Source: an uncultured Siphonobacter sp.
GTDB lineage: Bacteria > Bacteroidota > Bacteroidia > Cytophagales > Spirosomataceae
NCBI GenBank assembly: GCA_913774715.1
Contig: CAJYHS010000057.1
Coordinates: 1-59,846 of the forward strand
Direction: 5' to 3'
Length of the DNA stretch: 59,846 nt
Part shown: positions 1 to 59,846 of the stretch, piece after piece
Layout of the letters: every line of letters begins with the position of its first letter
Position numbering within the stretch: the stretch's first letter is position 1
The notes under the pieces: model-generated
What the model saw: only the letters and a program-made list of their open reading frames with translations
Told to the model about the DNA's origin: nothing
Database searches by the model: none
Program-made: the position numbers and the translations under genes

Positions 1-280
1 CTTCCGTTTTCATGACTAGCTCATAGTCAGCCAGACGTTTTTCTATTTCTGCTTTGTCCAGTTTATTGGCAGGCCAGTTATTTAGCGTTACATACATTTC
101 CACTTTAACGTCCTTATCGTTACCGCCGTGTACCTGAATACTACCTCCTGATACATCCACTCGTACTTCAGATAGGTTACCTGTAAAGGTCTTCGTTTGA
201 TAGGGCTCGTCCTGGTTGGACTGAGCGGCCAGTGAGCCCGCCATAAGTAAAAATAATGGAAGAGATAGATGACGTTTCAT
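1..280 (-). CDS. Secreted protein, N-terminal part only
   Basis: Only the first 93 codons are inside the window; the ATG is at 280 on the minus strand and the gene runs off the left edge. The product opens with a short basic segment and a hydrophobic stretch ending in AGSLAAQ, which reads as a Sec signal peptide of about 20 residues. The mature part seen (residues 21-93) is hydrophilic, with a glycine-rich beta stretch (VDVSGGSIQVHGG) like that of DUF4097-type beta-helix surface proteins. That family link is weak because most of the protein is missing. It is divergent from the response regulator at 462, with 181 bp between them. Confidence 0.6.
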   Translation of the reverse strand, partial: MKRHLSLPLFLLMAGSLAAQSNQDEPYQTKTFTGNLSEVRVDVSGGSIQVHGGNDKDVKVEMYVTLNNWPANKLDKAEIEKRLADYELVMKTE

Positions 281-413
281 AGTAAAGATTTTACGTTTAG
301 GCTAAAGACGTAAGCATGCTATTAAACGTTGCATAAAGGAGGCATTAGCTTCCCAATGAAGCCCGCTCCATGAAGTAGTAAAGATTAGCGTTCTGATTTG
401 AACAATAGAAACC

Positions 414-421
414 TACATTTG
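414..421 (+). promoter_or_regulatory. Candidate -7 box for the two-component operon
   Basis: TACATTTG matches the Bacteroidota -7 consensus TAnnTTTG exactly and lies 40 bp before the ATG at 462. The matching -33 TTTG is poor (TTCTG near 391), so this is a candidate only. Confidence 0.3.
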
Positions 422-461
422 TCTTTCAAGTATCAGTCGTCGGAAGAAATATTCAATTCAT

Positions 462-1157
462 ATGCCTAAAATTTTGTTGGTAGAGGATGACAGCCGGGTA
501 GCTTCATTTGTGGAGAAGGGACTTCGGGAAAAACTATTTCAGGTCAAGCACGTGGAGAAAGGTTATGAGGCCATTGAAGAGTGCATGCATCAGGAATACG
601 ATGCGATTATTCTGGATATTATGTTACCTGATCTGGATGGGTTTGATGTGTGCCGGACCATTCGCCGCCGCGAAATCAACGTTCCCGTGATCATGCTGAG
701 TGCGTTGAACACCCCCGAAGAAAAAATTCAGGGGCTCGAAGCGGGTGCGGATGATTATTTAGGGAAGCCTTTCAACTTTCTGGAGCTGATCGCCCGAATC
801 AATGCTCAATTACGCCGGAAATCATTCGAAAAGGGAAACTTTGATCAGTATGTGTATCATGATTTAACCATCAATCTGGATCGACACATCGTGAAACGCG
901 GTGATACGGAAATTACCTTATCGCCCCGCGAATTCAAGTTACTTTTATTCTTTATGCAGAATAAAGAACGCGTGGTTACACGGGCTGAAATAGCCGAAGC
1001 AGCCTGGGACTTAAACTTTGATACAAATACTAACGTCGTAGATGTATACATCAATTATCTGAGAAATAAACTAGATAAAGGCTACGAAACTAAATTTATT
1101 CAGACGATCAAAGGACGCGGGTATCTGTTTGAAAAACACAGCGAATCAGCCCTGTGA
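462..1157 (+). CDS. OmpR-family response regulator
   Basis: A DNA-binding response regulator of 231 residues, the usual length for the OmpR/PhoB class. The receiver domain (about 1-118) has the acidic pair E8/D9/D10, phospho-acceptor Asp52 in LDIMLPDLDG, Ser80 at the switch position and Lys102 in GKPF. The winged-helix effector domain (about 130-225) ends in the typical GRGYLFE segment. The sensor kinase follows 41 bp downstream on the same strand, and the metal-efflux genes follow that, so it probably responds to metal stress and controls the RND operon. The target metal cannot be read from the sequence. Confidence 0.93.
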   Translation: MPKILLVEDDSRVASFVEKGLREKLFQVKHVEKGYEAIEECMHQEYDAIILDIMLPDLDGFDVCRTIRRREINVPVIMLSALNTPEEKIQGLEAGADDYLGKPFNFLELIARINAQLRRKSFEKGNFDQYVYHDLTINLDRHIVKRGDTEITLSPREFKLLLFFMQNKERVVTRAEIAEAAWDLNFDTNTNVVDVYINYLRNKLDKGYETKFIQTIKGRGYLFEKHSESAL

Positions 1158-1198
1158 ATGTTTTATAATAAGCCTGTTGTGATCCGGTTTTAGTATAC

Positions 1199-2557
1199 AT
1201 GAGACTTCGTTTTAAACTTACCCTGCAATCTACTCTGATCTTCGCCGTAACACTGGCGATTGTCTTTGTAGGTACGTACGTAATCTTTAAACAGCATACG
1301 ACTAACATCTTTTTTAATAAACTTACGGATCGGGCTTTAATTGCTGGATTTGTTTATTTTGAAAAGGATGAAGCAACTAAATTGAATTACAATAAACAGG
1401 AGTCGATTTATCGGGTACCACTGGTCGACGAAATCGTTCAGGTCTATGATACAACGGGGAAATTAATTTTTGTAGAACGAGGTCCGGAGTTACCGATTAG
1501 TGATAAGCGAATTAAGGAAATACTAAAGAAAAAAGAAGTAGATTTTTATCAAAATGACCGACAATGTGCCGGAATTTATTACCAGGATAATCAGGGTGAT
1601 TTCGTAATTGTTTGCTCCGGAGTTAATGCTACCGGTCAGGAGCGTCTGAATAATCTGGGCATCACCATGATCTGCTTTTTTTTCGGTGGAATCGCTATTA
1701 ACCTGATTCTGAACGCCTGGCTTTCCAAACGAACGTTCCGTCCTTTTACCGAAGTAATCGATCAGGTCAATAGCATTTCTGCGGATAACTTACACTCGAG
1801 GTTACCCCAGCAAAAGGGTTCTAAGGATGATGAACTGCAGAAAGTAATCGGCACGTTTAATTATTTTCTGGAACGTTTGGAAGTAAGTGTAAAAAGTCAG
1901 AAACACTTTTTAAAACACGCTTCACACGAATTAAAAACGCCACTAGCTGCATTAATTGGTGAACTGGAAGTAAATCTTCAGGAGAAACGGACGCAGGAAG
2001 AATATCAGCACTTATTAGTCCATTTACTGGAAGATGCCCAGCATTTAAAAGCCATTATGGAAGGACTATTAACGTTGTCAGGCCTGGGGTCAAGCCGGAA
2101 TTTTTCGATTCATAAAATCCAGATCGACGATGTATTGTGGGATGTCCTGGGTAAAATAAAAATAACGCATCCCAATGCCAGCATTCACGTAGAAGTAGTA
2201 GCTGAACAGGAGAATACCGATTGGTTACTGGTGAAAGGAAATGAAGTATTACTTTCGATGGTCTTAACCAACCTGATTGAAAATGCCATTAAGTTTTCCG
2301 AGGCTAAACCGATTATCGTATCGCTCGATTACAGCGAACATTTGCAAATTAAAATAATTGATCAAGGCCGGGGGATTGAAGCGGAAGATAAGGACCGAAT
2401 CTTTGATCTGTTTTACCGGGGAGTTAACGTGAATTCCGTTGCAGGACACGGCATGGGTCTTCATTTAACCAAACGTATTCTTGACTTACACGGCTTCCAC
2501 TTAAGCTATCAATCCGTAGTGAATGAGGGGTCTACCTTTGTCATTGATTTCACCTAG
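1199..2557 (+). CDS. Sensor histidine kinase
   Basis: A 452-residue membrane histidine kinase, partner of the regulator just upstream. Transmembrane helix 1 is about residues 12-31, a sensor region of roughly 120 residues follows, and helix 2 is about 153-173. A HAMP linker covers about 174-228. The HisKA box is SHELKTP with phospho-acceptor His243. The ATPase domain shows the N box around Asn358/Asn362, G1 box DQGRGI (388-393) and G2 box GHGMGL (416-421). The extracytoplasmic region holds two cysteines (Cys123 and Cys139) that could bind metal or form a disulfide; this is inference. The architecture matches CusS/CopS-type kinases. Confidence 0.92.
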   Translation: MRLRFKLTLQSTLIFAVTLAIVFVGTYVIFKQHTTNIFFNKLTDRALIAGFVYFEKDEATKLNYNKQESIYRVPLVDEIVQVYDTTGKLIFVERGPELPISDKRIKEILKKKEVDFYQNDRQCAGIYYQDNQGDFVIVCSGVNATGQERLNNLGITMICFFFGGIAINLILNAWLSKRTFRPFTEVIDQVNSISADNLHSRLPQQKGSKDDELQKVIGTFNYFLERLEVSVKSQKHFLKHASHELKTPLAALIGELEVNLQEKRTQEEYQHLLVHLLEDAQHLKAIMEGLLTLSGLGSSRNFSIHKIQIDDVLWDVLGKIKITHPNASIHVEVVAEQENTDWLLVKGNEVLLSMVLTNLIENAIKFSEAKPIIVSLDYSEHLQIKIIDQGRGIEAEDKDRIFDLFYRGVNVNSVAGHGMGLHLTKRILDLHGFHLSYQSVVNEGSTFVIDFT

Positions 2558-2631
2558 ATTTGTCAAAAGAAGTCTTACGGGATCTGAGATGACAGTAAGG
2601 ATCAGCTATTCGGAATAGATTAAAGAACTCT

Positions 2632-2652
2632 AATCTACTTCCAATCTACTTC
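2632..2652 (+). promoter_or_regulatory. Direct repeat, possible response-regulator site
   Basis: AATCTACTTC occurs twice, at 2632-2641 and 2643-2652, with an 11-bp period. OmpR-family regulators bind direct repeats with 10-11 bp spacing. The pair sits just upstream of the candidate -33 element of the efflux operon, a normal place for an activator. Confidence 0.45.
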
Positions 2653-2667
2653 TAACAAGCCCGTTAA

Positions 2668-2697
2668 TTTGGCCTTAATGTTGCCGATGCAATTTTG
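2668..2697 (+). promoter_or_regulatory. Candidate promoter of the RND efflux operon
   Basis: TTTG at 2668-2671 and CAATTTTG at 2690-2697 are 18 bp apart. They fit the Bacteroidota -33 / -7 pattern (TTTG, TAnnTTTG) with one mismatch in the -7 box. The expected start of transcription is about 18 bp before the ATG at 2722. Confidence 0.4.
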
Positions 2698-2721
2698 TAT
2701 TGAAATTGTAATCGGTACAAC

Positions 2722-4023
2722 ATGCGTTTCCTCTTCATTATCTTTTTTATACTCACGTTAGGCAGCAGTAGCTGGGCTCAGACGGTTCCGGTGGATACCA
2801 TGCGGGTGTCTCGGACTCAGGCCGAACAGCTGTTCCTGACGAAAAACCTGCGGCTCATCGCCGAGAAGCTGACGATTTCGCAGGCCGAAGCTCAGATATT
2901 ACAGGCTAAAGCCTGGCCTAATCCCAATTTTGGAATTGATCAGGTCAACCTCTGGGCTACGCAGCGACAAACGCGTGGTGAAGAAGTATCTCCACCACTG
3001 GCACTTGGAAAAAACTTCGGGCGAAATCAGCAGTTTGCTTTTGATCTGGAACAACTGATTCTGACGGCGGGCAAACGTCGCAAGATGGTGGCCATTGAAA
3101 AAGTCAACCGGGATCGTTCCGAGCAGTATTTTCTGGATTTACTGGTTTCGCTGAAAGCGGAATTCCGTAATCTGTTAACGGAACTGACTGCTGATCAACA
3201 GGAAAAACAGCTGATTAACGATCAGGTGACCATTCTTTCCGAAGTACTGCGGGCCCAGGAGCGACAGTATCAGAATGGGAACTTATCCAAAGCTGAATAC
3301 TTCAGAATCAAGTCTTTGGAGCTGGAATTACTGGACGATTTGCGGGAGAAAGAAAACGAAATTCAGGAGTCTCAACAGCAGCTCAAAACGCTGATGGCTT
3401 TACCCGCAGAAACGTATCTGATTATTAATGATGGCTCTTCTCTACCCAATTACACCGCATTAAAGCAGGGTGGATTCCAGCTGTTTAAACAGAAAGTAAG
3501 TGAAGATCCCCCACGTTTACGGGCGGCTCAGAGCGAAGTTGAATACGCGAAAGCTCAGCATCGGTACGAGCAAGCCAAAAAAACACCGGATCTAACTTTA
3601 AAGGCTGGGTATGACCGAAATGGCAATACAATGGTAGACTTTGTAGGGTTTGGCGTATCGGCGGACATTCCCGTGTTTGATCGGAATAAGGGCAATATTC
3701 TTTCCAGCAAAATTGAAATTGAAAAGACGAATCATCAATTGCAGGATGCCCGCAATGAGTGGCAGAATCAGCTTTTCAAAGCTTACGCCAATTTCCTGGC
3801 CTCAAGTGATTTCTACGAGCGGCTGGATGCCCGGTATGCCACTGAGCTCAACGACTTGAGCGAATCCATCAGTCGGAATTTCCAGAAGAAAAACATTAGT
3901 CTGCTGGAGTTCCTCAACTACTTCGAAGCCTTCCGGGCTAACCGCGAAACGCTGCTGAAGGCGAATAAAAATGTACGAAACTCACTGGAAGAACTTAATT
4001 ATCTAGCTGGAACTGACCTATAA
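2722..4023 (+). CDS. TolC-family outer-membrane efflux protein (CusC/CzcC type)
   Basis: The 433-residue outer-membrane channel of a tripartite efflux pump. A signal peptide is visible at residues 1-20 (hydrophobic core, then SSSWAQ). There is no lipobox cysteine, unlike E. coli CusC. The rest is rich in long charged helices with the repeated OEP layout, for example the segments near 60-210 and 270-420. The stop codon shares its last base with the ATG of the adaptor gene (TAATG), so translation is probably coupled. It forms an operon with the adaptor and RND genes downstream. Confidence 0.9.
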   Translation: MRFLFIIFFILTLGSSSWAQTVPVDTMRVSRTQAEQLFLTKNLRLIAEKLTISQAEAQILQAKAWPNPNFGIDQVNLWATQRQTRGEEVSPPLALGKNFGRNQQFAFDLEQLILTAGKRRKMVAIEKVNRDRSEQYFLDLLVSLKAEFRNLLTELTADQQEKQLINDQVTILSEVLRAQERQYQNGNLSKAEYFRIKSLELELLDDLREKENEIQESQQQLKTLMALPAETYLIINDGSSLPNYTALKQGGFQLFKQKVSEDPPRLRAAQSEVEYAKAQHRYEQAKKTPDLTLKAGYDRNGNTMVDFVGFGVSADIPVFDRNKGNILSSKIEIEKTNHQLQDARNEWQNQLFKAYANFLASSDFYERLDARYATELNDLSESISRNFQKKNISLLEFLNYFEAFRANRETLLKANKNVRNSLEELNYLAGTDL

Positions 4024-5147
4024 TGAAGCTAATGCATTCCACTCTTAATGGCCTGATGGTAGCTCTGTTAGGCGGGCTGGTTCTGAGTTGTAACCAAAAA
4101 CCAGAATCACAGACCCAAACGGCGGCTGCGAAAGCGGACTCTACGAATTGTTTTGCCAAAGAGGTAACCTCGCAAACCACGGAAGTCAACGCTTCAACGC
4201 CGATTCAAAAGATTTCACTTACGGGTAAAGTCAACTATAACCCCGACCGGGTCGTCAAGTTTGTGCCTTTGCTGGACGGCGTGGTAAGTAAAGTAAATTT
4301 CGCCTTGGGCGATTACGTAAAGAAAGGCCAGGTATTACTGGAACTGCGAAGTTCGGAATTAACCAATCTGAGTTCAGAGCTGAAAACCGCTCAGGCTACG
4401 TTACGAATTGCCGAGAAAAATCTGTCTTCGGTCAAGGATATGTATGAAGATAAACTGGCTACAGAAAAGGAACTCGTGCAGGCGGAAAGTGAAGTGGACG
4501 TAGCTAAGCAGAGTATTATCAAAGCTCAGGAAACGCTTAATCTCTACGGCGGAAGTCTGGAAAAAGGCGTATTAGTCGTTCGGGCGGCGAGCAATGGATA
4601 TATCGTCGAAAAAAACATCGTCGTTGGGCAACAGGTGGAAGCCGGAACCGAAGCGTTGTTCACTATTTCTGATTTGAAACAGGTTTGGGTAACGGCCAAT
4701 ATTTATGCTGGACAACTCGATCAGGTGAAGGAAGGAATGCCCGTAGAAATCACGACGACGGCGTATCCCAATACGGTTTTTCACGGAAAAATAAGCCGTT
4801 TTGCAAATGTCTTCGATCCGAATGAACGGGTGCTGAAAGCTCAGATTTTCCTGGACAATCCCGGCCTGTTACTGAAACCTGAAATGTTCGTGATTATTCG
4901 CGTACAGAAAACGGGTAAAGAAACAACGCTGGCGGTACCGACCAAAGCCGTGGTATTTGACGATGATCGCTACTTCGTAGTTCAGTATCAGGATGAATGC
5001 CACCTGAAACTCGTCAATCTGACGCCACTTTTCCAGAATGCCGATTCCACCTATTTCCACGGAGGCATTCAGGTCGGAGAAAAAATCCTGGTAAAGAATC
5101 AACTGCTGGTGTATAACCAATTGAAGCAAACTAAAGCCGCAAATTGA
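4023..5147 (+). CDS. RND efflux periplasmic adaptor (CusB/CzcB type)
   Basis: A 374-residue membrane-fusion protein. The N terminus has a lipobox (LVLSC, Cys23), so the protein is likely a lipoprotein facing the periplasm. The barrel-sandwich halves are seen around 75-112 and 190-220, separated by a coiled-coil hairpin (about 113-178). The beta-barrel domain follows. No extra N-terminal metal-binding domain of the YHS or CusF kind is present; only Cys43 stands out in the linker. It overlaps the channel gene by one base and lies 13 bp before the RND gene, so all three are co-transcribed. Confidence 0.92.
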   Translation: MKLMHSTLNGLMVALLGGLVLSCNQKPESQTQTAAAKADSTNCFAKEVTSQTTEVNASTPIQKISLTGKVNYNPDRVVKFVPLLDGVVSKVNFALGDYVKKGQVLLELRSSELTNLSSELKTAQATLRIAEKNLSSVKDMYEDKLATEKELVQAESEVDVAKQSIIKAQETLNLYGGSLEKGVLVVRAASNGYIVEKNIVVGQQVEAGTEALFTISDLKQVWVTANIYAGQLDQVKEGMPVEITTTAYPNTVFHGKISRFANVFDPNERVLKAQIFLDNPGLLLKPEMFVIIRVQKTGKETTLAVPTKAVVFDDDRYFVVQYQDECHLKLVNLTPLFQNADSTYFHGGIQVGEKILVKNQLLVYNQLKQTKAAN

Positions 5148-5160
5148 GGCTCGTAGCGTT

Positions 5161-8100
5161 ATGTCCAAATTTGTCGAAAAGATTGTAGCCTTTTCCCTCA
5201 AAAACCACATTCTGGTCTTTTTTATGACCTTTTTGCTGGTGGGAGCGGGGGTAATCAGCTACATGAATACTCCCATTGAAGCCTTTCCCGACGTAACCAA
5301 TACTCGTGTTCGGATCATTACCCAATGGTCCGGGCGGAGTGCGGAGGAGGTTGAAAAATTCGTGACTTTACCCATTACCCGGGAAATGAACACGATTCCC
5401 AAAAAGACCGAAGTCCGTTCCGTTTCGCTGTTCGGGTTATCGGTGGTTACCGTATTGTTTGATGAAAAAGTCGATGATTTTTACGCCCAGCAATACGCTT
5501 CCAATCGCATTAATAACGTCAATTTACCCGAAGGAGCCGACGCCGGAATTGAACCGCCCGCCGGTGCTACGGGCGAGATTTTTCGCTATGTACTAAAAGG
5601 CGATCTACCCATCCGGGAGTTATCCGCTTTGCAGGAATGGGTTGTAGAGCGGGAGCTGGTAGGCGTGCCTGGGGTAGCTCAGGTGGTGAGTTTTGGCGGG
5701 GAAGAGAAGATCTATGAAATTCAGGTTGATCCCGTCGAACTGGCTAACTATAACCTCACGTCAATCGATGTTTTCGAGGCCGTTTCCAACAGTAATATTA
5801 ATGTAGGTGGCGATGTCATTACCAAAGGAGATCAGGCGTATGCCGTTCGGGGCGTAGGTTTGCTGGAAAGTACGGCGGACATTGAAAACATCCTGATTGA
5901 AAACGTAAATGGTACGCCCGTGACGGTTGGCAACGTCGCTAAAGTTTCTATCAACGCCAAGCCGCGTCTGGGGCAGGTGGGTTTACAGGATGATGATGAT
6001 CTGGTGGAAGGCGTCGTGATTATGTTACGCGGCGAAAACCCAAGTAAGGTCATTGAAAACCTGAAATTGAAAATTGAAGATTTGAACACCCGGATACTAC
6101 CCAAAGGTGTTAAAATTCAGGCGTTCCACGACCGTTCCGAACTGGTAAATACGACAGTGGATACCGTTACGCATAACCTGGTGGAAGGAATTGTGCTGGT
6201 TTCGGTGTTCGTGTTCATCTTCTTGGTGAACTGGCGAACGACGGTGATCGTGGCTTCGGTTATTCCGCTGGCTTTCCTCTTTGCTATCATTATGTTACGC
6301 GTGCAGGGCATTCCGGCCAACCTGATTTCCATTGGAGCCGTGGATTTTGGCCTGTTGCTGGAAGGGACGATGGTGATTGTGGAAACCGTCTTTGTAGGGC
6401 TCGACAGGCGGGCTCATGAATTGGGCATGGAACGCTTTAATAAAATCTCCAAGCTGGGCATTATCAAGCAAAGTGCCCGTACGGTAGCCAAATCCATTTT
6501 CTTCGCTCAGATCATCCTGATCGTGGCTCTGTTGCCCATTTTCACGTTCCAGAAAGTGGAAGGGAAGATGTTTACGCCGCTAGCGTTCACGCTGGGATAT
6601 GCCCTGATTGGTTCGGCCATTTTGAGTCTGACCTACGTACCTGCCATGTGTAAGGTATTGTTGACGAAAAACATCAAAGATCCCGAAAACCCGATTACCA
6701 ATTTCTTTCGCAATGGTATTTACAAACTCTTCGCGGGAGCGTTTAAAATGCCCAAAACCACCATCGCAATATTCATTGGAGCGTTTGTGATTTGTGTGTT
6801 AAGCTTTGGCCGCCTGGGATCGGAATTTATTCCTAAACTCAACGAAGGAGCTTTATACATTCGAGCGACTTTACCCAACAGCGTCAGCCTTCAGGAGTCG
6901 GTGAAACTGACGAAAGAAATGAAGGCAAAATTTCGCTCGTTTGAAGAGGTTCGCTTTGTGTTGACGCAAACGGGACGGCCCAATGATGGTACCGATCCGA
7001 CCGGATTTTTCAATATTGAATTCCACGTGCAGTTGCACCCCAAAGACGACTGGAAACGGAAAATTTCAAAGGAAGAGTTACTAGAGGAAATGGAAAAATC
7101 TCTCAGCGTTTATCCCGGAACGATCTTTAGTTTCAGTCAGCCAATTATGGATAACGTCGAAGAATACGTGGCAGGCGTGAAGAGTTCGCTGGTCGTGAAA
7201 GTATTCGGAGATGATTTGTTCCAGCTCGAAAAAACGGCTGATGAGATTGCCGGAGCTATCAAAGACGTGCCCGGTGTACAGGATCTGAACGTATTCCGAA
7301 ACATTGGTTCGCCCGAATTACGCGTCAAGTTCGATGAAAAACGAATGGGTCGTTACGGCGTAAGCATGGCCGATGCCCAGTCGGTAATCGAAATGGCAAT
7401 TGGCGGAAAAGGAGCTTCGCACTTCTACGAAAACGAGCGTCTGTTTGATATTCGGATTCGGTATGCGGAATCGTTCCGGCAGTCGGAGAAAGAGATTGCG
7501 AACATTCTGGTTCCGGCCAATGGAACGTCGAAGGTGCCGCTATATGAAATCGCGGATATCTCCTTCCACACGGGTCCCGCCTTTATTTACCGCGAAGGCA
7601 GCAGTCGGTACATTGCCATTGGTTTCTCCGTTCGCGGACGCGATCTGGGAAGTACCATTTCGGAAGCTCAGCAGAAAGTAAAAGAGAAAGTTACCTTACC
7701 CGATTCGTACCAGATGAGCTGGGCGGGTGAATTTGAAAGTCAGCAACGGGCCACGAGCCGTCTGGCGGTTATCGTTCCGATCTCTTTATTAATGATTTTC
7801 TTCCTGTTGTACATCAACTTTGGAAATCTCAAGGATACGCTGATTTCACTGGTAACCATTCCATTTGCGTTTGTTGGTGGGTTCCTGTCGCTCTATTTGA
7901 CGAATACCATCTTTGGCATCTCGGCGGGTATCGGTTTCATTATCCTCTTCGGTGTAGGAACCATCGACGGAATTATCCTGATTGGGGTCATGAAAGATTT
8001 ACTGCGAAGGGGTTATACCTTGAAAAAGGCTATCAAAGAAGGCGTTTTCTCGCGGATTCGTCCGGTCTTTATGATTGCTGTCATGGGTTCAGCGGGTCTG

Positions 8101-8271
8101 TTACCTGCCGCCATGTCCAGCGGGATGGGTTCTGAAATTCAGAAACCACTGGCGATTATGATTGTAGGGGGATTAATCATTTGTATGATTCTGTCGCTTA
8201 TTGTATTACCCCAGGTCTTCTATCTAGCCTACCGCCCCGGACTACGGAAACGCGGCGTAGCGGATGATTAA
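5161..8271 (+). CDS. HME-type RND efflux transporter (CusA/CzcA family)
   Basis: A 1036-residue proton-driven inner-membrane pump of normal length for the heavy-metal RND class. It has an N-terminal helix (about 12-33), a first periplasmic domain, helices 2-6 (about 335-500), a second periplasmic domain and helices 8-12 (about 860-1025). The helix-4 motif reads AVDFGLLLEG followed by TMVIVE, with Asp395, Glu401 and Glu408 at the positions of CzcA Asp402, Asp408 and Glu415. The middle acid is therefore Glu instead of the usual Asp. The methionine pattern is not enough to choose between Cu/Ag and Zn/Co/Cd. It is the last gene of the operon and a strong terminator follows. Confidence 0.93.
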   Translation: MSKFVEKIVAFSLKNHILVFFMTFLLVGAGVISYMNTPIEAFPDVTNTRVRIITQWSGRSAEEVEKFVTLPITREMNTIPKKTEVRSVSLFGLSVVTVLFDEKVDDFYAQQYASNRINNVNLPEGADAGIEPPAGATGEIFRYVLKGDLPIRELSALQEWVVERELVGVPGVAQVVSFGGEEKIYEIQVDPVELANYNLTSIDVFEAVSNSNINVGGDVITKGDQAYAVRGVGLLESTADIENILIENVNGTPVTVGNVAKVSINAKPRLGQVGLQDDDDLVEGVVIMLRGENPSKVIENLKLKIEDLNTRILPKGVKIQAFHDRSELVNTTVDTVTHNLVEGIVLVSVFVFIFLVNWRTTVIVASVIPLAFLFAIIMLRVQGIPANLISIGAVDFGLLLEGTMVIVETVFVGLDRRAHELGMERFNKISKLGIIKQSARTVAKSIFFAQIILIVALLPIFTFQKVEGKMFTPLAFTLGYALIGSAILSLTYVPAMCKVLLTKNIKDPENPITNFFRNGIYKLFAGAFKMPKTTIAIFIGAFVICVLSFGRLGSEFIPKLNEGALYIRATLPNSVSLQESVKLTKEMKAKFRSFEEVRFVLTQTGRPNDGTDPTGFFNIEFHVQLHPKDDWKRKISKEELLEEMEKSLSVYPGTIFSFSQPIMDNVEEYVAGVKSSLVVKVFGDDLFQLEKTADEIAGAIKDVPGVQDLNVFRNIGSPELRVKFDEKRMGRYGVSMADAQSVIEMAIGGKGASHFYENERLFDIRIRYAESFRQSEKEIANILVPANGTSKVPLYEIADISFHTGPAFIYREGSSRYIAIGFSVRGRDLGSTISEAQQKVKEKVTLPDSYQMSWAGEFESQQRATSRLAVIVPISLLMIFFLLYINFGNLKDTLISLVTIPFAFVGGFLSLYLTNTIFGISAGIGFIILFGVGTIDGIILIGVMKDLLRRGYTLKKAIKEGVFSRIRPVFMIAVMGSAGLLPAAMSSGMGSEIQKPLAIMIVGGLIICMILSLIVLPQVFYLAYRPGLRKRGVADD

Positions 8272-8300
8272 CTAAGTAATAGTAATAAGAGTGGCTTTAC

Positions 8301-8341
8301 AATCTGGGTGGCTGGACTAGTTCCGACACCCAGATTTTTTT
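8301..8341 (+). terminator. Rho-independent terminator after the RND operon
   Basis: A perfect 10-bp stem (AATCTGGGTG at 8301-8310 with CACCCAGATT at 8327-8336), a 16-nt loop and a run of seven T. It lies 29 bp after the RND stop codon. Confidence 0.85.
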
Positions 8342-8467
8342 ACGCCCAAACTTGAGCCGCTGCAGAGGCGGGATCATAAGTGTTTGTACACGACTGAGGT
8401 CTGGTTTTTTTATAAATTAGGGTAGGGAATACTTCCTAAATCTCTACCAATCTTTGACCTGGCTCGT

Positions 8468-9544
8468 ATGTGTAACCAAGCTCATCGTCACTCCATTCAT
8501 TGCATTGTTCCGCCATACATGACTGACCAACTGGTTCGGTCTTCCAACCCTGACATTCGGGACCGGGCTCTGGCAACGTTGAAAATTTCGGCGGCTTTTC
8601 GGGCGGAGCGTAAGTTTGCCCAGTCGTTTCCCAGCCTGATGGTCTATGCTTTATCCGCTGAGCAGGGTAAAAATCGGGTGATATACGATGCTCGCCAGAC
8701 GGATAATCTAATGAAGGCCATCGTTCGGAAAGAAGGTGAGCCCGCAGGTGATGACGAGGCCGTTAACGAGGCTTACGAGTATTCCGGCGATACCTATGAT
8801 TTTTTTGAAAAACTGTTTCAGCGAAACTCGCTTGATGATAAGGGCATGACGCTGATTTCTACCGTTCACGTCGCTGAGTCGGATTATCGCGGAGGCTATG
8901 TTCCCATGAGCAATGCTTTTTGGAATGGCGAGTTAATGGCGTACGGGGATGGCGATGGAATCATATTTAACCGTTTTACGCAATCACTGGATGTCGTAGG
9001 CCATGAGTTAACCCACGGCGTTCAGTCGTTTACAAGTAACCTGAATTATTACGGTCAACCGGGAGCCTTGAATGAACACTTCTCGGACGTTTTCGGAATA
9101 TTGATTCGTCAGTGGAAAACGCAGGAACGTGCCGAAACGGCCAACTGGACCATTGGGTCGGAAGTTTTAGTTCCGGCGGAAACGCGTCGCGGCATCCGGG
9201 ATATGTTGAATCCGGGAAAAGCGTACGTGGATGACCCCGATTTAGGTACCGATCCGCAGCCCGGCCATATGAATGATTTATACACCGGACCTTACGATAA
9301 TAATGGCGTTCATATTAACTCCGGCATTCCAAATCGGGTATTTGCACTGGTGGCTACGGAGTTAGGCGGAAATGCCTGGGAAGTAGCGGGTCGCATCTGG
9401 TACGATACGCTATTGCAGTTAACTAACTCCAGCCAGTTTAATGATTGTGCCCGATTGACAATTCAGAATGCCGGAAGCCTCTTTGGCGAAGCTGAGAAAA
9501 AAGTGGTGCAGAATGCCTGGAAAACGGTAGGGTTAACGCTATGA
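8468..9544 (+). CDS. Protealysin-like M4 metallopeptidase
   Basis: A thermolysin-family (M4) zinc endopeptidase of 358 residues. The zinc site is HELTH (His179, Glu180, His183) with third ligand Glu203 in NEHFSD, and the transition-state His282 lies in a GVHINSG segment. It has no signal peptide and lacks the long propeptide of secreted thermolysins. Instead it begins with a short leader containing HCIVPPYM, the hallmark of the protealysin precursor domain. It is therefore probably made in the cytoplasm as a short-propeptide zymogen. Its stop overlaps the start of a homologue of emfourin, the known protealysin inhibitor, which supports the assignment. Confidence 0.93.
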   Translation: MCNQAHRHSIHCIVPPYMTDQLVRSSNPDIRDRALATLKISAAFRAERKFAQSFPSLMVYALSAEQGKNRVIYDARQTDNLMKAIVRKEGEPAGDDEAVNEAYEYSGDTYDFFEKLFQRNSLDDKGMTLISTVHVAESDYRGGYVPMSNAFWNGELMAYGDGDGIIFNRFTQSLDVVGHELTHGVQSFTSNLNYYGQPGALNEHFSDVFGILIRQWKTQERAETANWTIGSEVLVPAETRRGIRDMLNPGKAYVDDPDLGTDPQPGHMNDLYTGPYDNNGVHINSGIPNRVFALVATELGGNAWEVAGRIWYDTLLQLTNSSQFNDCARLTIQNAGSLFGEAEKKVVQNAWKTVGLTL

Positions 9545-9837
9545 AAGTTCAGCTCAAACAGTCTGGGGGATTTATGGGAATGCTGAAAGAATGCACGCTG
9601 GACACGCACGCACTTGAACCGGAAGAAGCGGACACCATTCGGGACTCGGTCAACAGAACGGACTGGAATCAGGCTGACCAGAATTCTGGAAGGAGTCGCG
9701 ACGGCTATCATTATTATTTGCTGGTGGAAGATCAGCAGCAAACTTATTCGGCTGAGTACACCGATCAAACCTTACCTGAATCGCTGAAACCACTGATTGC
9801 TATTCTGAAAAGGTATCTGAAGGCAGGCCGGTTTTAA
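9541..9837 (+). CDS. Emfourin-like inhibitor of the M4 peptidase
   Basis: A 98-residue soluble protein whose ATG overlaps the peptidase stop by four bases (ATGA), so the two are translationally coupled. The N terminus (VQLKQSGGFMG) and overall size match the emfourin (M4in) family, slow tight-binding inhibitors encoded next to protealysin in Serratia. The likely job is to hold the cytoplasmic peptidase inactive. Function is taken from family and gene context; no catalytic features are expected or seen. Confidence 0.8.
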   Translation: MKVQLKQSGGFMGMLKECTLDTHALEPEEADTIRDSVNRTDWNQADQNSGRSRDGYHYYLLVEDQQQTYSAEYTDQTLPESLKPLIAILKRYLKAGRF

Positions 9838-9945
9838 GGCAAAAAATGTTTCTAGCCCAGTCGCTGTTATCATGGTTGCTGCCAGCGGTGGGGTTTAGCT
9901 TTTAAAATAGAAATTTCTCTACTCAAGTCATTGTATCATGGCCAC

Positions 9946-9967
9946 TGCCAGCTTTTCCGCTGGCAGC
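9946..9967. repeat. Small hairpin, copy 1 of a covarying pair
   Basis: CTGCCAGC (9946-9953) pairs with GCTGGCAG (9960-9967) over a 6-nt loop. A lone related half (GCTGCCAGCGG) occurs near 9878. The second hairpin at 10010 has the same fold with a compensated base pair. Confidence 0.5.
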
Positions 9968-10009
9968 AGGAATCAGGATTTACAGATTTACTCGGTATCT
10001 AACTGGTTG

Positions 10010-10033
10010 CTACCAGCAAAAAGGCTGGTAGCG
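10010..10033. repeat. Small hairpin, copy 2 of a covarying pair
   Basis: GCTACCAGC (10010-10018) pairs with GCTGGTAGC (10025-10033). Compared with copy 1, a G-C pair is replaced by A-T on both arms, which suggests that the fold rather than the sequence is kept. Confidence 0.5.
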
Positions 10034-10070
10034 GTCACGGTGAGAGCAGTGGAAGGAGTAGCATAAAATC

Positions 10071-10113
10071 AAGAAGCGGTTAGTAAGCTTATTTTGCTTA
10101 CTAACCGCTTCTT
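10071..10113. terminator. Bidirectional terminator
   Basis: A perfect 18-bp stem (10071-10088 with 10096-10113) and a 7-nt T-rich loop. It lies between the convergent emfourin and SDR genes and probably ends transcription from both sides. Confidence 0.75.
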
Positions 10114-10126
10114 AAACTTTCAAACC

Positions 10127-10879
10127 TTACTGAGCCAGATATCCACCATCTACGGCATAATAAGCACCCGTTACAAAGGAAGCTTTATCCGAGCTCAGCC
10201 AGAGAACGATCTCGGCTACTTCTTCGGGCGTACCCAGGCGATTCATCGCGTGTTTGGCTGATAAAGCATCAATGGCTTCCTGATTCATATTCTGGGAAAT
10301 CAGGGGAGTGCTGATAAACGCTGGACCTACGGCATTCACCCGAACTCCTTTCGTACCGTATTCCAGACCCGCATTTTTGGTCAGACCTACCACGCCGTGT
10401 TTGGCGGCTACGTAAGCAGAAGAATTGGCAAAACCTACCTGACCCAGAATGGAGGCAATATTCACTACCGATCCGCCGCCTGATTGCAGAATGGCCGGAA
10501 TCTGGTAATGCATGCCGTAAAAAACGCCTGACAGGTTAATGCTGATGACCTTGTCCCAGGCGGCAATATCATATTCACCTACGGGAGCAGAAGGCCCACC
10601 GACTCCAGCGTTATTGCAACTGATATGAAGAGCACCGTAGTGATCCAGCGTTTGCTTTACCAAAGCTTCATTCTCTTCAGAACTGGATGTATCGGCTTTC
10701 ACAAAAAAAGCATCGCCACCGGCTTGCTGAATGAGTGAAACGGTTTCGTTACCACCCTTTTCATTAATGTCTGAAACGACAACCTTGGCTCCTTCGTTTG
10801 CGTAGGAGAGAGCAATGGCACGACCAATGCCAGAACCAGCACCCGTCACTAAAGCGACTTTATTTTCTAACGTTTTCAT
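10127..10879 (-). CDS. SDR-family oxidoreductase (glucose 1-dehydrogenase type)
   Basis: A classical short-chain dehydrogenase of 250 residues. The Rossmann nucleotide motif is TGAGSGIG (12-19), NNAG lies near 89-92, and the catalytic set is Asn115, Ser143, Tyr156 and Lys160 (YVAAK). An Asp at the end of beta-2 (SDIN) suggests NAD rather than NADP preference. The C terminus (TGAYYAVDGGYLAQ) is typical of the family. The substrate cannot be deduced. It is transcribed alone, with palindromic sites just upstream and a strong terminator downstream. Confidence 0.9.
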   Translation of the reverse strand: MKTLENKVALVTGAGSGIGRAIALSYANEGAKVVVSDINEKGGNETVSLIQQAGGDAFFVKADTSSSEENEALVKQTLDHYGALHISCNNAGVGGPSAPVGEYDIAAWDKVISINLSGVFYGMHYQIPAILQSGGGSVVNIASILGQVGFANSSAYVAAKHGVVGLTKNAGLEYGTKGVRVNAVGPAFISTPLISQNMNQEAIDALSAKHAMNRLGTPEEVAEIVLWLSSDKASFVTGAYYAVDGGYLAQ

Positions 10880-10904
10880 GGTATGAAGTAATTAAGGTAA
10901 TAAA

Positions 10905-10926
10905 CAAGTACTTGATAAGTGTACTT
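10905..10926 (-). promoter_or_regulatory. Palindromic sites upstream of the SDR gene
   Basis: CAAGTACTTG (10905-10914) is a perfect 10-bp palindrome and AAGTGTACTT (10917-10926) is a near copy, both about 26-47 bp before the SDR start. They could be an operator pair for a regulator encoded elsewhere. Confidence 0.35.
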
Positions 10927-10952
10927 ATATACTAAACGATAATTAAACCCGA

Positions 10953-11240
10953 CTAGTGCACGTAGATGTTATTTCTTAACAAAGAAACTTCCCGCTGAAG
11001 CGATTCTACCTTTTCAATCAAATTGGCAATCACATCGAGCCCTTCGAGATTAATATTCAGTTCGTAATGTAGACGTATGAACTTCTCCAATCGGGGAATA
11101 GTATCCTCGTGGATATAAGTGACTTCCTGAATATTAGATAATTCCAATAGTCCATAATCCTGTAACGATTCTACAAAAGTGATTTCGATATCGTAATGCG
11201 AGCAGCAGTCGCGGAGGGTAATCCATTCTGTTGTTGCCAT
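10953..11240 (-). CDS. cbpM: CbpM-like chaperone modulator
   Basis: A 95-residue protein of the CbpM / MerR-like helix-turn-helix family. CbpM binds the J-domain of CbpA and blocks its stimulation of DnaK. The sequence has the short helical N-terminal part followed by a predicted C-terminal coiled coil (about 60-90, IEKVESLQREVSLL). Its start lies one base beyond the stop of the CbpA gene on the same strand, so CbpA is downstream of no promoter of its own visible in this gap; rather CbpA (start 12177) is transcribed first and CbpM second. The pairing with CbpA makes the call firm. Confidence 0.85.
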   Translation of the reverse strand: MATTEWITLRDCCSHYDIEITFVESLQDYGLLELSNIQEVTYIHEDTIPRLEKFIRLHYELNINLEGLDVIANLIEKVESLQREVSLLRNNIYVH

Positions 11241-11241
11241 C

Positions 11242-12177
11242 TTACAATTGGGATAATTCCTTAAACAGTTCCTTGTGCCGATCGGTCAGATTGGTAGGGA
11301 TTTTGATGTTCCAGGTAATGAAAAGATCACCAAACTCACCGTCTTTTTTATAGACTGGAAAGCCTTTGCCCCGTAACCGAACTTTCGTTCCATTCTGCGT
11401 TTCCGCCTTGATTGGGATTTTAACCTTTCCGTTAAGTGTTTCAATCGTGACATCACCGCCCAGAATGGCCGTATATAAGTCCAGATCAAATGTAGCATGA
11501 AGGTCATTTCCCTGACGTTTGAAAACGGGATCTTCGGCAATTTTAAAGGTGATGTACAGATCGCCATCCGGACCGCCATTTTGTCCGGGAGCTCCGTAAC
11601 CTTTCAACTTGATGACCTGTTCATGAGCAACACCCGCCGGTATGGTAATACGGATACTTTTGCCATTCACGGTCAGCGTTTGTTTGTGCGTTTCGTAGAC
11701 ATCACGGAGGTTCAGCTGAAGTTCAGCGTTATAATCCTGCCCCCGAAAACGGGACTGCGTCCGTCGGCCACTGCCGCCCTGGTTCCCAAACATAGACTGG
11801 AAGAAATCCGAAAAATTATCTCCTGTGAACTCCGAGTAGTCCCCAGCATCGCCACCGAACCAGCTACTGCCGCCCCCTCCAAAACCGCCTCCTGCCCCGG
11901 CGTTGGATCCCTGAGCTCGGCGGGCCTGTTCGTAGGCTTCGTATTGTTCAGCCTGCTGCCAGTTTTCGCCGTACTTATCGTATTTTTTTCGCTTTTCCGG
12001 ATCGCTCAAAACCTCATTCGCTTCGTTCACCTGCTGGAACTTGAGCGTAGCTTCGGCGTCGTTGGGGTTAACGTCAGGATGGTATTTTCGGGCCAGTTTT
12101 CGATATGCTTTCTTGATAGCATCGTCGGAAGCAGATTTATCCAGACCCAGAATCTGATAATAATCAATGAAGGCCAT
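11242..12177 (-). CDS. cbpA: CbpA-like DnaJ-class co-chaperone
   Basis: A 311-residue J-domain protein. The J-domain covers about 1-70 with His33-Pro34-Asp35 in KYHPDVNP. A Gly/Phe-rich linker follows (about 88-145, GGGFGGGG). The two C-terminal substrate-binding beta domains span about 148-308. The cysteine-rich zinc-finger domain of DnaJ is absent, which places it in the CbpA class. It delivers unfolded clients to DnaK and stimulates its ATPase. The modulator CbpM follows immediately, the same order as in proteobacteria. Confidence 0.93.
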
Positions 12178-12307
12178 AGTACTTTTTTCTTTCGGTTGAA
12201 TACAAAACGGTCCATTAGACGAAATGTCAAAAGGACAGTGAAAGTATTACTGAAATTATCGAAAAATATATGCCAATTGCGTAGTTAGTGAAATTGTTTT
12301 TTCATCA

Positions 12308-12410
12308 CGTGTAGACGTCCATTTATGGTGTCTGGTTGGAGAATGGGAATACTTGAAAGCTAACAAAAAACCGCCTCTTGCCCAGACGCGATGAAGTCAC
12401 GGCTCTACCG
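12308..12410 (-). repeat. Inverted single copy of the ~103-bp terminal-inverted-repeat element
   Basis: This intergenic stretch is the reverse complement of the element found three times at 20031-20368. Shared blocks include GACGTCCATTTATGG, AACCGCCTCT and CCCAGACGCGAT, in the same order and with the same total length of 103 bp. It has diverged at both ends and in the middle. It sits just upstream of the three-permease operon, while the triple array sits just downstream in the opposite orientation. The rest of the 12178-12562 gap holds the enhancer-like sites and promoter listed separately. Confidence 0.75.
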
Positions 12411-12417
12411 AATCAGC

Positions 12418-12455
12418 TGTCCGGTATCGTACTCTCAACTGTCCATTATCGAACA
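12418..12455 (+). promoter_or_regulatory. Enhancer-like double palindrome, permease unit 1
   Basis: Two 16-bp sites related to TGTCCGNNNNCGGACA: one begins TGTCCGGTATCGTAC at 12418 and the other is TGTCCATTATCGAACA at 12440-12455. Their centres are about 22 bp apart. The same double site stands before the permease units at 35828, 46560 and 57725. The gap to the -24-like hexamer is 65 bp, about one helical turn longer than the 54-55 bp at the other three. Confidence 0.65.
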
Positions 12456-12520
12456 TTATATCTGTTTGTTTAATTATTAATACATTGATTATTAATTGTT
12501 TGTATAAATTTATCTGATTA

Positions 12521-12536
12521 CGGCATGAGAATTGAA
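12521..12536 (+). promoter_or_regulatory. Sigma-54-like promoter, permease unit 1
   Basis: CGGCAT-GAGAA-TTGAA fits the -24 part of TGGCAC-N5-TTGCA well and the -12 part partly (TTGAA for TTGCA). The ATG at 12563 is 26 bp beyond it. Confidence 0.45.
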
Positions 12537-12562
12537 TACTCCTGATAAAAGGATCGCGAGTT

Positions 12563-14992
12563 ATGCTTAGAAACTACTTCATCGTTGCGTGGCGAAATCT
12601 GGTTCGGAATCGGGCCTTTACGCTAATTAATATCACGGGGCTGGCTTTAGGACTGGCTACCTGTTTGCTGATTATGCTTTTCGTAACGGATGAGCTAAGC
12701 TATGATCGCTTTCACGAAAAGGCTGACCGCATCGTTCGGGTAGTATTTAGGGGGAATACGCAGGGCGGAGCGATTAAAGATGCTCACGTCATGCCTCCAA
12801 CGGCCCGTACCCTGAAAAGCAGCTTTCCTGAAGTGGAAGAGGCGACCCGTTTTCGGATGGCCGGGACCCCTTTCGTGAGTTATGGTAACAAAAGCCTGCG
12901 GGAAAGTGTACTGGCGTATGCCGATTCGAATATTTTCCAGGTCTTTACTTTACCCCTTCTCAAAGGCGACGCCAGAACGGCTCTCATGAAGCCTTCATCA
13001 ATGGTCATTTCGGAAACGGTAGCTCAGAAATATTTTGGAGATACTGACCCCATTGGCAAAGTGCTGGAGATCAGAGACTGGAAAAGTTCCTTTCAGGTTA
13101 CTGGTGTCATGAAAGACCTTCCCCAGAACTCACACTTTCATTTTGATATGCTGGCCTCCATGTCAGGTTTGGCCGAAGCCCAGTCTAACTCCTGGATGAC
13201 GTCTGAGTTTTTTACCTATCTCGTCCTTCGTGAAGGATCGGATTATAAAAAGCTGGAAGCCAAGTTACCTAAAGTTGTTGCTTCGAAGCTTGGGCCACAA
13301 CTGGAAAAAGCCTTTGGCATGAGCTATGAGGAGTTCTGGAAGAAGGGCAACTCCCTGGGGCTGTTTCTGCAACCCATTACCGATATTCACCTGCACTCTG
13401 ATTTTCCCTATGACCTTTCCGCTCCTGGTAACGCACAAACAGTCTACATCGCCGGAGCAATTGCCCTATTAATGTTGCTGATTGCCTGCATTAACTTCAT
13501 GAATCTGTCTTCAGCAGGGGCTTCCAAGCGGGCCCGGGAAGTAGGCATTCGTAAAGTGTTAGGGTCAGCTCAGTCCGAGTTAATGCGTCAGTTTCTAGTT
13601 GAGTCGATGTTATTAACGGGCATCGCTTTATTCCTCGCCCTATGGATGGTCGATCTGGCGTTGCCTGCGTTTAACGACTTGTCAGGAAAACATTTAGGCT
13701 TACCTTTTCTGGCTAATCCCATTATAGTATTCGGCCTGATTTTGCTGGTAGCCCTGGTGGGCTTGCTGGCTGGAAGTTATCCCGCTTTTTTCCTTGCTTC
13801 CTTTAAACCCTTAGCGGTTTTGAAAGCCGGAAGTAATACGATTAAGATGGGACAGGGAAGTCTGAATTTCAGAAATGGACTCGTCGTTTTCCAGTTTTTC
13901 ATTTCCATCGCCCTGATGATTTGCACGACCGTAGTCTATCGCCAGCTCTCGTTTATTGAGCATAAAGAGCTGGGCTATCAGAAAGACGAGGTAATTATTC
14001 TACCCGAAGCCTGGGCTTTGCAACAAAATCAGCACGCTTTTCGGCAGCGATTACTGGGGGATTCCCGGGTGCAATCCATCAGTTCTTCGGACTATGTTCC
14101 CGCTGGTCCGAGTAACAATAATAACTTCTTTGTAGCTCCCGATCATAACCCTGATTTGTTAGTAAAAACTCTGCGATATGACGTTGATCTTCAATACATT
14201 CCAACGCTGGGAATTCAGATGAAAGAAGGACGGAATTTCTCGGAAAAATTCGCTACGGATTCCTCAGGGATTATTCTTAACGAAGCCGCTGTTCGTTCGC
14301 TAGGCTGGAAAGGCAATGTGCTGGGCCGTACACTGACCAGCCGGGAAAATAATGGAACCGTTGAAACCTATCAGGTGATTGGCGTGGTAAAAGATTTCCA
14401 TTTCCGGTCTTTACACGAATTGATTACGCCTTTGGTAATGACGCAGAAAAGTCAGGCCGGAAACCTGATTATCAAAACCAGAACCAAAGATGTGGCGGGC
14501 TTACTACAAACCATACAGAATGAATGGAAGCGTTACCCGTCGGAGGTGCCTTTCAGTTATTCTTTCCTGAATGATCGTTTTTCAAACACGTATGAGGAAG
14601 AACAGAAAACCGGAACGATTCTGAGCATTTTTGCGGGGTTAACCATCTTCGTAGCCTGTCTGGGACTCTTTGGCTTAGCGACGTTTACCGCTCAGCAACG
14701 GACGAAAGAGATTGGCGTTCGTAAGGTATTAGGAGCTTCAACTGGCAGTATTCTGGCTCTGCTCTCCCGTGATTTTCTTAAACTGGTAGGGGTAGCTTTT
14801 CTTATGGCTATTCCACTGGCCTGGTATGCCATGCATGAATGGCTTCAGGATTTTGCCTACCGCATTTCGCTGGAATGGTGGGTGTTTGCTTTGGCGGGTT
14901 TACTGGCTATTGCCATTGCCCTGATCACGGTAAGTTTTCAGAGCGTAAGAGCGGCTCTGGTCAATCCGGTGAAAAGTCTGAAATCGGAATAA
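12563..14992 (+). CDS. Two-module FtsX/MacB-type permease (P1)
   Basis: An 809-residue inner-membrane protein of the MacB/FtsX class with two fused modules. Module 1 has an N-terminal helix (about 20-42), a MacB-PCD periplasmic domain and an FtsX core near 290-425 with ACINFMNLS (from about 308). Module 2 repeats this, with its FtsX core near 690-805 (CLGLFGLATF, KEIGVRKVLGAS). It ends in NPVKSLKSE, a tail shared by all ten permeases here. No ATP-binding cassette gene is nearby. It is the first gene of a three-permease run and sits behind the enhancer/promoter at 12418-12536. Possible roles are lipoprotein, peptide or lipid handling; the substrate is unknown. Confidence 0.9.
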   Translation: MLRNYFIVAWRNLVRNRAFTLINITGLALGLATCLLIMLFVTDELSYDRFHEKADRIVRVVFRGNTQGGAIKDAHVMPPTARTLKSSFPEVEEATRFRMAGTPFVSYGNKSLRESVLAYADSNIFQVFTLPLLKGDARTALMKPSSMVISETVAQKYFGDTDPIGKVLEIRDWKSSFQVTGVMKDLPQNSHFHFDMLASMSGLAEAQSNSWMTSEFFTYLVLREGSDYKKLEAKLPKVVASKLGPQLEKAFGMSYEEFWKKGNSLGLFLQPITDIHLHSDFPYDLSAPGNAQTVYIAGAIALLMLLIACINFMNLSSAGASKRAREVGIRKVLGSAQSELMRQFLVESMLLTGIALFLALWMVDLALPAFNDLSGKHLGLPFLANPIIVFGLILLVALVGLLAGSYPAFFLASFKPLAVLKAGSNTIKMGQGSLNFRNGLVVFQFFISIALMICTTVVYRQLSFIEHKELGYQKDEVIILPEAWALQQNQHAFRQRLLGDSRVQSISSSDYVPAGPSNNNNFFVAPDHNPDLLVKTLRYDVDLQYIPTLGIQMKEGRNFSEKFATDSSGIILNEAAVRSLGWKGNVLGRTLTSRENNGTVETYQVIGVVKDFHFRSLHELITPLVMTQKSQAGNLIIKTRTKDVAGLLQTIQNEWKRYPSEVPFSYSFLNDRFSNTYEEEQKTGTILSIFAGLTIFVACLGLFGLATFTAQQRTKEIGVRKVLGASTGSILALLSRDFLKLVGVAFLMAIPLAWYAMHEWLQDFAYRISLEWWVFALAGLLAIAIALITVSFQSVRAALVNPVKSLKSE

Positions 14993-15114
14993 ACGTAATG
15001 AACCACAGCGTTACTCAGCGTCGCTACGTGCTAGTGAATACGGCTCTTTTAAGGAATTGCTCCGAGTAACTCTGTGCTGAACCTTGTGTCTATCTGTGGT
15101 TAAAAATCACTACT

Positions 15115-17514
15115 ATGCTACGTAACTATTTCCTGATCGCCATTCGTAATTTGTTGAAAAACAAGGTATATTCCTTCATTAACGTCGGGGGATTAGCCGT
15201 AGGAATGGCCGTTGCTCTATTGATTGGGTTCTGGATTCATGATGAGATTTCGTATAATACCTATCATCAGAGTTATGATCGGGTAGGGCAGATCATGCAG
15301 CAGCAAACTTCTAACGGCGAGGTAAGTACGGAAATGTCCATTCCGTTACCGCTGGGGAATGAGCTAAAGACTACGTATGGAGGACATTTCAAATACCTGG
15401 CACTGGCTTCCTGGGAAGGTAGTCATATCCTGACTTACGGCGACAAAAAAATGTCCTACCCGGGTTTATACATGGATGCGGACGCTCCGAAAATGCTGTC
15501 GCTGCGGATGAAACGTGGTTCTCAGGACGGACTGAAAGATCCGCATTCGATCATCCTCTCCGAATCTACCGCTCAATCCTTATTTGGGGACAAAGACCCC
15601 ATCAATAAGATTCTTCGAATTGATAATAAGCTGGATGTGAAGGTAACGGGTGTTTATGAAGATGTGCCTAATAATTCCCGTTTCCGCCAAGTGACGTTCA
15701 TTGCTCCCTGGGATTTATATATCACAACCGAACGCTGGTTTGAGCGAGCCAAAACGCAGTGGGGCAATAACTCCTTTCAGCTCTTCGCTCAGATTGCGGA
15801 TAACACTGATTTTGAGACCGTAAACCGGGCCATTGTAAATGCGAAGCTCAACAAATTAAGCAAGGCCGAGCAAAAGTATAAAGCTGCGATTTTCGTACAT
15901 CCCATGGCCCATTGGCACCTGCACTCCAATTGGGATAAGAATGGGTATCAAACGGGTGGAGCCATTGAATACGTCTGGTTATTTGGCATCATTGGTGTGT
16001 TTGTATTACTGCTGGCCTGTATCAATTTTATGAATCTTAGTACGGCCCGTAGCGAAAAACGAGCAAAGGAAGTAGGCATTCGAAAAGCCATTGGCTCGTT
16101 ACGTCAGCAGCTGATCGCTCAGTTTTTCACGGAATCCCTGCTGGTCGTTCTGGTGGCTTTTGCTTTATCTATTCTGCTGGTTGAAATTTCATTGCCCTGG
16201 TTTAATCAGATTGCCGATAAGCGAATTATGTTTCTCTGGAATAATGTAAACTTCTGGATGATCAGTCTGGCTTTTGTATTAAGTACCAGTTTGCTGGCCG
16301 GAAGTTATCCCGCTCTGTACCTCTCTTCGTTCCAGCCCGTGAAAGTGTTAAAAGGCACCTTTATGGCGGGACCGTTGGCCGCATTACCCCGTAAGGTTTT
16401 AGTAGTCTTACAATTTACCGTTTCCATTACACTGATCATCGGAACGGTCGTTGTCTATCAGCAAATTCAGTATTCCAAGAACCGTCCGGCGGGTTTTAAT
16501 CGGGAAGGACTGGTCATGATTCAGATGAAATCGCCCGATTTTTTTGGTAAATATGAGGTTTTGCGAAATGAGCTTAAAAGCGTCGGAGCGATTGAAGAAA
16601 TGACGGAATCTTCAAGTCCTTTGACGGAGATATGGTCGAGTAGTTCGGCCTTCAACTGGGCGGGGAAAGATCCTAATCTGGATGTGGATTTCGGTACAAT
16701 TTTCGTTACCTATGATTATGGAAAAACCGTAGGCTGGCAATTTCGCGAGGGGCGGGATTTATCGACTGCTCATGCCACGGATTCCTCCGCTATTATTCTG
16801 AATGAATCTGCTGCCCGGTTTGCTGGTATTAAAGATCCGGTTGGTAAAGTCATAACCTGGGGTAGCAAGGGAGAATCACGGGATTACACCATCATTGGCG
16901 TAGTAAAAGACATGATCATGGGCTCGCCTTACGGTCCCGTGAAACCTACGGTTTATCTGCCCCATATAGATAGCTTCAGCTGGATGGTGTTCCGGCTCAA
17001 TCCCAGGATAAGTACGCATGAATCCCTGGCGAAACTAGAGTCTGTCCTGAAGCGAATCATTCCCACCGCTCCCTTCGATTATCAGTTTGCGGATGAAAGT
17101 TACGGTCGCAAGTTTGCGGCTGAAGAGCAGATCGGAACGCTTGCAGGCGTGTTTGCCGGGCTGGCCATTCTGATTTCCTGTTTAGGGTTATTCGGATTAG
17201 CATCCTTCGTTGCCGAACAGCGAACCAAAGAAATCGGCGTGAGAAAAGTGCTGGGGGCTTCGGTGCTGAGTTTATGGCAGCTGTTATCCAAAGATTTTGT
17301 CGTGCTGGTCTTGCTTTCCTGCGGAATCGCCATTCCGATTGCTCATTACTTCATGGCTGACTGGCTTGAAAAATATGAGTATCGTACCACGATTCAGTGG
17401 TGGGTATTCATCGTTGCTGGTCTGGGAGCTTTGGCCATTACTTTAATTACCGTAAGCTATCAGGCGATTAGTGCCGCTTTGATGAATCCGGTGAAGAGTT
17501 TGAAGTCTGAGTAA
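15115..17514 (+). CDS. Two-module FtsX/MacB-type permease (P2)
   Basis: A 799-residue paralogue of P1, 122 bp downstream of it and with no enhancer-like sites of its own, so probably co-transcribed. The first FtsX core starts near residue 285 (LACINFMNLSTARSEKRAKE) and the second near 680 (SCLGLFGLASF). Together with the permeases at 28421 and 44167 it forms a close subgroup that shares STARSEKRA and a LPRKVLVVLQF segment at the start of module 2. The spacer before it contains an imperfect inverted repeat (ACCACAG ... CTGTGGT). Substrate unknown. Confidence 0.9.
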   Translation: MLRNYFLIAIRNLLKNKVYSFINVGGLAVGMAVALLIGFWIHDEISYNTYHQSYDRVGQIMQQQTSNGEVSTEMSIPLPLGNELKTTYGGHFKYLALASWEGSHILTYGDKKMSYPGLYMDADAPKMLSLRMKRGSQDGLKDPHSIILSESTAQSLFGDKDPINKILRIDNKLDVKVTGVYEDVPNNSRFRQVTFIAPWDLYITTERWFERAKTQWGNNSFQLFAQIADNTDFETVNRAIVNAKLNKLSKAEQKYKAAIFVHPMAHWHLHSNWDKNGYQTGGAIEYVWLFGIIGVFVLLLACINFMNLSTARSEKRAKEVGIRKAIGSLRQQLIAQFFTESLLVVLVAFALSILLVEISLPWFNQIADKRIMFLWNNVNFWMISLAFVLSTSLLAGSYPALYLSSFQPVKVLKGTFMAGPLAALPRKVLVVLQFTVSITLIIGTVVVYQQIQYSKNRPAGFNREGLVMIQMKSPDFFGKYEVLRNELKSVGAIEEMTESSSPLTEIWSSSSAFNWAGKDPNLDVDFGTIFVTYDYGKTVGWQFREGRDLSTAHATDSSAIILNESAARFAGIKDPVGKVITWGSKGESRDYTIIGVVKDMIMGSPYGPVKPTVYLPHIDSFSWMVFRLNPRISTHESLAKLESVLKRIIPTAPFDYQFADESYGRKFAAEEQIGTLAGVFAGLAILISCLGLFGLASFVAEQRTKEIGVRKVLGASVLSLWQLLSKDFVVLVLLSCGIAIPIAHYFMADWLEKYEYRTTIQWWVFIVAGLGALAITLITVSYQAISAALMNPVKSLKSE

Positions 17515-17620
17515 TACTAGCAATAACCCCAGAGCTATGCTTGTCAAAGGCAGAGTAACTCTGGGATTGTCATGTCTGATTGACTAGATTGAACGAATAG
17601 TAGAAATAACCTCTGAACGT

Positions 17621-20014
17621 ATGCTCAAGAACTACATTCAAATCACACTTCGGAACCTGAGCCGCAATCCCCTGTATAGTTTCCTGAATATTGGCGGTCT
17701 GGCAGTTGGTCTGTCGGTTAGTATTCTGATCTTACTGTACGTAGTTCATGAGTATAGTTACGAGAACTTTCAGAGCAACGGCAACCGAATTTTTCAGGTA
17801 TTAGACCGCATTCCGTTCGGAGAGAGTACCATGCAGGTGCAGGCTATGTCGGCTCAGCTAGGTCCACGAACGCAGGCGTCCCGGCCGGACTTAGTCGAAG
17901 CGAACGTACGGATGCGTTACGCCGGACGGACGGTATTGAAAACAGTGAGCAACATTCATTCCTTTGAAGATAAACTGCATTTTGCCGATGCTGCTTTTTT
18001 TAAGGTTTTTACGTATCCCTTACAGAAAGGCAACCCCGCGACTGCTCTGACTCGAGTTAATACCATTGTACTCTCACAAGCCTTAGCGTTAAAATACTTT
18101 GGTAATGAAAATCCGCTTGGCAAAACGCTGACGTATGACAATAAAATTAACCTCGAAGTAACTGGAGTACTGGAAGAAGTACCTTCCAATAGTACGCTTC
18201 AGTTTGAGGGATTAATTTCGTTTAGCACTCAGAAAAACCTGACTCCCTACGACAAAGGCTTAGAAATGCAATTGGGATATAGCCACGTCGGAGCGGGAGC
18301 TTTTAATACGTATTTTTTGCTGACTAAAGCAGCCGATAAGGGCAACGTTGAAAAGTTAATCAAGCAACTTCAATCAAAAGATACTCCAGTCAAAAAAGGA
18401 CAGCCTACCGAGGAGTTTTTGCTGGAATCTTTCCCCGATTTGCATTTAAAAGGTTTGATGGTTAACCATTCCCAGCAATACCAGAATCTGTTTGCCGGAA
18501 TAGCCATCGCCATACTTTTGCTGGCGTTGATTAACTACATGAATCTTACCACCGCCCGAGCTACGCAACGGGCCAAAGAAGTAGGCGTTCGGAAAGTTTT
18601 GGGCGGCCTGCGAAGTAATCTGGCCATGCAGTTTTATACCGAATCGGTTTTAGTAACGCTGATTGGTTTCGCCCTGAGTTTATTACTGGTAGAAGGATTA
18701 AGACCTTTTTTCTTTGACTTGCTGGAGTTACAAATCAATGCTTCTTTTCTGACAACTCCGCTGTTTCTAAGTCTATTACTGGGCTTGTTGGTTATCTGTA
18801 CGCTACTGGCGGGTAGTTACCCGGCCTTATTACTTTCCAGTTTTGCTCCGGCGGAAGTCCTGAAGGGAACGCTTTCCAAACTGGGGGGAGTTAATCTTCG
18901 CCGGACGCTAACCGTTTTTCAGTTCTCCATTTCGGTAGGGTTAATTGTCTGTAGTTTAATCGTAAAAAATCAGCTTGATTTTCTTCGGATGCAGAACGTC
19001 GGACTCGAAAAAGAAGGCATTGTCGTTCTGGAAATTCCCAAAAATATGAATACCCATTACGCGGCTTTCAAGCAGGAATTAAGGCGGCAAAGTGGAATTC
19101 AGTCGGTAGCGGCGGCGAGCTGGCCTTTGTATAAATCAGGGGTCAATATGTATTATACTCAATCGCCGGTAACGAAAAAAGATGTGCCCTTCAAGGTAAC
19201 GGACGTAGATGCCGCTTTCTTCGAAACCATGCACGTGCGTTGGAAGAAAAAGCCACAGAGACTGGATCAGGGTTCGGTTTTAATTCTGAACGAATCAGCG
19301 GTTAAAGAATTTGGCTTTACCGAGAGTCCAGTTGGCGAAAAAATTGGTTTAGGGAGCAATGCCACTGAAATTGCCGGGGTCATTGAGGACTTTAATCTGT
19401 TTTCAAGTAAGGAAAAAACGGAGGGGTTAGGTATTACTGTAGTGGCTGATACGAGCAGCGAAATAATGAATTATGGGGGCTGTCTCTACCTGAAACTAGC
19501 CACTGGAACGGACGTGCAGAAGCAACTGAAAAACGTAGAAAGCATTTTCAGAACGTACGAGAATGAATATCCCTTTACATATTATTTTTTAGATGAAGCT
19601 TACGATGCTCTCTATAAAACCGAATCTAAACTGGGAACCATGCTTACGACCTTTACGAGCATTGCGATTCTCATTGCCTGTCTGGGCTTATTTGGTCTGG
19701 CAACCTTTGCGGTGGAAACTCGTCGGAAAGAGATTGGAATCAGGAAAGTACTGGGAGCAAGCCTGACCAGTATTACTCTTTTGCTATCTAAAGAGTTTAT
19801 GAAACTGGTATTTATCGCCAGTGCCCTGGCTTTTCCTTTGGCCTGGTATTTCATGCAGGATTGGCTGAAAGACTATGCCGTCCGCATTGAAATAGGCTGG
19901 ATAGCCTTTGCCACGGCTGGAGTACTGGCCTTGCTCATTGCCTTCGTTACCGTGAGCAGTCAGGCCATCCGAGCGGCCAAAGCCGATCCGGTCAAAAGCC
20001 TGAAATCAGAATAA
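17621..20014 (+). CDS. Two-module FtsX/MacB-type permease (P3)
   Basis: The third permease of the plus-strand run, 797 residues, 106 bp after P2. It is more divergent than P2: the first FtsX core reads INYMNLTTARATQRAKEVGVRK (split: INYMNLTTARA, then KEVGVRK; about 302 onward), and its second periplasmic domain is shorter and lacks the usual GRDFS motif (it has VRWKKKPQR there). The C-terminal tail is DPVKSLKSE. The repeat array at 20031-20368 begins 17 bp after the stop. Confidence 0.9.
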   Translation: MLKNYIQITLRNLSRNPLYSFLNIGGLAVGLSVSILILLYVVHEYSYENFQSNGNRIFQVLDRIPFGESTMQVQAMSAQLGPRTQASRPDLVEANVRMRYAGRTVLKTVSNIHSFEDKLHFADAAFFKVFTYPLQKGNPATALTRVNTIVLSQALALKYFGNENPLGKTLTYDNKINLEVTGVLEEVPSNSTLQFEGLISFSTQKNLTPYDKGLEMQLGYSHVGAGAFNTYFLLTKAADKGNVEKLIKQLQSKDTPVKKGQPTEEFLLESFPDLHLKGLMVNHSQQYQNLFAGIAIAILLLALINYMNLTTARATQRAKEVGVRKVLGGLRSNLAMQFYTESVLVTLIGFALSLLLVEGLRPFFFDLLELQINASFLTTPLFLSLLLGLLVICTLLAGSYPALLLSSFAPAEVLKGTLSKLGGVNLRRTLTVFQFSISVGLIVCSLIVKNQLDFLRMQNVGLEKEGIVVLEIPKNMNTHYAAFKQELRRQSGIQSVAAASWPLYKSGVNMYYTQSPVTKKDVPFKVTDVDAAFFETMHVRWKKKPQRLDQGSVLILNESAVKEFGFTESPVGEKIGLGSNATEIAGVIEDFNLFSSKEKTEGLGITVVADTSSEIMNYGGCLYLKLATGTDVQKQLKNVESIFRTYENEYPFTYYFLDEAYDALYKTESKLGTMLTTFTSIAILIACLGLFGLATFAVETRRKEIGIRKVLGASLTSITLLLSKEFMKLVFIASALAFPLAWYFMQDWLKDYAVRIEIGWIAFATAGVLALLIAFVTVSSQAIRAAKADPVKSLKSE

Positions 20015-20030
20015 TAACTAGGTTTTATAA

Positions 20031-20130
20031 CGTAGAGACGCGATTTGTCGCGTCTGGGATAGAGGAGTTTTTGTTACCAACCCATGGTTCTCATCTTCCA
20101 GCAAAGACGCCATAAATGGACGTCTCTACG
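20031..20130 (+). repeat. Terminal-inverted-repeat element, array copy 1
   Basis: A 100-bp unit with perfect 10-bp inverted ends (CGTAGAGACG / CGTCTCTACG). Inside is a strong hairpin, GACGCGA-TTTG-TCGCGTC, near the left end and an imperfect one (GACGCCATAAATGGACGTC) at the right end. It has no coding capacity. Confidence 0.85.
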
Positions 20131-20146
20131 TATTGAGACAATCTAT

Positions 20147-20249
20147 TGTAGAGACGCGACTTTATCGCGTCTAGGGTAGAGGCGGTTTTCAGTTACCATG
20201 CCATGGTTCTCATCTTCCAGCAAAGACGCCATAAATGGACGTCTCTACG
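20147..20249 (+). repeat. Terminal-inverted-repeat element, array copy 2
   Basis: A 103-bp copy, nearly identical to copy 3, separated from its neighbours by 16-bp spacers (TATTGAGACAATC-like). The left hairpin reads GACGCGA-CTTTA-TCGCGTC. Confidence 0.85.
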
Positions 20250-20265
20250 TATTGAGACAATCCAT

Positions 20266-20368
20266 TGTAGAGACGCGACTTTATCGCGTCTGGGGTAGAG
20301 GCGGTTTTCAGTTACCATGCCATGATTCCCATCTTCCAGCAAAGACGCCATAAATGGACGTCTCTACG
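20266..20368 (+). repeat. Terminal-inverted-repeat element, array copy 3
   Basis: A 103-bp copy ending three bases before the stop codon of the GlxA-type regulator on the other strand. The three copies and spacers fill the 357-bp gap between P3 and that gene. Confidence 0.85.
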
Positions 20369-20371
20369 TAG

Positions 20372-21373
20372 TTAATCATGAGCTATCGGCATCGTTCGGG
20401 TACTCATCACGGGGCCGGTGCCAAATTTATCACGGTATTCTTTCGGTGTTAACCCAGTCAGGTTTTTGAAAAGTAAGCGGAAGTTTTTCATGTCATTATA
20501 CCCCGACGCCACCATTACCTCAATCATGTCTTTATTCGTCGTTTCAAGCATACTTTTCGCTGCTTCTATTTTCGTTTTTTGCAAGTAACGAATGGGCGTC
20601 ATACCAGTAGCCTGTTTGAATCGGCGAATGATATTCCGACGACTTGAAGGGACTTCGTCCAGAGCTTCTTCCACGTTTTTAATTTCACCGAAACGTTTGT
20701 TAATCGTCAGCTGAACGGCACGAACCAGATCGTCTTCTTTAGTAATGGTAGGTTTGAAATGCTCGAAGTACAACTGGTTATTACGATCCATGTCAATGGC
20801 AAACGTCTTGGCAATTCGTACCGCCATTTCACGTCCGCAGTGCTGCTGGATGAGTAGCAACTTCATGTGAAAACTGCTCGTGGCTCCGCCGCTGGTATAA
20901 ATATTCTCGCTTTGGGTAATGATGGCATGAGGCTGCAACTGAACGGCTGGAAATAACTGAGCAAACCTATCAACGGCTTCAATGTGCGTGGTAGCCTGTC
21001 GTCCGTCGAGCAAACCTCCAGCGGCTAACAGAAATGAACCCGTGCAGAGGCTGATGAGATTAGCACCCATCTGAAATTGTTGATGCAGAAAGCCGATGAA
21101 TTCAACATTTTCCTGAATGGTGCGGGCCATATTATCCGATCCAAAAGCGGGAATAAAGATCAGGTCGCTTTTGTCATTAATCTCGGAAAGAATACGATAA
21201 GGGTATTTGCTGAAATTAAAGGGTAAGTCCGGGTCAAGGCCAATGAACTGAATATCAAATAGTTTTTCCAGATTTTCTTCTTCCAGAAAACGATTCGTCG
21301 TTTCGAATACATCAAGGATGGCCGCTACGCTCAGCAGGCGGTGATTTTGAGTAAGTAATATGGATAATTTCAT
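20372..21373 (-). CDS. GlxA-family transcriptional regulator (DJ-1/PfpI + AraC)
   Basis: A 333-residue regulator with an N-terminal DJ-1/PfpI-like amidotransferase fold (about 1-170; nucleophile-elbow Cys110 in SLCTGSF) and a C-terminal AraC helix-turn-helix pair (about 225-325, ending GLTPKEYRDKF). The ATG at 21373 is chosen: the frame stays open to a TTG at 21421, but MKLSILL matches the usual GlxA start. It is divergent from four small VOC/SRPBCC genes, so it may control them; the inducer is unknown. Confidence 0.9.
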   Translation of the reverse strand: MKLSILLTQNHRLLSVAAILDVFETTNRFLEEENLEKLFDIQFIGLDPDLPFNFSKYPYRILSEINDKSDLIFIPAFGSDNMARTIQENVEFIGFLHQQFQMGANLISLCTGSFLLAAGGLLDGRQATTHIEAVDRFAQLFPAVQLQPHAIITQSENIYTSGGATSSFHMKLLLIQQHCGREMAVRIAKTFAIDMDRNNQLYFEHFKPTITKEDDLVRAVQLTINKRFGEIKNVEEALDEVPSSRRNIIRRFKQATGMTPIRYLQKTKIEAAKSMLETTNKDMIEVMVASGYNDMKNFRLLFKNLTGLTPKEYRDKFGTGPVMSTRTMPIAHD

Positions 21374-21439
21374 GAATTCTATGTTTCCTGAATCTGTAAA
21401 TTGTCGCAAATACCCCTGCAAATTGTCAATTGTAGCCCC

Positions 21440-21468
21440 TTTGCTTTTCTTCTACCAAAGTAAGTTTG
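21440..21468 (+). promoter_or_regulatory. Candidate promoter of the VOC/SRPBCC genes
   Basis: TTTG at 21440-21443 and TAAGTTTG at 21461-21468 are 17 bp apart, a full match to the Bacteroidota -33 / -7 consensus. The leader to the ATG at 21566 would be about 90 nt and lies in the divergent gap with the GlxA-type regulator. Confidence 0.5.
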
Positions 21469-21565
21469 CAATGTCTAATAACAATGGATTAGGTCGCTGA
21501 AAGATCAGAAAATCTGCTTAAAAGGTAGCGGGCGGTATCACCCATCCATTCAAAACCAATCGACC

Positions 21566-21988
21566 ATGTTACAACTGAATCCTTATCTCAACTTTGACGG
21601 GCAGACGGAAGAAGCATTCCAGTTTTATCAATCTGTTTTTGGGGGCGAATTGCACATTCAAAAAATGAAGGAAGCTCCCGGAACGGAGGGATTTACGGAA
21701 GAAGAAAAGAATCTCATTATGCACGCCAGCCTTCCCTTGAGCAACGGTCAGGTTTTGATGGGGTCAGATATCATTAAATCTTACGGTCATTCGTTCACGC
21801 AGGGAACCAATCATTACATTTCCCTGCATGCCGAAAGTAGAGAAGAAGCAGATCGATTATTCGCTGCTCTTACTGCGGGTGGAGAGATAGAAATGCCCCT
21901 GGCTGATATGTTCTGGGGGGATTACTTCGGCAGTTTCAAAGATCAGTACGGTATCTGCTGGATCATTAATTACACTTCTAAAGCCTGA
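21566..21988 (+). CDS. VOC-family protein, PhnB-like
   Basis: A 140-residue vicinal-oxygen-chelate fold protein of the PhnB / 3-demethylubiquinone-methyltransferase-like group. It opens with LNPYLNFDGQTEEAFQFY and ends with the family segment around DQYGICWIINY. Two beta-alpha-beta-beta-beta modules fit the length. No enzymatic activity can be assigned. It is the first gene of a plus-strand set of four. Confidence 0.88.
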   Translation: MLQLNPYLNFDGQTEEAFQFYQSVFGGELHIQKMKEAPGTEGFTEEEKNLIMHASLPLSNGQVLMGSDIIKSYGHSFTQGTNHYISLHAESREEADRLFAALTAGGEIEMPLADMFWGDYFGSFKDQYGICWIINYTSKA

Positions 21989-22029
21989 TTTTCAAACAAA
22001 CCTATAACAGTCAAAACACCTTAAATCCT

Positions 22030-22419
22030 ATGAACGAAAACATTATTTGCTGGTTCGAAATCTACGTGAAGGATATGGAGCGGGCTAAAAAGTTTTATAG
22101 TGAAGTAATTGGCACGGAATTTACAGATGCTCCGGCTCCGGGCGATGCGGGTGAAATGAAAATGGCTTTCTTTTCGTCCATGGAGAATCAGGGCGTAAGC
22201 GGTGCCCTCATCGAAATGCCCGGAACCAAGGAGGGCGATGGGCATAGCCTCAATACCATGGTGTATTTCCCAACGCAGGAGTGTACCCAGGAAGAGAGCC
22301 GGGTTCAGCAAGCGGGAGGACACGTCGTCAGACCTAAATTTTCCATTGGCGATTTCGGGTTTTGTTCCATCTGTACCGATTCCGAGGGTAACGCATTTGG
22401 ATTATTCTCCATGCAATAG
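22030..22419 (+). CDS. VOC-family protein, glyoxalase-like
   Basis: A 129-residue VOC protein, 41 bp after the previous gene. ICWFEIYVKDMERAKKFY at the start and DSEGNAFGLFS at the end are the two paired beta-alpha edges of the glyoxalase/bleomycin-resistance fold. The usual metal-ligand set is incomplete (no early His; a Glu is present in both halves), so its activity is uncertain. Confidence 0.88.
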   Translation: MNENIICWFEIYVKDMERAKKFYSEVIGTEFTDAPAPGDAGEMKMAFFSSMENQGVSGALIEMPGTKEGDGHSLNTMVYFPTQECTQEESRVQQAGGHVVRPKFSIGDFGFCSICTDSEGNAFGLFSMQ

Positions 22420-22484
22420 TGTACGTATTTGCTACCGTGATCTGCGAATCGTAGTAGAATCATTAACCTCAAACAATAATTACC

Positions 22485-22940
22485 ATGAAAACTCAACAGT
22501 ATAAAATCGACATTAAGGCCAGTGCTACGCGAGTATATGATTTAATGCTTAATCAGGAAAGCTATAAACTCTGGGCGGCAGAATTCTCACCCAGCTCAGA
22601 CTTTGAAGGCAGTTGGGCGAAAGGGGCAAAAATTACTTTCACAGCGGTTGACGAAGCTGGAAAGAAAGGAGGCATGGTCGCCCGAATCCTGGAAAATATT
22701 CCGGCTAAATTTGTTTCCATTGAGCATTACGGAGTTTTATCGGATGGAGAAGAAGTAACCGATGGCCCCGCCGTAAAAGATTGGGCCGGATCCCACGAAA
22801 ACTACACGTTCGATGAAAAAGACGGCGTAACTACGCTAACAGTCGATGTAGATACCGACGATAAATACCTCGATTACTTCGACGAAACCTGGCCGCGAGC
22901 TTTGAATAAGTTGCAAGACATTTGTGAAGCCTCTAATTAA
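22485..22940 (+). CDS. SRPBCC-domain protein (AHSA1-like)
   Basis: A 151-residue START/Bet v1-like protein with the family's N-terminal strand, the helix with a YKLWAAEFSP segment, and the long C-terminal helix (WPRALNKLQDICE). Such proteins bind small hydrophobic ligands or act as Hsp90-type co-factors. It is 65 bp after the VOC gene and 6 bp before the next gene, and so part of the same unit. Confidence 0.85.
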   Translation: MKTQQYKIDIKASATRVYDLMLNQESYKLWAAEFSPSSDFEGSWAKGAKITFTAVDEAGKKGGMVARILENIPAKFVSIEHYGVLSDGEEVTDGPAVKDWAGSHENYTFDEKDGVTTLTVDVDTDDKYLDYFDETWPRALNKLQDICEASN

Positions 22941-22946
22941 CAGAGA

Positions 22947-23786
22947 ATGAAACCAATCCAATATCCTTGCCTCTGGTTCGACGGCAAGGCCCAGGAAGCC
23001 GCTGAGTTATACGTGTCGCTTTTCAAAAATTCATCCATCAGGGCAAGTAACCCCATGGTAAGTTATTTCGAGCTGGACGGAAATACCTTCATGGCTTTGA
23101 ACGGAGGCCCGGAGTATCAGCCGAATGCATCCATTTCTTTTTACGTAACGCTGGAAGACCCGGAAGAGCTGGAAAACATCTGGAACGAGCTGATGGTAGA
23201 AGGCGAAGCATTTATTCCACTGGGTAGTTATGACTGGAGTGAGGTATACGGTTGGGTGAAGGATCGGTATGGTGTTACCTGGCAGTTATCGCTGGGAAAC
23301 GTGGCCGAAGTAGGGCAAAGTATTGTGCCTTTATTCATGTTCTGTGGCGAACAGCAGGGTAAAGCCGAGGAGGCCATTTCCTTTTATACGGAAGTCTTCA
23401 GTGATTCGGAAGAAGTGTTTATTGCTCGCTATGAACCTGGTCAGGTAAAGCTGGAAGCCAGCGTGGTTCATGCCCGCTTCAAGCTTAACGGTCAGTTATT
23501 CATGGCAATGGATAGTGCGGTTCCTCAGTCCTTTACGTTCAATGAAGCCATCTCGATGGTCATTAGCTGCGATACGCAGGAGGAAATCGATCACTACTGG
23601 AATCGCTTGACTGAAAAGGGGCAGGAGGGCGTTTGTGGCTGGTGTAAAGATCCCTTTGGGGTATCCTGGCAGGTGGTTCCTTCGATATTGGGCCAGCTCA
23701 TGGCCGATCCGGAAAAGGCTCCGAGGGTAGGAGCGGCTTTCATGAAGATGAGGAAAATGCATATTGAAACGTTGGTAAATGCGTAA
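22947..23786 (+). CDS. Two-domain PhnB-like VOC protein
   Basis: A 279-residue protein with two tandem PhnB-like domains (about 1-125 and 130-270). Both contain the GWVKDRYGVTWQ / GWCKDPFGVSWQV type end motif, which suggests an internal duplication. It starts 6 bp after the SRPBCC gene. Enzymatic function is unknown. The last gene of the set is followed by a hairpin and a bidirectional terminator. Confidence 0.88.
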   Translation: MKPIQYPCLWFDGKAQEAAELYVSLFKNSSIRASNPMVSYFELDGNTFMALNGGPEYQPNASISFYVTLEDPEELENIWNELMVEGEAFIPLGSYDWSEVYGWVKDRYGVTWQLSLGNVAEVGQSIVPLFMFCGEQQGKAEEAISFYTEVFSDSEEVFIARYEPGQVKLEASVVHARFKLNGQLFMAMDSAVPQSFTFNEAISMVISCDTQEEIDHYWNRLTEKGQEGVCGWCKDPFGVSWQVVPSILGQLMADPEKAPRVGAAFMKMRKMHIETLVNA

Positions 23787-23845
23787 GGATAAATAATACC
23801 TTAGGCTGCAATCCCGCTGGCGGATCGCAGATCCTTAACAGACAG

Positions 23846-23868
23846 GTTTCGGATCACAGATCCGAAAC
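23846..23868. repeat. Perfect 10-bp hairpin
   Basis: GTTTCGGATC (23846-23855), a 3-nt loop, then GATCCGAAAC (23859-23868). It lies in the convergent gap before the terminator and may be an added RNA stem at the 3' end of the VOC transcript. Confidence 0.5.
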
Positions 23869-23887
23869 AGCATACAGTACCATATTA

Positions 23888-23920
23888 AAAAAGGCCGGGT
23901 TTTACATCCGGCCTTTTTTT
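23888..23920. terminator. Bidirectional terminator
   Basis: AAAAAGGCCGG (23888-23898) pairs with CCGGCCTTTTT (23908-23918), with A-rich and T-rich flanks on both sides. It is placed between the convergent VOC and M16 genes. Confidence 0.85.
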
Positions 23921-23922
23921 CG

Positions 23923-26862
23923 TTAATACCCAAAAATCTCTTCCAGTGTCACCTTCTTCACTTTACCGTATTTATTCAGGGAAGCCAGCGGTACTTTATT
24001 CTCCGAGGCTACAATGCAATAGGTATACGGTTTATTCGCCAGTTCTTTCTCGCTGAATTTCTTCAGATCGGCAAACGTGAGTTGGTCTAACGCGGCGTAT
24101 ATCTTTTCACGTTCGTCGTAATTAAGACCCTTTTCCTGAGCGGCGAGGTAATTGTAGATCACCCCGTCCTGCAGAATGCGTTCCGTTTCCAGTGACTTCT
24201 TCATTCCTTTTTTCGCTGACTCCAAAGCGACTGGCGACTCAGGTAATTGATTCAGTAACTCATTCATGCCTGCAATGGCTTCGGGTAACTTATCCGCCTG
24301 ACAGCCGATGTAAGCAATCAGTGTATAATCGTCGTTTTTCTTGGCTGGTGTATTGTAATAGGCATACGTTGAATACGCCAGAGCCTTCGATTCGCGAAGC
24401 GTCTGGAAAACGACCGAAGCCATGCCGCCACCAAAATAGTTATTGAAAAACTCAACCGTTGGGGTTTCAGAGGGGCTATAGGTTTCTGTATTACGAATCC
24501 AGGAAATTTCCGACTGAACCATGTCATAGTCAGCAAATAATACTTCATTCGCTGACTGCTTTAACTGCTTGAATTCCTGCTTGGCCGGAACGGCTGCAAA
24601 CGAAGCTGGTAAGGCGTGCAGACCGACAATTTGTTGCTCAAACTGCGGTAACGTCAGCGGACCGTAATAAATAATCTGCTGGGGCAGGGTTACCAGTGAA
24701 TGAATAAAGGTTACCAGCTCGGCAGCCGTTACCTTTTCCAGTTCTTCGTTACTCAACTGATTATTAAATGGATTTTTTGCTCCGTATTCAGCGTATTGCA
24801 TCAAACCCTGCATAATGCTACCCTTGTTGAGCTTGTTATCGGCCCGTTGCTTTAATAGACGACCTTTAAGTTCTTCCAGAGCTTTCTCATCGGGTTTACA
24901 GGTGCGAAGTAACTGTTCGAGCAATTGGGTAGCGGGGGTGAAATTTCCTTGCAAGCCCGTCAGGCGGATGGTGGTGTATTCGTTACCGGGCTGGATGCTA
25001 TAACTGCAAGCCAGGTTAAAGAACTCCGTGCTGATCTGATCGGCCGTCATTCGGTCGGTGCTTAATAAACCGATGTACTGCGTGGCTAATCCTAATAATT
25101 TGCTGTGATACGTTCCCAGCTTCAGACGATACCCCAGACGGAAAATCTCGTTTTCGGTGTTAGCTGCGTACAATACGTCGGCAATCCCAGCTTTACCCTG
25201 TTTGACATCCTTCTGATAATCCAGCCATACGGGTTTGATGGACGCCATCGGCATATTATCAATCTTTTTCAGGAAGGGAGATTCTTTATCGGTGTTCGTG
25301 GCAACGGGCGTAATCGCGGGTTTATCCACTTTCTGAATGCTCTTGTCTTCGCCCTTGCGTTTGTACACGATTACGTAGTTATCCTTCAGCCATTCATTGG
25401 CAAATGCGACCACTTCCGCTTTCGTAATGTTCGACATGGCGTCCAGGCGATCCGTATAAGCCAGCCAGCTCTCGCCTTTGTCATTCGTAAAGGATTCCAG
25501 CAAAGGATAGACGCGGCTGTAGTTGTTTTCCAGCTCTTTGATGGCGTTGAGCTTGTAGTTATTGACGATGGAACGAAGGATTTTTTCGTCAAATTCACCC
25601 TTTTTCAACTTCGCTACCTGACCCATTAATAAATCTTTCACTTCTTCCAGCGACTGCCCTTTTTTCGGACGACCCGCCATCGACCACACCGAGTAATCTT
25701 TCAATTTCTCAATCGTTGAACCACCCCCCAGGATTTTCTGACCTTTGTTCAGGTTCAGGTCAATCAGACCGGCCGCCGAGTTAGACATGACTTCATCCAT
25801 CAGCGTAGCCAGAATAGAAGCCTTCGCATCCAATACGCCGGGTAGGCGGAAGCCAATTTTCACGGACTCCGGCGTGGGTCCGTACACTTCCCTGGTTTGA
25901 ATACTCGTCAGCGGAGCTTCTTTGGGCGGGTTATACAGGTTAACAGGTTTTGGTTTCCAGAAACTGAATTTCTGGTCAATCATTTTCACCAGTTGATCGG
26001 GATTAAAATCGCCCGCCATAATGACGGCCATGTTATTCGGCACATAATAAGTATCGAAATACTTCCGAATTTCGATCAGTGAAGGGTTTTTCAGGTGTTC
26101 GATCGTACCAATGGTGGTTTGCTGACCGTAATTATGAGTGGGGAACAAAGCGGCCATCAACGTTTCTTCCACTTTCCAGGGATCGTTGTCGAGGCTACGG
26201 TTTTTCTCTTCGTAAACGGCTTCTAATTCGGTGTGGAAAATGCGAAAAACGGGCTTGCGGAAACGCTCGGCCTGCAGGCTCAAATACCGATCCAGGGCAT
26301 TGGAGGGAATATCTTCCATATAAGCCGTGACTTCGTAACTCGTGAATGCATTCGAGTTCTGGCCGCCCATGCTGGCAATCATTTTATCGTATTCGTTGGC
26401 AATGGCATACTTCGCCGCTTCGCCTGATTTCTGGTCAATCTGGCGATAAATGGTTCTTCGCTGAGCGGTATCCGTCGTGCTGTGGTACTTTTCGTAAAGG
26501 GCATTAATCTCATCCAGTAAAGGTTTTTCTTTCGCCCAGTCGAGCGTACCATACTGATCCGTGCCTTTAAAAAGCATGTGTTCCAGGTAGTGAGCCAGAC
26601 CCGTGTTGGTGCGGGGATCGGTGTTGGAACCCGCCCGCGTGGGCATAAACGAGAAAATACGGGGCTCTTTTTTATTCACCGTCAGAATTACCGTCAACCC
26701 ATTCTTGAGGGTATAAAAGCGGGTTTTCATCGGATCGTTCGTGACGAAACGGTACGAATAGCCCCCGCTGGAAGCAGTTTTCCATTCGTATTTTTTCTGA
26801 GCATGAGAGGTGGAAGGGATGAGGGCAAAGAGTAGTAATGCCCCCCATAGGAGTTGTTTCAT
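23923..26862 (-). CDS. M16-family zinc metallopeptidase (pitrilysin/insulinase type)
   Basis: A 979-residue peptidase with a signal peptide (about 1-21, ending STSHA). The inverted zinc motif HYLEH is His91, Glu94, His95, and the second acidic ligand lies in ELEAVYEEKNRS (about 212-222). An insert of some 45 residues (about 105-155, charged) lies between the two metal motifs. The C-terminal half (from about 540) has the fold of an inactive M16 domain without the HxxEH motif, as usual for single-chain members. It is likely periplasmic and degrades peptides. It is the only gene of its unit seen here. Confidence 0.92.
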   Translation of the reverse strand: MKQLLWGALLLFALIPSTSHAQKKYEWKTASSGGYSYRFVTNDPMKTRFYTLKNGLTVILTVNKKEPRIFSFMPTRAGSNTDPRTNTGLAHYLEHMLFKGTDQYGTLDWAKEKPLLDEINALYEKYHSTTDTAQRRTIYRQIDQKSGEAAKYAIANEYDKMIASMGGQNSNAFTSYEVTAYMEDIPSNALDRYLSLQAERFRKPVFRIFHTELEAVYEEKNRSLDNDPWKVEETLMAALFPTHNYGQQTTIGTIEHLKNPSLIEIRKYFDTYYVPNNMAVIMAGDFNPDQLVKMIDQKFSFWKPKPVNLYNPPKEAPLTSIQTREVYGPTPESVKIGFRLPGVLDAKASILATLMDEVMSNSAAGLIDLNLNKGQKILGGGSTIEKLKDYSVWSMAGRPKKGQSLEEVKDLLMGQVAKLKKGEFDEKILRSIVNNYKLNAIKELENNYSRVYPLLESFTNDKGESWLAYTDRLDAMSNITKAEVVAFANEWLKDNYVIVYKRKGEDKSIQKVDKPAITPVATNTDKESPFLKKIDNMPMASIKPVWLDYQKDVKQGKAGIADVLYAANTENEIFRLGYRLKLGTYHSKLLGLATQYIGLLSTDRMTADQISTEFFNLACSYSIQPGNEYTTIRLTGLQGNFTPATQLLEQLLRTCKPDEKALEELKGRLLKQRADNKLNKGSIMQGLMQYAEYGAKNPFNNQLSNEELEKVTAAELVTFIHSLVTLPQQIIYYGPLTLPQFEQQIVGLHALPASFAAVPAKQEFKQLKQSANEVLFADYDMVQSEISWIRNTETYSPSETPTVEFFNNYFGGGMASVVFQTLRESKALAYSTYAYYNTPAKKNDDYTLIAYIGCQADKLPEAIAGMNELLNQLPESPVALESAKKGMKKSLETERILQDGVIYNYLAAQEKGLNYDEREKIYAALDQLTFADLKKFSEKELANKPYTYCIVASENKVPLASLNKYGKVKKVTLEEIFGY

Positions 26863-26952
26863 GTGGTAAAATCAATGAGTGATACTGGTGTTACTAATGT
26901 AGCTAAATCAGCGTAATTGTGCTTAGTGTATTACACATTAATAGAAACAAAA

Positions 26953-26981
26953 TATCCCGAAAAATCGAATTTTTCGGGATA
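26953..26981. repeat. Perfect 13-bp hairpin upstream of the M16 gene
   Basis: TATCCCGAAAAAT (26953-26965) pairs with ATTTTTCGGGATA (26969-26981) over a 3-nt loop, 91 bp before the M16 start. It may be the terminator of the acyltransferase unit read on the minus strand. Confidence 0.55.
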
Positions 26982-27254
26982 AGTAACAGACGGTATAAAA
27001 TGAGGTTTGAATAAAAGGTAAATGGATCTCTCTGCTTCGGGCATTAGCTGGAAGAAGAGCTTATAACGTAACTCTGTTCCCCAGAGCAAAGAATTTTATT
27101 ATAGGGACGAACGTAGGTTAGTTATGCACAAGCTTTATAACTCTTGATGCCATTCCAGATGATAAATAGCTGAGTTCATACGTTCAACCACTTGGAAATT
27201 ATAAATTTTAAAGAGTTATTAAGGAGAAAATGATTCTGGGTTGTCAGTTTTCGC
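26982..27254. other. Noncoding gap, nothing recognised
   Basis: The remaining 273 bp between the M16 and acyltransferase genes hold no convincing open frame, RNA gene or repeat. The region is AT-rich with no strong stem. Together with 26863-26952 it makes a 392-bp gap. Confidence 0.5.
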
Positions 27255-28352
27255 CTAGGACTTTGTTAGCTCTCTTTTCAGACGATTAGTGAAGTACTTT
27301 CTCAGGGGTAAATCCAGTAATGCCATAATTCCATAGGCAAAGACGGTCAGCACTATCACACCCACGATCATGACGACAACCATATGACTGGTAGAGGGCT
27401 TCTTAACGTCCATGTAACTCAGCACGATCCAGATGAAGGGGTAATGCGTCATGTACAGCGGGTAAGAGATATCGCCCAGAAACCGGCAGGTTTTCTGATA
27501 GGCTAGGTGATGCGTTGCACCCGCCCCCAGAGCCACCAGAAAAGGTAAATAGAAGATAACGACTAGTGGATCTACCAGCCAGTTAACAGACTTGGAAAAA
27601 GGTATTAGGAAACTAGCTAACAGTAAGATACTCAGAGATACAAACCCTAGCTTTGATTTGATAATCCATTGGGATCGGTATGCGAGAATTCCGGCCAGAA
27701 AAGAATAAAACATTCGATAGCCGCCACCTATGACGTTATCTCCACCAAAACCGACTCCTAAGAACGTAGAATGATGAGCTTCATAAGCCAGGGCCAGGGC
27801 AGCGGTAACAGTTAATACCCAGAGAATTTTATTACGAATTTTAACCAGAAAAAGGGCGTAGAGAATATTCGAAATATACTCCCAGAATAAGGACCAGGTG
27901 GGTGGATTTAAATGAAAAAGGTTAAAGTAACGCTCCTTGACCAGCGGATACGGAATCATCAGACAGGAGGTAATAAACATCGGTAATAGCTGGCTGCTGA
28001 ATTTCTGGTACAGGTTACTGTAAGGGTCAAAAATGAAAGCAAGCAATCCAATAACCGAGCCAATAACAACAAGCGGATGCAGACGAATGAGTCGCAGTTT
28101 CAAAAAGGTAAGTATCCCCATTTGTCGGATTCTCTGATCGTAGGCATAGGCCATCACAAATCCAGACAGGCAGAAGAAGAAGTCAACGGCAAAGTAGGCG
28201 TGGGCGATGAAATTATTGTGGTAATCGGGCGTGATGAGTTCCATAAAATGGAAAATGACTACCGCTACGGCAGCCACCCCACGCAGGCCATCCAGAATTT
28301 CAAAGTGTTGCTTGGTTGGTAAGAGGGTAGGACTCGTTTCTGGTGTAAGCAT
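27255..28352 (-). CDS. Membrane acyltransferase (OafA/acyltransferase-3 family)
   Basis: A 365-residue polytopic protein with about ten transmembrane helices. The opening LDGLRGVAAVAVVIFHF, FFFCLSGFVMAY and the later PLYMTHYPFIW are the acyltransferase-3 signatures; the catalytic-type His is in VIFHF (about residue 40). It probably O-acylates a surface sugar or lipid from a cytoplasmic donor. The acceptor is unknown. A palindrome separates its start from the permease P4 stop upstream. Confidence 0.9.
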   Translation of the reverse strand: MLTPETSPTLLPTKQHFEILDGLRGVAAVAVVIFHFMELITPDYHNNFIAHAYFAVDFFFCLSGFVMAYAYDQRIRQMGILTFLKLRLIRLHPLVVIGSVIGLLAFIFDPYSNLYQKFSSQLLPMFITSCLMIPYPLVKERYFNLFHLNPPTWSLFWEYISNILYALFLVKIRNKILWVLTVTAALALAYEAHHSTFLGVGFGGDNVIGGGYRMFYSFLAGILAYRSQWIIKSKLGFVSLSILLLASFLIPFSKSVNWLVDPLVVIFYLPFLVALGAGATHHLAYQKTCRFLGDISYPLYMTHYPFIWIVLSYMDVKKPSTSHMVVVMIVGVIVLTVFAYGIMALLDLPLRKYFTNRLKRELTKS

Positions 28353-28374
28353 GGTTTTCGGTTAAGCATCGGTT

Positions 28375-28414
28375 ATTACCTGTGAACCCGCCTGGAAGCA
28401 GGTTCACAGGTAAT
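28375..28414. repeat. Perfect 14-bp hairpin after P4
   Basis: ATTACCTGTGAACC (28375-28388) pairs with GGTTCACAGGTAAT (28401-28414). It lies 7 bp after the stop of P4 (minus strand) and probably marks the end of that transcript, although no T-run follows. Confidence 0.55.
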
Positions 28415-28420
28415 AGAGCA

Positions 28421-30796
28421 TTACTCGGTTTTTAAACTCTTCACCGGGTTCATTAATGCTGCCGAAATGGCCTGATAGCTTACCGTCGCCAGGGTAATAA
28501 CCAAAGCTCCAATACCCGCACCGGCGAAAATCCACCAGCTGAGGTCGGAGTGATATTCGTAACGGGACAGCCAGTTATTCATGAAATAATAGGCAATGGG
28601 AACGGAAAGGAAGAAGGAAATAATAACCAGTCCCACGAAGTCTTTGGAAAGCAAACCCCAAAGGTTGAAAACGGAAGCTCCCAGTACTTTCCGAACGCCA
28701 ATTTCCTTGATACGTTGTTCCGCTACAAAAGAGGCTAAACCGAATAAGCCTAAACAGGAAATGAAAATGGCGAGACAGGCAAAAAAGGTGGCGAGTTTAC
28801 CCACGCGAACTTCCGAAGCAAATTTCTGAGCATACTCTTCGCTGGAGAATTTATAGTCGAAGGGAGCACCGGGATCGTGTTTGCGGTGAATTTCTTCAAT
28901 GCGACTCAAGGCCCGGCTTACGCCCGTTTGCGGAGCAATTTTTATGGTAATAATGCCCGACCAGCCAGGGTTATAGGTGAAGATCGTGGCCAGGGCAGGT
29001 CGATACGGCGAGTCCATAATCACATCTTTTACCACGCCGATGACCGTATAGTCTTTGCCATTCCATTTGATGGTTTCACCCACCACGTTTTTCATTTCAG
29101 TGTATTTAGCTGCCGACTCATTCAGAATCATAGCCGTAGAATCAGTGGCGAATTTCGAAGAAAAATCACGCCCGTTTACGAATTGTAAACCCACCGTTTT
29201 TCCGAAATCTTCACTCACGGCAACTGTTCCAAACAGGGCCTGTTTATTAGGATCTTTACCTTTCCAGTCGAAGCCAATCTGGTTGGAATAAAGCTGGGTG
29301 ATGGGGCTTGACGATTTGGTCACATTAGCTACCACACCGCTGGCTAATAGCTCGGTACGGAAGGTTTCGTAGTTTTTATAACTTTCTTCCGTATTCATGG
29401 TCAGGTAGATAAGACCTTCGCGATTGAATCCAACGGGCCGATCTTTGGCAAACTGAACCTGACGGAATACGGCAATCGTGCCAATAATCAACGTTACTGA
29501 AACCGTGAACTGCAATACGACCATCACCTTGCGAGGTAAGGAAGCGTAACGTCCTACGCGGAAGGTGCCTTTTAAAACCTTTACGGGTTCGAAAGAAGAG
29601 AGGTAAAAGGCGGGGTAACTACCCGAAATTACCCCCGTGAATAAGGTGAACCCGACGGCCATCAACCAGAATACCGGACTTTGCCAGGGTAAGGATAAAT
29701 GCTTGCTGGAAAGATCGTTAAAGAAAGGTAACGAAGCTTCCACGAACAAGACGCTAAGGGCCAGAGCCAGAAATGAAACCAGTAAGGATTCACTCAAAAA
29801 CTGACCAATCAGCTGAGCCCGGACCGAACCGATGGCTTTACGAATACCTACTTCTTTAGCCCGTTTTTCACTGCGAGCTGTGCTGAGATTCATGAAGTTA
29901 ATGCACGCCAGTAACAACACGAAAGCTCCAATACAACCAAACAACCAGACAAACTCAATGCGGCCACCCGTAATGACTCCGTTTTTAAATTCGGAATACA
30001 GATGCCATTTCGACATTGGGTGCAGGAAAACTTCCGGCTTGGCGGGATCTTTAGGACTATGATTTAAAACGGTATTTTTGATTTTCGCAGAAACCTTATC
30101 AAAGTCGGCAGTAGGCTGGAGCTGAACGAAGGTCTGAAAGGAGTTATTCCCCCATTGATCCCGGCTTTCTTTCACCCAGGGTTCCACAATCAGGTATAGC
30201 TCCCAAGGTAGAAGGTAATGTACATCCGCTAGTTCGGTGTTTTTAGGTAAATCCTTATAAACGCCCGTTACTTTTACTTCCGACTTATTATCAAGCTTAA
30301 CAACTTTATTGATAGGGTCTTCATCCCGAAACAGAGCTTTTGCCAGCGATTCATCGATGATGATTGAATAAGGATCTTTTAAGCCTTTTCTGGAACCTTT
30401 CAGCATCTCAAGCGATAACATCTCAGGGCCATCTGCACCCATGTAATTGCCTGATTTGTTAAACTTTGTGTTCTTATAGGCTAGAATATGACCAAAATTC
30501 CAGGAACTGGGGACTACATATTTAAAATCCGAATACTTTTCTTTTAACTCATAATGCAGAGGAACCGGAACTGCCGTCTGCGAGCCTTTGCGACCATCCC
30601 AGGTTTGATGGAGCATCACCTGAGCAATGCGATCATAGTTTTGATGATAGCGGTCATAGGTCAGTTCATCCCAAATCCAGAGACCAATCAGCATCGTTAC
30701 GGCCATGCCTAATGCCAGCCCGACGATATTAATGAGGGAATAAACCTTATTTTTGAGTAAGGCCCGAATGGCTACTTTAAAGTAATTACGCAGCAT
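28421..30796 (-). CDS. Two-module FtsX/MacB-type permease (P4)
   Basis: A 791-residue permease, third and last of the minus-strand run P6-P5-P4. The ATG at 30796 is chosen because MLRNYF matches the other permeases; the frame stays open to a TTG at 30826. It is a close relative of P2 (STARSEKRAKEVGIRKAIG in the first core, GFNREGL in module 2) and ends in NPVKSLKTE. The second FtsX core has SCLGLFGLASF. The 147-bp gap to P5 contains a 23-bp palindrome. No own promoter of the enhancer type is seen. Confidence 0.9.
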   Translation of the reverse strand: MLRNYFKVAIRALLKNKVYSLINIVGLALGMAVTMLIGLWIWDELTYDRYHQNYDRIAQVMLHQTWDGRKGSQTAVPVPLHYELKEKYSDFKYVVPSSWNFGHILAYKNTKFNKSGNYMGADGPEMLSLEMLKGSRKGLKDPYSIIIDESLAKALFRDEDPINKVVKLDNKSEVKVTGVYKDLPKNTELADVHYLLPWELYLIVEPWVKESRDQWGNNSFQTFVQLQPTADFDKVSAKIKNTVLNHSPKDPAKPEVFLHPMSKWHLYSEFKNGVITGGRIEFVWLFGCIGAFVLLLACINFMNLSTARSEKRAKEVGIRKAIGSVRAQLIGQFLSESLLVSFLALALSVLFVEASLPFFNDLSSKHLSLPWQSPVFWLMAVGFTLFTGVISGSYPAFYLSSFEPVKVLKGTFRVGRYASLPRKVMVVLQFTVSVTLIIGTIAVFRQVQFAKDRPVGFNREGLIYLTMNTEESYKNYETFRTELLASGVVANVTKSSSPITQLYSNQIGFDWKGKDPNKQALFGTVAVSEDFGKTVGLQFVNGRDFSSKFATDSTAMILNESAAKYTEMKNVVGETIKWNGKDYTVIGVVKDVIMDSPYRPALATIFTYNPGWSGIITIKIAPQTGVSRALSRIEEIHRKHDPGAPFDYKFSSEEYAQKFASEVRVGKLATFFACLAIFISCLGLFGLASFVAEQRIKEIGVRKVLGASVFNLWGLLSKDFVGLVIISFFLSVPIAYYFMNNWLSRYEYHSDLSWWIFAGAGIGALVITLATVSYQAISAALMNPVKSLKTE

Positions 30797-30872
30797 AAGG
30801 AAGAGGTTTGATAACGTATGATTCAAAGATGAAAAAGCCGTATTTTTCGTTGCATGGTTTTTGAAAATGTTT

Positions 30873-30925
30873 GTTGCAGGCCAACTTTCCGAAAGCTTAG
30901 AACTTTCGGAAAGTTGGCCTGCAAC
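30873..30925. repeat. Perfect 23-bp palindrome between P5 and P4
   Basis: The arms 30873-30895 and 30903-30925 match at every base around a 7-nt loop. The inner part has the core AACTTTCCGAAAG, also present in the hairpins at 39816 and, as AACTTCCCGAAA, at 53986. No T-run follows on either strand. Confidence 0.7.
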
Positions 30926-30943
30926 AGTCGCGACTATAAACCA

Positions 30944-33337
30944 TTACTCTGATTTTAAGCTCTTTACCGGGTTCGCCATAGCCGCCCGGATGGCTTGGGT
31001 GCTGATGGTCATTAACGCAATAAGTAAGGCCAGACAACCTGCTGCCAGAAATACCCACCATTGTAAATCAATGCGATAGGCGAAGTCTTCAAGCCAGCTA
31101 TTCATGGCGTACAAGGCCATAGGGAACGCAATCAGCGAGGCGATGGCAATCAGGATGATAAAATCCTTCGAGATCATACCTACGATGTTTGTTACGCTGG
31201 CTCCGAGGACTTTACGAATGCCAATTTCCTTCGTTCGCTGTTCCGCAGTAAAGGTTACCAGTCCAAAAAGCCCGAGGCAGGCAATGAAAATAGTCAGGCA
31301 GGTAAAGGTGACTAATAACTGTCCCTGCTTGATTTCTGATTCATATTGATGAGTAAAATTCTGGTCTAAAAAGCTGTATTCAAAAGCGTGTTCAGAATCA
31401 AATTTCTGATAAACCTTTTCGATGTAAGCCAGGGCAGCCTGGGTGTGTTCAGGACGGATTTTTATGTAGAGATTATCCTGCTGAAAATCAAGCGGCATTT
31501 GCATCACCAGCGGTTCGATTTTGTGCTGAAGCGAATAGATGTGAAAGTCTTTTACTACACCCACAACCTGCGAATGTCCGCGAATTTCGTTATTCTGTCC
31601 CGCGTTAAATTCTACTCGCTTGCCAATGGGACTTTTCCAGCCTAGTTTTTTGACCAGCGTTTCATTGACCAGAACGGATTCATACAGGTCTGTTTTACGG
31701 TTTTTATCAAAATTACGACCCGATACGAGCTTCATGTCCAGGGTATTGAGGAAGTCTTCGTCCACATCAATTCGCTTGATAATCATACTGGATTCGGAAA
31801 TTTGCCCATTCACCTCGAAGTAAAACCCTTTACCGCCCAGATCATTATTTCCAATCGGATTACCTGCCGCTGAAACGCCTTCGATCAGTGGATTTTTCAA
31901 TAACTCATCTTTAATCTGAGGAATCTGTTTGCGGACTTCAGTTTTATGGACGTGGAAGGTTAATACCTGATTGCGGTTAAAGCCCAGATCTTTGGTTGAG
32001 GTATAATGCATCTGCTGGTAAATCACCGCCGAGCCAATCAGCATGCTGATGGTAATCATAAACTGGAAAACTACCAGGGACTGACGAAACCGTTTGTTGG
32101 TAGCGGTATGGCCTAGCTGCCCTTTCAAGGCCGGAATCGTGCGGAAACCGGAAAGAAAAAAGGCTGGGTAACTGCCGCTCAAACTGCCCGTGATGACGCA
32201 AAAGATCAGGAGTAAGGCTAGCGTGGGCAGCACCCCTAATTGCCAGAGAGATAACTCTTTTCCTGAGAACTCGTTGAAAAAAGGTAAGAGGAGTTCGAGT
32301 AATAAGATGCCCAACAAAGAAGCAATAACCGTTACTAAAACAGATTCGGACAGAAACAGACTCATCAGCTGGTTTCGATCGGAACCAATGGCTTTGCGAA
32401 CACCCACCTCCCGCACCCGCAGAGCCGAACGAGCCGTGGAAAGGTTCATGTAGTTAATCACCGCGATGAGTAAAATTAATGCTGCTACGATGCTGAAAAC
32501 CGCGATGTATTTCACTTCACCGTTCGCACTGATTTCATAACCCAGATGAGAATGCAGGTGAATAGCCGTTAAGGGCTGAAGGGTGAGTTTATAATTTACG
32601 TTCCCCATTTCCTGCTTCAAATGATCGGGAAAAAAGCGGGTCAACTTCTTTTCCAGCGAAGCCGCGTCGGTGTTCGGTTTAAGTAACAGGTAGGTATATA
32701 CGTAGAAGTTCTGCCAGCCATCGGTAAAGTCGGAAGGAAAGGATCGGAGAGCTGTGAATTTGAGATGGGAATGGTCGGGAACGTCTTTAATGACACCCGT
32801 CACCAGGTTTTCAAAATGATTTTCGAAGTAAATGGGTTGGTTTATAGCCCGCTGAGGGTCGCCGAATAATCGTCGGGCCAAACTTTCCGTCAGAACGATG
32901 GATTTTGGTTTGGACAGAGCCGTTTTAGGGTTTCCGTATAGAAAAGGGAAGTTAAAAATTTCAAAAACGCTGGGTTCAGTAAAGTAAATTCCTTTTTCGT
33001 TGAGCTGCGTGTCGCCCACGCGAATCGGACCGCCGCCTTCCGTAGTAAAACGAACCGTTTGCTGAATTTCGGGGTAATCTTTCTTGAGCGTCGGGGCGAA
33101 AGGAGCGGAGGTTGGAGCCAGATCGAAACGCTCGTTATCCCAGTTAGCCGAATGCACTACCCGGTAAATGCGGTCGGATTTTTCGTGGAATCGGTCATAA
33201 TTTAACTCATCCAGAATGTACAGACCAATCATCCAGAAGGCAGCTAATCCCACCGCCAGACCGAGCAGGTTAATCACTGAAAACGTCTGGTTTTTCAGTA
33301 GATTACGAAAAGCGATTTTGAAGTGATTTCTCAGCAT
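30944..33337 (-). CDS. Two-module FtsX/MacB-type permease (P5)
   Basis: A 797-residue permease in the middle of the P6-P5-P4 run. The ATG at 33337 is chosen (MLRNHFKIAFRNLLKN, the family start); an upstream TTG at 33397 is in frame but would add a tail not seen in paralogues. The first core reads INYMNLSTARSALRVREVGVRKAIG (about 310; here STARSALRV replaces STARSEKRA), and the second CLGLFGLVTFTAEQR. It ends in NPVKSLKSE. P6 lies 79 bp upstream with a long palindrome in between. Confidence 0.9.
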   Translation of the reverse strand: MLRNHFKIAFRNLLKNQTFSVINLLGLAVGLAAFWMIGLYILDELNYDRFHEKSDRIYRVVHSANWDNERFDLAPTSAPFAPTLKKDYPEIQQTVRFTTEGGGPIRVGDTQLNEKGIYFTEPSVFEIFNFPFLYGNPKTALSKPKSIVLTESLARRLFGDPQRAINQPIYFENHFENLVTGVIKDVPDHSHLKFTALRSFPSDFTDGWQNFYVYTYLLLKPNTDAASLEKKLTRFFPDHLKQEMGNVNYKLTLQPLTAIHLHSHLGYEISANGEVKYIAVFSIVAALILLIAVINYMNLSTARSALRVREVGVRKAIGSDRNQLMSLFLSESVLVTVIASLLGILLLELLLPFFNEFSGKELSLWQLGVLPTLALLLIFCVITGSLSGSYPAFFLSGFRTIPALKGQLGHTATNKRFRQSLVVFQFMITISMLIGSAVIYQQMHYTSTKDLGFNRNQVLTFHVHKTEVRKQIPQIKDELLKNPLIEGVSAAGNPIGNNDLGGKGFYFEVNGQISESSMIIKRIDVDEDFLNTLDMKLVSGRNFDKNRKTDLYESVLVNETLVKKLGWKSPIGKRVEFNAGQNNEIRGHSQVVGVVKDFHIYSLQHKIEPLVMQMPLDFQQDNLYIKIRPEHTQAALAYIEKVYQKFDSEHAFEYSFLDQNFTHQYESEIKQGQLLVTFTCLTIFIACLGLFGLVTFTAEQRTKEIGIRKVLGASVTNIVGMISKDFIILIAIASLIAFPMALYAMNSWLEDFAYRIDLQWWVFLAAGCLALLIALMTISTQAIRAAMANPVKSLKSE

Positions 33338-33358
33338 GGCTTTTGAGTTATTGGTGAT

Positions 33359-33411
33359 CAGGGGTTGGGTGATCGTTATCAAGACAACTGATAACAATCA
33401 CCCAACCCCTG
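33359..33411. repeat. Long palindrome between P6 and P5
   Basis: A 15-bp perfect arm (33359-33373 with 33397-33411) extended by six more pairs after one mismatch (GTTATC / GATAAC), with a 9-nt loop. It is likely an RNA stem between co-transcribed genes, perhaps for differential expression. Confidence 0.65.
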
Positions 33412-33416
33412 AAGAA

Positions 33417-35828
33417 TTACTCGCTTTTCAGGCTTTTGGCCGGATTGGCTGTTGCAGCTCTGAAGGATTGATACCCCACTGTAAGAATAGCGATCATGGC
33501 CGTGATGACGATGGCAAGTACGAAGACCGTCCAGCCGATGCTAATGCGGTACGTGTAATCTTGCAGCCACTGCGTCATAACCCACCAGCTCAGCGGGGCC
33601 GCTACGATAAAGGCGATTAAGACCAGTTTGCCAAACTCCATTCCGAACAGGCTAAGAATCTGACCTACGCTGGCTCCAAGGACTTTCCGAACGCCAATTT
33701 CCTTGGTTTTCTGGGCCGCCATGAAGCTGACGAGCCCGTATAGACCCAAACAACCAATAATGATGGCAATGAAAGAAAAAATACGAACGAATTGCAGAAT
33801 CAGGTTCTCTGTTTGATAAAACTGGGCGATTCGTTCATCCAGAAAGTTTTGAGTATAGAGGAAATCCGGGAAGGTTTCGTTCCAGACTTGCTCAACGCCA
33901 GCCAGAGTTTGAGGCAAATGGGCGGTACTGATTTTTACGCCAGCATTGTGATACCGTCGGTGATCAGAGAAAACGGCTATGGGCTGAATCTGACTGTGTA
34001 AAGACAGATTATTCCAGTCTTTAATCACGCCATAGATGGGAGCAGTGATATTCCAGAGCTTTATGTTTCTGCCAATGACATCGGCAGGCCGCAGGTCTTT
34101 ACCCAATCGTTTAACATAGGTTTCATTGACCAGATAACCGCGGGTACTGTCGCTTTCGGGCAGATTTTTACCGGCTACCAGCTTCAGACCATACGTTTCA
34201 AGGTAATGGGTATCACCAAGCTTGGTATTGACCGACCATTTTTCATTTTCCTGCCGGGTATCAAAACGGTGACTGGTTTCATTATTCGAACTGCTACTGG
34301 GGGCATGCGACTGAAAGGTGACCTGGCTGACTCCCGGAACCCGGAGTAATTGGGATCGGAAGGCTTCCGTTGCTTTTTCCGATAAAGGAATATCAATCAG
34401 AACAATGGCCGAAGGATTATAACCAATGTCTTTTCCCCGGAAAAAATCCATCTGCTGCGTAACCACAATGGCTCCAATGATGAGTAACTGCGTGAGCACA
34501 AATTGTACAATAACCAGACTACGCCGAACGGATAACCCACCCACCTGTTGAGTATGTATTTTACCTTTAAGGGCCGCTACGGGCTGGAAACCAGCCAGAA
34601 CAATTCCTGGATAAGAGCCTGACAGCAGGGTAACCAATATCAGAAGCAAAGCCAGGAATAATAGCATGAAGGGATCGGTAAAGAGATTCAGATTACCGAA
34701 CAGGTTGAGGCCGGTTGATTCATGAACCCAGTGGTTGGCGGTGGGCATAATCAGTTCCACCAGCAGGACGGACAAAAGAATGGAAATGAGCGTAATTAAG
34801 CCTGTTTCAGAAATGAACTGCCAGAAAAGCTGTAGTTTCGTTCCACCGATGACTTTCCGTACACCCACTTCTTTTGAACGTTTCAGGGCCTGTGCCGTTG
34901 CCAGATTGATGAAATTAATACAAGCTGTTACTACGAGGAATAAGCCAATTACTCCCAGAGCATAGAGCTGGGCATAACCAATTTCAGCATCATAATCGGT
35001 ATTGAAATGAATCTCACGCAAGGGAATAATAGGGTGAGCCATCTCTTTATAATCGTCAGGCTTGTATTTCTTCAGAAATCCTTTCATAGCCTGGTCAACG
35101 GTTGATCGGGCCGTTCCTTCTCTTAGCAGAATAAAACAATGGGTGCTGGAATTAATGCTGCCCCATTCTTCAAGGTTTCTTCCCGGACCGTTTTGGTAGT
35201 TTTTAAGCGTAGACCATGAAATCAGTATTTCCTGCCGTATGCCCGTATTTTCGGGTAAGTCGGCAAGTATTCCTGTGACTTTTACATCCAGTTCATTGTT
35301 AATGCGGAGTCGTTTGCCAATGGGGTCTTCAGAACCAAAGAATTTCTCCGCCATTTTGCGGGTCAATACCACGCTATTAGGTGAAGTAAGCGATAGTTTC
35401 GCATTTCCCGTTACCCACTGATAATCAAGAATGTCAAAAAGGTCGGGTTCAACGTAGGCAACGGTGTTTTCTTCGTTGAACTTTTTCTGCGGAAGCCCTT
35501 TTGACTGGGGTATCGTCACGAGCTGCTCGTTTTGGTCGTAAATCAGGGCTGCCTTTTCCAGGAAAGAAAAGTCAGACCGCAGGGCTTTGCTCATAGGCAT
35601 GGGCACGCCGGGGGTATGAAAGACTTCATCTACGTGGAATTCAGTCATTACCCGGTAAATCCGGTCCTTTTTAGCGTGATAGGCATCAAAACTGGTCTGA
35701 AACTTAAGGGTCTGAAAAATCAGAATACCACACGTAAGTCCCAACGTAAGACCAATAACATTGAGCAGGGTATACCCTTTATAACGCAATAAGGTGCGGT
35801 AAGCAACAAGAAAGTAGTTACGAAGCAT
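33417..35828 (-). CDS. Two-module FtsX/MacB-type permease (P6)
   Basis: An 803-residue permease, first gene of the P6-P5-P4 run. The ATG at 35828 (MLRNYFLVAYRTLL) is chosen over an in-frame TTG at 35849 and lies 28 bp from the -12-like element. It is a more divergent member: the first core reads CINFINLATAQALKRSKEVGVRK (INFINLATAQ), the second IIGCLGLYGLVSF, and the tail is NPAKSLKSE. The enhancer-like double site is at 35928-35965. Confidence 0.9.
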   Translation of the reverse strand: MLRNYFLVAYRTLLRYKGYTLLNVIGLTLGLTCGILIFQTLKFQTSFDAYHAKKDRIYRVMTEFHVDEVFHTPGVPMPMSKALRSDFSFLEKAALIYDQNEQLVTIPQSKGLPQKKFNEENTVAYVEPDLFDILDYQWVTGNAKLSLTSPNSVVLTRKMAEKFFGSEDPIGKRLRINNELDVKVTGILADLPENTGIRQEILISWSTLKNYQNGPGRNLEEWGSINSSTHCFILLREGTARSTVDQAMKGFLKKYKPDDYKEMAHPIIPLREIHFNTDYDAEIGYAQLYALGVIGLFLVVTACINFINLATAQALKRSKEVGVRKVIGGTKLQLFWQFISETGLITLISILLSVLLVELIMPTANHWVHESTGLNLFGNLNLFTDPFMLLFLALLLILVTLLSGSYPGIVLAGFQPVAALKGKIHTQQVGGLSVRRSLVIVQFVLTQLLIIGAIVVTQQMDFFRGKDIGYNPSAIVLIDIPLSEKATEAFRSQLLRVPGVSQVTFQSHAPSSSSNNETSHRFDTRQENEKWSVNTKLGDTHYLETYGLKLVAGKNLPESDSTRGYLVNETYVKRLGKDLRPADVIGRNIKLWNITAPIYGVIKDWNNLSLHSQIQPIAVFSDHRRYHNAGVKISTAHLPQTLAGVEQVWNETFPDFLYTQNFLDERIAQFYQTENLILQFVRIFSFIAIIIGCLGLYGLVSFMAAQKTKEIGVRKVLGASVGQILSLFGMEFGKLVLIAFIVAAPLSWWVMTQWLQDYTYRISIGWTVFVLAIVITAMIAILTVGYQSFRAATANPAKSLKSE

Positions 35829-35856
35829 GAGTTCAGCGATCTGTTGCAAAAGCTAA

Positions 35857-35872
35857 TTCCAAAGTTATGCCG
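35857..35872 (-). promoter_or_regulatory. Sigma-54-like promoter, permease unit 2
   Basis: On the minus strand the sequence reads CGGCAT-AACTT-TGGAA. The -24 half fits; the -12 half has GA where GC is expected. It is 28 bp from the ATG of P6 and 55 bp from the double palindrome. Confidence 0.45.
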
Positions 35873-35927
35873 TTGGAAAGGAATAATAGGTAATATGTTG
35901 ATAATCAACGATTATGTAAAAACAAAA

Positions 35928-35965
35928 TGTCCGAAAACGAACAGTGTTTCGTTCGCTTTCGGACA
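35928..35965 (-). promoter_or_regulatory. Enhancer-like double palindrome, permease unit 2
   Basis: The arms TGTCCGAAAACGAAC (35928-35942) and GTTCGCTTTCGGACA (35951-35965) are nearly perfect inverted copies of each other. Each arm also reads as one imperfect site of the TGTCCGNNNNCGGACA type. The same arrangement is found before units 1, 3 and 4. Confidence 0.7.
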
Positions 35966-36102
35966 TAGTCCGCAGAGACGCAAAGCATCTGGATAAAAGT
36001 AGGTTCTAGGTATCCTCATGCGTATTCTCAGGTTTCGGCCAGAAGTGATCAAATCGATTCTACATGCCGAAAGGAATTCACATCAGTTACTTGAAAGATC
36101 GA

Positions 36103-36624
36103 TTACTGAAGCTTCAATCGCATCATCAAGTCAATTTGCTCGTCAGTTCCGAGAACGAAGACGTGTTGATCAAAGGTTTCGAAGCCATTTTTCTTATAAA
36201 AGTGAATGGCCTTTTCATTCTTCTCCCAAACCCCCAGCCAGAGGTATTCGAAGTTACGTTCGCGAGCAACAGAAAGAGCTTTGTTGTATAAAAGCTGACC
36301 TACTTTTCTCCCCTGAAATTCTTTCAAAACGTAAATCCGTTCAATTTCAAGAGAATTTGGATCATTTATCTCCGTTTGTGCCTGACCGAAATTAAGCTTA
36401 AGATAGCCAATCACTCGATTATCCAGGGTAGCGAAATAAAAGGCTGATTCAGAATTGGTTAACTCGCTGGTTACTTGTTCATCACTGAAACTTTTACGCA
36501 GGTATTCCTGCATATCTTCTTCCGTATTGGTTTCAGCAAACGTCTCATGGAATGTTTGTTTACCAATTTGCTGAAGCTTACTCAGGTCATCAAGTGTGAC
36601 GGGGGTTACTACAATATCAGTCAT
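36103..36624 (-). CDS. GNAT-family N-acetyltransferase
   Basis: A 173-residue acetyltransferase. The acetyl-CoA-binding motif A is QGRKVGQLL after the strand with LEIERIYVLKEF, and motif B follows (FEYLWLGVWEKN, then FYKKNGF). The ATG at 36624 (MTDIVVTPV) is chosen; a TTG four codons upstream is the alternative. The substrate is unknown. A perfect minus-strand -7 box (TATATTTG, 36664-36671) lies 40 bp before it, and its downstream end faces the control region of P6. Confidence 0.9.
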   Translation of the reverse strand: MTDIVVTPVTLDDLSKLQQIGKQTFHETFAETNTEEDMQEYLRKSFSDEQVTSELTNSESAFYFATLDNRVIGYLKLNFGQAQTEINDPNSLEIERIYVLKEFQGRKVGQLLYNKALSVARERNFEYLWLGVWEKNEKAIHFYKKNGFETFDQHVFVLGTDEQIDLMMRLKLQ

Positions 36625-36814
36625 GGCATTAGTCAAAAAAATCTCAACTCATCGGAGTTCAGACAAATATAAGTAGTAGCCTAGTGATTTTGGGAAGAAT
36701 AGATGGCCCATTCTCTGAATGAAATAGTAGTATGTTGAGTAAGAGTGGAGCGTTTGATGAAGATACTCTTTAGAAAAGAGTTATGGGTTTCTTTACTTGT
36801 GGAATGTATATGAA

Positions 36815-37516
36815 CTAGGGAATCTCAAGACTAATACCCATAACAAACTGGATGTGTGAAGTTTTTAAATCACTGGCATTAAAACCATCAAGTCCTGGAT
36901 TTTTCATTTGATAGGTTCCAAAACCTTCATTTAATCGAAGAGCCAGCGGAAGAGTTACTTTTCCTAAATTAAATTCTACCCCTACACCTGCCTGTACTCC
37001 AAAACGGTCCTGATAAAATTCGGATTGCATATCCTGCGATACGTTCCCAGTGAATATCAAAAGTGAGTTGCGGTTTTGTTCTAACAGGAATCCAGTCCTG
37101 AATTTTACATAAGGACCTGCTTCAACAAAAGGACGACACCAGCCAGAGGTTAATTTATAACGAACTAATAAAGGGATGATTAATGATTGTTGAGTGAAGC
37201 TTTCTTCTTCAATCCATACCGAAGGATAGAATTCGCGGTAGTATTCAGGAGCAAAAGAATCTGTTCTTTTGAGTTGGGTCCATTGAGGTTGAGCCACTAA
37301 CGAAAACAGATTGTTCGATTTACTGAGCTGGTATTCCAGACTTAATCCCCCTATGAGTCCAGAAACGGAGGTATAGCTTTGCTTGTTCAATACCTTTCCC
37401 TGAATCTGGGTTCCCGCAATTAAGCCTAATTTAAACCGACCGCTACCTGCTGGTGCTTGACTCCAGGTTAATCCAGAAGTCATGATAGATAGGAGAATGA
37501 TGTAAAAGATTCGCAT
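36815..37516 (-). CDS. Outer-membrane beta-barrel protein (PorT-like)
   Basis: A 233-residue protein with a signal peptide (1-19, ending LTWSQ) and a series of alternating beta strands ending in an aromatic-like hydrophobic C terminus (VMGISLEIP), as in small eight-strand barrels of Bacteroidota. Segments such as GLSLEYQLS and GAGVEFNLGKVTLPLALRL are typical of the PorT/OmpW-like class (short parts only quoted). The role is unknown. Transcription is from the minus strand. Confidence 0.75.
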   Translation of the reverse strand: MRIFYIILLSIMTSGLTWSQAPAGSGRFKLGLIAGTQIQGKVLNKQSYTSVSGLIGGLSLEYQLSKSNNLFSLVAQPQWTQLKRTDSFAPEYYREFYPSVWIEEESFTQQSLIIPLLVRYKLTSGWCRPFVEAGPYVKFRTGFLLEQNRNSLLIFTGNVSQDMQSEFYQDRFGVQAGVGVEFNLGKVTLPLALRLNEGFGTYQMKNPGLDGFNASDLKTSHIQFVMGISLEIP

Positions 37517-37730
37517 GGAATAAGGGGATTGCTGGGTTCCTTCCTATGACCCAAAAGCCCGCAATAAAGTTGGAATGAGACGAATCCCAGAATACCTTAT
37601 AACCTTTATCATTACCCGGCTTAGGAAAAACCTGATGCGTATTCGCCCATTTTTGCCATAACTCCTCCGGTTCTTTTACTTGCTCCGGATGATGAGTAGC
37701 CAGATCAAAAGCGTTACATGCAATATTCAT
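37443..37730 (-). CDS. Doubtful small ORF overlapping the barrel gene start
   Basis: An ATG-started frame of 95 codons. The first 70 residues have normal protein-like composition (KEPEELWQKWANTHQVFPK), but the last 24 codons overlap the signal-peptide region of the barrel gene in another frame. It may be a decayed gene or a frameshifted remnant. No family was recognised. Confidence 0.25.
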   Translation of the reverse strand: MNIACNAFDLATHHPEQVKEPEELWQKWANTHQVFPKPGNDKGYKVFWDSSHSNFIAGFWVIGRNPAIPLFHANLLHHSPIYHDFWINLESSTSR

Positions 37731-37819
37731 TAAAAGAAAAAACGCTGACCTCTAATTTTAATCTTGAGCATGTACTTGTTTGGTGATTTTAAGAATTAAT
37801 CAGCTCCTCATTTCAAATG

Positions 37820-38017
37820 TTATATAATTCTATCCTTTATTCTGACCTCTGCGGTATAATAACGCGGCTTGGTTTCAGAAAACGGTTTGATGAAACTGCC
37901 TTTTAGGGATGATTTAGCTGTTCTAAAATTAGTGAGATGCAGTACCTTCCGCGGCTTATCGCTCGCAAGTAATTTGTCTAGGAGGAAGTTACCGACAATT
38001 GTTTTTATTAGAGCCAT
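37820..38017 (-). CDS. Doubtful 65-codon ORF
   Basis: A basic 65-residue frame whose ATG lies inside the terminator stem at 38007-38039. The position argues against a real gene. The 545-bp gap between the barrel and the membrane protein holds nothing else I recognise. Confidence 0.12.
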   Translation of the reverse strand: MALIKTIVGNFLLDKLLASDKPRKVLHLTNFRTAKSSLKGSFIKPFSETKPRYYTAEVRIKDRII

Positions 38018-38039
38018 TGCCTCAGGTAATGGCTCTAAT
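38007..38039. terminator. Terminator hairpin after the membrane protein
   Basis: ATTAGAGCCATT (38007-38018) pairs with AATGGCTCTAAT (38028-38039). A-rich and T-rich flanks occur on both sides; it lies 22 bp after the stop of the gene at 38062 (minus strand). Confidence 0.7.
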
Positions 38040-38061
38040 TACTTTTGATTAATACATGAAA

Positions 38062-38592
38062 TTACAGGAACATGCCAAGTAGTACCAAAAGCCAGAAAAT
38101 AGTACCCATACAGATGAGAACAATTTGGCGTGTATTGAAAGATTGCTTTTCAATAGTAACAAATTCATTGCACTGAAGCTTCGCGTAATTCAGAGCATTG
38201 AAAGGTGGGATAAAGAATACTATACTTAAAAGTGATACGATAAAAAAAGGCCCCGGTAACAAAGAAAATACTTCAAAAAGTAAGGATCCAAGAAAGAGGA
38301 AGAGTGGGTAGAATGGTTGGTCATAGCCTTGTTCTTCCGCAAAATTTTTAATTCTGGTAAACAATGGCCAAAGAAAAAACAGTCCGAAAAGTGCTCTTAA
38401 CGGAGGGGTAATGTCCAGGTCTTGTTTCTGTTTGAAAAAACGCCAGGCTTTGTAGGTCCACCAGAGTTGGTAAAGCCCAAAGGTGATGAAGCTTAAGAAG
38501 ATAAATTTTCCGACGCTGATATTGTACTGTTCTTCTACGGGAGAGGGATAGGGGAAAGGATTGTTTTCTGAGGTACTGGTAGTGGAATTCAT
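38062..38592 (-). CDS. Small multi-helix membrane protein (DUF4234-like)
   Basis: A 176-residue membrane protein with about four or five hydrophobic helices. An early segment (FITFGLYQLWWTYKAWRF) closely resembles the start of DUF4234-type proteins. There is no signal peptide and the function is unknown. It lies alone between a terminator and the divergent flavin monooxygenase. Confidence 0.7.
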   Translation of the reverse strand: MNSTTSTSENNPFPYPSPVEEQYNISVGKFIFLSFITFGLYQLWWTYKAWRFFKQKQDLDITPPLRALFGLFFLWPLFTRIKNFAEEQGYDQPFYPLFLFLGSLLFEVFSLLPGPFFIVSLLSIVFFIPPFNALNYAKLQCNEFVTIEKQSFNTRQIVLICMGTIFWLLVLLGMFL

Positions 38593-38762
38593 GAAGGATA
38601 GGTGCCGTTAATAATGCCATTAAAAGTAAACCTGAAACGGGTAGCATCAAAAAAATAAACCCGGTGCCGCAGAAAAATTCAAAGGAATGAATCATTTCAG
38701 ACTAAATTCCATTCCCTAATTAAATTATCTGTTGATACATATATTATTAAACGTATAGACCT

Positions 38763-39809
38763 ATGGAACTTGGTATTTCAAGTTTTGGTGAAATAAATCC
38801 AGATCAGGTATCAGGCGGTGCGAAGAATGCCCATGTGCGGGTTCAGCAACTGCTGGAAGAGATAAAACTAGCCGATGAAGTGGGACTGGACGTGTTTGCT
38901 TTGGGTGAACACCACCGGCCGGATTACGTCGTTTCGGCTCCAGAAGTGATTTTATCTGCCGCTGCGGCAGTTACCAAAGATATTAAGTTATCGAGTGCCG
39001 TGACCGTCCTAAGTTCGGCAGATCCGGTGCGGGTGTTCCAAAACTTTTCTTCCCTGGATCTGGTCTCGAATGGTCGGGCTGAAATCATGGCGGGCCGCGG
39101 TTCGTTCATTGAGTCATTTCCTCTTTTCGGGTATGATCTCAACGACTATGACGCTCTGTTTTCGGAAAAGCTGGATTTACTTTTACAACTGAACGAAAGC
39201 GAAAAAATAAACTGGCAGGGCCATTTCCGGCCTTCGATTGATAATCGGGGTGTGTATCCGCGGCCCTTACAGGAGAAGTTACCCATTTGGCTGGCGGTAG
39301 GTGGTACACCTGCTTCAGCCGCCCGGGCGGGGGCTTTGAATATTCCCATGACGGTAGCCATCATCGGTGGTACACCTGAACGGTTTGTGCCATTCATTCA
39401 ATTATTCCGGCAATCAGCCGAGAAAGCCGGTCACGATATAGCCAAGTTACCTTTGGCGATTAACTCTCACTTCTATACGTCTGATACCTACGAACAGGCA
39501 ATGAACGAATTCTTCCCACCCTATGAATTAACCATGAACCGGGTAGGCAAGGAGCGGGGCTGGTCGCCCATTGGCCGGGATTACGTGGAGTTTATGCAGA
39601 AAAGCGGGCCGCTGATGGTGGGAAGTCCGCAGCAGATCATTGATAAGATCATGTATTTCTACGAGTTATTCCAGCAAACGCGTTACCTGGCTCAGCTGGT
39701 AGGCGGGCACATGATCCCGCACACGAAAGTGCTTCGGGCCATTGAGTTGTTTGGTACTGAAGTAGCTCCGGTCGTGCGGAAGGAAATGGCTAAGAAACAG
39801 GCAGTTTAA
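38763..39809 (+). CDS. LLM-class flavin-dependent oxidoreductase
   Basis: A 348-residue TIM-barrel flavoenzyme of the bacterial luciferase-like family. The start (ELGISSFGEI), LGEHHRPDY near residue 47 and the GRAEIMAGRGS segment near 112-122 are typical. It probably uses FMN, and FMNH2 would have to come from a separate reductase; the substrate is not known. It is transcribed alone, facing the GT1 gene, with a palindrome in the convergent gap. Confidence 0.88.
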   Translation: MELGISSFGEINPDQVSGGAKNAHVRVQQLLEEIKLADEVGLDVFALGEHHRPDYVVSAPEVILSAAAAVTKDIKLSSAVTVLSSADPVRVFQNFSSLDLVSNGRAEIMAGRGSFIESFPLFGYDLNDYDALFSEKLDLLLQLNESEKINWQGHFRPSIDNRGVYPRPLQEKLPIWLAVGGTPASAARAGALNIPMTVAIIGGTPERFVPFIQLFRQSAEKAGHDIAKLPLAINSHFYTSDTYEQAMNEFFPPYELTMNRVGKERGWSPIGRDYVEFMQKSGPLMVGSPQQIIDKIMYFYELFQQTRYLAQLVGGHMIPHTKVLRAIELFGTEVAPVVRKEMAKKQAV

Positions 39810-39815
39810 TAGGAT

Positions 39816-39850
39816 GAACTTTCCGAAAGTTGTAAACTTTCGGAAAGTTC
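39816..39850. repeat. Perfect 16-bp palindrome in a convergent gap
   Basis: GAACTTTCCGAAAGTT (39816-39831) pairs with AACTTTCGGAAAGTTC (39835-39850) over a 3-nt loop. The core AACTTTCCGAAAG is shared with the palindrome at 30873. Probably the end of both transcripts. Confidence 0.7.
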
Positions 39851-39883
39851 CATAATACTAGTAAAGTATGTATTCAGTAAAAA

Positions 39884-41062
39884 CTAAGCCGAAATCCCTT
39901 TCATCGCTTTCCATTCAGTAATCGCTTCTACGGCCTTGGGATACCCCCCCGCTTCTTTGAAAGACTGGTTGATCTTCTGCATATTTTCCAGATAAGATGG
40001 ATCGTCCGTCACCCGTTTCACAGCTGCGAGTAAACTTTCTGAAGTTAGGGTTTGGGCATCCAGCGAGATGGTTGCTCCCAGCTCTTCAGCACGCTGAGCC
40101 AGTAAGGGTTGGTCGGCACCGAGCGGAATGGCCACAAAAGGAACCATGTGCGAAACCAGATCGCTGATGCTATTCATTCCGGCGTGGGTGATGGCTACAT
40201 CCGTATAGTTCAAAAGTGCGTTTTGCGGTACGTAATCACGGATAATGAAATTGTGCGGAATAGTTAAACCCGAGAGATTAACCTGATGAGCCGCCATCAC
40301 TACTATCGCATCGGTATTGGCAAAAGCTTCAAAAAAAATAGGGTATAAATTCGGGTTGAAACTGCCGAAGACAGTTCCCAGTGAAATATAAATCACGCGT
40401 TTATTATGCAGGCGTTCGAAGGGGAAATCCAAATTTTCTTTGCGATCATATACGGGCGGACCCACAAAGCGATAACTGCCGTCGTAGGTTGCCAAATCGT
40501 CGGGTGAAATAAAATAGGTAGACGTATAGATCAGGTTAAGGTCACTTTTATTGAACAATAGCTGAAGCGGATGATCGGGTAAGGATACGCCGTATTTCTC
40601 GCCAATAGATTTTATGAACTCCGTGTATGAGTTCTGTTTGTTCAGAAGTACCTGTTGTTTTTTCTTGAAAAATGTACGTAGTCCCGCAAAGACGGCCAGT
40701 GAGGAAATGGCTGGAATTCGGAGAATCTGGGAAATGATGCGGGTGAAGGGAAAGGCGGCGGAATGGATCATATAATCAAAGTGAATAGCCTGGTTTTCAG
40801 ATAAAATAGGGTTAATAATAGTTTCGGCAGAACGGAAAATGCTGAAGAAGGGAGATTCGCCTGCATCAGGCTGAGCTTTAAAAATATTGAGATCGGCAGC
40901 GTAGCTTCTGAAGGTTGCTCCGGTCGCTTCGACTTTTTCCCGAAACTCTTCGGAGGAGAAGTAAGTTACGGCCTCGCCGTGTCGGATTAACTCATGTACC
41001 AAACCCAGCGTGGGGTTCATATGCCCATGAGAAGGCATTCCTAAAAAAAGTACTTTTGACAT
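39884..41062 (-). CDS. GT1-family glycosyltransferase (MGT/UGT-like)
   Basis: A 392-residue GT-B glycosyltransferase. The acceptor-domain motif GMPSHGHMNP carries the expected catalytic-type His (about His14), and the donor-domain motif is HAGMNSISDL followed by PFVAIPLGADQP. The ATG at 41062 (MSKVLFLG) is chosen over an in-frame TTG three codons upstream. It likely transfers a nucleotide-activated sugar to a small hydrophobic acceptor. It lies downstream of the proline-rich gene and its terminator. Confidence 0.9.
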   Translation of the reverse strand: MSKVLFLGMPSHGHMNPTLGLVHELIRHGEAVTYFSSEEFREKVEATGATFRSYAADLNIFKAQPDAGESPFFSIFRSAETIINPILSENQAIHFDYMIHSAAFPFTRIISQILRIPAISSLAVFAGLRTFFKKKQQVLLNKQNSYTEFIKSIGEKYGVSLPDHPLQLLFNKSDLNLIYTSTYFISPDDLATYDGSYRFVGPPVYDRKENLDFPFERLHNKRVIYISLGTVFGSFNPNLYPIFFEAFANTDAIVVMAAHQVNLSGLTIPHNFIIRDYVPQNALLNYTDVAITHAGMNSISDLVSHMVPFVAIPLGADQPLLAQRAEELGATISLDAQTLTSESLLAAVKRVTDDPSYLENMQKINQSFKEAGGYPKAVEAITEWKAMKGISA

Positions 41063-41156
41063 CGTCTTCAATGGCGTTAGTAATGATCAGAAACGTACTC
41101 CGATGGTTCGTTTCTGATTGGGAAGACGGGCAATTCTACGGTTTACTTTAATTCCT

Positions 41157-41193
41157 AAAAAAAATCCCGAAAGCTTTACGCCTACGGGATTTT
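41157..41193 (-). terminator. Terminator of the proline-rich gene
   Basis: AAAATCCCG (41161-41169) pairs with CGGGATTTT (41185-41193). The A-run before it becomes a T-run on the minus strand. It lies 14 bp after the stop of the gene at 41207. Confidence 0.75.
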
Positions 41194-41206
41194 GACTCAA
41201 GAGTAA

Positions 41207-41716
41207 TTATTTATTCGACTGTTCAAATTCTTTAATAACCCGATCTACCATTTTCCGCTTTTCAGACTCGCTCTTTCCTTCCGTATTCATGGATTGCTGA
41301 ACCACTTTTCGCTTTCCTTTTTCTACGCGTTCTACCTTAACCGTCATACTTTTACCATCTTCATCAACCGTTAAAGAGGCGTCTTGAGGGATCTTGTAGT
41401 TGAGTGTAGGTGGAGGGGGTGGCGGCAGGGATGGTCCCGATGGTGGGACTGGCGGTGTCGGAGGCGTAGGGGTTGTTGGCGGTTTGGGGGCATCCAGCCC
41501 AATGGAATGATAGGCATCGGCTACCAGCTGATCACGCTCAGCCTTACTGAGATTAGTGACTTCATACGTATGCTGAAACTCGACCGTTTTACCTTCTACT
41601 TTGCCTTGAATATCAATGCTTAGTTTTTTCCCATCATCGTGAATGGATGAGTGAATGCGTTGCTGAGCCAGAGCCGGAACGCTCAGCAAACTTGCGAATA
41701 GGATTAGCTTTTTCAT
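41207..41716 (-). CDS. Secreted proline-rich protein, unknown function
   Basis: A 169-residue protein with a signal peptide (1-18, SVPALAQ). Residues about 76-105 form a proline-rich stretch (TPTPPTPPVPP, then LPPPPPPTL) between two similar charged halves that both contain DDGK/DEDGK followed by a strand and a polar helix, so the ends may be a duplicated small domain. It starts 29 bp after the P7 stop on the same strand and may be part of the permease transcript. No family was recognised. Confidence 0.7.
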   Translation of the reverse strand: MKKLILFASLLSVPALAQQRIHSSIHDDGKKLSIDIQGKVEGKTVEFQHTYEVTNLSKAERDQLVADAYHSIGLDAPKPPTTPTPPTPPVPPSGPSLPPPPPPTLNYKIPQDASLTVDEDGKSMTVKVERVEKGKRKVVQQSMNTEGKSESEKRKMVDRVIKEFEQSNK

Positions 41717-41745
41717 GGAGTACTAAAGTATTGGAGTTGAAGTAC

Positions 41746-44142
41746 TTATTCGGAACGGAGCGATTTAACCGGATTGGCCAGAGCCGTTCGAATGGTGTTG
41801 AAACTGATCGTTGCTAAGGCAATGGCCGTGGTAACTAAAGCCGCTACTGCAAAGACCTGCCAGCTAATGTCAATGCGATAGGCAAAGTTTTCAAGCCAGA
41901 GATTCGTGGCATACCAGGCTGCCGGAATGGCAATGATAAAAGCGACCAGCACCAGCGTCAGGAAGTGCTGCGATAGTAGCTGAGAGAGTTGAAGTACTGA
42001 AGCTCCCAAGACTTTCCGGATACCGATTTCCTTGGTGCGTTGTTGCATGGAAAGACTCGCCAGACCAAACAGTCCGATGCACGAGATGAAGATGGTCAGT
42101 GCGGCTCCAAAGGTGATGATCTGCTTCCATTTGGCTTCTTCCTCGTAGTTTTTATAGTTCAACTGATCCATGAAATCATATTGAAAGGGCCGGTACGGAT
42201 TGAGTTTTCGGTAGGTTGTTTCGATAGATGCCAAGGCCTGCGGTACTTGATCGGGCTGAATGCGAATGAGAAATCTGCCAAAGGGTAAATCAGGATTCGT
42301 ACTGAATAACATCGGGCCAATTTTTGCTTTCAGCGAACCATAGTGATAATCCTTCACAACGCCGACAATGGTTAATTGGGTATCATTACCGTTCAGAAAA
42401 TCCACCGTTTTACCAATGGCTGAGCCTTTCCAGCCCGCTTTCTTTATAAAGGCTTCGTTCACGATAACCGACTGGGTAGAATCGGCAGGAAAAGCAGGTG
42501 AAAAATTCCGTCCTTCTACCAGCGGAATCTGCATGGTGGATAGAAAATGCTCGTCAATGTGTCGATAAGCTACATCCAGATCTACTCCATTGGCTTTCGA
42601 GATCGTTACCCATTCCCCATCCATGATCGGAGCCACGTGCGTAACTCCGGGAGCGTGACTGAATTCATTCGTAAATGTTTTCTGCCGGAGAGCCGTCGGA
42701 CTATCTTCCTTATGACTCCAGCCCACGGTAAGTGAGAGCAGGTTTTTATCATTATAACCCAGGTCTTTGTGAGTCAGGTAATTGAATTGAGAATAAATGA
42801 ATAGGGTAGTGATAATGAGGAAAGTGGCTAGCGAAAACTGCAAGACAACCAGTCCTTTCGCCATGAAATTATTACCTGAAAGTCGAAAGCGATTATTCAG
42901 CGTTTTGAGCGGATCAAAGCCGGATAATACCAGAGCTGGATAAAAGCCAGCGGCAAAACCGGTGATGATAAATAGGGCGATAATTCCAAGAACCAGCTTG
43001 TAATCAAAAAGGTAGCTCAGACTTAGCTGTTTATTTGCTAGTTCATTGAAAAAAGGTAAACTGGCTTCGGCCATAATAATGGCGATGACAAAGGCCAGAA
43101 AACACAGCAGAAAAGATTCGCCCAGAAACTGACGGATCAGCTGTGATCGTTGCCCACCGACTACTTTCCGAATGCCAATTTCCTTGCGACGACGTAAGGA
43201 TTGAGCTACCGTCAGATTTACAAAATTGATGCAGGCAATGATCAGAACGAAAGCCGCGATTCCCAGCAAAATGTAAGAATAGATGGGGTTACCGGCCCGA
43301 GGCGTATATTCCGTTCCGGTATCCAGGTGCATGGCCATGAAGGGCTGTAAACTCCAGTGAAAATTATCTCTGAAGCCGTGTTTTCTTGCTTCGTCGCGTT
43401 CTTTCTGGGAGTAACGCAAATAGACTTGATTCAACTTTTTTTCTACGGCCTGAAGGTTGGCCGAAGGGTGTAGTAAGAAGTACGTAGGATAGGATAACCA
43501 TAGCCAGCCGTCATCTTTTTCATGAACTTCCTGGTAGATAAAAGGAAGCAGAATTTTGAACTGAATCGTTGAGTTTTGCGGGGCATTTTTAGCAACGCCC
43601 GTTACCACAAACGTTTCGAATTTGTTATTGATTTCGAACTCCAGCTTCTTTCCCAAAGCCTGTGTCGTGCCGAAGTATTTTTGAGCCGTTTCTTCCGTTA
43701 ATACCAGCGAATGCAGGTCAGAAAGAACCGTTTTGGGGTTACCTTGCAGCAAGGGAAAAGAAAAGAGGGAAAAGAAGTTTTTATCGGCCCATGAGGCTTT
43801 TTCGTTGAAAGTTTCACTGCCTGAACGTACGATAAAGTTACGTTCCTGAACGCGTGAAAAATCCTGAATTTCAGGAACGTTAGCCTTTAGAAGGGGACCC
43901 TGAACCATAGCTGCAATCCCCAACTTCTTAGTATTCCCATTATTTTCCTGAATAGTGCAGGTAATGCGATACAACTGATCTTTCTTCGCCTGAAAGGCAT
44001 CGAAAGAAACCTCGTCTTTGGTATACAGAATAATAAGCATACAACAAGCCAGACCAATGCTCAGACCAGCAATGTTGATGATCGAAAAAACCTTACTCCG
44101 AATGAGATTTCGCAGGGCAATTTTGAAGTAATTGAGTAACAT
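41746..44142 (-). CDS. Two-module FtsX/MacB-type permease (P7)
   Basis: A 798-residue permease, 24 bp after P8 on the same strand, the tightest spacing of any pair here. The first core reads CINFVNLTVAQSLRRRKEIGIRK (short: INFVNLTVAQ) and the second SCIGLFGLASLSMQQRTKEIG. The tail is NPVKSLRSE, with Arg in place of Lys. It has no own enhancer-like site and probably depends on the promoter before P8. Confidence 0.9.
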   Translation of the reverse strand: MLLNYFKIALRNLIRSKVFSIINIAGLSIGLACCMLIILYTKDEVSFDAFQAKKDQLYRITCTIQENNGNTKKLGIAAMVQGPLLKANVPEIQDFSRVQERNFIVRSGSETFNEKASWADKNFFSLFSFPLLQGNPKTVLSDLHSLVLTEETAQKYFGTTQALGKKLEFEINNKFETFVVTGVAKNAPQNSTIQFKILLPFIYQEVHEKDDGWLWLSYPTYFLLHPSANLQAVEKKLNQVYLRYSQKERDEARKHGFRDNFHWSLQPFMAMHLDTGTEYTPRAGNPIYSYILLGIAAFVLIIACINFVNLTVAQSLRRRKEIGIRKVVGGQRSQLIRQFLGESFLLCFLAFVIAIIMAEASLPFFNELANKQLSLSYLFDYKLVLGIIALFIITGFAAGFYPALVLSGFDPLKTLNNRFRLSGNNFMAKGLVVLQFSLATFLIITTLFIYSQFNYLTHKDLGYNDKNLLSLTVGWSHKEDSPTALRQKTFTNEFSHAPGVTHVAPIMDGEWVTISKANGVDLDVAYRHIDEHFLSTMQIPLVEGRNFSPAFPADSTQSVIVNEAFIKKAGWKGSAIGKTVDFLNGNDTQLTIVGVVKDYHYGSLKAKIGPMLFSTNPDLPFGRFLIRIQPDQVPQALASIETTYRKLNPYRPFQYDFMDQLNYKNYEEEAKWKQIITFGAALTIFISCIGLFGLASLSMQQRTKEIGIRKVLGASVLQLSQLLSQHFLTLVLVAFIIAIPAAWYATNLWLENFAYRIDISWQVFAVAALVTTAIALATISFNTIRTALANPVKSLRSE

Positions 44143-44166
44143 GGCAGAGGAAGGGCTAATTCTGTT

Positions 44167-46560
44167 TTACTCACTTTTCAAACTCCGCACCGGATCGGCC
44201 TGAGCCGCCCGAATGGCTTGATAACTAACGGTGATGAGCGTTACTGTCAAAGCAATGAACCCAGCCGAAGCGAACACGATCCAGCCAATTTCAATACGAA
44301 TGGTATATTTCTGAAGCCACTGATTCATGTAATAATAAGCCAGCGGCGAGGCGATCAGGAATGAAATAACCACGAGTACAATGAAGTCTTTGGATAATAA
44401 TCCCCAGAGATTCGTGACACTGGCCCCCAAAACTTTACGCACGCCAATTTCCTTGCGACGCTGTTCGGCCATGAAAGAAGCCAGTCCGAAAAGACCCAGG
44501 CAGGAGATGAAAATGGCCAGTCCGCCGAAGGTGAAAGCCAGGGTTCCTAACTGTTGCTCGGCCTGAAAACGACGCTCAAAATCCGTATCCATGAAATGAT
44601 GGTCAAAGGGTACATCGCGACCGTATTTCTGGTAAATAGTCTGGATTTTTTCAAGACTCGCTGAAGCCGCCTGATTGCCTTTGAGACGAACGACCATTGT
44701 AGACATATTTCCGCCCTGAACAGTCAGATTAATAAACATTGGATCGGTCACTTCGTAAGGCGAACCGTAAGCGAAGTTTTTCACCACTCCCACGACCGTA
44801 AAGCGTTCGTAGTAAGGACTATCAGCCTCACCCCGAGTGATGGTCTCTCCAATTGGATTTTTAAATCCCAGCGTTTTGACGGCAGATTCATTGATGATCA
44901 CCGCCCGTGAAGTATCTCCGGGAAAGGCCGGGGAGAAATCCCGACCGGCCACGAGTTGTACGCCCGTTGTTTTCAGAAAGTCGTAACTCACCCGCATGAA
45001 TTCAAAGACCTGATTGGCCTGTTCCGGGCGGCGACCCCGCCAGTTGAAACCCCAGCCATTGCTACCGTCTGAACCACCGGGAACGGAACTGGTACAATAG
45101 ACATTTTCGGCGACTCCGGTAGACATGATTTCATTCCGAAGCGTCTGCCAGTGGTTGGCGGCATCACCTTCCATCGAGAAGTACATTAGATTTTCCTGAT
45201 CGTAACCCAACGGCTGGTTTTTTGCGAATTGCACCTGCTGATACACCAGAATCGTAGAAATAATGAGGGCGATGGAAAACGAAAACTGAAGAATAACGAG
45301 CACCTTACGGGGAAGGGAAGCCGAACGCCCCACTTGCATAGTTCCTTTCAGCACGGTAACCGGATTGAAAGCAGACAGGTAAAAAGCAGGGTAACTTCCT
45401 GCCAATATACCCGTGATGATTACAATGGCCAGGGCGGCAGTCCAATAAAGTGGTTGCGTCAAGTCGAGATCTAACTGCTTTTCCACCAGATTATTAAACC
45501 AGGGTAAGCTTAACTCAACCAGACCAATCGCCACGAGAAAACCGAAGAAAGCCAGTAATAAAGATTCGCCAAGAAACTGACTGATTAACCCACTTCGCAT
45601 CGCTCCTGAAGTTTTGCGGATGCCTACTTCGCGGGCTCGTTTTTCGCTGCGAGCGGTGCTCAAATTCATGAAGTTGATGCAGGCAATCAGTAACACAAAA
45701 CCAGCAATAATGCTGAATAACTGCACATTTTCGATGCGACCGCCCACGGGAACGCCGTTTTCGAAGCGACCGTACAGGCGTGATTTAGTAAGGGGATACA
45801 GAAAAATGGCTCCGTTACTATCTTTCTTTTCCTGAGTGGTATAAATATTTTTGATTTTGGCATTAACTGCCGCCAGATCAGCTTTGGGGTCGAGTTCTAC
45901 GTAAATCTGAAAGTTATTCGCACTCCAGCCGTAAAAGGCCCAGCCAATGCTGTCGAGAAACTTCATTGGAACCAAAGCTTCAAACGCAAAACGTGAATGC
46001 TTAGGATAGTCTTTCAGAACTGCAGATACCTTCAGGTCGTACTTGCCATAATACCGAATGACTTTATTAATTGGGTCTTCATCTCCAAATAAAGCTTTAG
46101 CCGTTGATTCCGTAAGAATAATGGATTTCGGATCTTTAAAAGCAGTCTTTAAGGAACCCTTCGCAGCTTCAAAAGAGAAAATATTTAGAAAATCAGGCTC
46201 TACGCCCATGACCTGCTTTTTCAACGCTTTATCCTGATACGCCAGAGCAATGGGCGATTCCCAATCGGTCATGGTAACCCGCTTGATTTCAGGAATATTT
46301 TTTCGGAGGTAATCGCCCAGTAACCCGCCCTGGCTGGAAGAGGTCCAGGTTTTAGTTTCGGATTCTTTAAAATTCCGCATCACACGGTAGACCCAATCTT
46401 TCTTTTCGTGAAAGGTATCATAACTGAATTCATCCAGTACCCACAGCATGATCATAATACTGGCGGCCATGCCTACGGCCAGACCCATGATATTAATGAA
46501 GCTGTAGCCGGGGTTTTTGATCAGATTCCGAAGGGCGATTTTTAGGTAATTCTGGAGCAT
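44167..46560 (-). CDS. Two-module FtsX/MacB-type permease (P8)
   Basis: A 797-residue permease, first gene of the P8-P7 unit. The first core reads CINFMNLSTARSEKRAREVGIRK (short: STARSEKRAREV), placing it near P2 and P4; module 2 has LPRKVLVILQF. The tail DPVRSLKSE has a Lys-to-Arg change. Upstream are the -24/-12-like element and the double palindrome at 46662. Confidence 0.9.
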   Translation of the reverse strand: MLQNYLKIALRNLIKNPGYSFINIMGLAVGMAASIMIMLWVLDEFSYDTFHEKKDWVYRVMRNFKESETKTWTSSSQGGLLGDYLRKNIPEIKRVTMTDWESPIALAYQDKALKKQVMGVEPDFLNIFSFEAAKGSLKTAFKDPKSIILTESTAKALFGDEDPINKVIRYYGKYDLKVSAVLKDYPKHSRFAFEALVPMKFLDSIGWAFYGWSANNFQIYVELDPKADLAAVNAKIKNIYTTQEKKDSNGAIFLYPLTKSRLYGRFENGVPVGGRIENVQLFSIIAGFVLLIACINFMNLSTARSEKRAREVGIRKTSGAMRSGLISQFLGESLLLAFFGFLVAIGLVELSLPWFNNLVEKQLDLDLTQPLYWTAALAIVIITGILAGSYPAFYLSAFNPVTVLKGTMQVGRSASLPRKVLVILQFSFSIALIISTILVYQQVQFAKNQPLGYDQENLMYFSMEGDAANHWQTLRNEIMSTGVAENVYCTSSVPGGSDGSNGWGFNWRGRRPEQANQVFEFMRVSYDFLKTTGVQLVAGRDFSPAFPGDTSRAVIINESAVKTLGFKNPIGETITRGEADSPYYERFTVVGVVKNFAYGSPYEVTDPMFINLTVQGGNMSTMVVRLKGNQAASASLEKIQTIYQKYGRDVPFDHHFMDTDFERRFQAEQQLGTLAFTFGGLAIFISCLGLFGLASFMAEQRRKEIGVRKVLGASVTNLWGLLSKDFIVLVVISFLIASPLAYYYMNQWLQKYTIRIEIGWIVFASAGFIALTVTLITVSYQAIRAAQADPVRSLKSE

Positions 46561-46591
46561 AACAGGATAGCGAAAGTAATGAGGCTAAGAT

Positions 46592-46607
46592 TTAGAAAGT
46601 TATGCCA
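46592..46607 (-). promoter_or_regulatory. Sigma-54-like promoter, permease unit 3
   Basis: On the minus strand it reads TGGCAT-AACTT-TCTAA. The -24 half is perfect for TGGCAY; the -12 half has TA at the GC position. The ATG of P8 is 31 bp beyond it. Confidence 0.5.
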
Positions 46608-46661
46608 AATGAAGGCTGATTATATAATGGTCTGATAGTGAATGTTTTGTGTAAATGGTAA

Positions 46662-46698
46662 TGTCCGTAATCGGACAGGTTCTGTTCAATTACGGACA
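46662..46698 (-). promoter_or_regulatory. Enhancer-like double palindrome, permease unit 3
   Basis: TGTCCGTAATCGGACA (46662-46677) is a perfect 16-bp palindrome and gives the clearest version of the site. The second site, TGTTCAATTACGGACA, is 46683-46698. The centres are 21 bp apart and the gap to the -24 hexamer is 54 bp. Confidence 0.75.
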
Positions 46699-46739
46699 TT
46701 ACTTAAAGGTAAGATGATAGCAATGAAAATCGCCTGCTA

Positions 46740-47612
46740 TTACTCCACCAGCTTTCCCAGATGCCCTGCTTTTCCATCCCGAAGAGCCCTTCGGATTAAA
46801 CTAAAAAACCGTTTTTTGTCTGTTTCTGCCAGGATAATTTTAAAGATATTACTACGTAATTCTTTATAGAAACGTTGCTTATACCGTTCAGGAATAATGT
46901 CAGCATCTCGATTTAGAATGTACGTGCCATTTCTGAATTTATAGTACAAACGGATGGGGTTATGCGAACGCCAGCGGTAAGGAATAAAGCCCAGTAAATA
47001 CGTTTTTTTCTTAATACCCAAACGGTGGAAAACCCGAATTTGAGGGTTAGTCAGAAGAATATACCCATGACGGGACAATCGGAAACTGTACTCAAGATCT
47101 ACCCAGTCAATAAAGAGTTCATCCTGAAAAGGTCCGGCTTTTTGGTAAGCTTCAAGTTTAAGAATACTACCGGCTGTAATCAAGGTCAATTCCTGCCGAA
47201 TATCGGGACGTTTAGGAGGACGTTTGGCTTTCTTCGAGTTCGGATCAACAATGCCCCCGGCCACCATGCCGATGTTATCGGCTGCGTTTATAGTAGCTAA
47301 TAATTGTTCAACAGCTCCCGCCGGTAATGAAGAATCATCATCCATTGTCAGCAAATGAGTAAATCCGTCACTGATGGCCTGCTGAGCCGCCCGATTCAAA
47401 GCCACCGCTAGGCCTTCATTACCCCGACCGAGTAAACAAACAACAGAAGGGGAAATAGCCTGAAGTTCACGGAGTAATTCCAGATCAGGCGTTTCGGAGT
47501 TATCAATCACGTAAAGCTTACCGACCTGATTCACGTAAGAAGATACGTTACTAAGGACAGTTTTCTCAGAATGATAAATCGTTACCATTCCGGCAACGGT
47601 GCTAATAGACAT
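46740..47612 (-). CDS. Family-2 glycosyltransferase (rhamnosyltransferase-like)
   Basis: A 290-residue GT-A glycosyltransferase. The nucleotide-binding start (VTIYHSEKTVL), VIDNSE near 35-40 and the metal-binding DDD (Asp91-93, in TMDDDSSLP) match the rhamnosyl/WbbL-like GT2 group. A short C-terminal extension of basic residues (about 215-290) may contact the membrane. It probably helps make a surface polysaccharide. It ends 38 bp before the control region of P8. Confidence 0.88.
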   Translation of the reverse strand: MSISTVAGMVTIYHSEKTVLSNVSSYVNQVGKLYVIDNSETPDLELLRELQAISPSVVCLLGRGNEGLAVALNRAAQQAISDGFTHLLTMDDDSSLPAGAVEQLLATINAADNIGMVAGGIVDPNSKKAKRPPKRPDIRQELTLITAGSILKLEAYQKAGPFQDELFIDWVDLEYSFRLSRHGYILLTNPQIRVFHRLGIKKKTYLLGFIPYRWRSHNPIRLYYKFRNGTYILNRDADIIPERYKQRFYKELRSNIFKIILAETDKKRFFSLIRRALRDGKAGHLGKLVE

Positions 47613-47633
47613 AGAGAAGGTTATTCAAGAAAA

Positions 47634-47669
47634 AGGTTATTGCTGCACGGCAATGAGCTGCAATAACCT
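47634..47669 (-). terminator. Terminator of the HAD gene
   Basis: AGGTTATTGC (47634-47643) pairs with GCAATAACCT (47660-47669). An A-run before it gives TTTTCTT on the minus strand after the stem. Confidence 0.65.
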
Positions 47670-47678
47670 GAAAAATCA

Positions 47679-48527
47679 TTACATCACAACCGCAGACTCG
47701 CAGATATACGTTGGAATAATCCCCGAAGAGGAAATACGGGCTGAGGCATCTTCCGCCCGAGTGTTGCCCGTAAGCACCAGAGCCGTGTCCAGTCCGAATT
47801 TATTACCACCCAGAATATCCGTATGAAGGGTATCGCCTACCATCAGGATTTCATGCTTCATGACGGGTTGAATAGTACGGATGTAATCATAGGCGTAGAT
47901 GAAAAGCTGAGTTTCCGGTTTTCCGAAACGAATGAATTGTTTACCAACCGAATTTTCAATCATCTTGGCAATGCCGCCAATCGCCATGGCTACCTGATTT
48001 TTAGAAACCGGATACGTGGCATCGGTATTGGAGACAATAACAGGAATATTACGTTTGCGAAGTAAGTTGACCGTTTTATTAAGATCGGTTTTCCAGTCAA
48101 AACCTTCGTCATCCAGAAAAACAAGGGCCTCTACGTGATCGCAGTCATCAATGTCAAGCTCGCTGATGGGTAGGGGAATTAAGGTCCCTGTATCAAGGTA
48201 GGAAGCCGAATCAGGCGTGCCCAGATACGCAACCGTACCGCGACGAACTTTCTGAGTCAGGAATTCCTGAGCCAGCAGTCCTGAGGAAATGATGTGTTCA
48301 GCCTTGATCTCCGGAACTCCCAGACGATGATACGATTCTGCCAGTTGAAATGGACTTCGGGAAGCATCGTTGGTTAAGATATAGTAGTCAATACTTTCTT
48401 CCTTGAGATACTGAAACGTATTTTCAATGCCCGGAATGAGTCCTTTATGGTTTTTAAGTACGCCATAAGCGTCAAAAAAGATTACTTTATACGTAGAAAT
48501 GATACTGCGAAATTCGTCGAGGTTCAT
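47679..48527 (-). CDS. HAD-IIA hydrolase-like protein
   Basis: A 282-residue HAD-superfamily protein of the NagD-like (IIA) class. Motif I reads FFDAYGVL with nucleophile Asp19, but the usual acid/base Asp two residues on is Tyr21. Motif II is LTNDASRSP, a Lys in FGKPETQ is motif III, and GDTLHTDILGG is motif IV. The Tyr at the D+2 position raises doubt about phosphatase activity, although some IIA subfamilies may tolerate it. The substrate is unknown. It is one of a minus-strand set with a kinase-like and a ligase-like gene. Confidence 0.85.
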   Translation of the reverse strand: MNLDEFRSIISTYKVIFFDAYGVLKNHKGLIPGIENTFQYLKEESIDYYILTNDASRSPFQLAESYHRLGVPEIKAEHIISSGLLAQEFLTQKVRRGTVAYLGTPDSASYLDTGTLIPLPISELDIDDCDHVEALVFLDDEGFDWKTDLNKTVNLLRKRNIPVIVSNTDATYPVSKNQVAMAIGGIAKMIENSVGKQFIRFGKPETQLFIYAYDYIRTIQPVMKHEILMVGDTLHTDILGGNKFGLDTALVLTGNTRAEDASARISSSGIIPTYICESAVVM

Positions 48528-48579
48528 GGGAAATTAAGATTTCCTGAAAAATCAGGCGATACATAGGCTTATAAAAGTT

Positions 48580-48618
48580 CTGCTCATGCTCCAGTTAGTA
48601 AACCGAACACATGAGCAG
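48580..48618 (-). terminator. Terminator-like hairpin after the nuclease gene
   Basis: CTGCTCATG (48580-48588) pairs with CATGAGCAG (48610-48618) across a 21-nt loop. On the minus strand the stem is followed by AACTTTTAT. Confidence 0.5.
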
Positions 48619-48642
48619 GAAAAAAGTGACCGAAGCCACCTA

Positions 48643-48810
48643 CTATTCATTGATTTCTTGCTGTATTTTTTCTACAAAAGAAACAGACACATCCGCAAGA
48701 GCAGCAATTTTGGGTAGAGTAAAGTCGGTATTTTGCAAAAGGTTTTTTACAAAGGTGGTCTTCCCTAGTTCAATTCCTTGCTCAATCCCTTGTTCAATTC
48801 CTTGCTCGAT
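48643..48810 (-). other. Out-of-frame C-terminal tail of the Rpn-type nuclease
   Basis: In the next frame the reading continues from the GIEQ repeats through LGKTTFVKNLL, a helix-turn segment (LPKIAALADVSVSF) and QQEINE to a TAG at 48643-48645. This is the usual end of the family, so the intact gene would cover 48643-49646 and the present one is one base short. Confidence 0.75.
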
Positions 48811-49646
48811 TCCCTTTTCAATCCCTTTTCAATCCCTTGCTCAATCCCTTTTTCAATGCCCTCTTCAAGGCCTTTTTCCCGCCATTCTTCCTTAGCCAGC
48901 ATTTGGATGGTTTCGATGATTCCCATGGTATGATGATTACCTGTTAATAAATCGATTTCATAATCAAAGGTATCGTTTATTTCAGAATTACCAATGTAAA
49001 TAAACGTCTTTAGGAAATACAAGAATCGCTTAATTCGTTCACTATCATATTGTTTACTAGCGATCAGAGCCTTGGCAATGGTTAGTCTGTGTTCAGCTAA
49101 TGCCTGCTCAGGAATTTTGTTCATGAGCAAAGCTTTCTGAGCAGCCAGAACAATGAACCCAAAGGGATTATTCATGTTCAGTAGCTGTTCTTCAGAATGC
49201 TCCAGGATATGATAAGCGTTGTAGGTATACTGGATTTCAGTGCCTAAAAACTGATACTCGAACCCATCGCTTTTCACAGGTTTCTGAGAACCCGTAAAAA
49301 CTGCAATAGCCGTGATGGGAACATCGTATCGATCATAAATCCGGTAGAAATACTGAAACATACGTCGGGAAAACTGCCGGTCGTGCTGAGCCTGAATTTC
49401 CAGATGAATCAGCAACCATTCTTCCTGCCCCTCACTGGAATATACTTTTACCAGCATATCTACCAGCCGATTGCCGCCTTTCTTTTCAAGTTCCGGAAAG
49501 AGCTCCATTAACTCCTTATCCATGAACTCAAAACCCCGTTCCATATCAAAAAGCTGATCAGCATCTTTGAAAAAGAAACGTAATAAATCAGGAAAGGCTT
49601 CTTCAAAGGCACTTTTCAGCAGAATGTCATTCTTTCGTCTCAGCAT
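48765..49646 (-). CDS. Rpn-family PD-(D/E)XK nuclease, frameshifted C terminus
   Basis: A 293-residue protein of the RpnA/'transposase-like' PD-(D/E)XK nuclease family. The catalytic set is Asp63 (in RLVDMLV) and Glu83-Ile-Gln85 (in HLEIQAQ). From about residue 255 a tandem GIEKGIEQ repeat, coded by 12-nt units, leads to the frame change: two adjacent units at 48812-48833 together are one base short, so the ORF ends in an unrelated tail (KRESSKELN...). The complete tail can be read in the next frame. It may be a real -1 shift, a phase-variable tract or a sequencing error. Such nucleases are linked to RecA-independent gene transfer. Confidence 0.75.
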   Translation of the reverse strand: MLRRKNDILLKSAFEEAFPDLLRFFFKDADQLFDMERGFEFMDKELMELFPELEKKGGNRLVDMLVKVYSSEGQEEWLLIHLEIQAQHDRQFSRRMFQYFYRIYDRYDVPITAIAVFTGSQKPVKSDGFEYQFLGTEIQYTYNAYHILEHSEEQLLNMNNPFGFIVLAAQKALLMNKIPEQALAEHRLTIAKALIASKQYDSERIKRFLYFLKTFIYIGNSEINDTFDYEIDLLTGNHHTMGIIETIQMLAKEEWREKGLEEGIEKGIEQGIEKGLKRESSKELNKGLSKELN

Positions 49647-49649
49647 ACG

Positions 49650-50693
49650 TTACAGATTCAAAGCCCGTAGAATTTTGTCTGCATCGAATTGTTTATCAAT
49701 CGATGGGAAATACGTTTCGTAGGCTTCTTTCTGCAATTTCGTAGCGTAGGTGCGGTGAAAGAAATACCGGCCGTATTTAATCACGTACGTCAGAATAAAG
49801 AATCGGTAGGCTTCCTTCATAAAACGAACTTCCGGCTCAGTTAAGGGATATACTTTATGATATTCCTGAAGAAACAGGATGAAACGATCTTCCATGAGCG
49901 GACCGATCACGTAACTGAAGACGGTTCGGTCACCAATGTCAGAAACGACGCGACTGAAGAAGTAAAAATCCATTACCCGGTAACTAATCCGGAACCAGTC
50001 GTAATCCCAGCGGGAAAATAATTCGAGGTTATCGTTTACCGAAAAATTACCAATATTCCAGTCCACGAAAACGGGCATGGTTTCTACGGATTGTTCGACT
50101 AATTGCTGGCGATTCTCCAGGAAAATTTCACACTGTTTCCGGAGGTCATTGATGTGCATGCGGTGTTCAAATTTACCCGTTTCTGTTTCCAGAATTCGCA
50201 GCAAATCATTCACGTCCGAGCGAAGTGTTTTAGACGATTTGGGTAATACCGGACTTACTTTCGCACAGGCTTTATGGAAGCGGGCAATTTCCCGGCCTAA
50301 CTTGCGAATGTGCTCTTCATCCAGCCGACGGGGCATTTTCTGCATGGCCCGGATGGGGTTATAAAATACAACCCAGGCATCAATGAAGCCGTCGCTGTAC
50401 CGGTAGGTATATACTTCATTATTTTTAACCAGGGAGCGAGCCAATACATTTTCGAAGGGGTAAAGTAAATTATTCGAAAGCGTATGGATGATTTTATGAT
50501 CTTCTTTAAACTGTTCGTAAGAACCAAAATAAGATAGCTTGGCGATGATAATATCGTCATCGTCGAAGGTAACCCGGAAGACGTGATTGGTTGAAACGCG
50601 GGCACTGATATCTTCGACTTTAGCGATGACTTTGGTATCGTCAAATCCAGCCAGAGCCTGTTTAATAATAGCTGGATAATCTACTATTTTCAT
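49650..50693 (-). CDS. APH-like phosphotransferase, divergent catalytic loop
   Basis: A 347-residue kinase-fold protein (aminoglycoside/choline-kinase-like). The Brenner-type loop reads VFVDWNIGN with Asp211 and Asn216; the His of the usual HGD is replaced by Phe209. The metal-binding part is WDYDW (Asp230/Asp232) and Lys52 is the likely ATP-binding lysine. The C-terminal helices are large and aromatic. It starts 85 bp after the GS-like gene. The substrate is not known. The gap before it has an imperfect inverted repeat of AACCAACAACT type. Confidence 0.8.
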   Translation of the reverse strand: MKIVDYPAIIKQALAGFDDTKVIAKVEDISARVSTNHVFRVTFDDDDIIIAKLSYFGSYEQFKEDHKIIHTLSNNLLYPFENVLARSLVKNNEVYTYRYSDGFIDAWVVFYNPIRAMQKMPRRLDEEHIRKLGREIARFHKACAKVSPVLPKSSKTLRSDVNDLLRILETETGKFEHRMHINDLRKQCEIFLENRQQLVEQSVETMPVFVDWNIGNFSVNDNLELFSRWDYDWFRISYRVMDFYFFSRVVSDIGDRTVFSYVIGPLMEDRFILFLQEYHKVYPLTEPEVRFMKEAYRFFILTYVIKYGRYFFHRTYATKLQKEAYETYFPSIDKQFDADKILRALNL

Positions 50694-50778
50694 GGTAACC
50701 TTTTAGTTGATGGTTGTTGGTTAATAGTTATTGATTATTGTTTACTAACAACCCCTAACTAGCAACCAACAACTAAAA

Positions 50779-52119
50779 TTAAATAATTTCGAAATAACGT
50801 TTTAATTCCCATTCGCTGACTTGTCGGGCGTACTGCCGCCATTCCCAGTCGCGGGTTTGGGTGAAATGTTCAACGAAGCTTTCGCCAAATAATTCTTTCG
50901 CAATCGAAGAATCTTTCATGATCTCCGTAGCCTGACGCAGATTGGCGGGGATAACGCCGTTTTCCTTATTGACATACCCATTGCCAACCGTGGGTGGAAC
51001 GTCGAGTGAGAGCTGATGTTTGATGCCGTATAAACCCGAAGCCAGCGAAGCCGCAATGGCCAGATATGGATTGGAATCCGAACCCGGAACCCGGTTCTCG
51101 AGTCGGGTGTAGGCTTCTCCGTTGTTCAGGACCCGCAAAGCCGTCGTCCGGTTATCAATCGCCCAGGTAAGGGTAGTGGGGGCCCAGGCTCCTTCCACGA
51201 GCCGTTTATAGCTGTTGATGGTTGGAGCGTACATCGGTAATACGTGCGGCAGGCAGTGCAGTTGCCCGGCCAGGTAATGCTTCATTAACGGACTCATGCG
51301 ATCCGCTGCCGATTCGTCATAAAACAGATTTTTGGTCTGGTCTGGGTTCCATAAGCTCTGGTGAATGTGGCCGCTGCAACCGGGTAACTCCGCATTCCAT
51401 TTCGCCATGAACGTAGCGATAATGCCGTGTCGATATCCAATTTCCTTGACTGCTGTTTTGAATAAGGCTGCTTTATCAGCGGCTCTTAATACTTCGTCGT
51501 GCTTAATGGCAGCTTCGTAAACGCCCGGTCCGGTTTCAGTGTGCAGCCCTTCCAGCGGAATGTCGAAAGCCGTTAATAAATCGAAGAGATCAGTATTAAA
51601 GGCACTTTCGAGTGAGGGTCTCAAGATGGAATACCCAAACATGCCGGGTGTCAGCGGTTCCAGATTGCGAAAGCCTTTTTGTTGCAGACTTTGGGGCGTT
51701 TCGCGAAAATTAAACCATTCGAATTCCTGTGCAAACTCCGCATGAAAGCCCATTTCTTCACATTGGCGTTTGATTCGACGGAGCAAACTACGGGGGCAGG
51801 CGGGCAAATCTTCTCCGTTGGGATTGCTGAAATCCGCCAGGAAAAATGGTATGTTATTCTCCCAGGGAATGGTACGAAGCGTGTCGGTATCAATTCGGAC
51901 GGGTGTGTCAGGATAGCCTGAATGCCAGCCTGTTAAGGTTGCGTTGTCGTAAGCCGTATCGTTACTATCCCAGCCAAAAACGACGTTACAAAAGCCGTAT
52001 CCTTCTTTCCAACCCTTTTCAAATTTTTCGCGACTAATGATTTTTCCCCGCATGATACCGTCGATATCGGCGAAGGCAAATTTTATTTTCTGAGTGTGAG
52101 GATCAAGAATTGGATTCAT
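50779..52119 (-). CDS. Glutamine-synthetase-family ligase (PuuA-like)
   Basis: A 446-residue GS-like protein. It has the N-terminal beta-grasp domain (about 10-105) with DIDGIMRGK, then the catalytic barrel with EFAQEFEW, GPGVYEAAI, CSGHIHQSL, the GAWAPTT loop (KRLVEGAWAPTT) and RLENRVPGSDSNPY. These are the glutamate, ammonia and ATP-binding segments. No adenylylation tyrosine loop is visible at the C terminus, and the length is that of GlnA-like gamma-glutamyl-amine synthetases rather than central GS. It may couple glutamate to an amine. It is the first gene of the minus set GS-kinase-nuclease-HAD-GT2. Confidence 0.88.
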   Translation of the reverse strand: MNPILDPHTQKIKFAFADIDGIMRGKIISREKFEKGWKEGYGFCNVVFGWDSNDTAYDNATLTGWHSGYPDTPVRIDTDTLRTIPWENNIPFFLADFSNPNGEDLPACPRSLLRRIKRQCEEMGFHAEFAQEFEWFNFRETPQSLQQKGFRNLEPLTPGMFGYSILRPSLESAFNTDLFDLLTAFDIPLEGLHTETGPGVYEAAIKHDEVLRAADKAALFKTAVKEIGYRHGIIATFMAKWNAELPGCSGHIHQSLWNPDQTKNLFYDESAADRMSPLMKHYLAGQLHCLPHVLPMYAPTINSYKRLVEGAWAPTTLTWAIDNRTTALRVLNNGEAYTRLENRVPGSDSNPYLAIAASLASGLYGIKHQLSLDVPPTVGNGYVNKENGVIPANLRQATEIMKDSSIAKELFGESFVEHFTQTRDWEWRQYARQVSEWELKRYFEII

Positions 52120-52273
52120 AGATCGATTAATAAGACTTTTACAAGAAGGGATGCAAAAGTAAGCGGCTTTTTAGTAACTGATGTGTAAGGTAGGGGAAAG
52201 ATTTAGGAATCTGAGTGGGATGAAGGAGGGGTTATTCTTGATTATGGCTTGTAGAATCCATTATCTCTAAATA

Positions 52274-52297
52274 TTTGACAACTATTTTGTTGTCAAA
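52274..52297 (+). promoter_or_regulatory. 24-bp palindrome in the GS / 52303 divergent gap
   Basis: TTTGACAAC (52274-52282) and GTTGTCAAA (52289-52297) form a perfect inverted repeat with a 6-bp AT centre. The size fits an operator for a dimeric regulator; it lies 6 bp before the GTG at 52303. Confidence 0.45.
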
Positions 52298-52302
52298 ATA
52301 GT

Positions 52303-52611
52303 GTGACAATAAAAATATTGTTAAAAAAGAATACAGCTTGGCAAAAGCTGAAGATCATTATAGGGAATACAGCTACTGGTAACTGTTACTATCCTCGTCC
52401 GCAAATTATCGAAGACATAGGGGGCATAAGAATACTACCTGCAAGCGAAGGGGCAATTATTACGAGAAAAATATATATTTCTATAGTATGCTCTTCGTTG
52501 CTGACCAATCACGTTGAAGGTAACCTTAAACTACGCATAACTCCCGAAGTGCAACCAACGGTAGAAGAGATTGTCGCTGATATTAGAGAAAATCAATGTT
52601 TTTACGCGTAA
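52303..52611 (+). CDS. Hypothetical 102-residue protein
   Basis: A GTG-started frame in an AT-rich patch; no family was recognised. The N terminus is basic (KILLKKNTAWQKLK) and the C terminus acidic (VQPTVEEIVADIREN). It could be a small real gene or a remnant. No strong ribosome-binding site is visible. Confidence 0.3.
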   Translation: MTIKILLKKNTAWQKLKIIIGNTATGNCYYPRPQIIEDIGGIRILPASEGAIITRKIYISIVCSSLLTNHVEGNLKLRITPEVQPTVEEIVADIRENQCFYA

Positions 52612-52740
52612 AGCAATCATTCGAATAACTGGGTAGAGCTCATTTTATGATCATTTATTTAAATGCTGTGTAGGTGGATTTTACAGATCAATCGAATAAA
52701 GTTTACATCTTTGACCTAAATCTACCTAACACTAAAACAA

Positions 52741-53336
52741 TGGAAAATTTTTTCTGGGAAAGCATTGAAAAATCAAATCAATGGACGGGCGAAAATTGGA
52801 AAGAATACGACCCTAATGAGCATATCAAAAGTTTAACGAATCTATTGTCTACGAGTGATAAAGAATCACTAATTCAATTTGAGAAAACCTTACAGGAGAA
52901 GTTAAATGTTCTCTATACCAAAGAAATTGCCGAGTTGTATTTTATTCTAGATGGAATCAGAAATACAATAAATTTTGACGGATACCTTTCCGAAGATGGT
53001 TTTATTTACTTTCGGTGTTGGCTATTATTAAAAGGGAAAGATTTCTTCGAAGAAATAACGAGAGATATAAATCTGGCCATAAGTGAGCGATACCCATTTC
53101 CCATTGAAGAAATTTGGGCCGAAGGTTTATTATACATTAGTGATAAAGCTTATGCACTTCATCATGAAAATGAGGATCTGTATGCAATTCAGGATGCTGT
53201 AGAAGAACTTTATCCCGACGTAATACACTTTGATTCTATGGATAATGAAATGGAAGATGAACCTGCTTATGGGGAGGAACTCGAAGCAAAATATCCAGAA
53301 TTAATTGCTAAAGCTATAGCGAGAAAAGGTAACTAA
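52741..53336 (+). CDS. DUF4240-like protein
   Basis: A 198-residue acidic protein. The start MENFFWESIEKS matches the DUF4240 opening (FWxLIexS), so the ATG at 52741 is chosen although the frame is open to a GTG at 52674. A later segment (YFRCWLLLKGKDFF) and the acidic tail (DEPAYGEELEAKYPE) fit the family. The gene is AT-rich compared with its neighbours, which suggests recent transfer. The function is unknown; some DUF4240 proteins occur near toxin/immunity loci, which is context only. Confidence 0.75.
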
Positions 53337-53338
53337 AG

Positions 53339-53382
53339 TAGTAGGGAGTTTTGATGCTGTTAAAGTTCAGAACTCCCTACTA
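53339..53382. terminator. Bidirectional terminator
   Basis: TAGTAGGGAGTT (53339-53350) pairs with AACTCCCTACTA (53371-53382), lying between the convergent DUF4240-like and cyclophilin genes. Confidence 0.75.
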
Positions 53383-53385
53383 TTA

Positions 53386-53970
53386 TTACTTCACTTCATA
53401 CCCCAACTTCTTCAACTCCGAAGCACTCAAATTAATTACATTCACATCCAGCTTAATGGGCGTTAGCGGCGTGTCGGTTTTGTCTCTTTCGACGTTTACG
53501 ATGGCGTCGACTACGTCCATGCCTTTGAAGACCTGACCGTAGACCGTGTATTTATCGTCCAGCCGGGCGAGGCCGTTTTTGTTTTGTACGATGTAAAACT
53601 GACAGCCCGCCGAGAGCATGCCGGGGTTATCGTCCCTACCGGCTCCAACTGCTCCATACACGTGACGAATGCTTTTTACAAACTCCGGTTTAAGAAGATA
53701 AGGCGAGCCTGAAAAGCCCTCGGGTGTATCGGGGCAACCGCCCTGAGCTACGAAATTAGGAATCACCCGGTTGAATGTATACGAATCCCAATACCCCTGT
53801 TTAGCCATTTTCATGAAGCTGGCTTTGTGCTTAGGCGTTTCATCGTATAACCAGAAAAGAATTTCGCCTTTATCCGTCTTGATCTGCCCAATCGGATACG
53901 TTTTTTCGGGTTTTGAAGCGGTTAATAAGAAGGCCAACAGAGGAAGGAAGAGTAATAGTCTTTTCATCAT
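53386..53970 (-). CDS. Secreted peptidyl-prolyl isomerase (cyclophilin)
   Basis: A 194-residue cyclophilin with a signal peptide or anchor (about 1-19, MMKRLLLFLPLLAFLLT). The active-site segment reads FNRVIPNFVAQGG with Arg68, Phe73 and Gln76. The later part (CQFYIVQNKN, then YTVYGQVFKGMDVV) is typical of the family. It catalyses cis-trans isomerisation at proline bonds in the periplasm. Either of the first two Met codons could be the start. A palindrome lies between it and the upstream hydrolase. Confidence 0.9.
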   Translation of the reverse strand: MMKRLLLFLPLLAFLLTASKPEKTYPIGQIKTDKGEILFWLYDETPKHKASFMKMAKQGYWDSYTFNRVIPNFVAQGGCPDTPEGFSGSPYLLKPEFVKSIRHVYGAVGAGRDDNPGMLSAGCQFYIVQNKNGLARLDDKYTVYGQVFKGMDVVDAIVNVERDKTDTPLTPIKLDVNVINLSASELKKLGYEVK

Positions 53971-53985
53971 TAATAGTATATAATG

Positions 53986-54018
53986 AACTTCCCGAAAGTT
54001 TATAAGTTTCGGGAAGTT
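53986..54018. repeat. Hairpin between hydrolase and cyclophilin
   Basis: AACTTCCCGAAA (53986-53997) pairs with TTTCGGGAAGTT (54007-54018). It resembles the palindromes at 30873 and 39816, with a C in place of a T. Confidence 0.6.
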
Positions 54019-54023
54019 ACAAA

Positions 54024-54881
54024 TTAGGATAAATTCTCTTTAAAGAACTTCAGTGTCCGTTCCCAGGCTAGTTTGGCGGCGGCTTCGTTGTAACGGGTCG
54101 GAGCTGTATCGTTATTAAAAGCGTGCTGAGCACCTTCGTAGACGTACAGTTCGTACTTCACTTGGTTGGCTTTCAGGGCTTCTTCGTAAGCAGGAATCCC
54201 TTTATTCACGCCTTCATCCAGACCGCCATAGTGTAACTGAATAGCCGCTTTAATTTTTGGAACATCAGCAACTTCGGGCTGACGACCATAAAAAGCCACG
54301 GCTGCCTTCAGGTCAGGGTCATTGACTGCTAACTGATTTGACAAGGCACCGCCCCAGCAGAACCCAACGCAACCCGTTTTTCCATTACTGTTCTTGAGTG
54401 ATTTACCGTAAGCAAAGCCTTTCAGAAAGTTATTGAGATTCTGTTGTTTGTCCAGTTTCGCAAAGAGCCCGCGAGCTTCGTCTTCATTGGCTGGTGTGCC
54501 GCCAAAGGGTGACAAGGCATCGGGAGCAATGGCGATATAACCCGCCTTCGCTACGCGTCGGGCCACGTCGCGAATGTGAGGATTCAGTCCCCGGTTTTCG
54601 TGAATGACGAGCACTATGCCTCGCTTGCCTGCCGCTTTGGGCTGAGCGACGTAAGCTTTCATATCCAGTCCGTCGCCGGGGTAGGTTACGTCTTCAAGCA
54701 GTAAATCCGGGTCGTCTTCGGCGATGGTGGTGGCGTGGGCGTAATTTACTTCCAGCAGGGGTAATACGGCCATGGCCGCCGTCATGCTACCGGTCAGTTT
54801 AGCCAGTTTTCCCAGAAAATCCTGTCGGGTCAAAGGCTTGTGGGTATATTCGTCAAAGAGGTTAATGATCCGCTGATCCAT
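54024..54881 (-). CDS. Dienelactone hydrolase-family protein
   Basis: A 285-residue alpha/beta hydrolase. The nucleophile is Cys175 in GFCWGG, with Asp222 and His253 completing the triad (LDEG and AQHAFNN). The N-terminal 50 residues have a hydrophobic stretch after RQDFLGK, which looks like a Tat-type export leader but lacks the RR pair (it has RQ). The Cys-type catalysis points to the DLH class. The substrate is unknown; the protein may act in the periplasm. Confidence 0.88.
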   Translation of the reverse strand: MDQRIINLFDEYTHKPLTRQDFLGKLAKLTGSMTAAMAVLPLLEVNYAHATTIAEDDPDLLLEDVTYPGDGLDMKAYVAQPKAAGKRGIVLVIHENRGLNPHIRDVARRVAKAGYIAIAPDALSPFGGTPANEDEARGLFAKLDKQQNLNNFLKGFAYGKSLKNSNGKTGCVGFCWGGALSNQLAVNDPDLKAAVAFYGRQPEVADVPKIKAAIQLHYGGLDEGVNKGIPAYEEALKANQVKYELYVYEGAQHAFNNDTAPTRYNEAAAKLAWERTLKFFKENLS

Positions 54882-54989
54882 GGGTCTTGAGGTCTATAAA
54901 GCGTTAGTTACGAGTGCTTTCGAAAGATGCCGATTTTTACCCGAAGACGGAAATGCAACGGTACCTTTTCCAGATAAATGAAGATGCCA

Positions 54990-55023
54990 AAGAAAAAAAC
55001 GCTGGTCCCTTGGGCCAGCGTTT
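54990..55023 (-). terminator. Terminator of permease P9
   Basis: AAACGCTGG (54997-55005) pairs with CCAGCGTTT (55015-55023). The A-run at 54993-54999 becomes a T-run on the minus strand. It lies 5 bp after the P9 stop. Confidence 0.75.
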
Positions 55024-55027
55024 GGTG

Positions 55028-57418
55028 TTATTCCGTTTTTAAACTCTTGACCGGATTCGCCGTGGCGGCTTTAATCGTGAGCGAACTTACCGTTACCAAG
55101 GCGATTCCCAGGGCCAGCACGCCCGCCAGCGGGAATACCCAGATCGGCATGGACGTTCGATAGTGAAAGTCTTCCAACCAGCGGGTCATGACGTACCAGG
55201 CGATGGGGCTGGCAATCACCACGGCAATGAAGACCAGTTTTAGAAATTCTTTGGAAAGTAACGTCGTCACCTGCCAGGCACTGGCTCCGAGTACTTTCCG
55301 AACGCCAATTTCCTTGGTTCGCTGAAAAGTAGCATAAGATGTTAACCCGATCAAGCCCAGGCAGGCAATGAAAATGGCAATGCTGGCGAAGTAAGTGAAC
55401 AGCTTGCCGAATTGCTCTTCGCCTTTGTATTTATCATTGAAAGACTGGTCAATGAAGAAATAATCAAAGGGTCGTTCGGGAACGGCCTGTTTCCAGAGTT
55501 GCTCAACCGCCGCCAGCGTTTTAGGAATGTGCTGAGCCTTAATTTTTATCGAAATCTGTTGAAATTCGTGTGGGTTAATACGGAAAGTAGCCGGGCTGAT
55601 TTCTTCCCGTAAAGAAGCATCATGGAAGTTTTTGACTACACCAATGATTATCCCTTTTCGACCCCATTGATCAAACTTTTTACCTACGATTTGTTCCGGG
55701 GCCGTATAGCCCAAGCTGCGTACTGCGGCTTCATTCACCAATAAAGCCTGCGTAGAATCGGTGGAAAATTTTGTAGAAAAGCTTCTTCCAGCGATGATCG
55801 GAATCTGATACTGATCGAAGAAGTTATAATCAATCGAGTAGAGACTAATGTTGGAAGCCTGTAACTCACCCTTCTGGTTTTCCAAATGAGTATAAGCTCC
55901 CATAGATCCGCTACCGGGAACGGTAGAAGATTCAGTTACGGATTCCACGCCCGGAATTTTAGAAAACTGAGCTTTAAGCGTAGCTCCGTGCCGAGCCATG
56001 TATTGCGGATCATTCAGGTTTAAAATGAGCATCTGATCTTTCGAAAAGCCCAGGGACTGCTGACGCATATAGGCCAGTTGATGATACACCACAAAGGTGC
56101 AGACCATCAGACTTACCGAAATAACAAACTGAAAAACCACCAGCGATTTTCGAAGAATCAGGCCCTGTCGGCTGGTCGCAAAACGTCCTTTTAAAACGGT
56201 TATCGCTTTCATTCCCGATAAAACCAGGGCGGGGTATAGACCTGCCATAACTCCTACCAGCAAGGCCAGACCGAGCAGGATCAGCCAGAAGGTTGGATTA
56301 CTGAACGTGCTGCCAAGGACCGTTTTTCCGGAAAACGCATTGAAGGAAGGAAGAAGTAACTCGCAGAGTAATACAGCAAGCCCGAACGCGAACGTACTTA
56401 GTAATACGTATTCACTCAGAAACTGGAAGGTAAGCTGTTGCCGGCCGGCTCCTACCACTTTTCTTACGCCGACTTCTTTGGCCCGCTCGCTGGCTCGGGC
56501 GATGGTCAGGTTAATGAAATTGATGCAGGCCAGAATCAGGATAAATCCGGCGATAACCGAAAAAATATAGACGTTTTTCAAACTTCCCTGTTGGGGTGCC
56601 CCGCGATCCGATTTCAGGTAAAGATCCTGCAAAGGTTCCAGGTGCAGGATATACCACATCTGATCTTTCGACATTGCCTTGCCAATCAAGCGATCTATTT
56701 CGCCTCGGATTTTGGTTTCCAGGGCCTGAGGATTGGTATTTCCTTTGAGTACAAAATAAGAATAAAATCCAAAATTACCCCATTGTTCGTCCAGACCCGG
56801 CTGCATATGTTTAGTCAGCGTGGACATAGATAGGAGCAGGTCAAAAGGAATATGGCTGGCTTCAGGAATGTCTTTTAATACACCCGTTACTTTTACTGGA
56901 AATTGCCCTTCCATCCGTAGCGTCTGGCCCATCGGGTCCTGTTCGCCGAAGTATTTTTTTGCCGTCTTCTGAGTTAATACTACGCTAAAAGGAGCTTTCA
57001 ACGCAGTGCGGGCATCGCCCTTCAGAAGCGGAAATGTGAAGACATTAAAAACGGTGGAATCGGCCAGGTAAAGATCATTTTCCTGAAATTTCTGATCCTT
57101 GTACGTAAAAACCGCATTTCGCTTCCAAAGACGTGTATACGCCTCTATTTCTGGTAGTCGTTCGCCCAACTGCGGGGCCATCGGAGCAGAAGTAACATTG
57201 GAACGGATGGTTTCGGTGGGCGTTTTGATGTCAGTGACCAGTCGGTAAATCTGATTGCCTTTTTCATGAAAAGTATCGTAACTCAGTTCATGTCGAACGT
57301 AGAGGCTAATAAGCAGACATGCCACTAACCCAACGGATAATCCGGCGAGGTTAATGATAGTGAAGAGCCGATGTTTCAGCAGGCTACGAAGGGCTATCTT
57401 GAAATAATTTTTTAGCAT
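55028..57418 (-). CDS. Two-module FtsX/MacB-type permease (P9)
   Basis: A 796-residue permease, 13 bp after the small gene at 57432, so translated from the same transcript. The first core reads CINFINLTIARASERAKEVGVRK (short: INLTIARASERA) and the second ACLGLIGLTSYATFQRTKEIGVRK (short: CLGLIGLTSYATFQR). It ends in NPVKSLKTE. Its unit carries its own enhancer/promoter at 57771-57878 and a terminator right after the stop, so it is a clean two-gene operon. Confidence 0.9.
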   Translation of the reverse strand: MLKNYFKIALRSLLKHRLFTIINLAGLSVGLVACLLISLYVRHELSYDTFHEKGNQIYRLVTDIKTPTETIRSNVTSAPMAPQLGERLPEIEAYTRLWKRNAVFTYKDQKFQENDLYLADSTVFNVFTFPLLKGDARTALKAPFSVVLTQKTAKKYFGEQDPMGQTLRMEGQFPVKVTGVLKDIPEASHIPFDLLLSMSTLTKHMQPGLDEQWGNFGFYSYFVLKGNTNPQALETKIRGEIDRLIGKAMSKDQMWYILHLEPLQDLYLKSDRGAPQQGSLKNVYIFSVIAGFILILACINFINLTIARASERAKEVGVRKVVGAGRQQLTFQFLSEYVLLSTFAFGLAVLLCELLLPSFNAFSGKTVLGSTFSNPTFWLILLGLALLVGVMAGLYPALVLSGMKAITVLKGRFATSRQGLILRKSLVVFQFVISVSLMVCTFVVYHQLAYMRQQSLGFSKDQMLILNLNDPQYMARHGATLKAQFSKIPGVESVTESSTVPGSGSMGAYTHLENQKGELQASNISLYSIDYNFFDQYQIPIIAGRSFSTKFSTDSTQALLVNEAAVRSLGYTAPEQIVGKKFDQWGRKGIIIGVVKNFHDASLREEISPATFRINPHEFQQISIKIKAQHIPKTLAAVEQLWKQAVPERPFDYFFIDQSFNDKYKGEEQFGKLFTYFASIAIFIACLGLIGLTSYATFQRTKEIGVRKVLGASAWQVTTLLSKEFLKLVFIAVVIASPIAWYVMTRWLEDFHYRTSMPIWVFPLAGVLALGIALVTVSSLTIKAATANPVKSLKTE

Positions 57419-57431
57419 ACGATGGAGAGCA

Positions 57432-57725
57432 TTAGGCGAGTTGGGTAACGGCCCGCATCTGGCTTAAATCTTCTTTTTTAACGAAGGTGATCGGAACAAA
57501 ATCGTCCGTAGGTGCCCCGATGTAATACAGTGACCAGTCCTGATCGTACGTCGTCAGCATTTCCCGCAGGCATTCCACGCGATTGAACGCAGGCGTGGAG
57601 CAGTCATCCCAGCGAAACAGCTCGACCCGGTAATGCAAATCCTGCTTTTGTCCGTTAATGACCACCGAAATTTCAATTTCATGTTTTCCTGGTAACGAAG
57701 GTATAGGTATAGCGATGTAGGACAT
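57432..57725 (-). CDS. Small conserved-looking protein, first gene of the P9 unit
   Basis: A 97-residue soluble protein, no signal peptide or membrane helix, no family recognised. It has a beta-rich first half (PSLPGKHEIEISVVI), an Asp-Cys pair near the middle (WDDCSTPAFNRVECL, two cysteines) and a polar C terminus. It is translated just before P9 and its start lies 45 bp after the sigma-54-like promoter. The operon structure is the best evidence that it is a real gene, and that it works with the permease. Confidence 0.7.
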   Translation of the reverse strand: MSYIAIPIPSLPGKHEIEISVVINGQKQDLHYRVELFRWDDCSTPAFNRVECLREMLTTYDQDWSLYYIGAPTDDFVPITFVKKEDLSQMRAVTQLA

Positions 57726-57770
57726 ACTCTTGGCAGTTTATGAAGTAACTGTATCAGGTTAATATATACA

Positions 57771-57786
57771 TTTTAAAAGTATGCCA
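57771..57786 (-). promoter_or_regulatory. Sigma-54-like promoter, permease unit 4
   Basis: On the minus strand it reads TGGCAT-ACTTT-TAAAA. The -24 half is perfect; the -12 half has AA at the GC position. The start of the small gene at 57725 is about 45 bp beyond it. Confidence 0.45.
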
Positions 57787-57841
57787 GCTTCATTGGTAGG
57801 TTGTTAAAGGTCTGATTTTCAATATAATATGGAAATATAAA

Positions 57842-57878
57842 TGTCCGAAATTGAACGTTATATGTACAATTTCGGACA
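57842..57878 (-). promoter_or_regulatory. Enhancer-like double palindrome, permease unit 4
   Basis: TGTCCGAAATTGAAC (57842-57856) and GTACAATTTCGGACA (57864-57878) form two related sites with centres about 21 bp apart, 55 bp from the -24-like hexamer. The stem could also act as a terminator for P10, but the same arrangement at three other loci favours a binding site. Confidence 0.7.
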
Positions 57879-57901
57879 TCTCTACGTTTTGAGAATAGCT
57901 T

Positions 57902-59846
57902 TTATTCGCTTTTCAGGCTTTTGACAGGGTTAACCATGGCTGCCCGGATGGTCTGGCTACTAACGGTAGCGAGAGCAATCAGAAAAGCGATAAATCCGGC
58001 CCCGGCGAAGAGCCACCAGCTTAACTCGGTTCGATAAGCAAATTCTTCAAGCCATTTATCCATTAAAAACCAGCTGGCGGGAACGGCAATGAGGTAGGCA
58101 ATCAGGACGAGTTTCATGAAGTCACGGGAGAGTAAGCTCACAATGCTGGTAATGCTGGCCCCGAGCACTTTACGTATCCCAATTTCCTTGATTTTCTGTT
58201 CGGCCGTGAACGCCGCTAGCCCGTATAAGCCTAGGCAGGCAATGAGGATGGCAACGGTGGTAAAGTAACTGATAAGGGTGCCCATTTTCTGCTCAGTTTC
58301 ATAGTTTCGCTGGAAATCCTGATCCAGAAAACTGTACTCGAACGGCTCTTCCGGATTGAACGTTTTCCAGGTATTTTCCAGGGAGCTTAGCAGGCGGCTT
58401 ACCTGAGCGGTATTCGTTCGAACGATCATGTAATTCAAGCCCCAGGGAGCCAGGATGAAGCCAAAATTATCGATGGGTTTTTGCAAGCCCGCGAAATTGA
58501 AATCTTTTACCACGCCCACTACCTGATAATCCAGCCGACCTTCCGAGCCGTTCCAGTGTAGCGTTTTTCCGAGGACCGTCTGCGGTGTGTAACCGAGTTT
58601 TGCCACGGCGTGTTCATTGACAATGATTCGCTGGGCAGTATCAGCGGGAAACTGAGGCGAGAAGAATCGTCCGCTGATTTTTTGAAAACCCATCGTTTCC
58701 ATAAAATCATAATTCACGTGATTCATGCGGAGGGTAACGCCGTTTTCTACCGTTTTTCCTTCCCGGTAGAAGGTCTGATCGCCCGCTACGAAAATACCGG
58801 GGTAACTCGTGGCTGCTGCTGCCGAAACTACCTCCGAATTCTTCTCAATAGCCTGTTTGAAGGTCGCATAGTGCTCCTTGGCTAGATTGGTGCGAAGGGG
58901 AATGACGAGCTGCTGATCTTTCACAAAACCGAGATCCTGGTGTTGCAGAAAATCCATTTGCCGCCAGATTACGAGCGAGCCCAGGATGAGTATAATGGAC
59001 AAAGCGAACTGAAATACAACCAGAGCCTTGCGAAGGTTAATCGCAGCCAAACTGTTGCTGGCTTTGCTTTTCAGAACCTGAGCCGGATTAAAGGAAGAAA
59101 GGTAAAAAGCCGGGTAACTACCCGCCAGTACACCTGTAACCAAAGCCAGCCCCAGAAAGAGTAGAAGTTTAGTATAATCTTTGGTAAAAGAGATACTTAA
59201 ATCAGTTTCGGCAATGCCGTTGAAAAGGGGTAAACTTACTTCAACCAGAAAAATAGCAATGACCAGAGCCAGCAAACTGATGATCATGGATTCGCCCAGA
59301 AACTGACCGATCAGGGTTTCTTTTTCGGCTCCCATCACTTTACGAATTCCCACTTCAGCTGCCCGCTTACCAGAACGGGCCGTACTGAGATTCATGAAGT
59401 TAATGCAGGCAATCACCAGTGTAAACAAGGCAACGGTAATCAGAATATAGACAAACTGAATATTTCCTTTTTTATTAAAAATCGTTTCCGCGTCGGTGTA
59501 TAAATGGATGCTGGGCACTGACTCGAGGTACTGATTTTTCTTAAAGGCAACCCGCTTTAAATCTTTACCCATGTACTTGTCGATGAAAGCCGGGAATTTA
59601 GCTTCCAGGCTTTTAGCCTCTGATCCGGGACGAAGTTTGAGGTAAGTAAAGAACATGTTGTTACTCGCAAAATCCTGCGTGCTGCGAACAAACTCGCCAA
59701 TATTGCCACTGCTTAAGGACATAATGTAGCGGCTATCAATATGGGAGGGGCCAACGGAACGAAATACACCCGTGATTTTAAAATCCAGATCTCCATTGGA
59801 ACTGCTGATGCGAATTACTTGATTAAGAGCGGAGTTATTTCCGTAC
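57902..59846 (-). CDS. Two-module FtsX/MacB-type permease (P10), 5' part missing
   Basis: About 648 codons of a permease whose beginning lies outside the window; the frame is open to the right edge (residues around 59723-59846 read NNSALNQVIRISSSNG and KITGVFRSVG, the usual MacB-PCD part). The first FtsX core is CINFMNLSTARSGKRAAEVGIRK (short: STARSGKRAAEV), the second CLGLYGLAAFTAEQKIKEIGIRK (short: CLGLYGLAAF). The tail is NPVKSLKSE. Its promoter is not visible. Confidence 0.88.
   Translation of the reverse strand, partial: YGNNSALNQVIRISSSNGDLDFKITGVFRSVGPSHIDSRYIMSLSSGNIGEFVRSTQDFASNNMFFTYLKLRPGSEAKSLEAKFPAFIDKYMGKDLKRVAFKKNQYLESVPSIHLYTDAETIFNKKGNIQFVYILITVALFTLVIACINFMNLSTARSGKRAAEVGIRKVMGAEKETLIGQFLGESMIISLLALVIAIFLVEVSLPLFNGIAETDLSISFTKDYTKLLLFLGLALVTGVLAGSYPAFYLSSFNPAQVLKSKASNSLAAINLRKALVVFQFALSIILILGSLVIWRQMDFLQHQDLGFVKDQQLVIPLRTNLAKEHYATFKQAIEKNSEVVSAAAATSYPGIFVAGDQTFYREGKTVENGVTLRMNHVNYDFMETMGFQKISGRFFSPQFPADTAQRIIVNEHAVAKLGYTPQTVLGKTLHWNGSEGRLDYQVVGVVKDFNFAGLQKPIDNFGFILAPWGLNYMIVRTNTAQVSRLLSSLENTWKTFNPEEPFEYSFLDQDFQRNYETEQKMGTLISYFTTVAILIACLGLYGLAAFTAEQKIKEIGIRKVLGASITSIVSLLSRDFMKLVLIAYLIAVPASWFLMDKWLEEFAYRTELSWWLFAGAGFIAFLIALATVSSQTIRAAMVNPVKSLKSE

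Follow-up and report, generated by a model that had tools for sequence, protein, structure and literature searches.

Permease units and paired palindromes in the window

The window analysed here, a 59,846-nucleotide stretch of contig CAJYHS010000057.1 from an uncultured Siphonobacter sp., carries ten paralogous permease genes (30-56% identity, mean 37%). Three duplicated MacB_PCD/FtsX permeases form unit 1 on the forward strand (12563..20014; genes at 12563-14992, 15115-17514 and 17621-20014). The reverse strand carries unit 2 with three duplicated permeases (28421..35828, first ATG at 35828), unit 3 with two (41746..46560) and unit 4 with one (55028..57418). Ahead of the unit 4 permease, which starts at 57418, lies a putative first gene of 97 codons (57432..57725, reverse strand) that is kept across Siphonobacter. 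The tenth permease is represented by its 3′ part (57902..59846, reverse strand), the gene being cut by the contig end, and is the last permease of an operon on contig C187. No relatives of the ATPases described below were found in the window.

Each unit is preceded by a pair of 16-bp palindromes, the predicted enhancer, which was located by sequence search and matched by the profile described below: 12418..12455 on the forward strand for unit 1, and 35928..35965, 46662..46698 and 57842..57878 on the reverse strand for units 2 to 4. Their centres are 22, 22, 21 and 21 bp apart, in agreement with the sequence-only reading, which had described the same double palindrome at four places with 21-22 bp from centre to centre. 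TGTCCG/CGGACA makes strong outer half-sites, while the inner half-sites are reduced to GNAC/GTNC. Outside each pair stands a -24/-12 element: 65 bp away in unit 1 (CGGCATGAGAATTGA, 12521..12535, forward strand), 55 bp in unit 2 (CGGCATAACTTTGGA, 35858..35872), 54 bp in unit 3 (TGGCATAACTTTCTA, 46593..46607) and 55 bp in unit 4 (TGGCATACTTTTAAA, 57772..57786), the last three on the reverse strand. These are the distances previously claimed for YGGCAT (54, 55, 55 or 65 bp). That each element precedes a start codon holds for units 1 to 3, but for unit 4 only if the 97-codon reading frame (57432-57725) is its first gene. The ten permeases had been taken as one regulon; nine lie behind the four sites of the window, but the tenth belongs to the next operon beyond it, whose enhancer (C187:11110-11146) adjoins the activator gene discussed below. 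A predicted IHF-type site (WATCARNNNNTTR), missed in the first reading, lies in the spacer of three of the four window promoters as a motif match on the reverse strand: TATCAACATATTA at 35891..35903 (unit 2), TATCAGACCATTA at 46625..46637 (unit 3) and AATCAGACCTTTA at 57805..57817 (unit 4). An exact match is absent from the unit 1 spacer and from both off-window promoters of the genome (0/2).

The sequence-only reading had also proposed a genome-wide search. Single 16-mers with up to three mismatches occurred at chance level (22 found, 17 expected) and were dropped as a site detector, the paired form being above chance. With up to three mismatches the 38-mer pair had four matches in the whole genome (reversed control, 0) and the 37-mer pair three (reversed control, 1); with up to two mismatches each had three and the controls none. 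One 38-mer match with three mismatches (C108:51672), absent from the profile's list, was treated as a chance hit. The promoter profile was trained without this genome on 42 of 49 promoters among the matches listed, seven (L031, L041, L053, L064, L074, L076 and L104) being left out by eye as near-copies, as belonging to the window's genus or as coming from other phyla. Six sites of the genome fell below E = 0.005, with no other among the 150 of 2376 first-look candidates that the program scored, and the correct direction ranked best in all six (E 5e-12 to 5e-5). All six full sites head permease units or an ATPase-TolC pair, so that the refuting outcome named in the sequence-only reading, most matches lying away from permease genes, did not arise.

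Promoter architecture and helical phasing in other genomes

Searching by the paired palindrome alone gave, among the matches listed, a first set of 122 sites in 118 loci, 95 of them titled Bacteroidota and 23 not so named (Ignavibacteria and Kapaibacterium included). A -24/-12-like element stood 42-68 bp outside 95 of these 122 sites, compared to 14, 22, 21 and 22 at four control offsets; a second set of 55 other sites had the element in 44 cases. Around the 244 site edges of the listed matches, TGGCAY occurred 73 times at 40-69 bp and 19 times over the 150-bp range of 100-249 bp, and TGG-N8-TTG 52 times in the 50-59 bin and 0-7 times in every other bin. The 27 listed sites that lack the element comprise 14 in Bacteroidota and 13 in the 23 other loci; the latter (e.g., Natrialba, Gordonia, Planctomycetota, Clostridia) are probably chance matches. 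Some of the 27 carry YGGCAY with a divergent -12 part.

The 75 YGGCAY distances among the matches listed fall into three classes one helical turn apart, with 8 at 43-46, 44 at 50-55 and 23 at 62-67 bp and none between (Rayleigh R 0.72 at 10.5 bp, equalled by 0 of 20,000 uniform draws). Another 48 listed sites are without YGGCAY; 31 of these face a transporter gene, 14 of the 31 having TGGTAY and 10 another TGG/CGG-N10-G at the main distance. The p-values given in this work are optimistic, since the sequences are related and some species occur in both site sets. In a phylum-wide sample searched with strict filters at E<=0.001, the signature was present in 7 of 61 genomes, including the window's own.

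The consensus of the element in the other genomes, among the matches listed, is TGG[CT]A[CT]-N5-TTTG. Its -12 part was read in 98 promoter sides of the listed matches, defined as every side with [TC]GG[CT]A[CT] at 42-68 bp and including some without a known gene downstream. G stood at -13 in 81 of the 98 and was followed by C at -12 in 16, the dinucleotides being GG (26), GT (26), GC (16), GA (13) and others (17); given these counts, the C is not conserved. The elements thus carry the TGGCAY at -24 and the GG-N10-GC of sigma-54-dependent promoters with the C relaxed. The weak -12 half that had troubled the first reading is therefore mostly no longer a concern, and the AA of unit 4 and TA of unit 3 recur in the genus, the unit 4 element being identical in Siphonobacter L045 and in the genome G020 of the same genus. 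Two of the four window promoters keep the usual G; the TA and AA of the other two count against the sigma-54 reading.

The palindromes might instead be operators of a repressor, e.g., of the PadR type often found beside such permeases, with transcription starting from an ordinary housekeeping promoter. Paired palindromes are common for repressors too, and in three listed loci (L052, L078, L095) the element is followed first by a PadR gene. However, the -7 box of Bacteroidota housekeeping promoters, TAnnTTTG, was in place in 0 of the 98 listed promoter sides, and a -33/-7 pair lay nearby in 1 of 98. Moreover, TGGYAY-N5-TTTG stands at helically phased distances without overlapping the site, and the sites track an AAA+ sigma-54 activator (see below). 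We consider a repressor very unlikely.

The IHF-type motif recurs in 45 of the 98 promoter sides of the first set (among the matches listed) compared to 0 and 1 of 98 control stretches, and in mononucleotide shuffles its count averaged 1 and reached at most 6. The second set had 14 forward and 8 reverse occurrences in 45 promoter sides (controls, 0 and 0). By these counts, the putative IHF-type site is part of the promoter design.

A transporter part is encoded by the first gene after 50 of the 75 elements among the matches listed. Sorted by class, the 75 sides face permease (29), HlyD (12), ATPase (5), TolC (1), activator (1) or unclassified genes (18), or none (9). A Pfam scan of 13 of the 18 unclassified genes (leaving out L029, L081, L090, L094 and L132) identified three outer-membrane channels, three PadR proteins, one beta-lactamase, one DUF2807 protein and one outer-membrane barrel with a carboxypeptidase-regulatory domain; four had no match. 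This variety bears on whether the sites are functionless, being chance matches or copies of a single upstream region that recently duplicated together with the permeases. The ten window permeases are indeed paralogues. Yet the same architecture precedes non-homologous genes (ATPase, HlyD, TolC, ECF sigma factor, PadR), and spacers differ among the window promoters and widely so in the 42 aligned promoters of other genomes, where site and element were chosen to match. Such an origin is so improbable as to be nearly negligible.

A candidate activator beside the cluster

About 11 kb beyond the right end of the window begin the genes for a REC-AAA+-Fis activator and a kinase; the activator gene, split over contigs C187 and C119, is divergent from an operon carrying the same enhancer, and the kinase gene lies second downstream. 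The regulator had been expected to be encoded elsewhere, which is not borne out. Its domains follow the order of NtrC-type regulators: PF00072 (receiver), PF00158 (Sigma54_activat) and PF02954 (Fis HTH). It scores below the curated cut-offs of four NCBIfam models (PEP_resp_reg 402/503, AtoC 386/714, ZraR 350/760, NtrC 345/559). At the place of the GAFTGA loop, GAFTDA stands in 27 of the 27 orthologues (of 30) in which the motif was read. GAFTGA is called invariant in one paper (PMC12316311), and another lists GAFTDA among tolerated variants compatible with function (PMC4641369).

In a genome of the same genus (G020), one 94-kb stretch unites eight sites, the kinase, the activator, an ECF-HlyD-ATPase-permeases operon, other permease units, an ATPase-TolC pair and rpoN. 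In at least eight loci (L044, L048, L054, L100, L102, L106, L135, L137), the activator and HlyD genes diverge from a site between them. Of the 1.5-kb upstream regions of 29 activator orthologues, 16 contain a site, its element facing away in 16 of 16, and 13 have none.

Across 61 genomes of the family, sites were present in 41 of the 49 with the activator and in 3 of the 12 without it (Fisher p = 2e-4, optimistic for related sequences); a reversed-pattern control gave 11 matches. Of the three exceptions, two are genomes 63 and 66% complete, and the activator relative of the third aligned only from residue 135. This is the main test; dividing the activators into close and mid-distance groups (p = 5e-8) was a post hoc choice. 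Where the activator is more distant (12 genomes, E 1e-145 to 1e-157), seven genomes are without a site, and, together with the 13 of 29 orthologues lacking one, this suggests that the motif drifts there or that the link is looser.

The genome has two rpoN genes. It also has three strong Sigma54_activat matches, so that the sigma-54 promoters could be served by another activator, either that neighbouring the second rpoN (C152) or a REC-less one beside miaB (C115). Site counts track orthologues of the C119 activator, for which alone they were made. Loci from Flavobacterium, Pedobacter and Spirosoma, like those of Siphonobacter, have the C119-type activator next to the enhancer and divergent from it. 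Another activator is thus very unlikely, and the C119/C187 protein would be the one that binds the site.

Proposed regulon and comparison with known systems

The six full sites of the genome head units with 13 of 13 duplicated permeases, two ATPases, an HlyD adaptor, a TolC and an ECF sigma factor. The proposed regulon of orphan permeases stands as regards the permeases behind common sites, but it also takes in ATPases, adaptor and TolC. Judged from gene content, the regulon appears to be an export system in parts, its two ATPases (on C197 and C187) being of the LolD/MacB type and its channel of the TolC type; the genes behind each site would form operons, and the ATPases may be common to several permeases.

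Phased elements, the second site set and co-occurrence with one NtrC-type activator support the earlier reading of a paired-dimer enhancer with sigma-54. Architecture, phasing, gene content and activator co-occurrence are established at the level of sequence. Very probably, the units are under bipartite-enhancer sigma-54 promoters driven by one NtrC-type response regulator with a bend at the IHF-type site. Two dimers of this regulator would occupy the palindromes, which are spaced by two helical turns. The genome's single HU/IHF protein would presumably bend the DNA at the IHF-type site and so loop the dimers onto the sigma-54 RNA polymerase at TGGYAY-N5-TTTG, where the activator would hydrolyse ATP to open the promoter. 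The signal may be envelope stress or a toxic compound. Tentatively, and with rather less confidence than doubt, we suggest that the duplicated orphan permeases in Bacteroidota serve as interchangeable membrane parts of one exporter, so that one kinase-activator pair would fire a set of matching promoters at once through sigma-54 and the bending protein, and many permeases would compete for two ATPases, one adaptor and one TolC. If so, the regulon reveals the ATPase partners missing from orphan FtsX/MacB permeases.

At the COG level, a role for sigma-54 in controlling FtsX-like permeases of Bacteroidia is already in print: by promoter prediction, PMC12316311 reports it for COG0577 permeases, naming Bacteroidia, and claims the first such evidence. 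That work concerns the same broad permease class; enhancer motif, activator, IHF-type site, phasing and regulon membership are absent from the part available, and 'IHF' and 'upstream activating' have 0 occurrences in its main text as accessed. The accessible parts of a Flavobacterium psychrophilum start-site paper (PMC9723704) and a Solibacter paper (PMC3174227) yielded, respectively, no sigma-54 promoter data and nothing on such permeases. Searches of the open-access literature, with most subscription journals outside their reach, gave no earlier description of the enhancer, the activator, the phasing or the IHF-type site. An enhancer, a candidate activator and a kinase can now be named for a permease class without adjoining ATPase, giving a concrete partner set to test, and sigma-54 in Bacteroidota gains a regulon whose single sequence signature lets it be read across many genera. 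For comparative work on enhancer looping, nature supplies many variants that occupy three helical phases and repeatedly carry a bend site.

At NtrC- and ZraR-type promoters, two dimer sites about two turns apart lie upstream of GG-N10-G(C) with IHF between them, and a kinase gene is near that of the REC-AAA+-Fis activator. The promoters described here share the paired sites, GG-N10-G(C), an IHF-type site between, the activator type and the nearby kinase. They differ in the enhancer, TGTCCGN4-5GNAC rather than the TGCACC-type NtrC site, in an enhancer-promoter distance confined to three helical phases (among the matches listed), in the unconserved -12 C and in GAFTDA replacing GAFTGA in the 27 orthologues.

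The best NCBIfam match of the four window permeases scanned (of ten) is ADOP (TIGR03434), full length at 281-314 bits; the cut-off of 622 bits was not reached by these four, and the genome's highest score is 351. To our knowledge, ADOP genes have no ATPase neighbours; in this genome the regulon includes ATPase genes at other loci. Among known exporters, the closest are the darobactin exporter DarB-DarC-DarD and MacAB-TolC. The ATPase, adaptor and permeases of the regulon match the DarD, DarC and DarB models, all below cut-off; unlike in these exporters, one adaptor and two ATPases would serve 13 permeases.

Paired sites and duplicated permeases in the genome

The sequence-only reading had placed four paired palindromes, each with a sigma-54-like element downstream, ahead of the permease units of the window; all four pairs and their elements lie where it put them, with palindrome centres 21-22 bp apart and site-to-element distances of 65, 55, 54 and 55 bp. 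The paired site is rare, since with at most two mismatches it occurs at only six places in the 5.73-Mb genome (279 contigs): four in the window (contig C57), C197:703-740 and C187:11110-11146. A further match with three mismatches in C108 is probably due to chance. C117:5637, at a contig end and ahead of a gene for a 217-aa secreted-looking protein, is a possible seventh regulon member (profile E = 0.008). The C197 site is followed by the gene of an ABC-type ATPase, that of a TolC-type channel and, further on, lysS and rpoN. The C187 site is followed by genes for an ECF sigma factor, an HlyD adaptor, an ATPase and permeases; TTTGGCACAGCTTTRG lies between site and gene at both. All 13 duplicated permeases belong to site-headed units, nine being whole in the window, three in C187 and one split between the two, and the next TIGR03434 matches in the genome reach at most 136 bits, in shorter frames. 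The window encodes no relative of the regulon's two ATPases. The ECF gene (L019:8428-8961), kept in two same-genus genomes, is the first gene behind its sigma-54-type promoter, which suggests a sigma cascade.

Promoter elements and IHF-type sites across genomes

We scanned 84,980 species genomes using the palindrome pair alone, with no promoter element in the query. The scan gave at least 118 stretches, and 95 of those listed were titled Bacteroidota (Spirosoma, Larkinella, Dyadobacter, Pontibacter, Chitinophaga, Pedobacter, Flavobacterium, Tannerella, Prevotellaceae and others). Among the matches listed, TGGCAC showed the strongest enrichment of all hexamers in the flanks 30-90 bp from the sites (46 occurrences compared to 7 in the background stretch), and the aligned elements gave the consensus TGGCAYRNNNTTTG. 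A -24/-12-like element stood 42-68 bp from some side of 95 of the 122 sites in these stretches, compared to 14-22 of 122 when the same rule was applied at four other offsets, and the 75 element distances fell into three groups spaced 10-11 bp, with none between. The first gene behind the element coded for a permease, adaptor, ATPase or channel in 50 of 75 cases. Thirty-one listed sites faced a transporter gene without YGGCAY: by our count, 14 had TGGTAY, 10 had another TGG/CGG-N10-G at the main distance, and 7 had nothing convincing there.

In five Spirosoma loci (L021:3544-3915, L029, L081, L094 and L132), the first gene behind the enhancer-promoter is a 124-aa ORF. The L021 copy looks secreted and was assigned to no family by a Pfam scan of that copy; L021, L094 and L132 share 51-59% identity, L029 and L081 being alike in length only. 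Outside Bacteroidota, paired sites adjoin HlyD-ATPase-permease genes in two Sphingomonas loci (L032 and L133) and permeases in an Acidobacteria MAG (L134), possibly reflecting transfer or a wider reach; at L133, activator and kinase genes also adjoin the site, and no clear element was seen.

Alignment of 42 promoters of other genomes revealed a recurring TGATAATCAGnnnTTTA in the spacer. As search pattern we used the IHF-type consensus WATCARNNNNTTR. Among the matches listed, it occurred forward in 30 of 98 spacers, in most cases 19-20 or 29 bp ahead of the element (300 dinucleotide shuffles averaged 0.5 and never exceeded 3), and in either orientation in 45 of 98, compared to 0 and 1 in control stretches. 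A second set of 45 spacers contained 14 forward and 8 reverse matches (controls, 0 and 0). Exact matches lie 24 bp from the enhancer in window units 2-4; none was found in the spacers of unit 1, C197 or C187. The genome has one HU/IHF gene.

The activator and its gene neighborhood

Three strong Sigma54_activat matches were found in the genome. One of these activators, found where C119 starts, combines receiver, AAA+ and Fis domains and is followed by a phosphotransferase-like gene, then a kinase gene. Its first residues are encoded at the end of C187. Likewise, one permease of the same-genus genome G020 is matched over residues 166-812 by the permease fragment at the window end and over residues 1-168 by the fragment with which C187 opens (76-77% each). 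The contig order is therefore window, C187, C119, with the activator gene starting about 11 kb past the window; by the G020 order, C197 lies on the other side. In G020, a 94-kb stretch carries, in order, kinase, activator, enhancer, ECF-HlyD-ATPase-permeases, further permease units, RND operon and ATPase-TolC-LysS-RpoN. It contains eight paired sites (at most three mismatches), seven with a gene-facing YGGCA element at 53-55 bp and the eighth with GGGCAT there. The window's RND efflux operon (462-8271), inside the same conserved cluster, has an OmpR-type regulator and a kinase in front, and no paired site was found ahead of it within the window.

Among 61 family genomes, the site was present in 41 of 49 with the activator (E ≤ 1e-140) and in 3 of 12 without it (P = 2e-4). 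The four sites in these 12 genomes are near background, because the reversed pattern gave 0 or 1 match per genome and pattern (11 in total). A paired site lies within 1.5 kb upstream of 16 of 29 activator orthologues, and none was found in that interval for the other 13.

All 27 activators read (L016:1-1365, our own, and orthologues among L140-L168) have GAFTDA instead of GAFTGA, which is kept in the genome's other two activators; that this goes together with the relaxed C at -12 is our guess. The genome has two rpoN genes, one at the permease-cluster edge and one beside another activator (L018:5742-7184 and L017:7520-8983).

Proposed mechanism and known systems

Receiver-AAA+-Fis activators are switched on by phosphorylation, require sigma-54 and work by looping, often aided by IHF. 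Here, the C119-type activator would bind the paired site, HU/IHF may bend the spacer, and the permeases would share the ATPases; judging from the MacB and Dar exporters, the signal could be envelope or toxin stress. At the level of sequence, comparison establishes the architecture, phasing, gene content and co-occurrence. In the literature searched, we found neither the enhancer nor its activator nor the IHF-type site described. PMC12316311 presents its promoter predictions as the first evidence that sigma-54 controls FtsX-like permeases, including in Bacteroidia. Sigma-54 enhancer-promoters of this kind are already known, and the present regulon with its cis code adds a new member to them.
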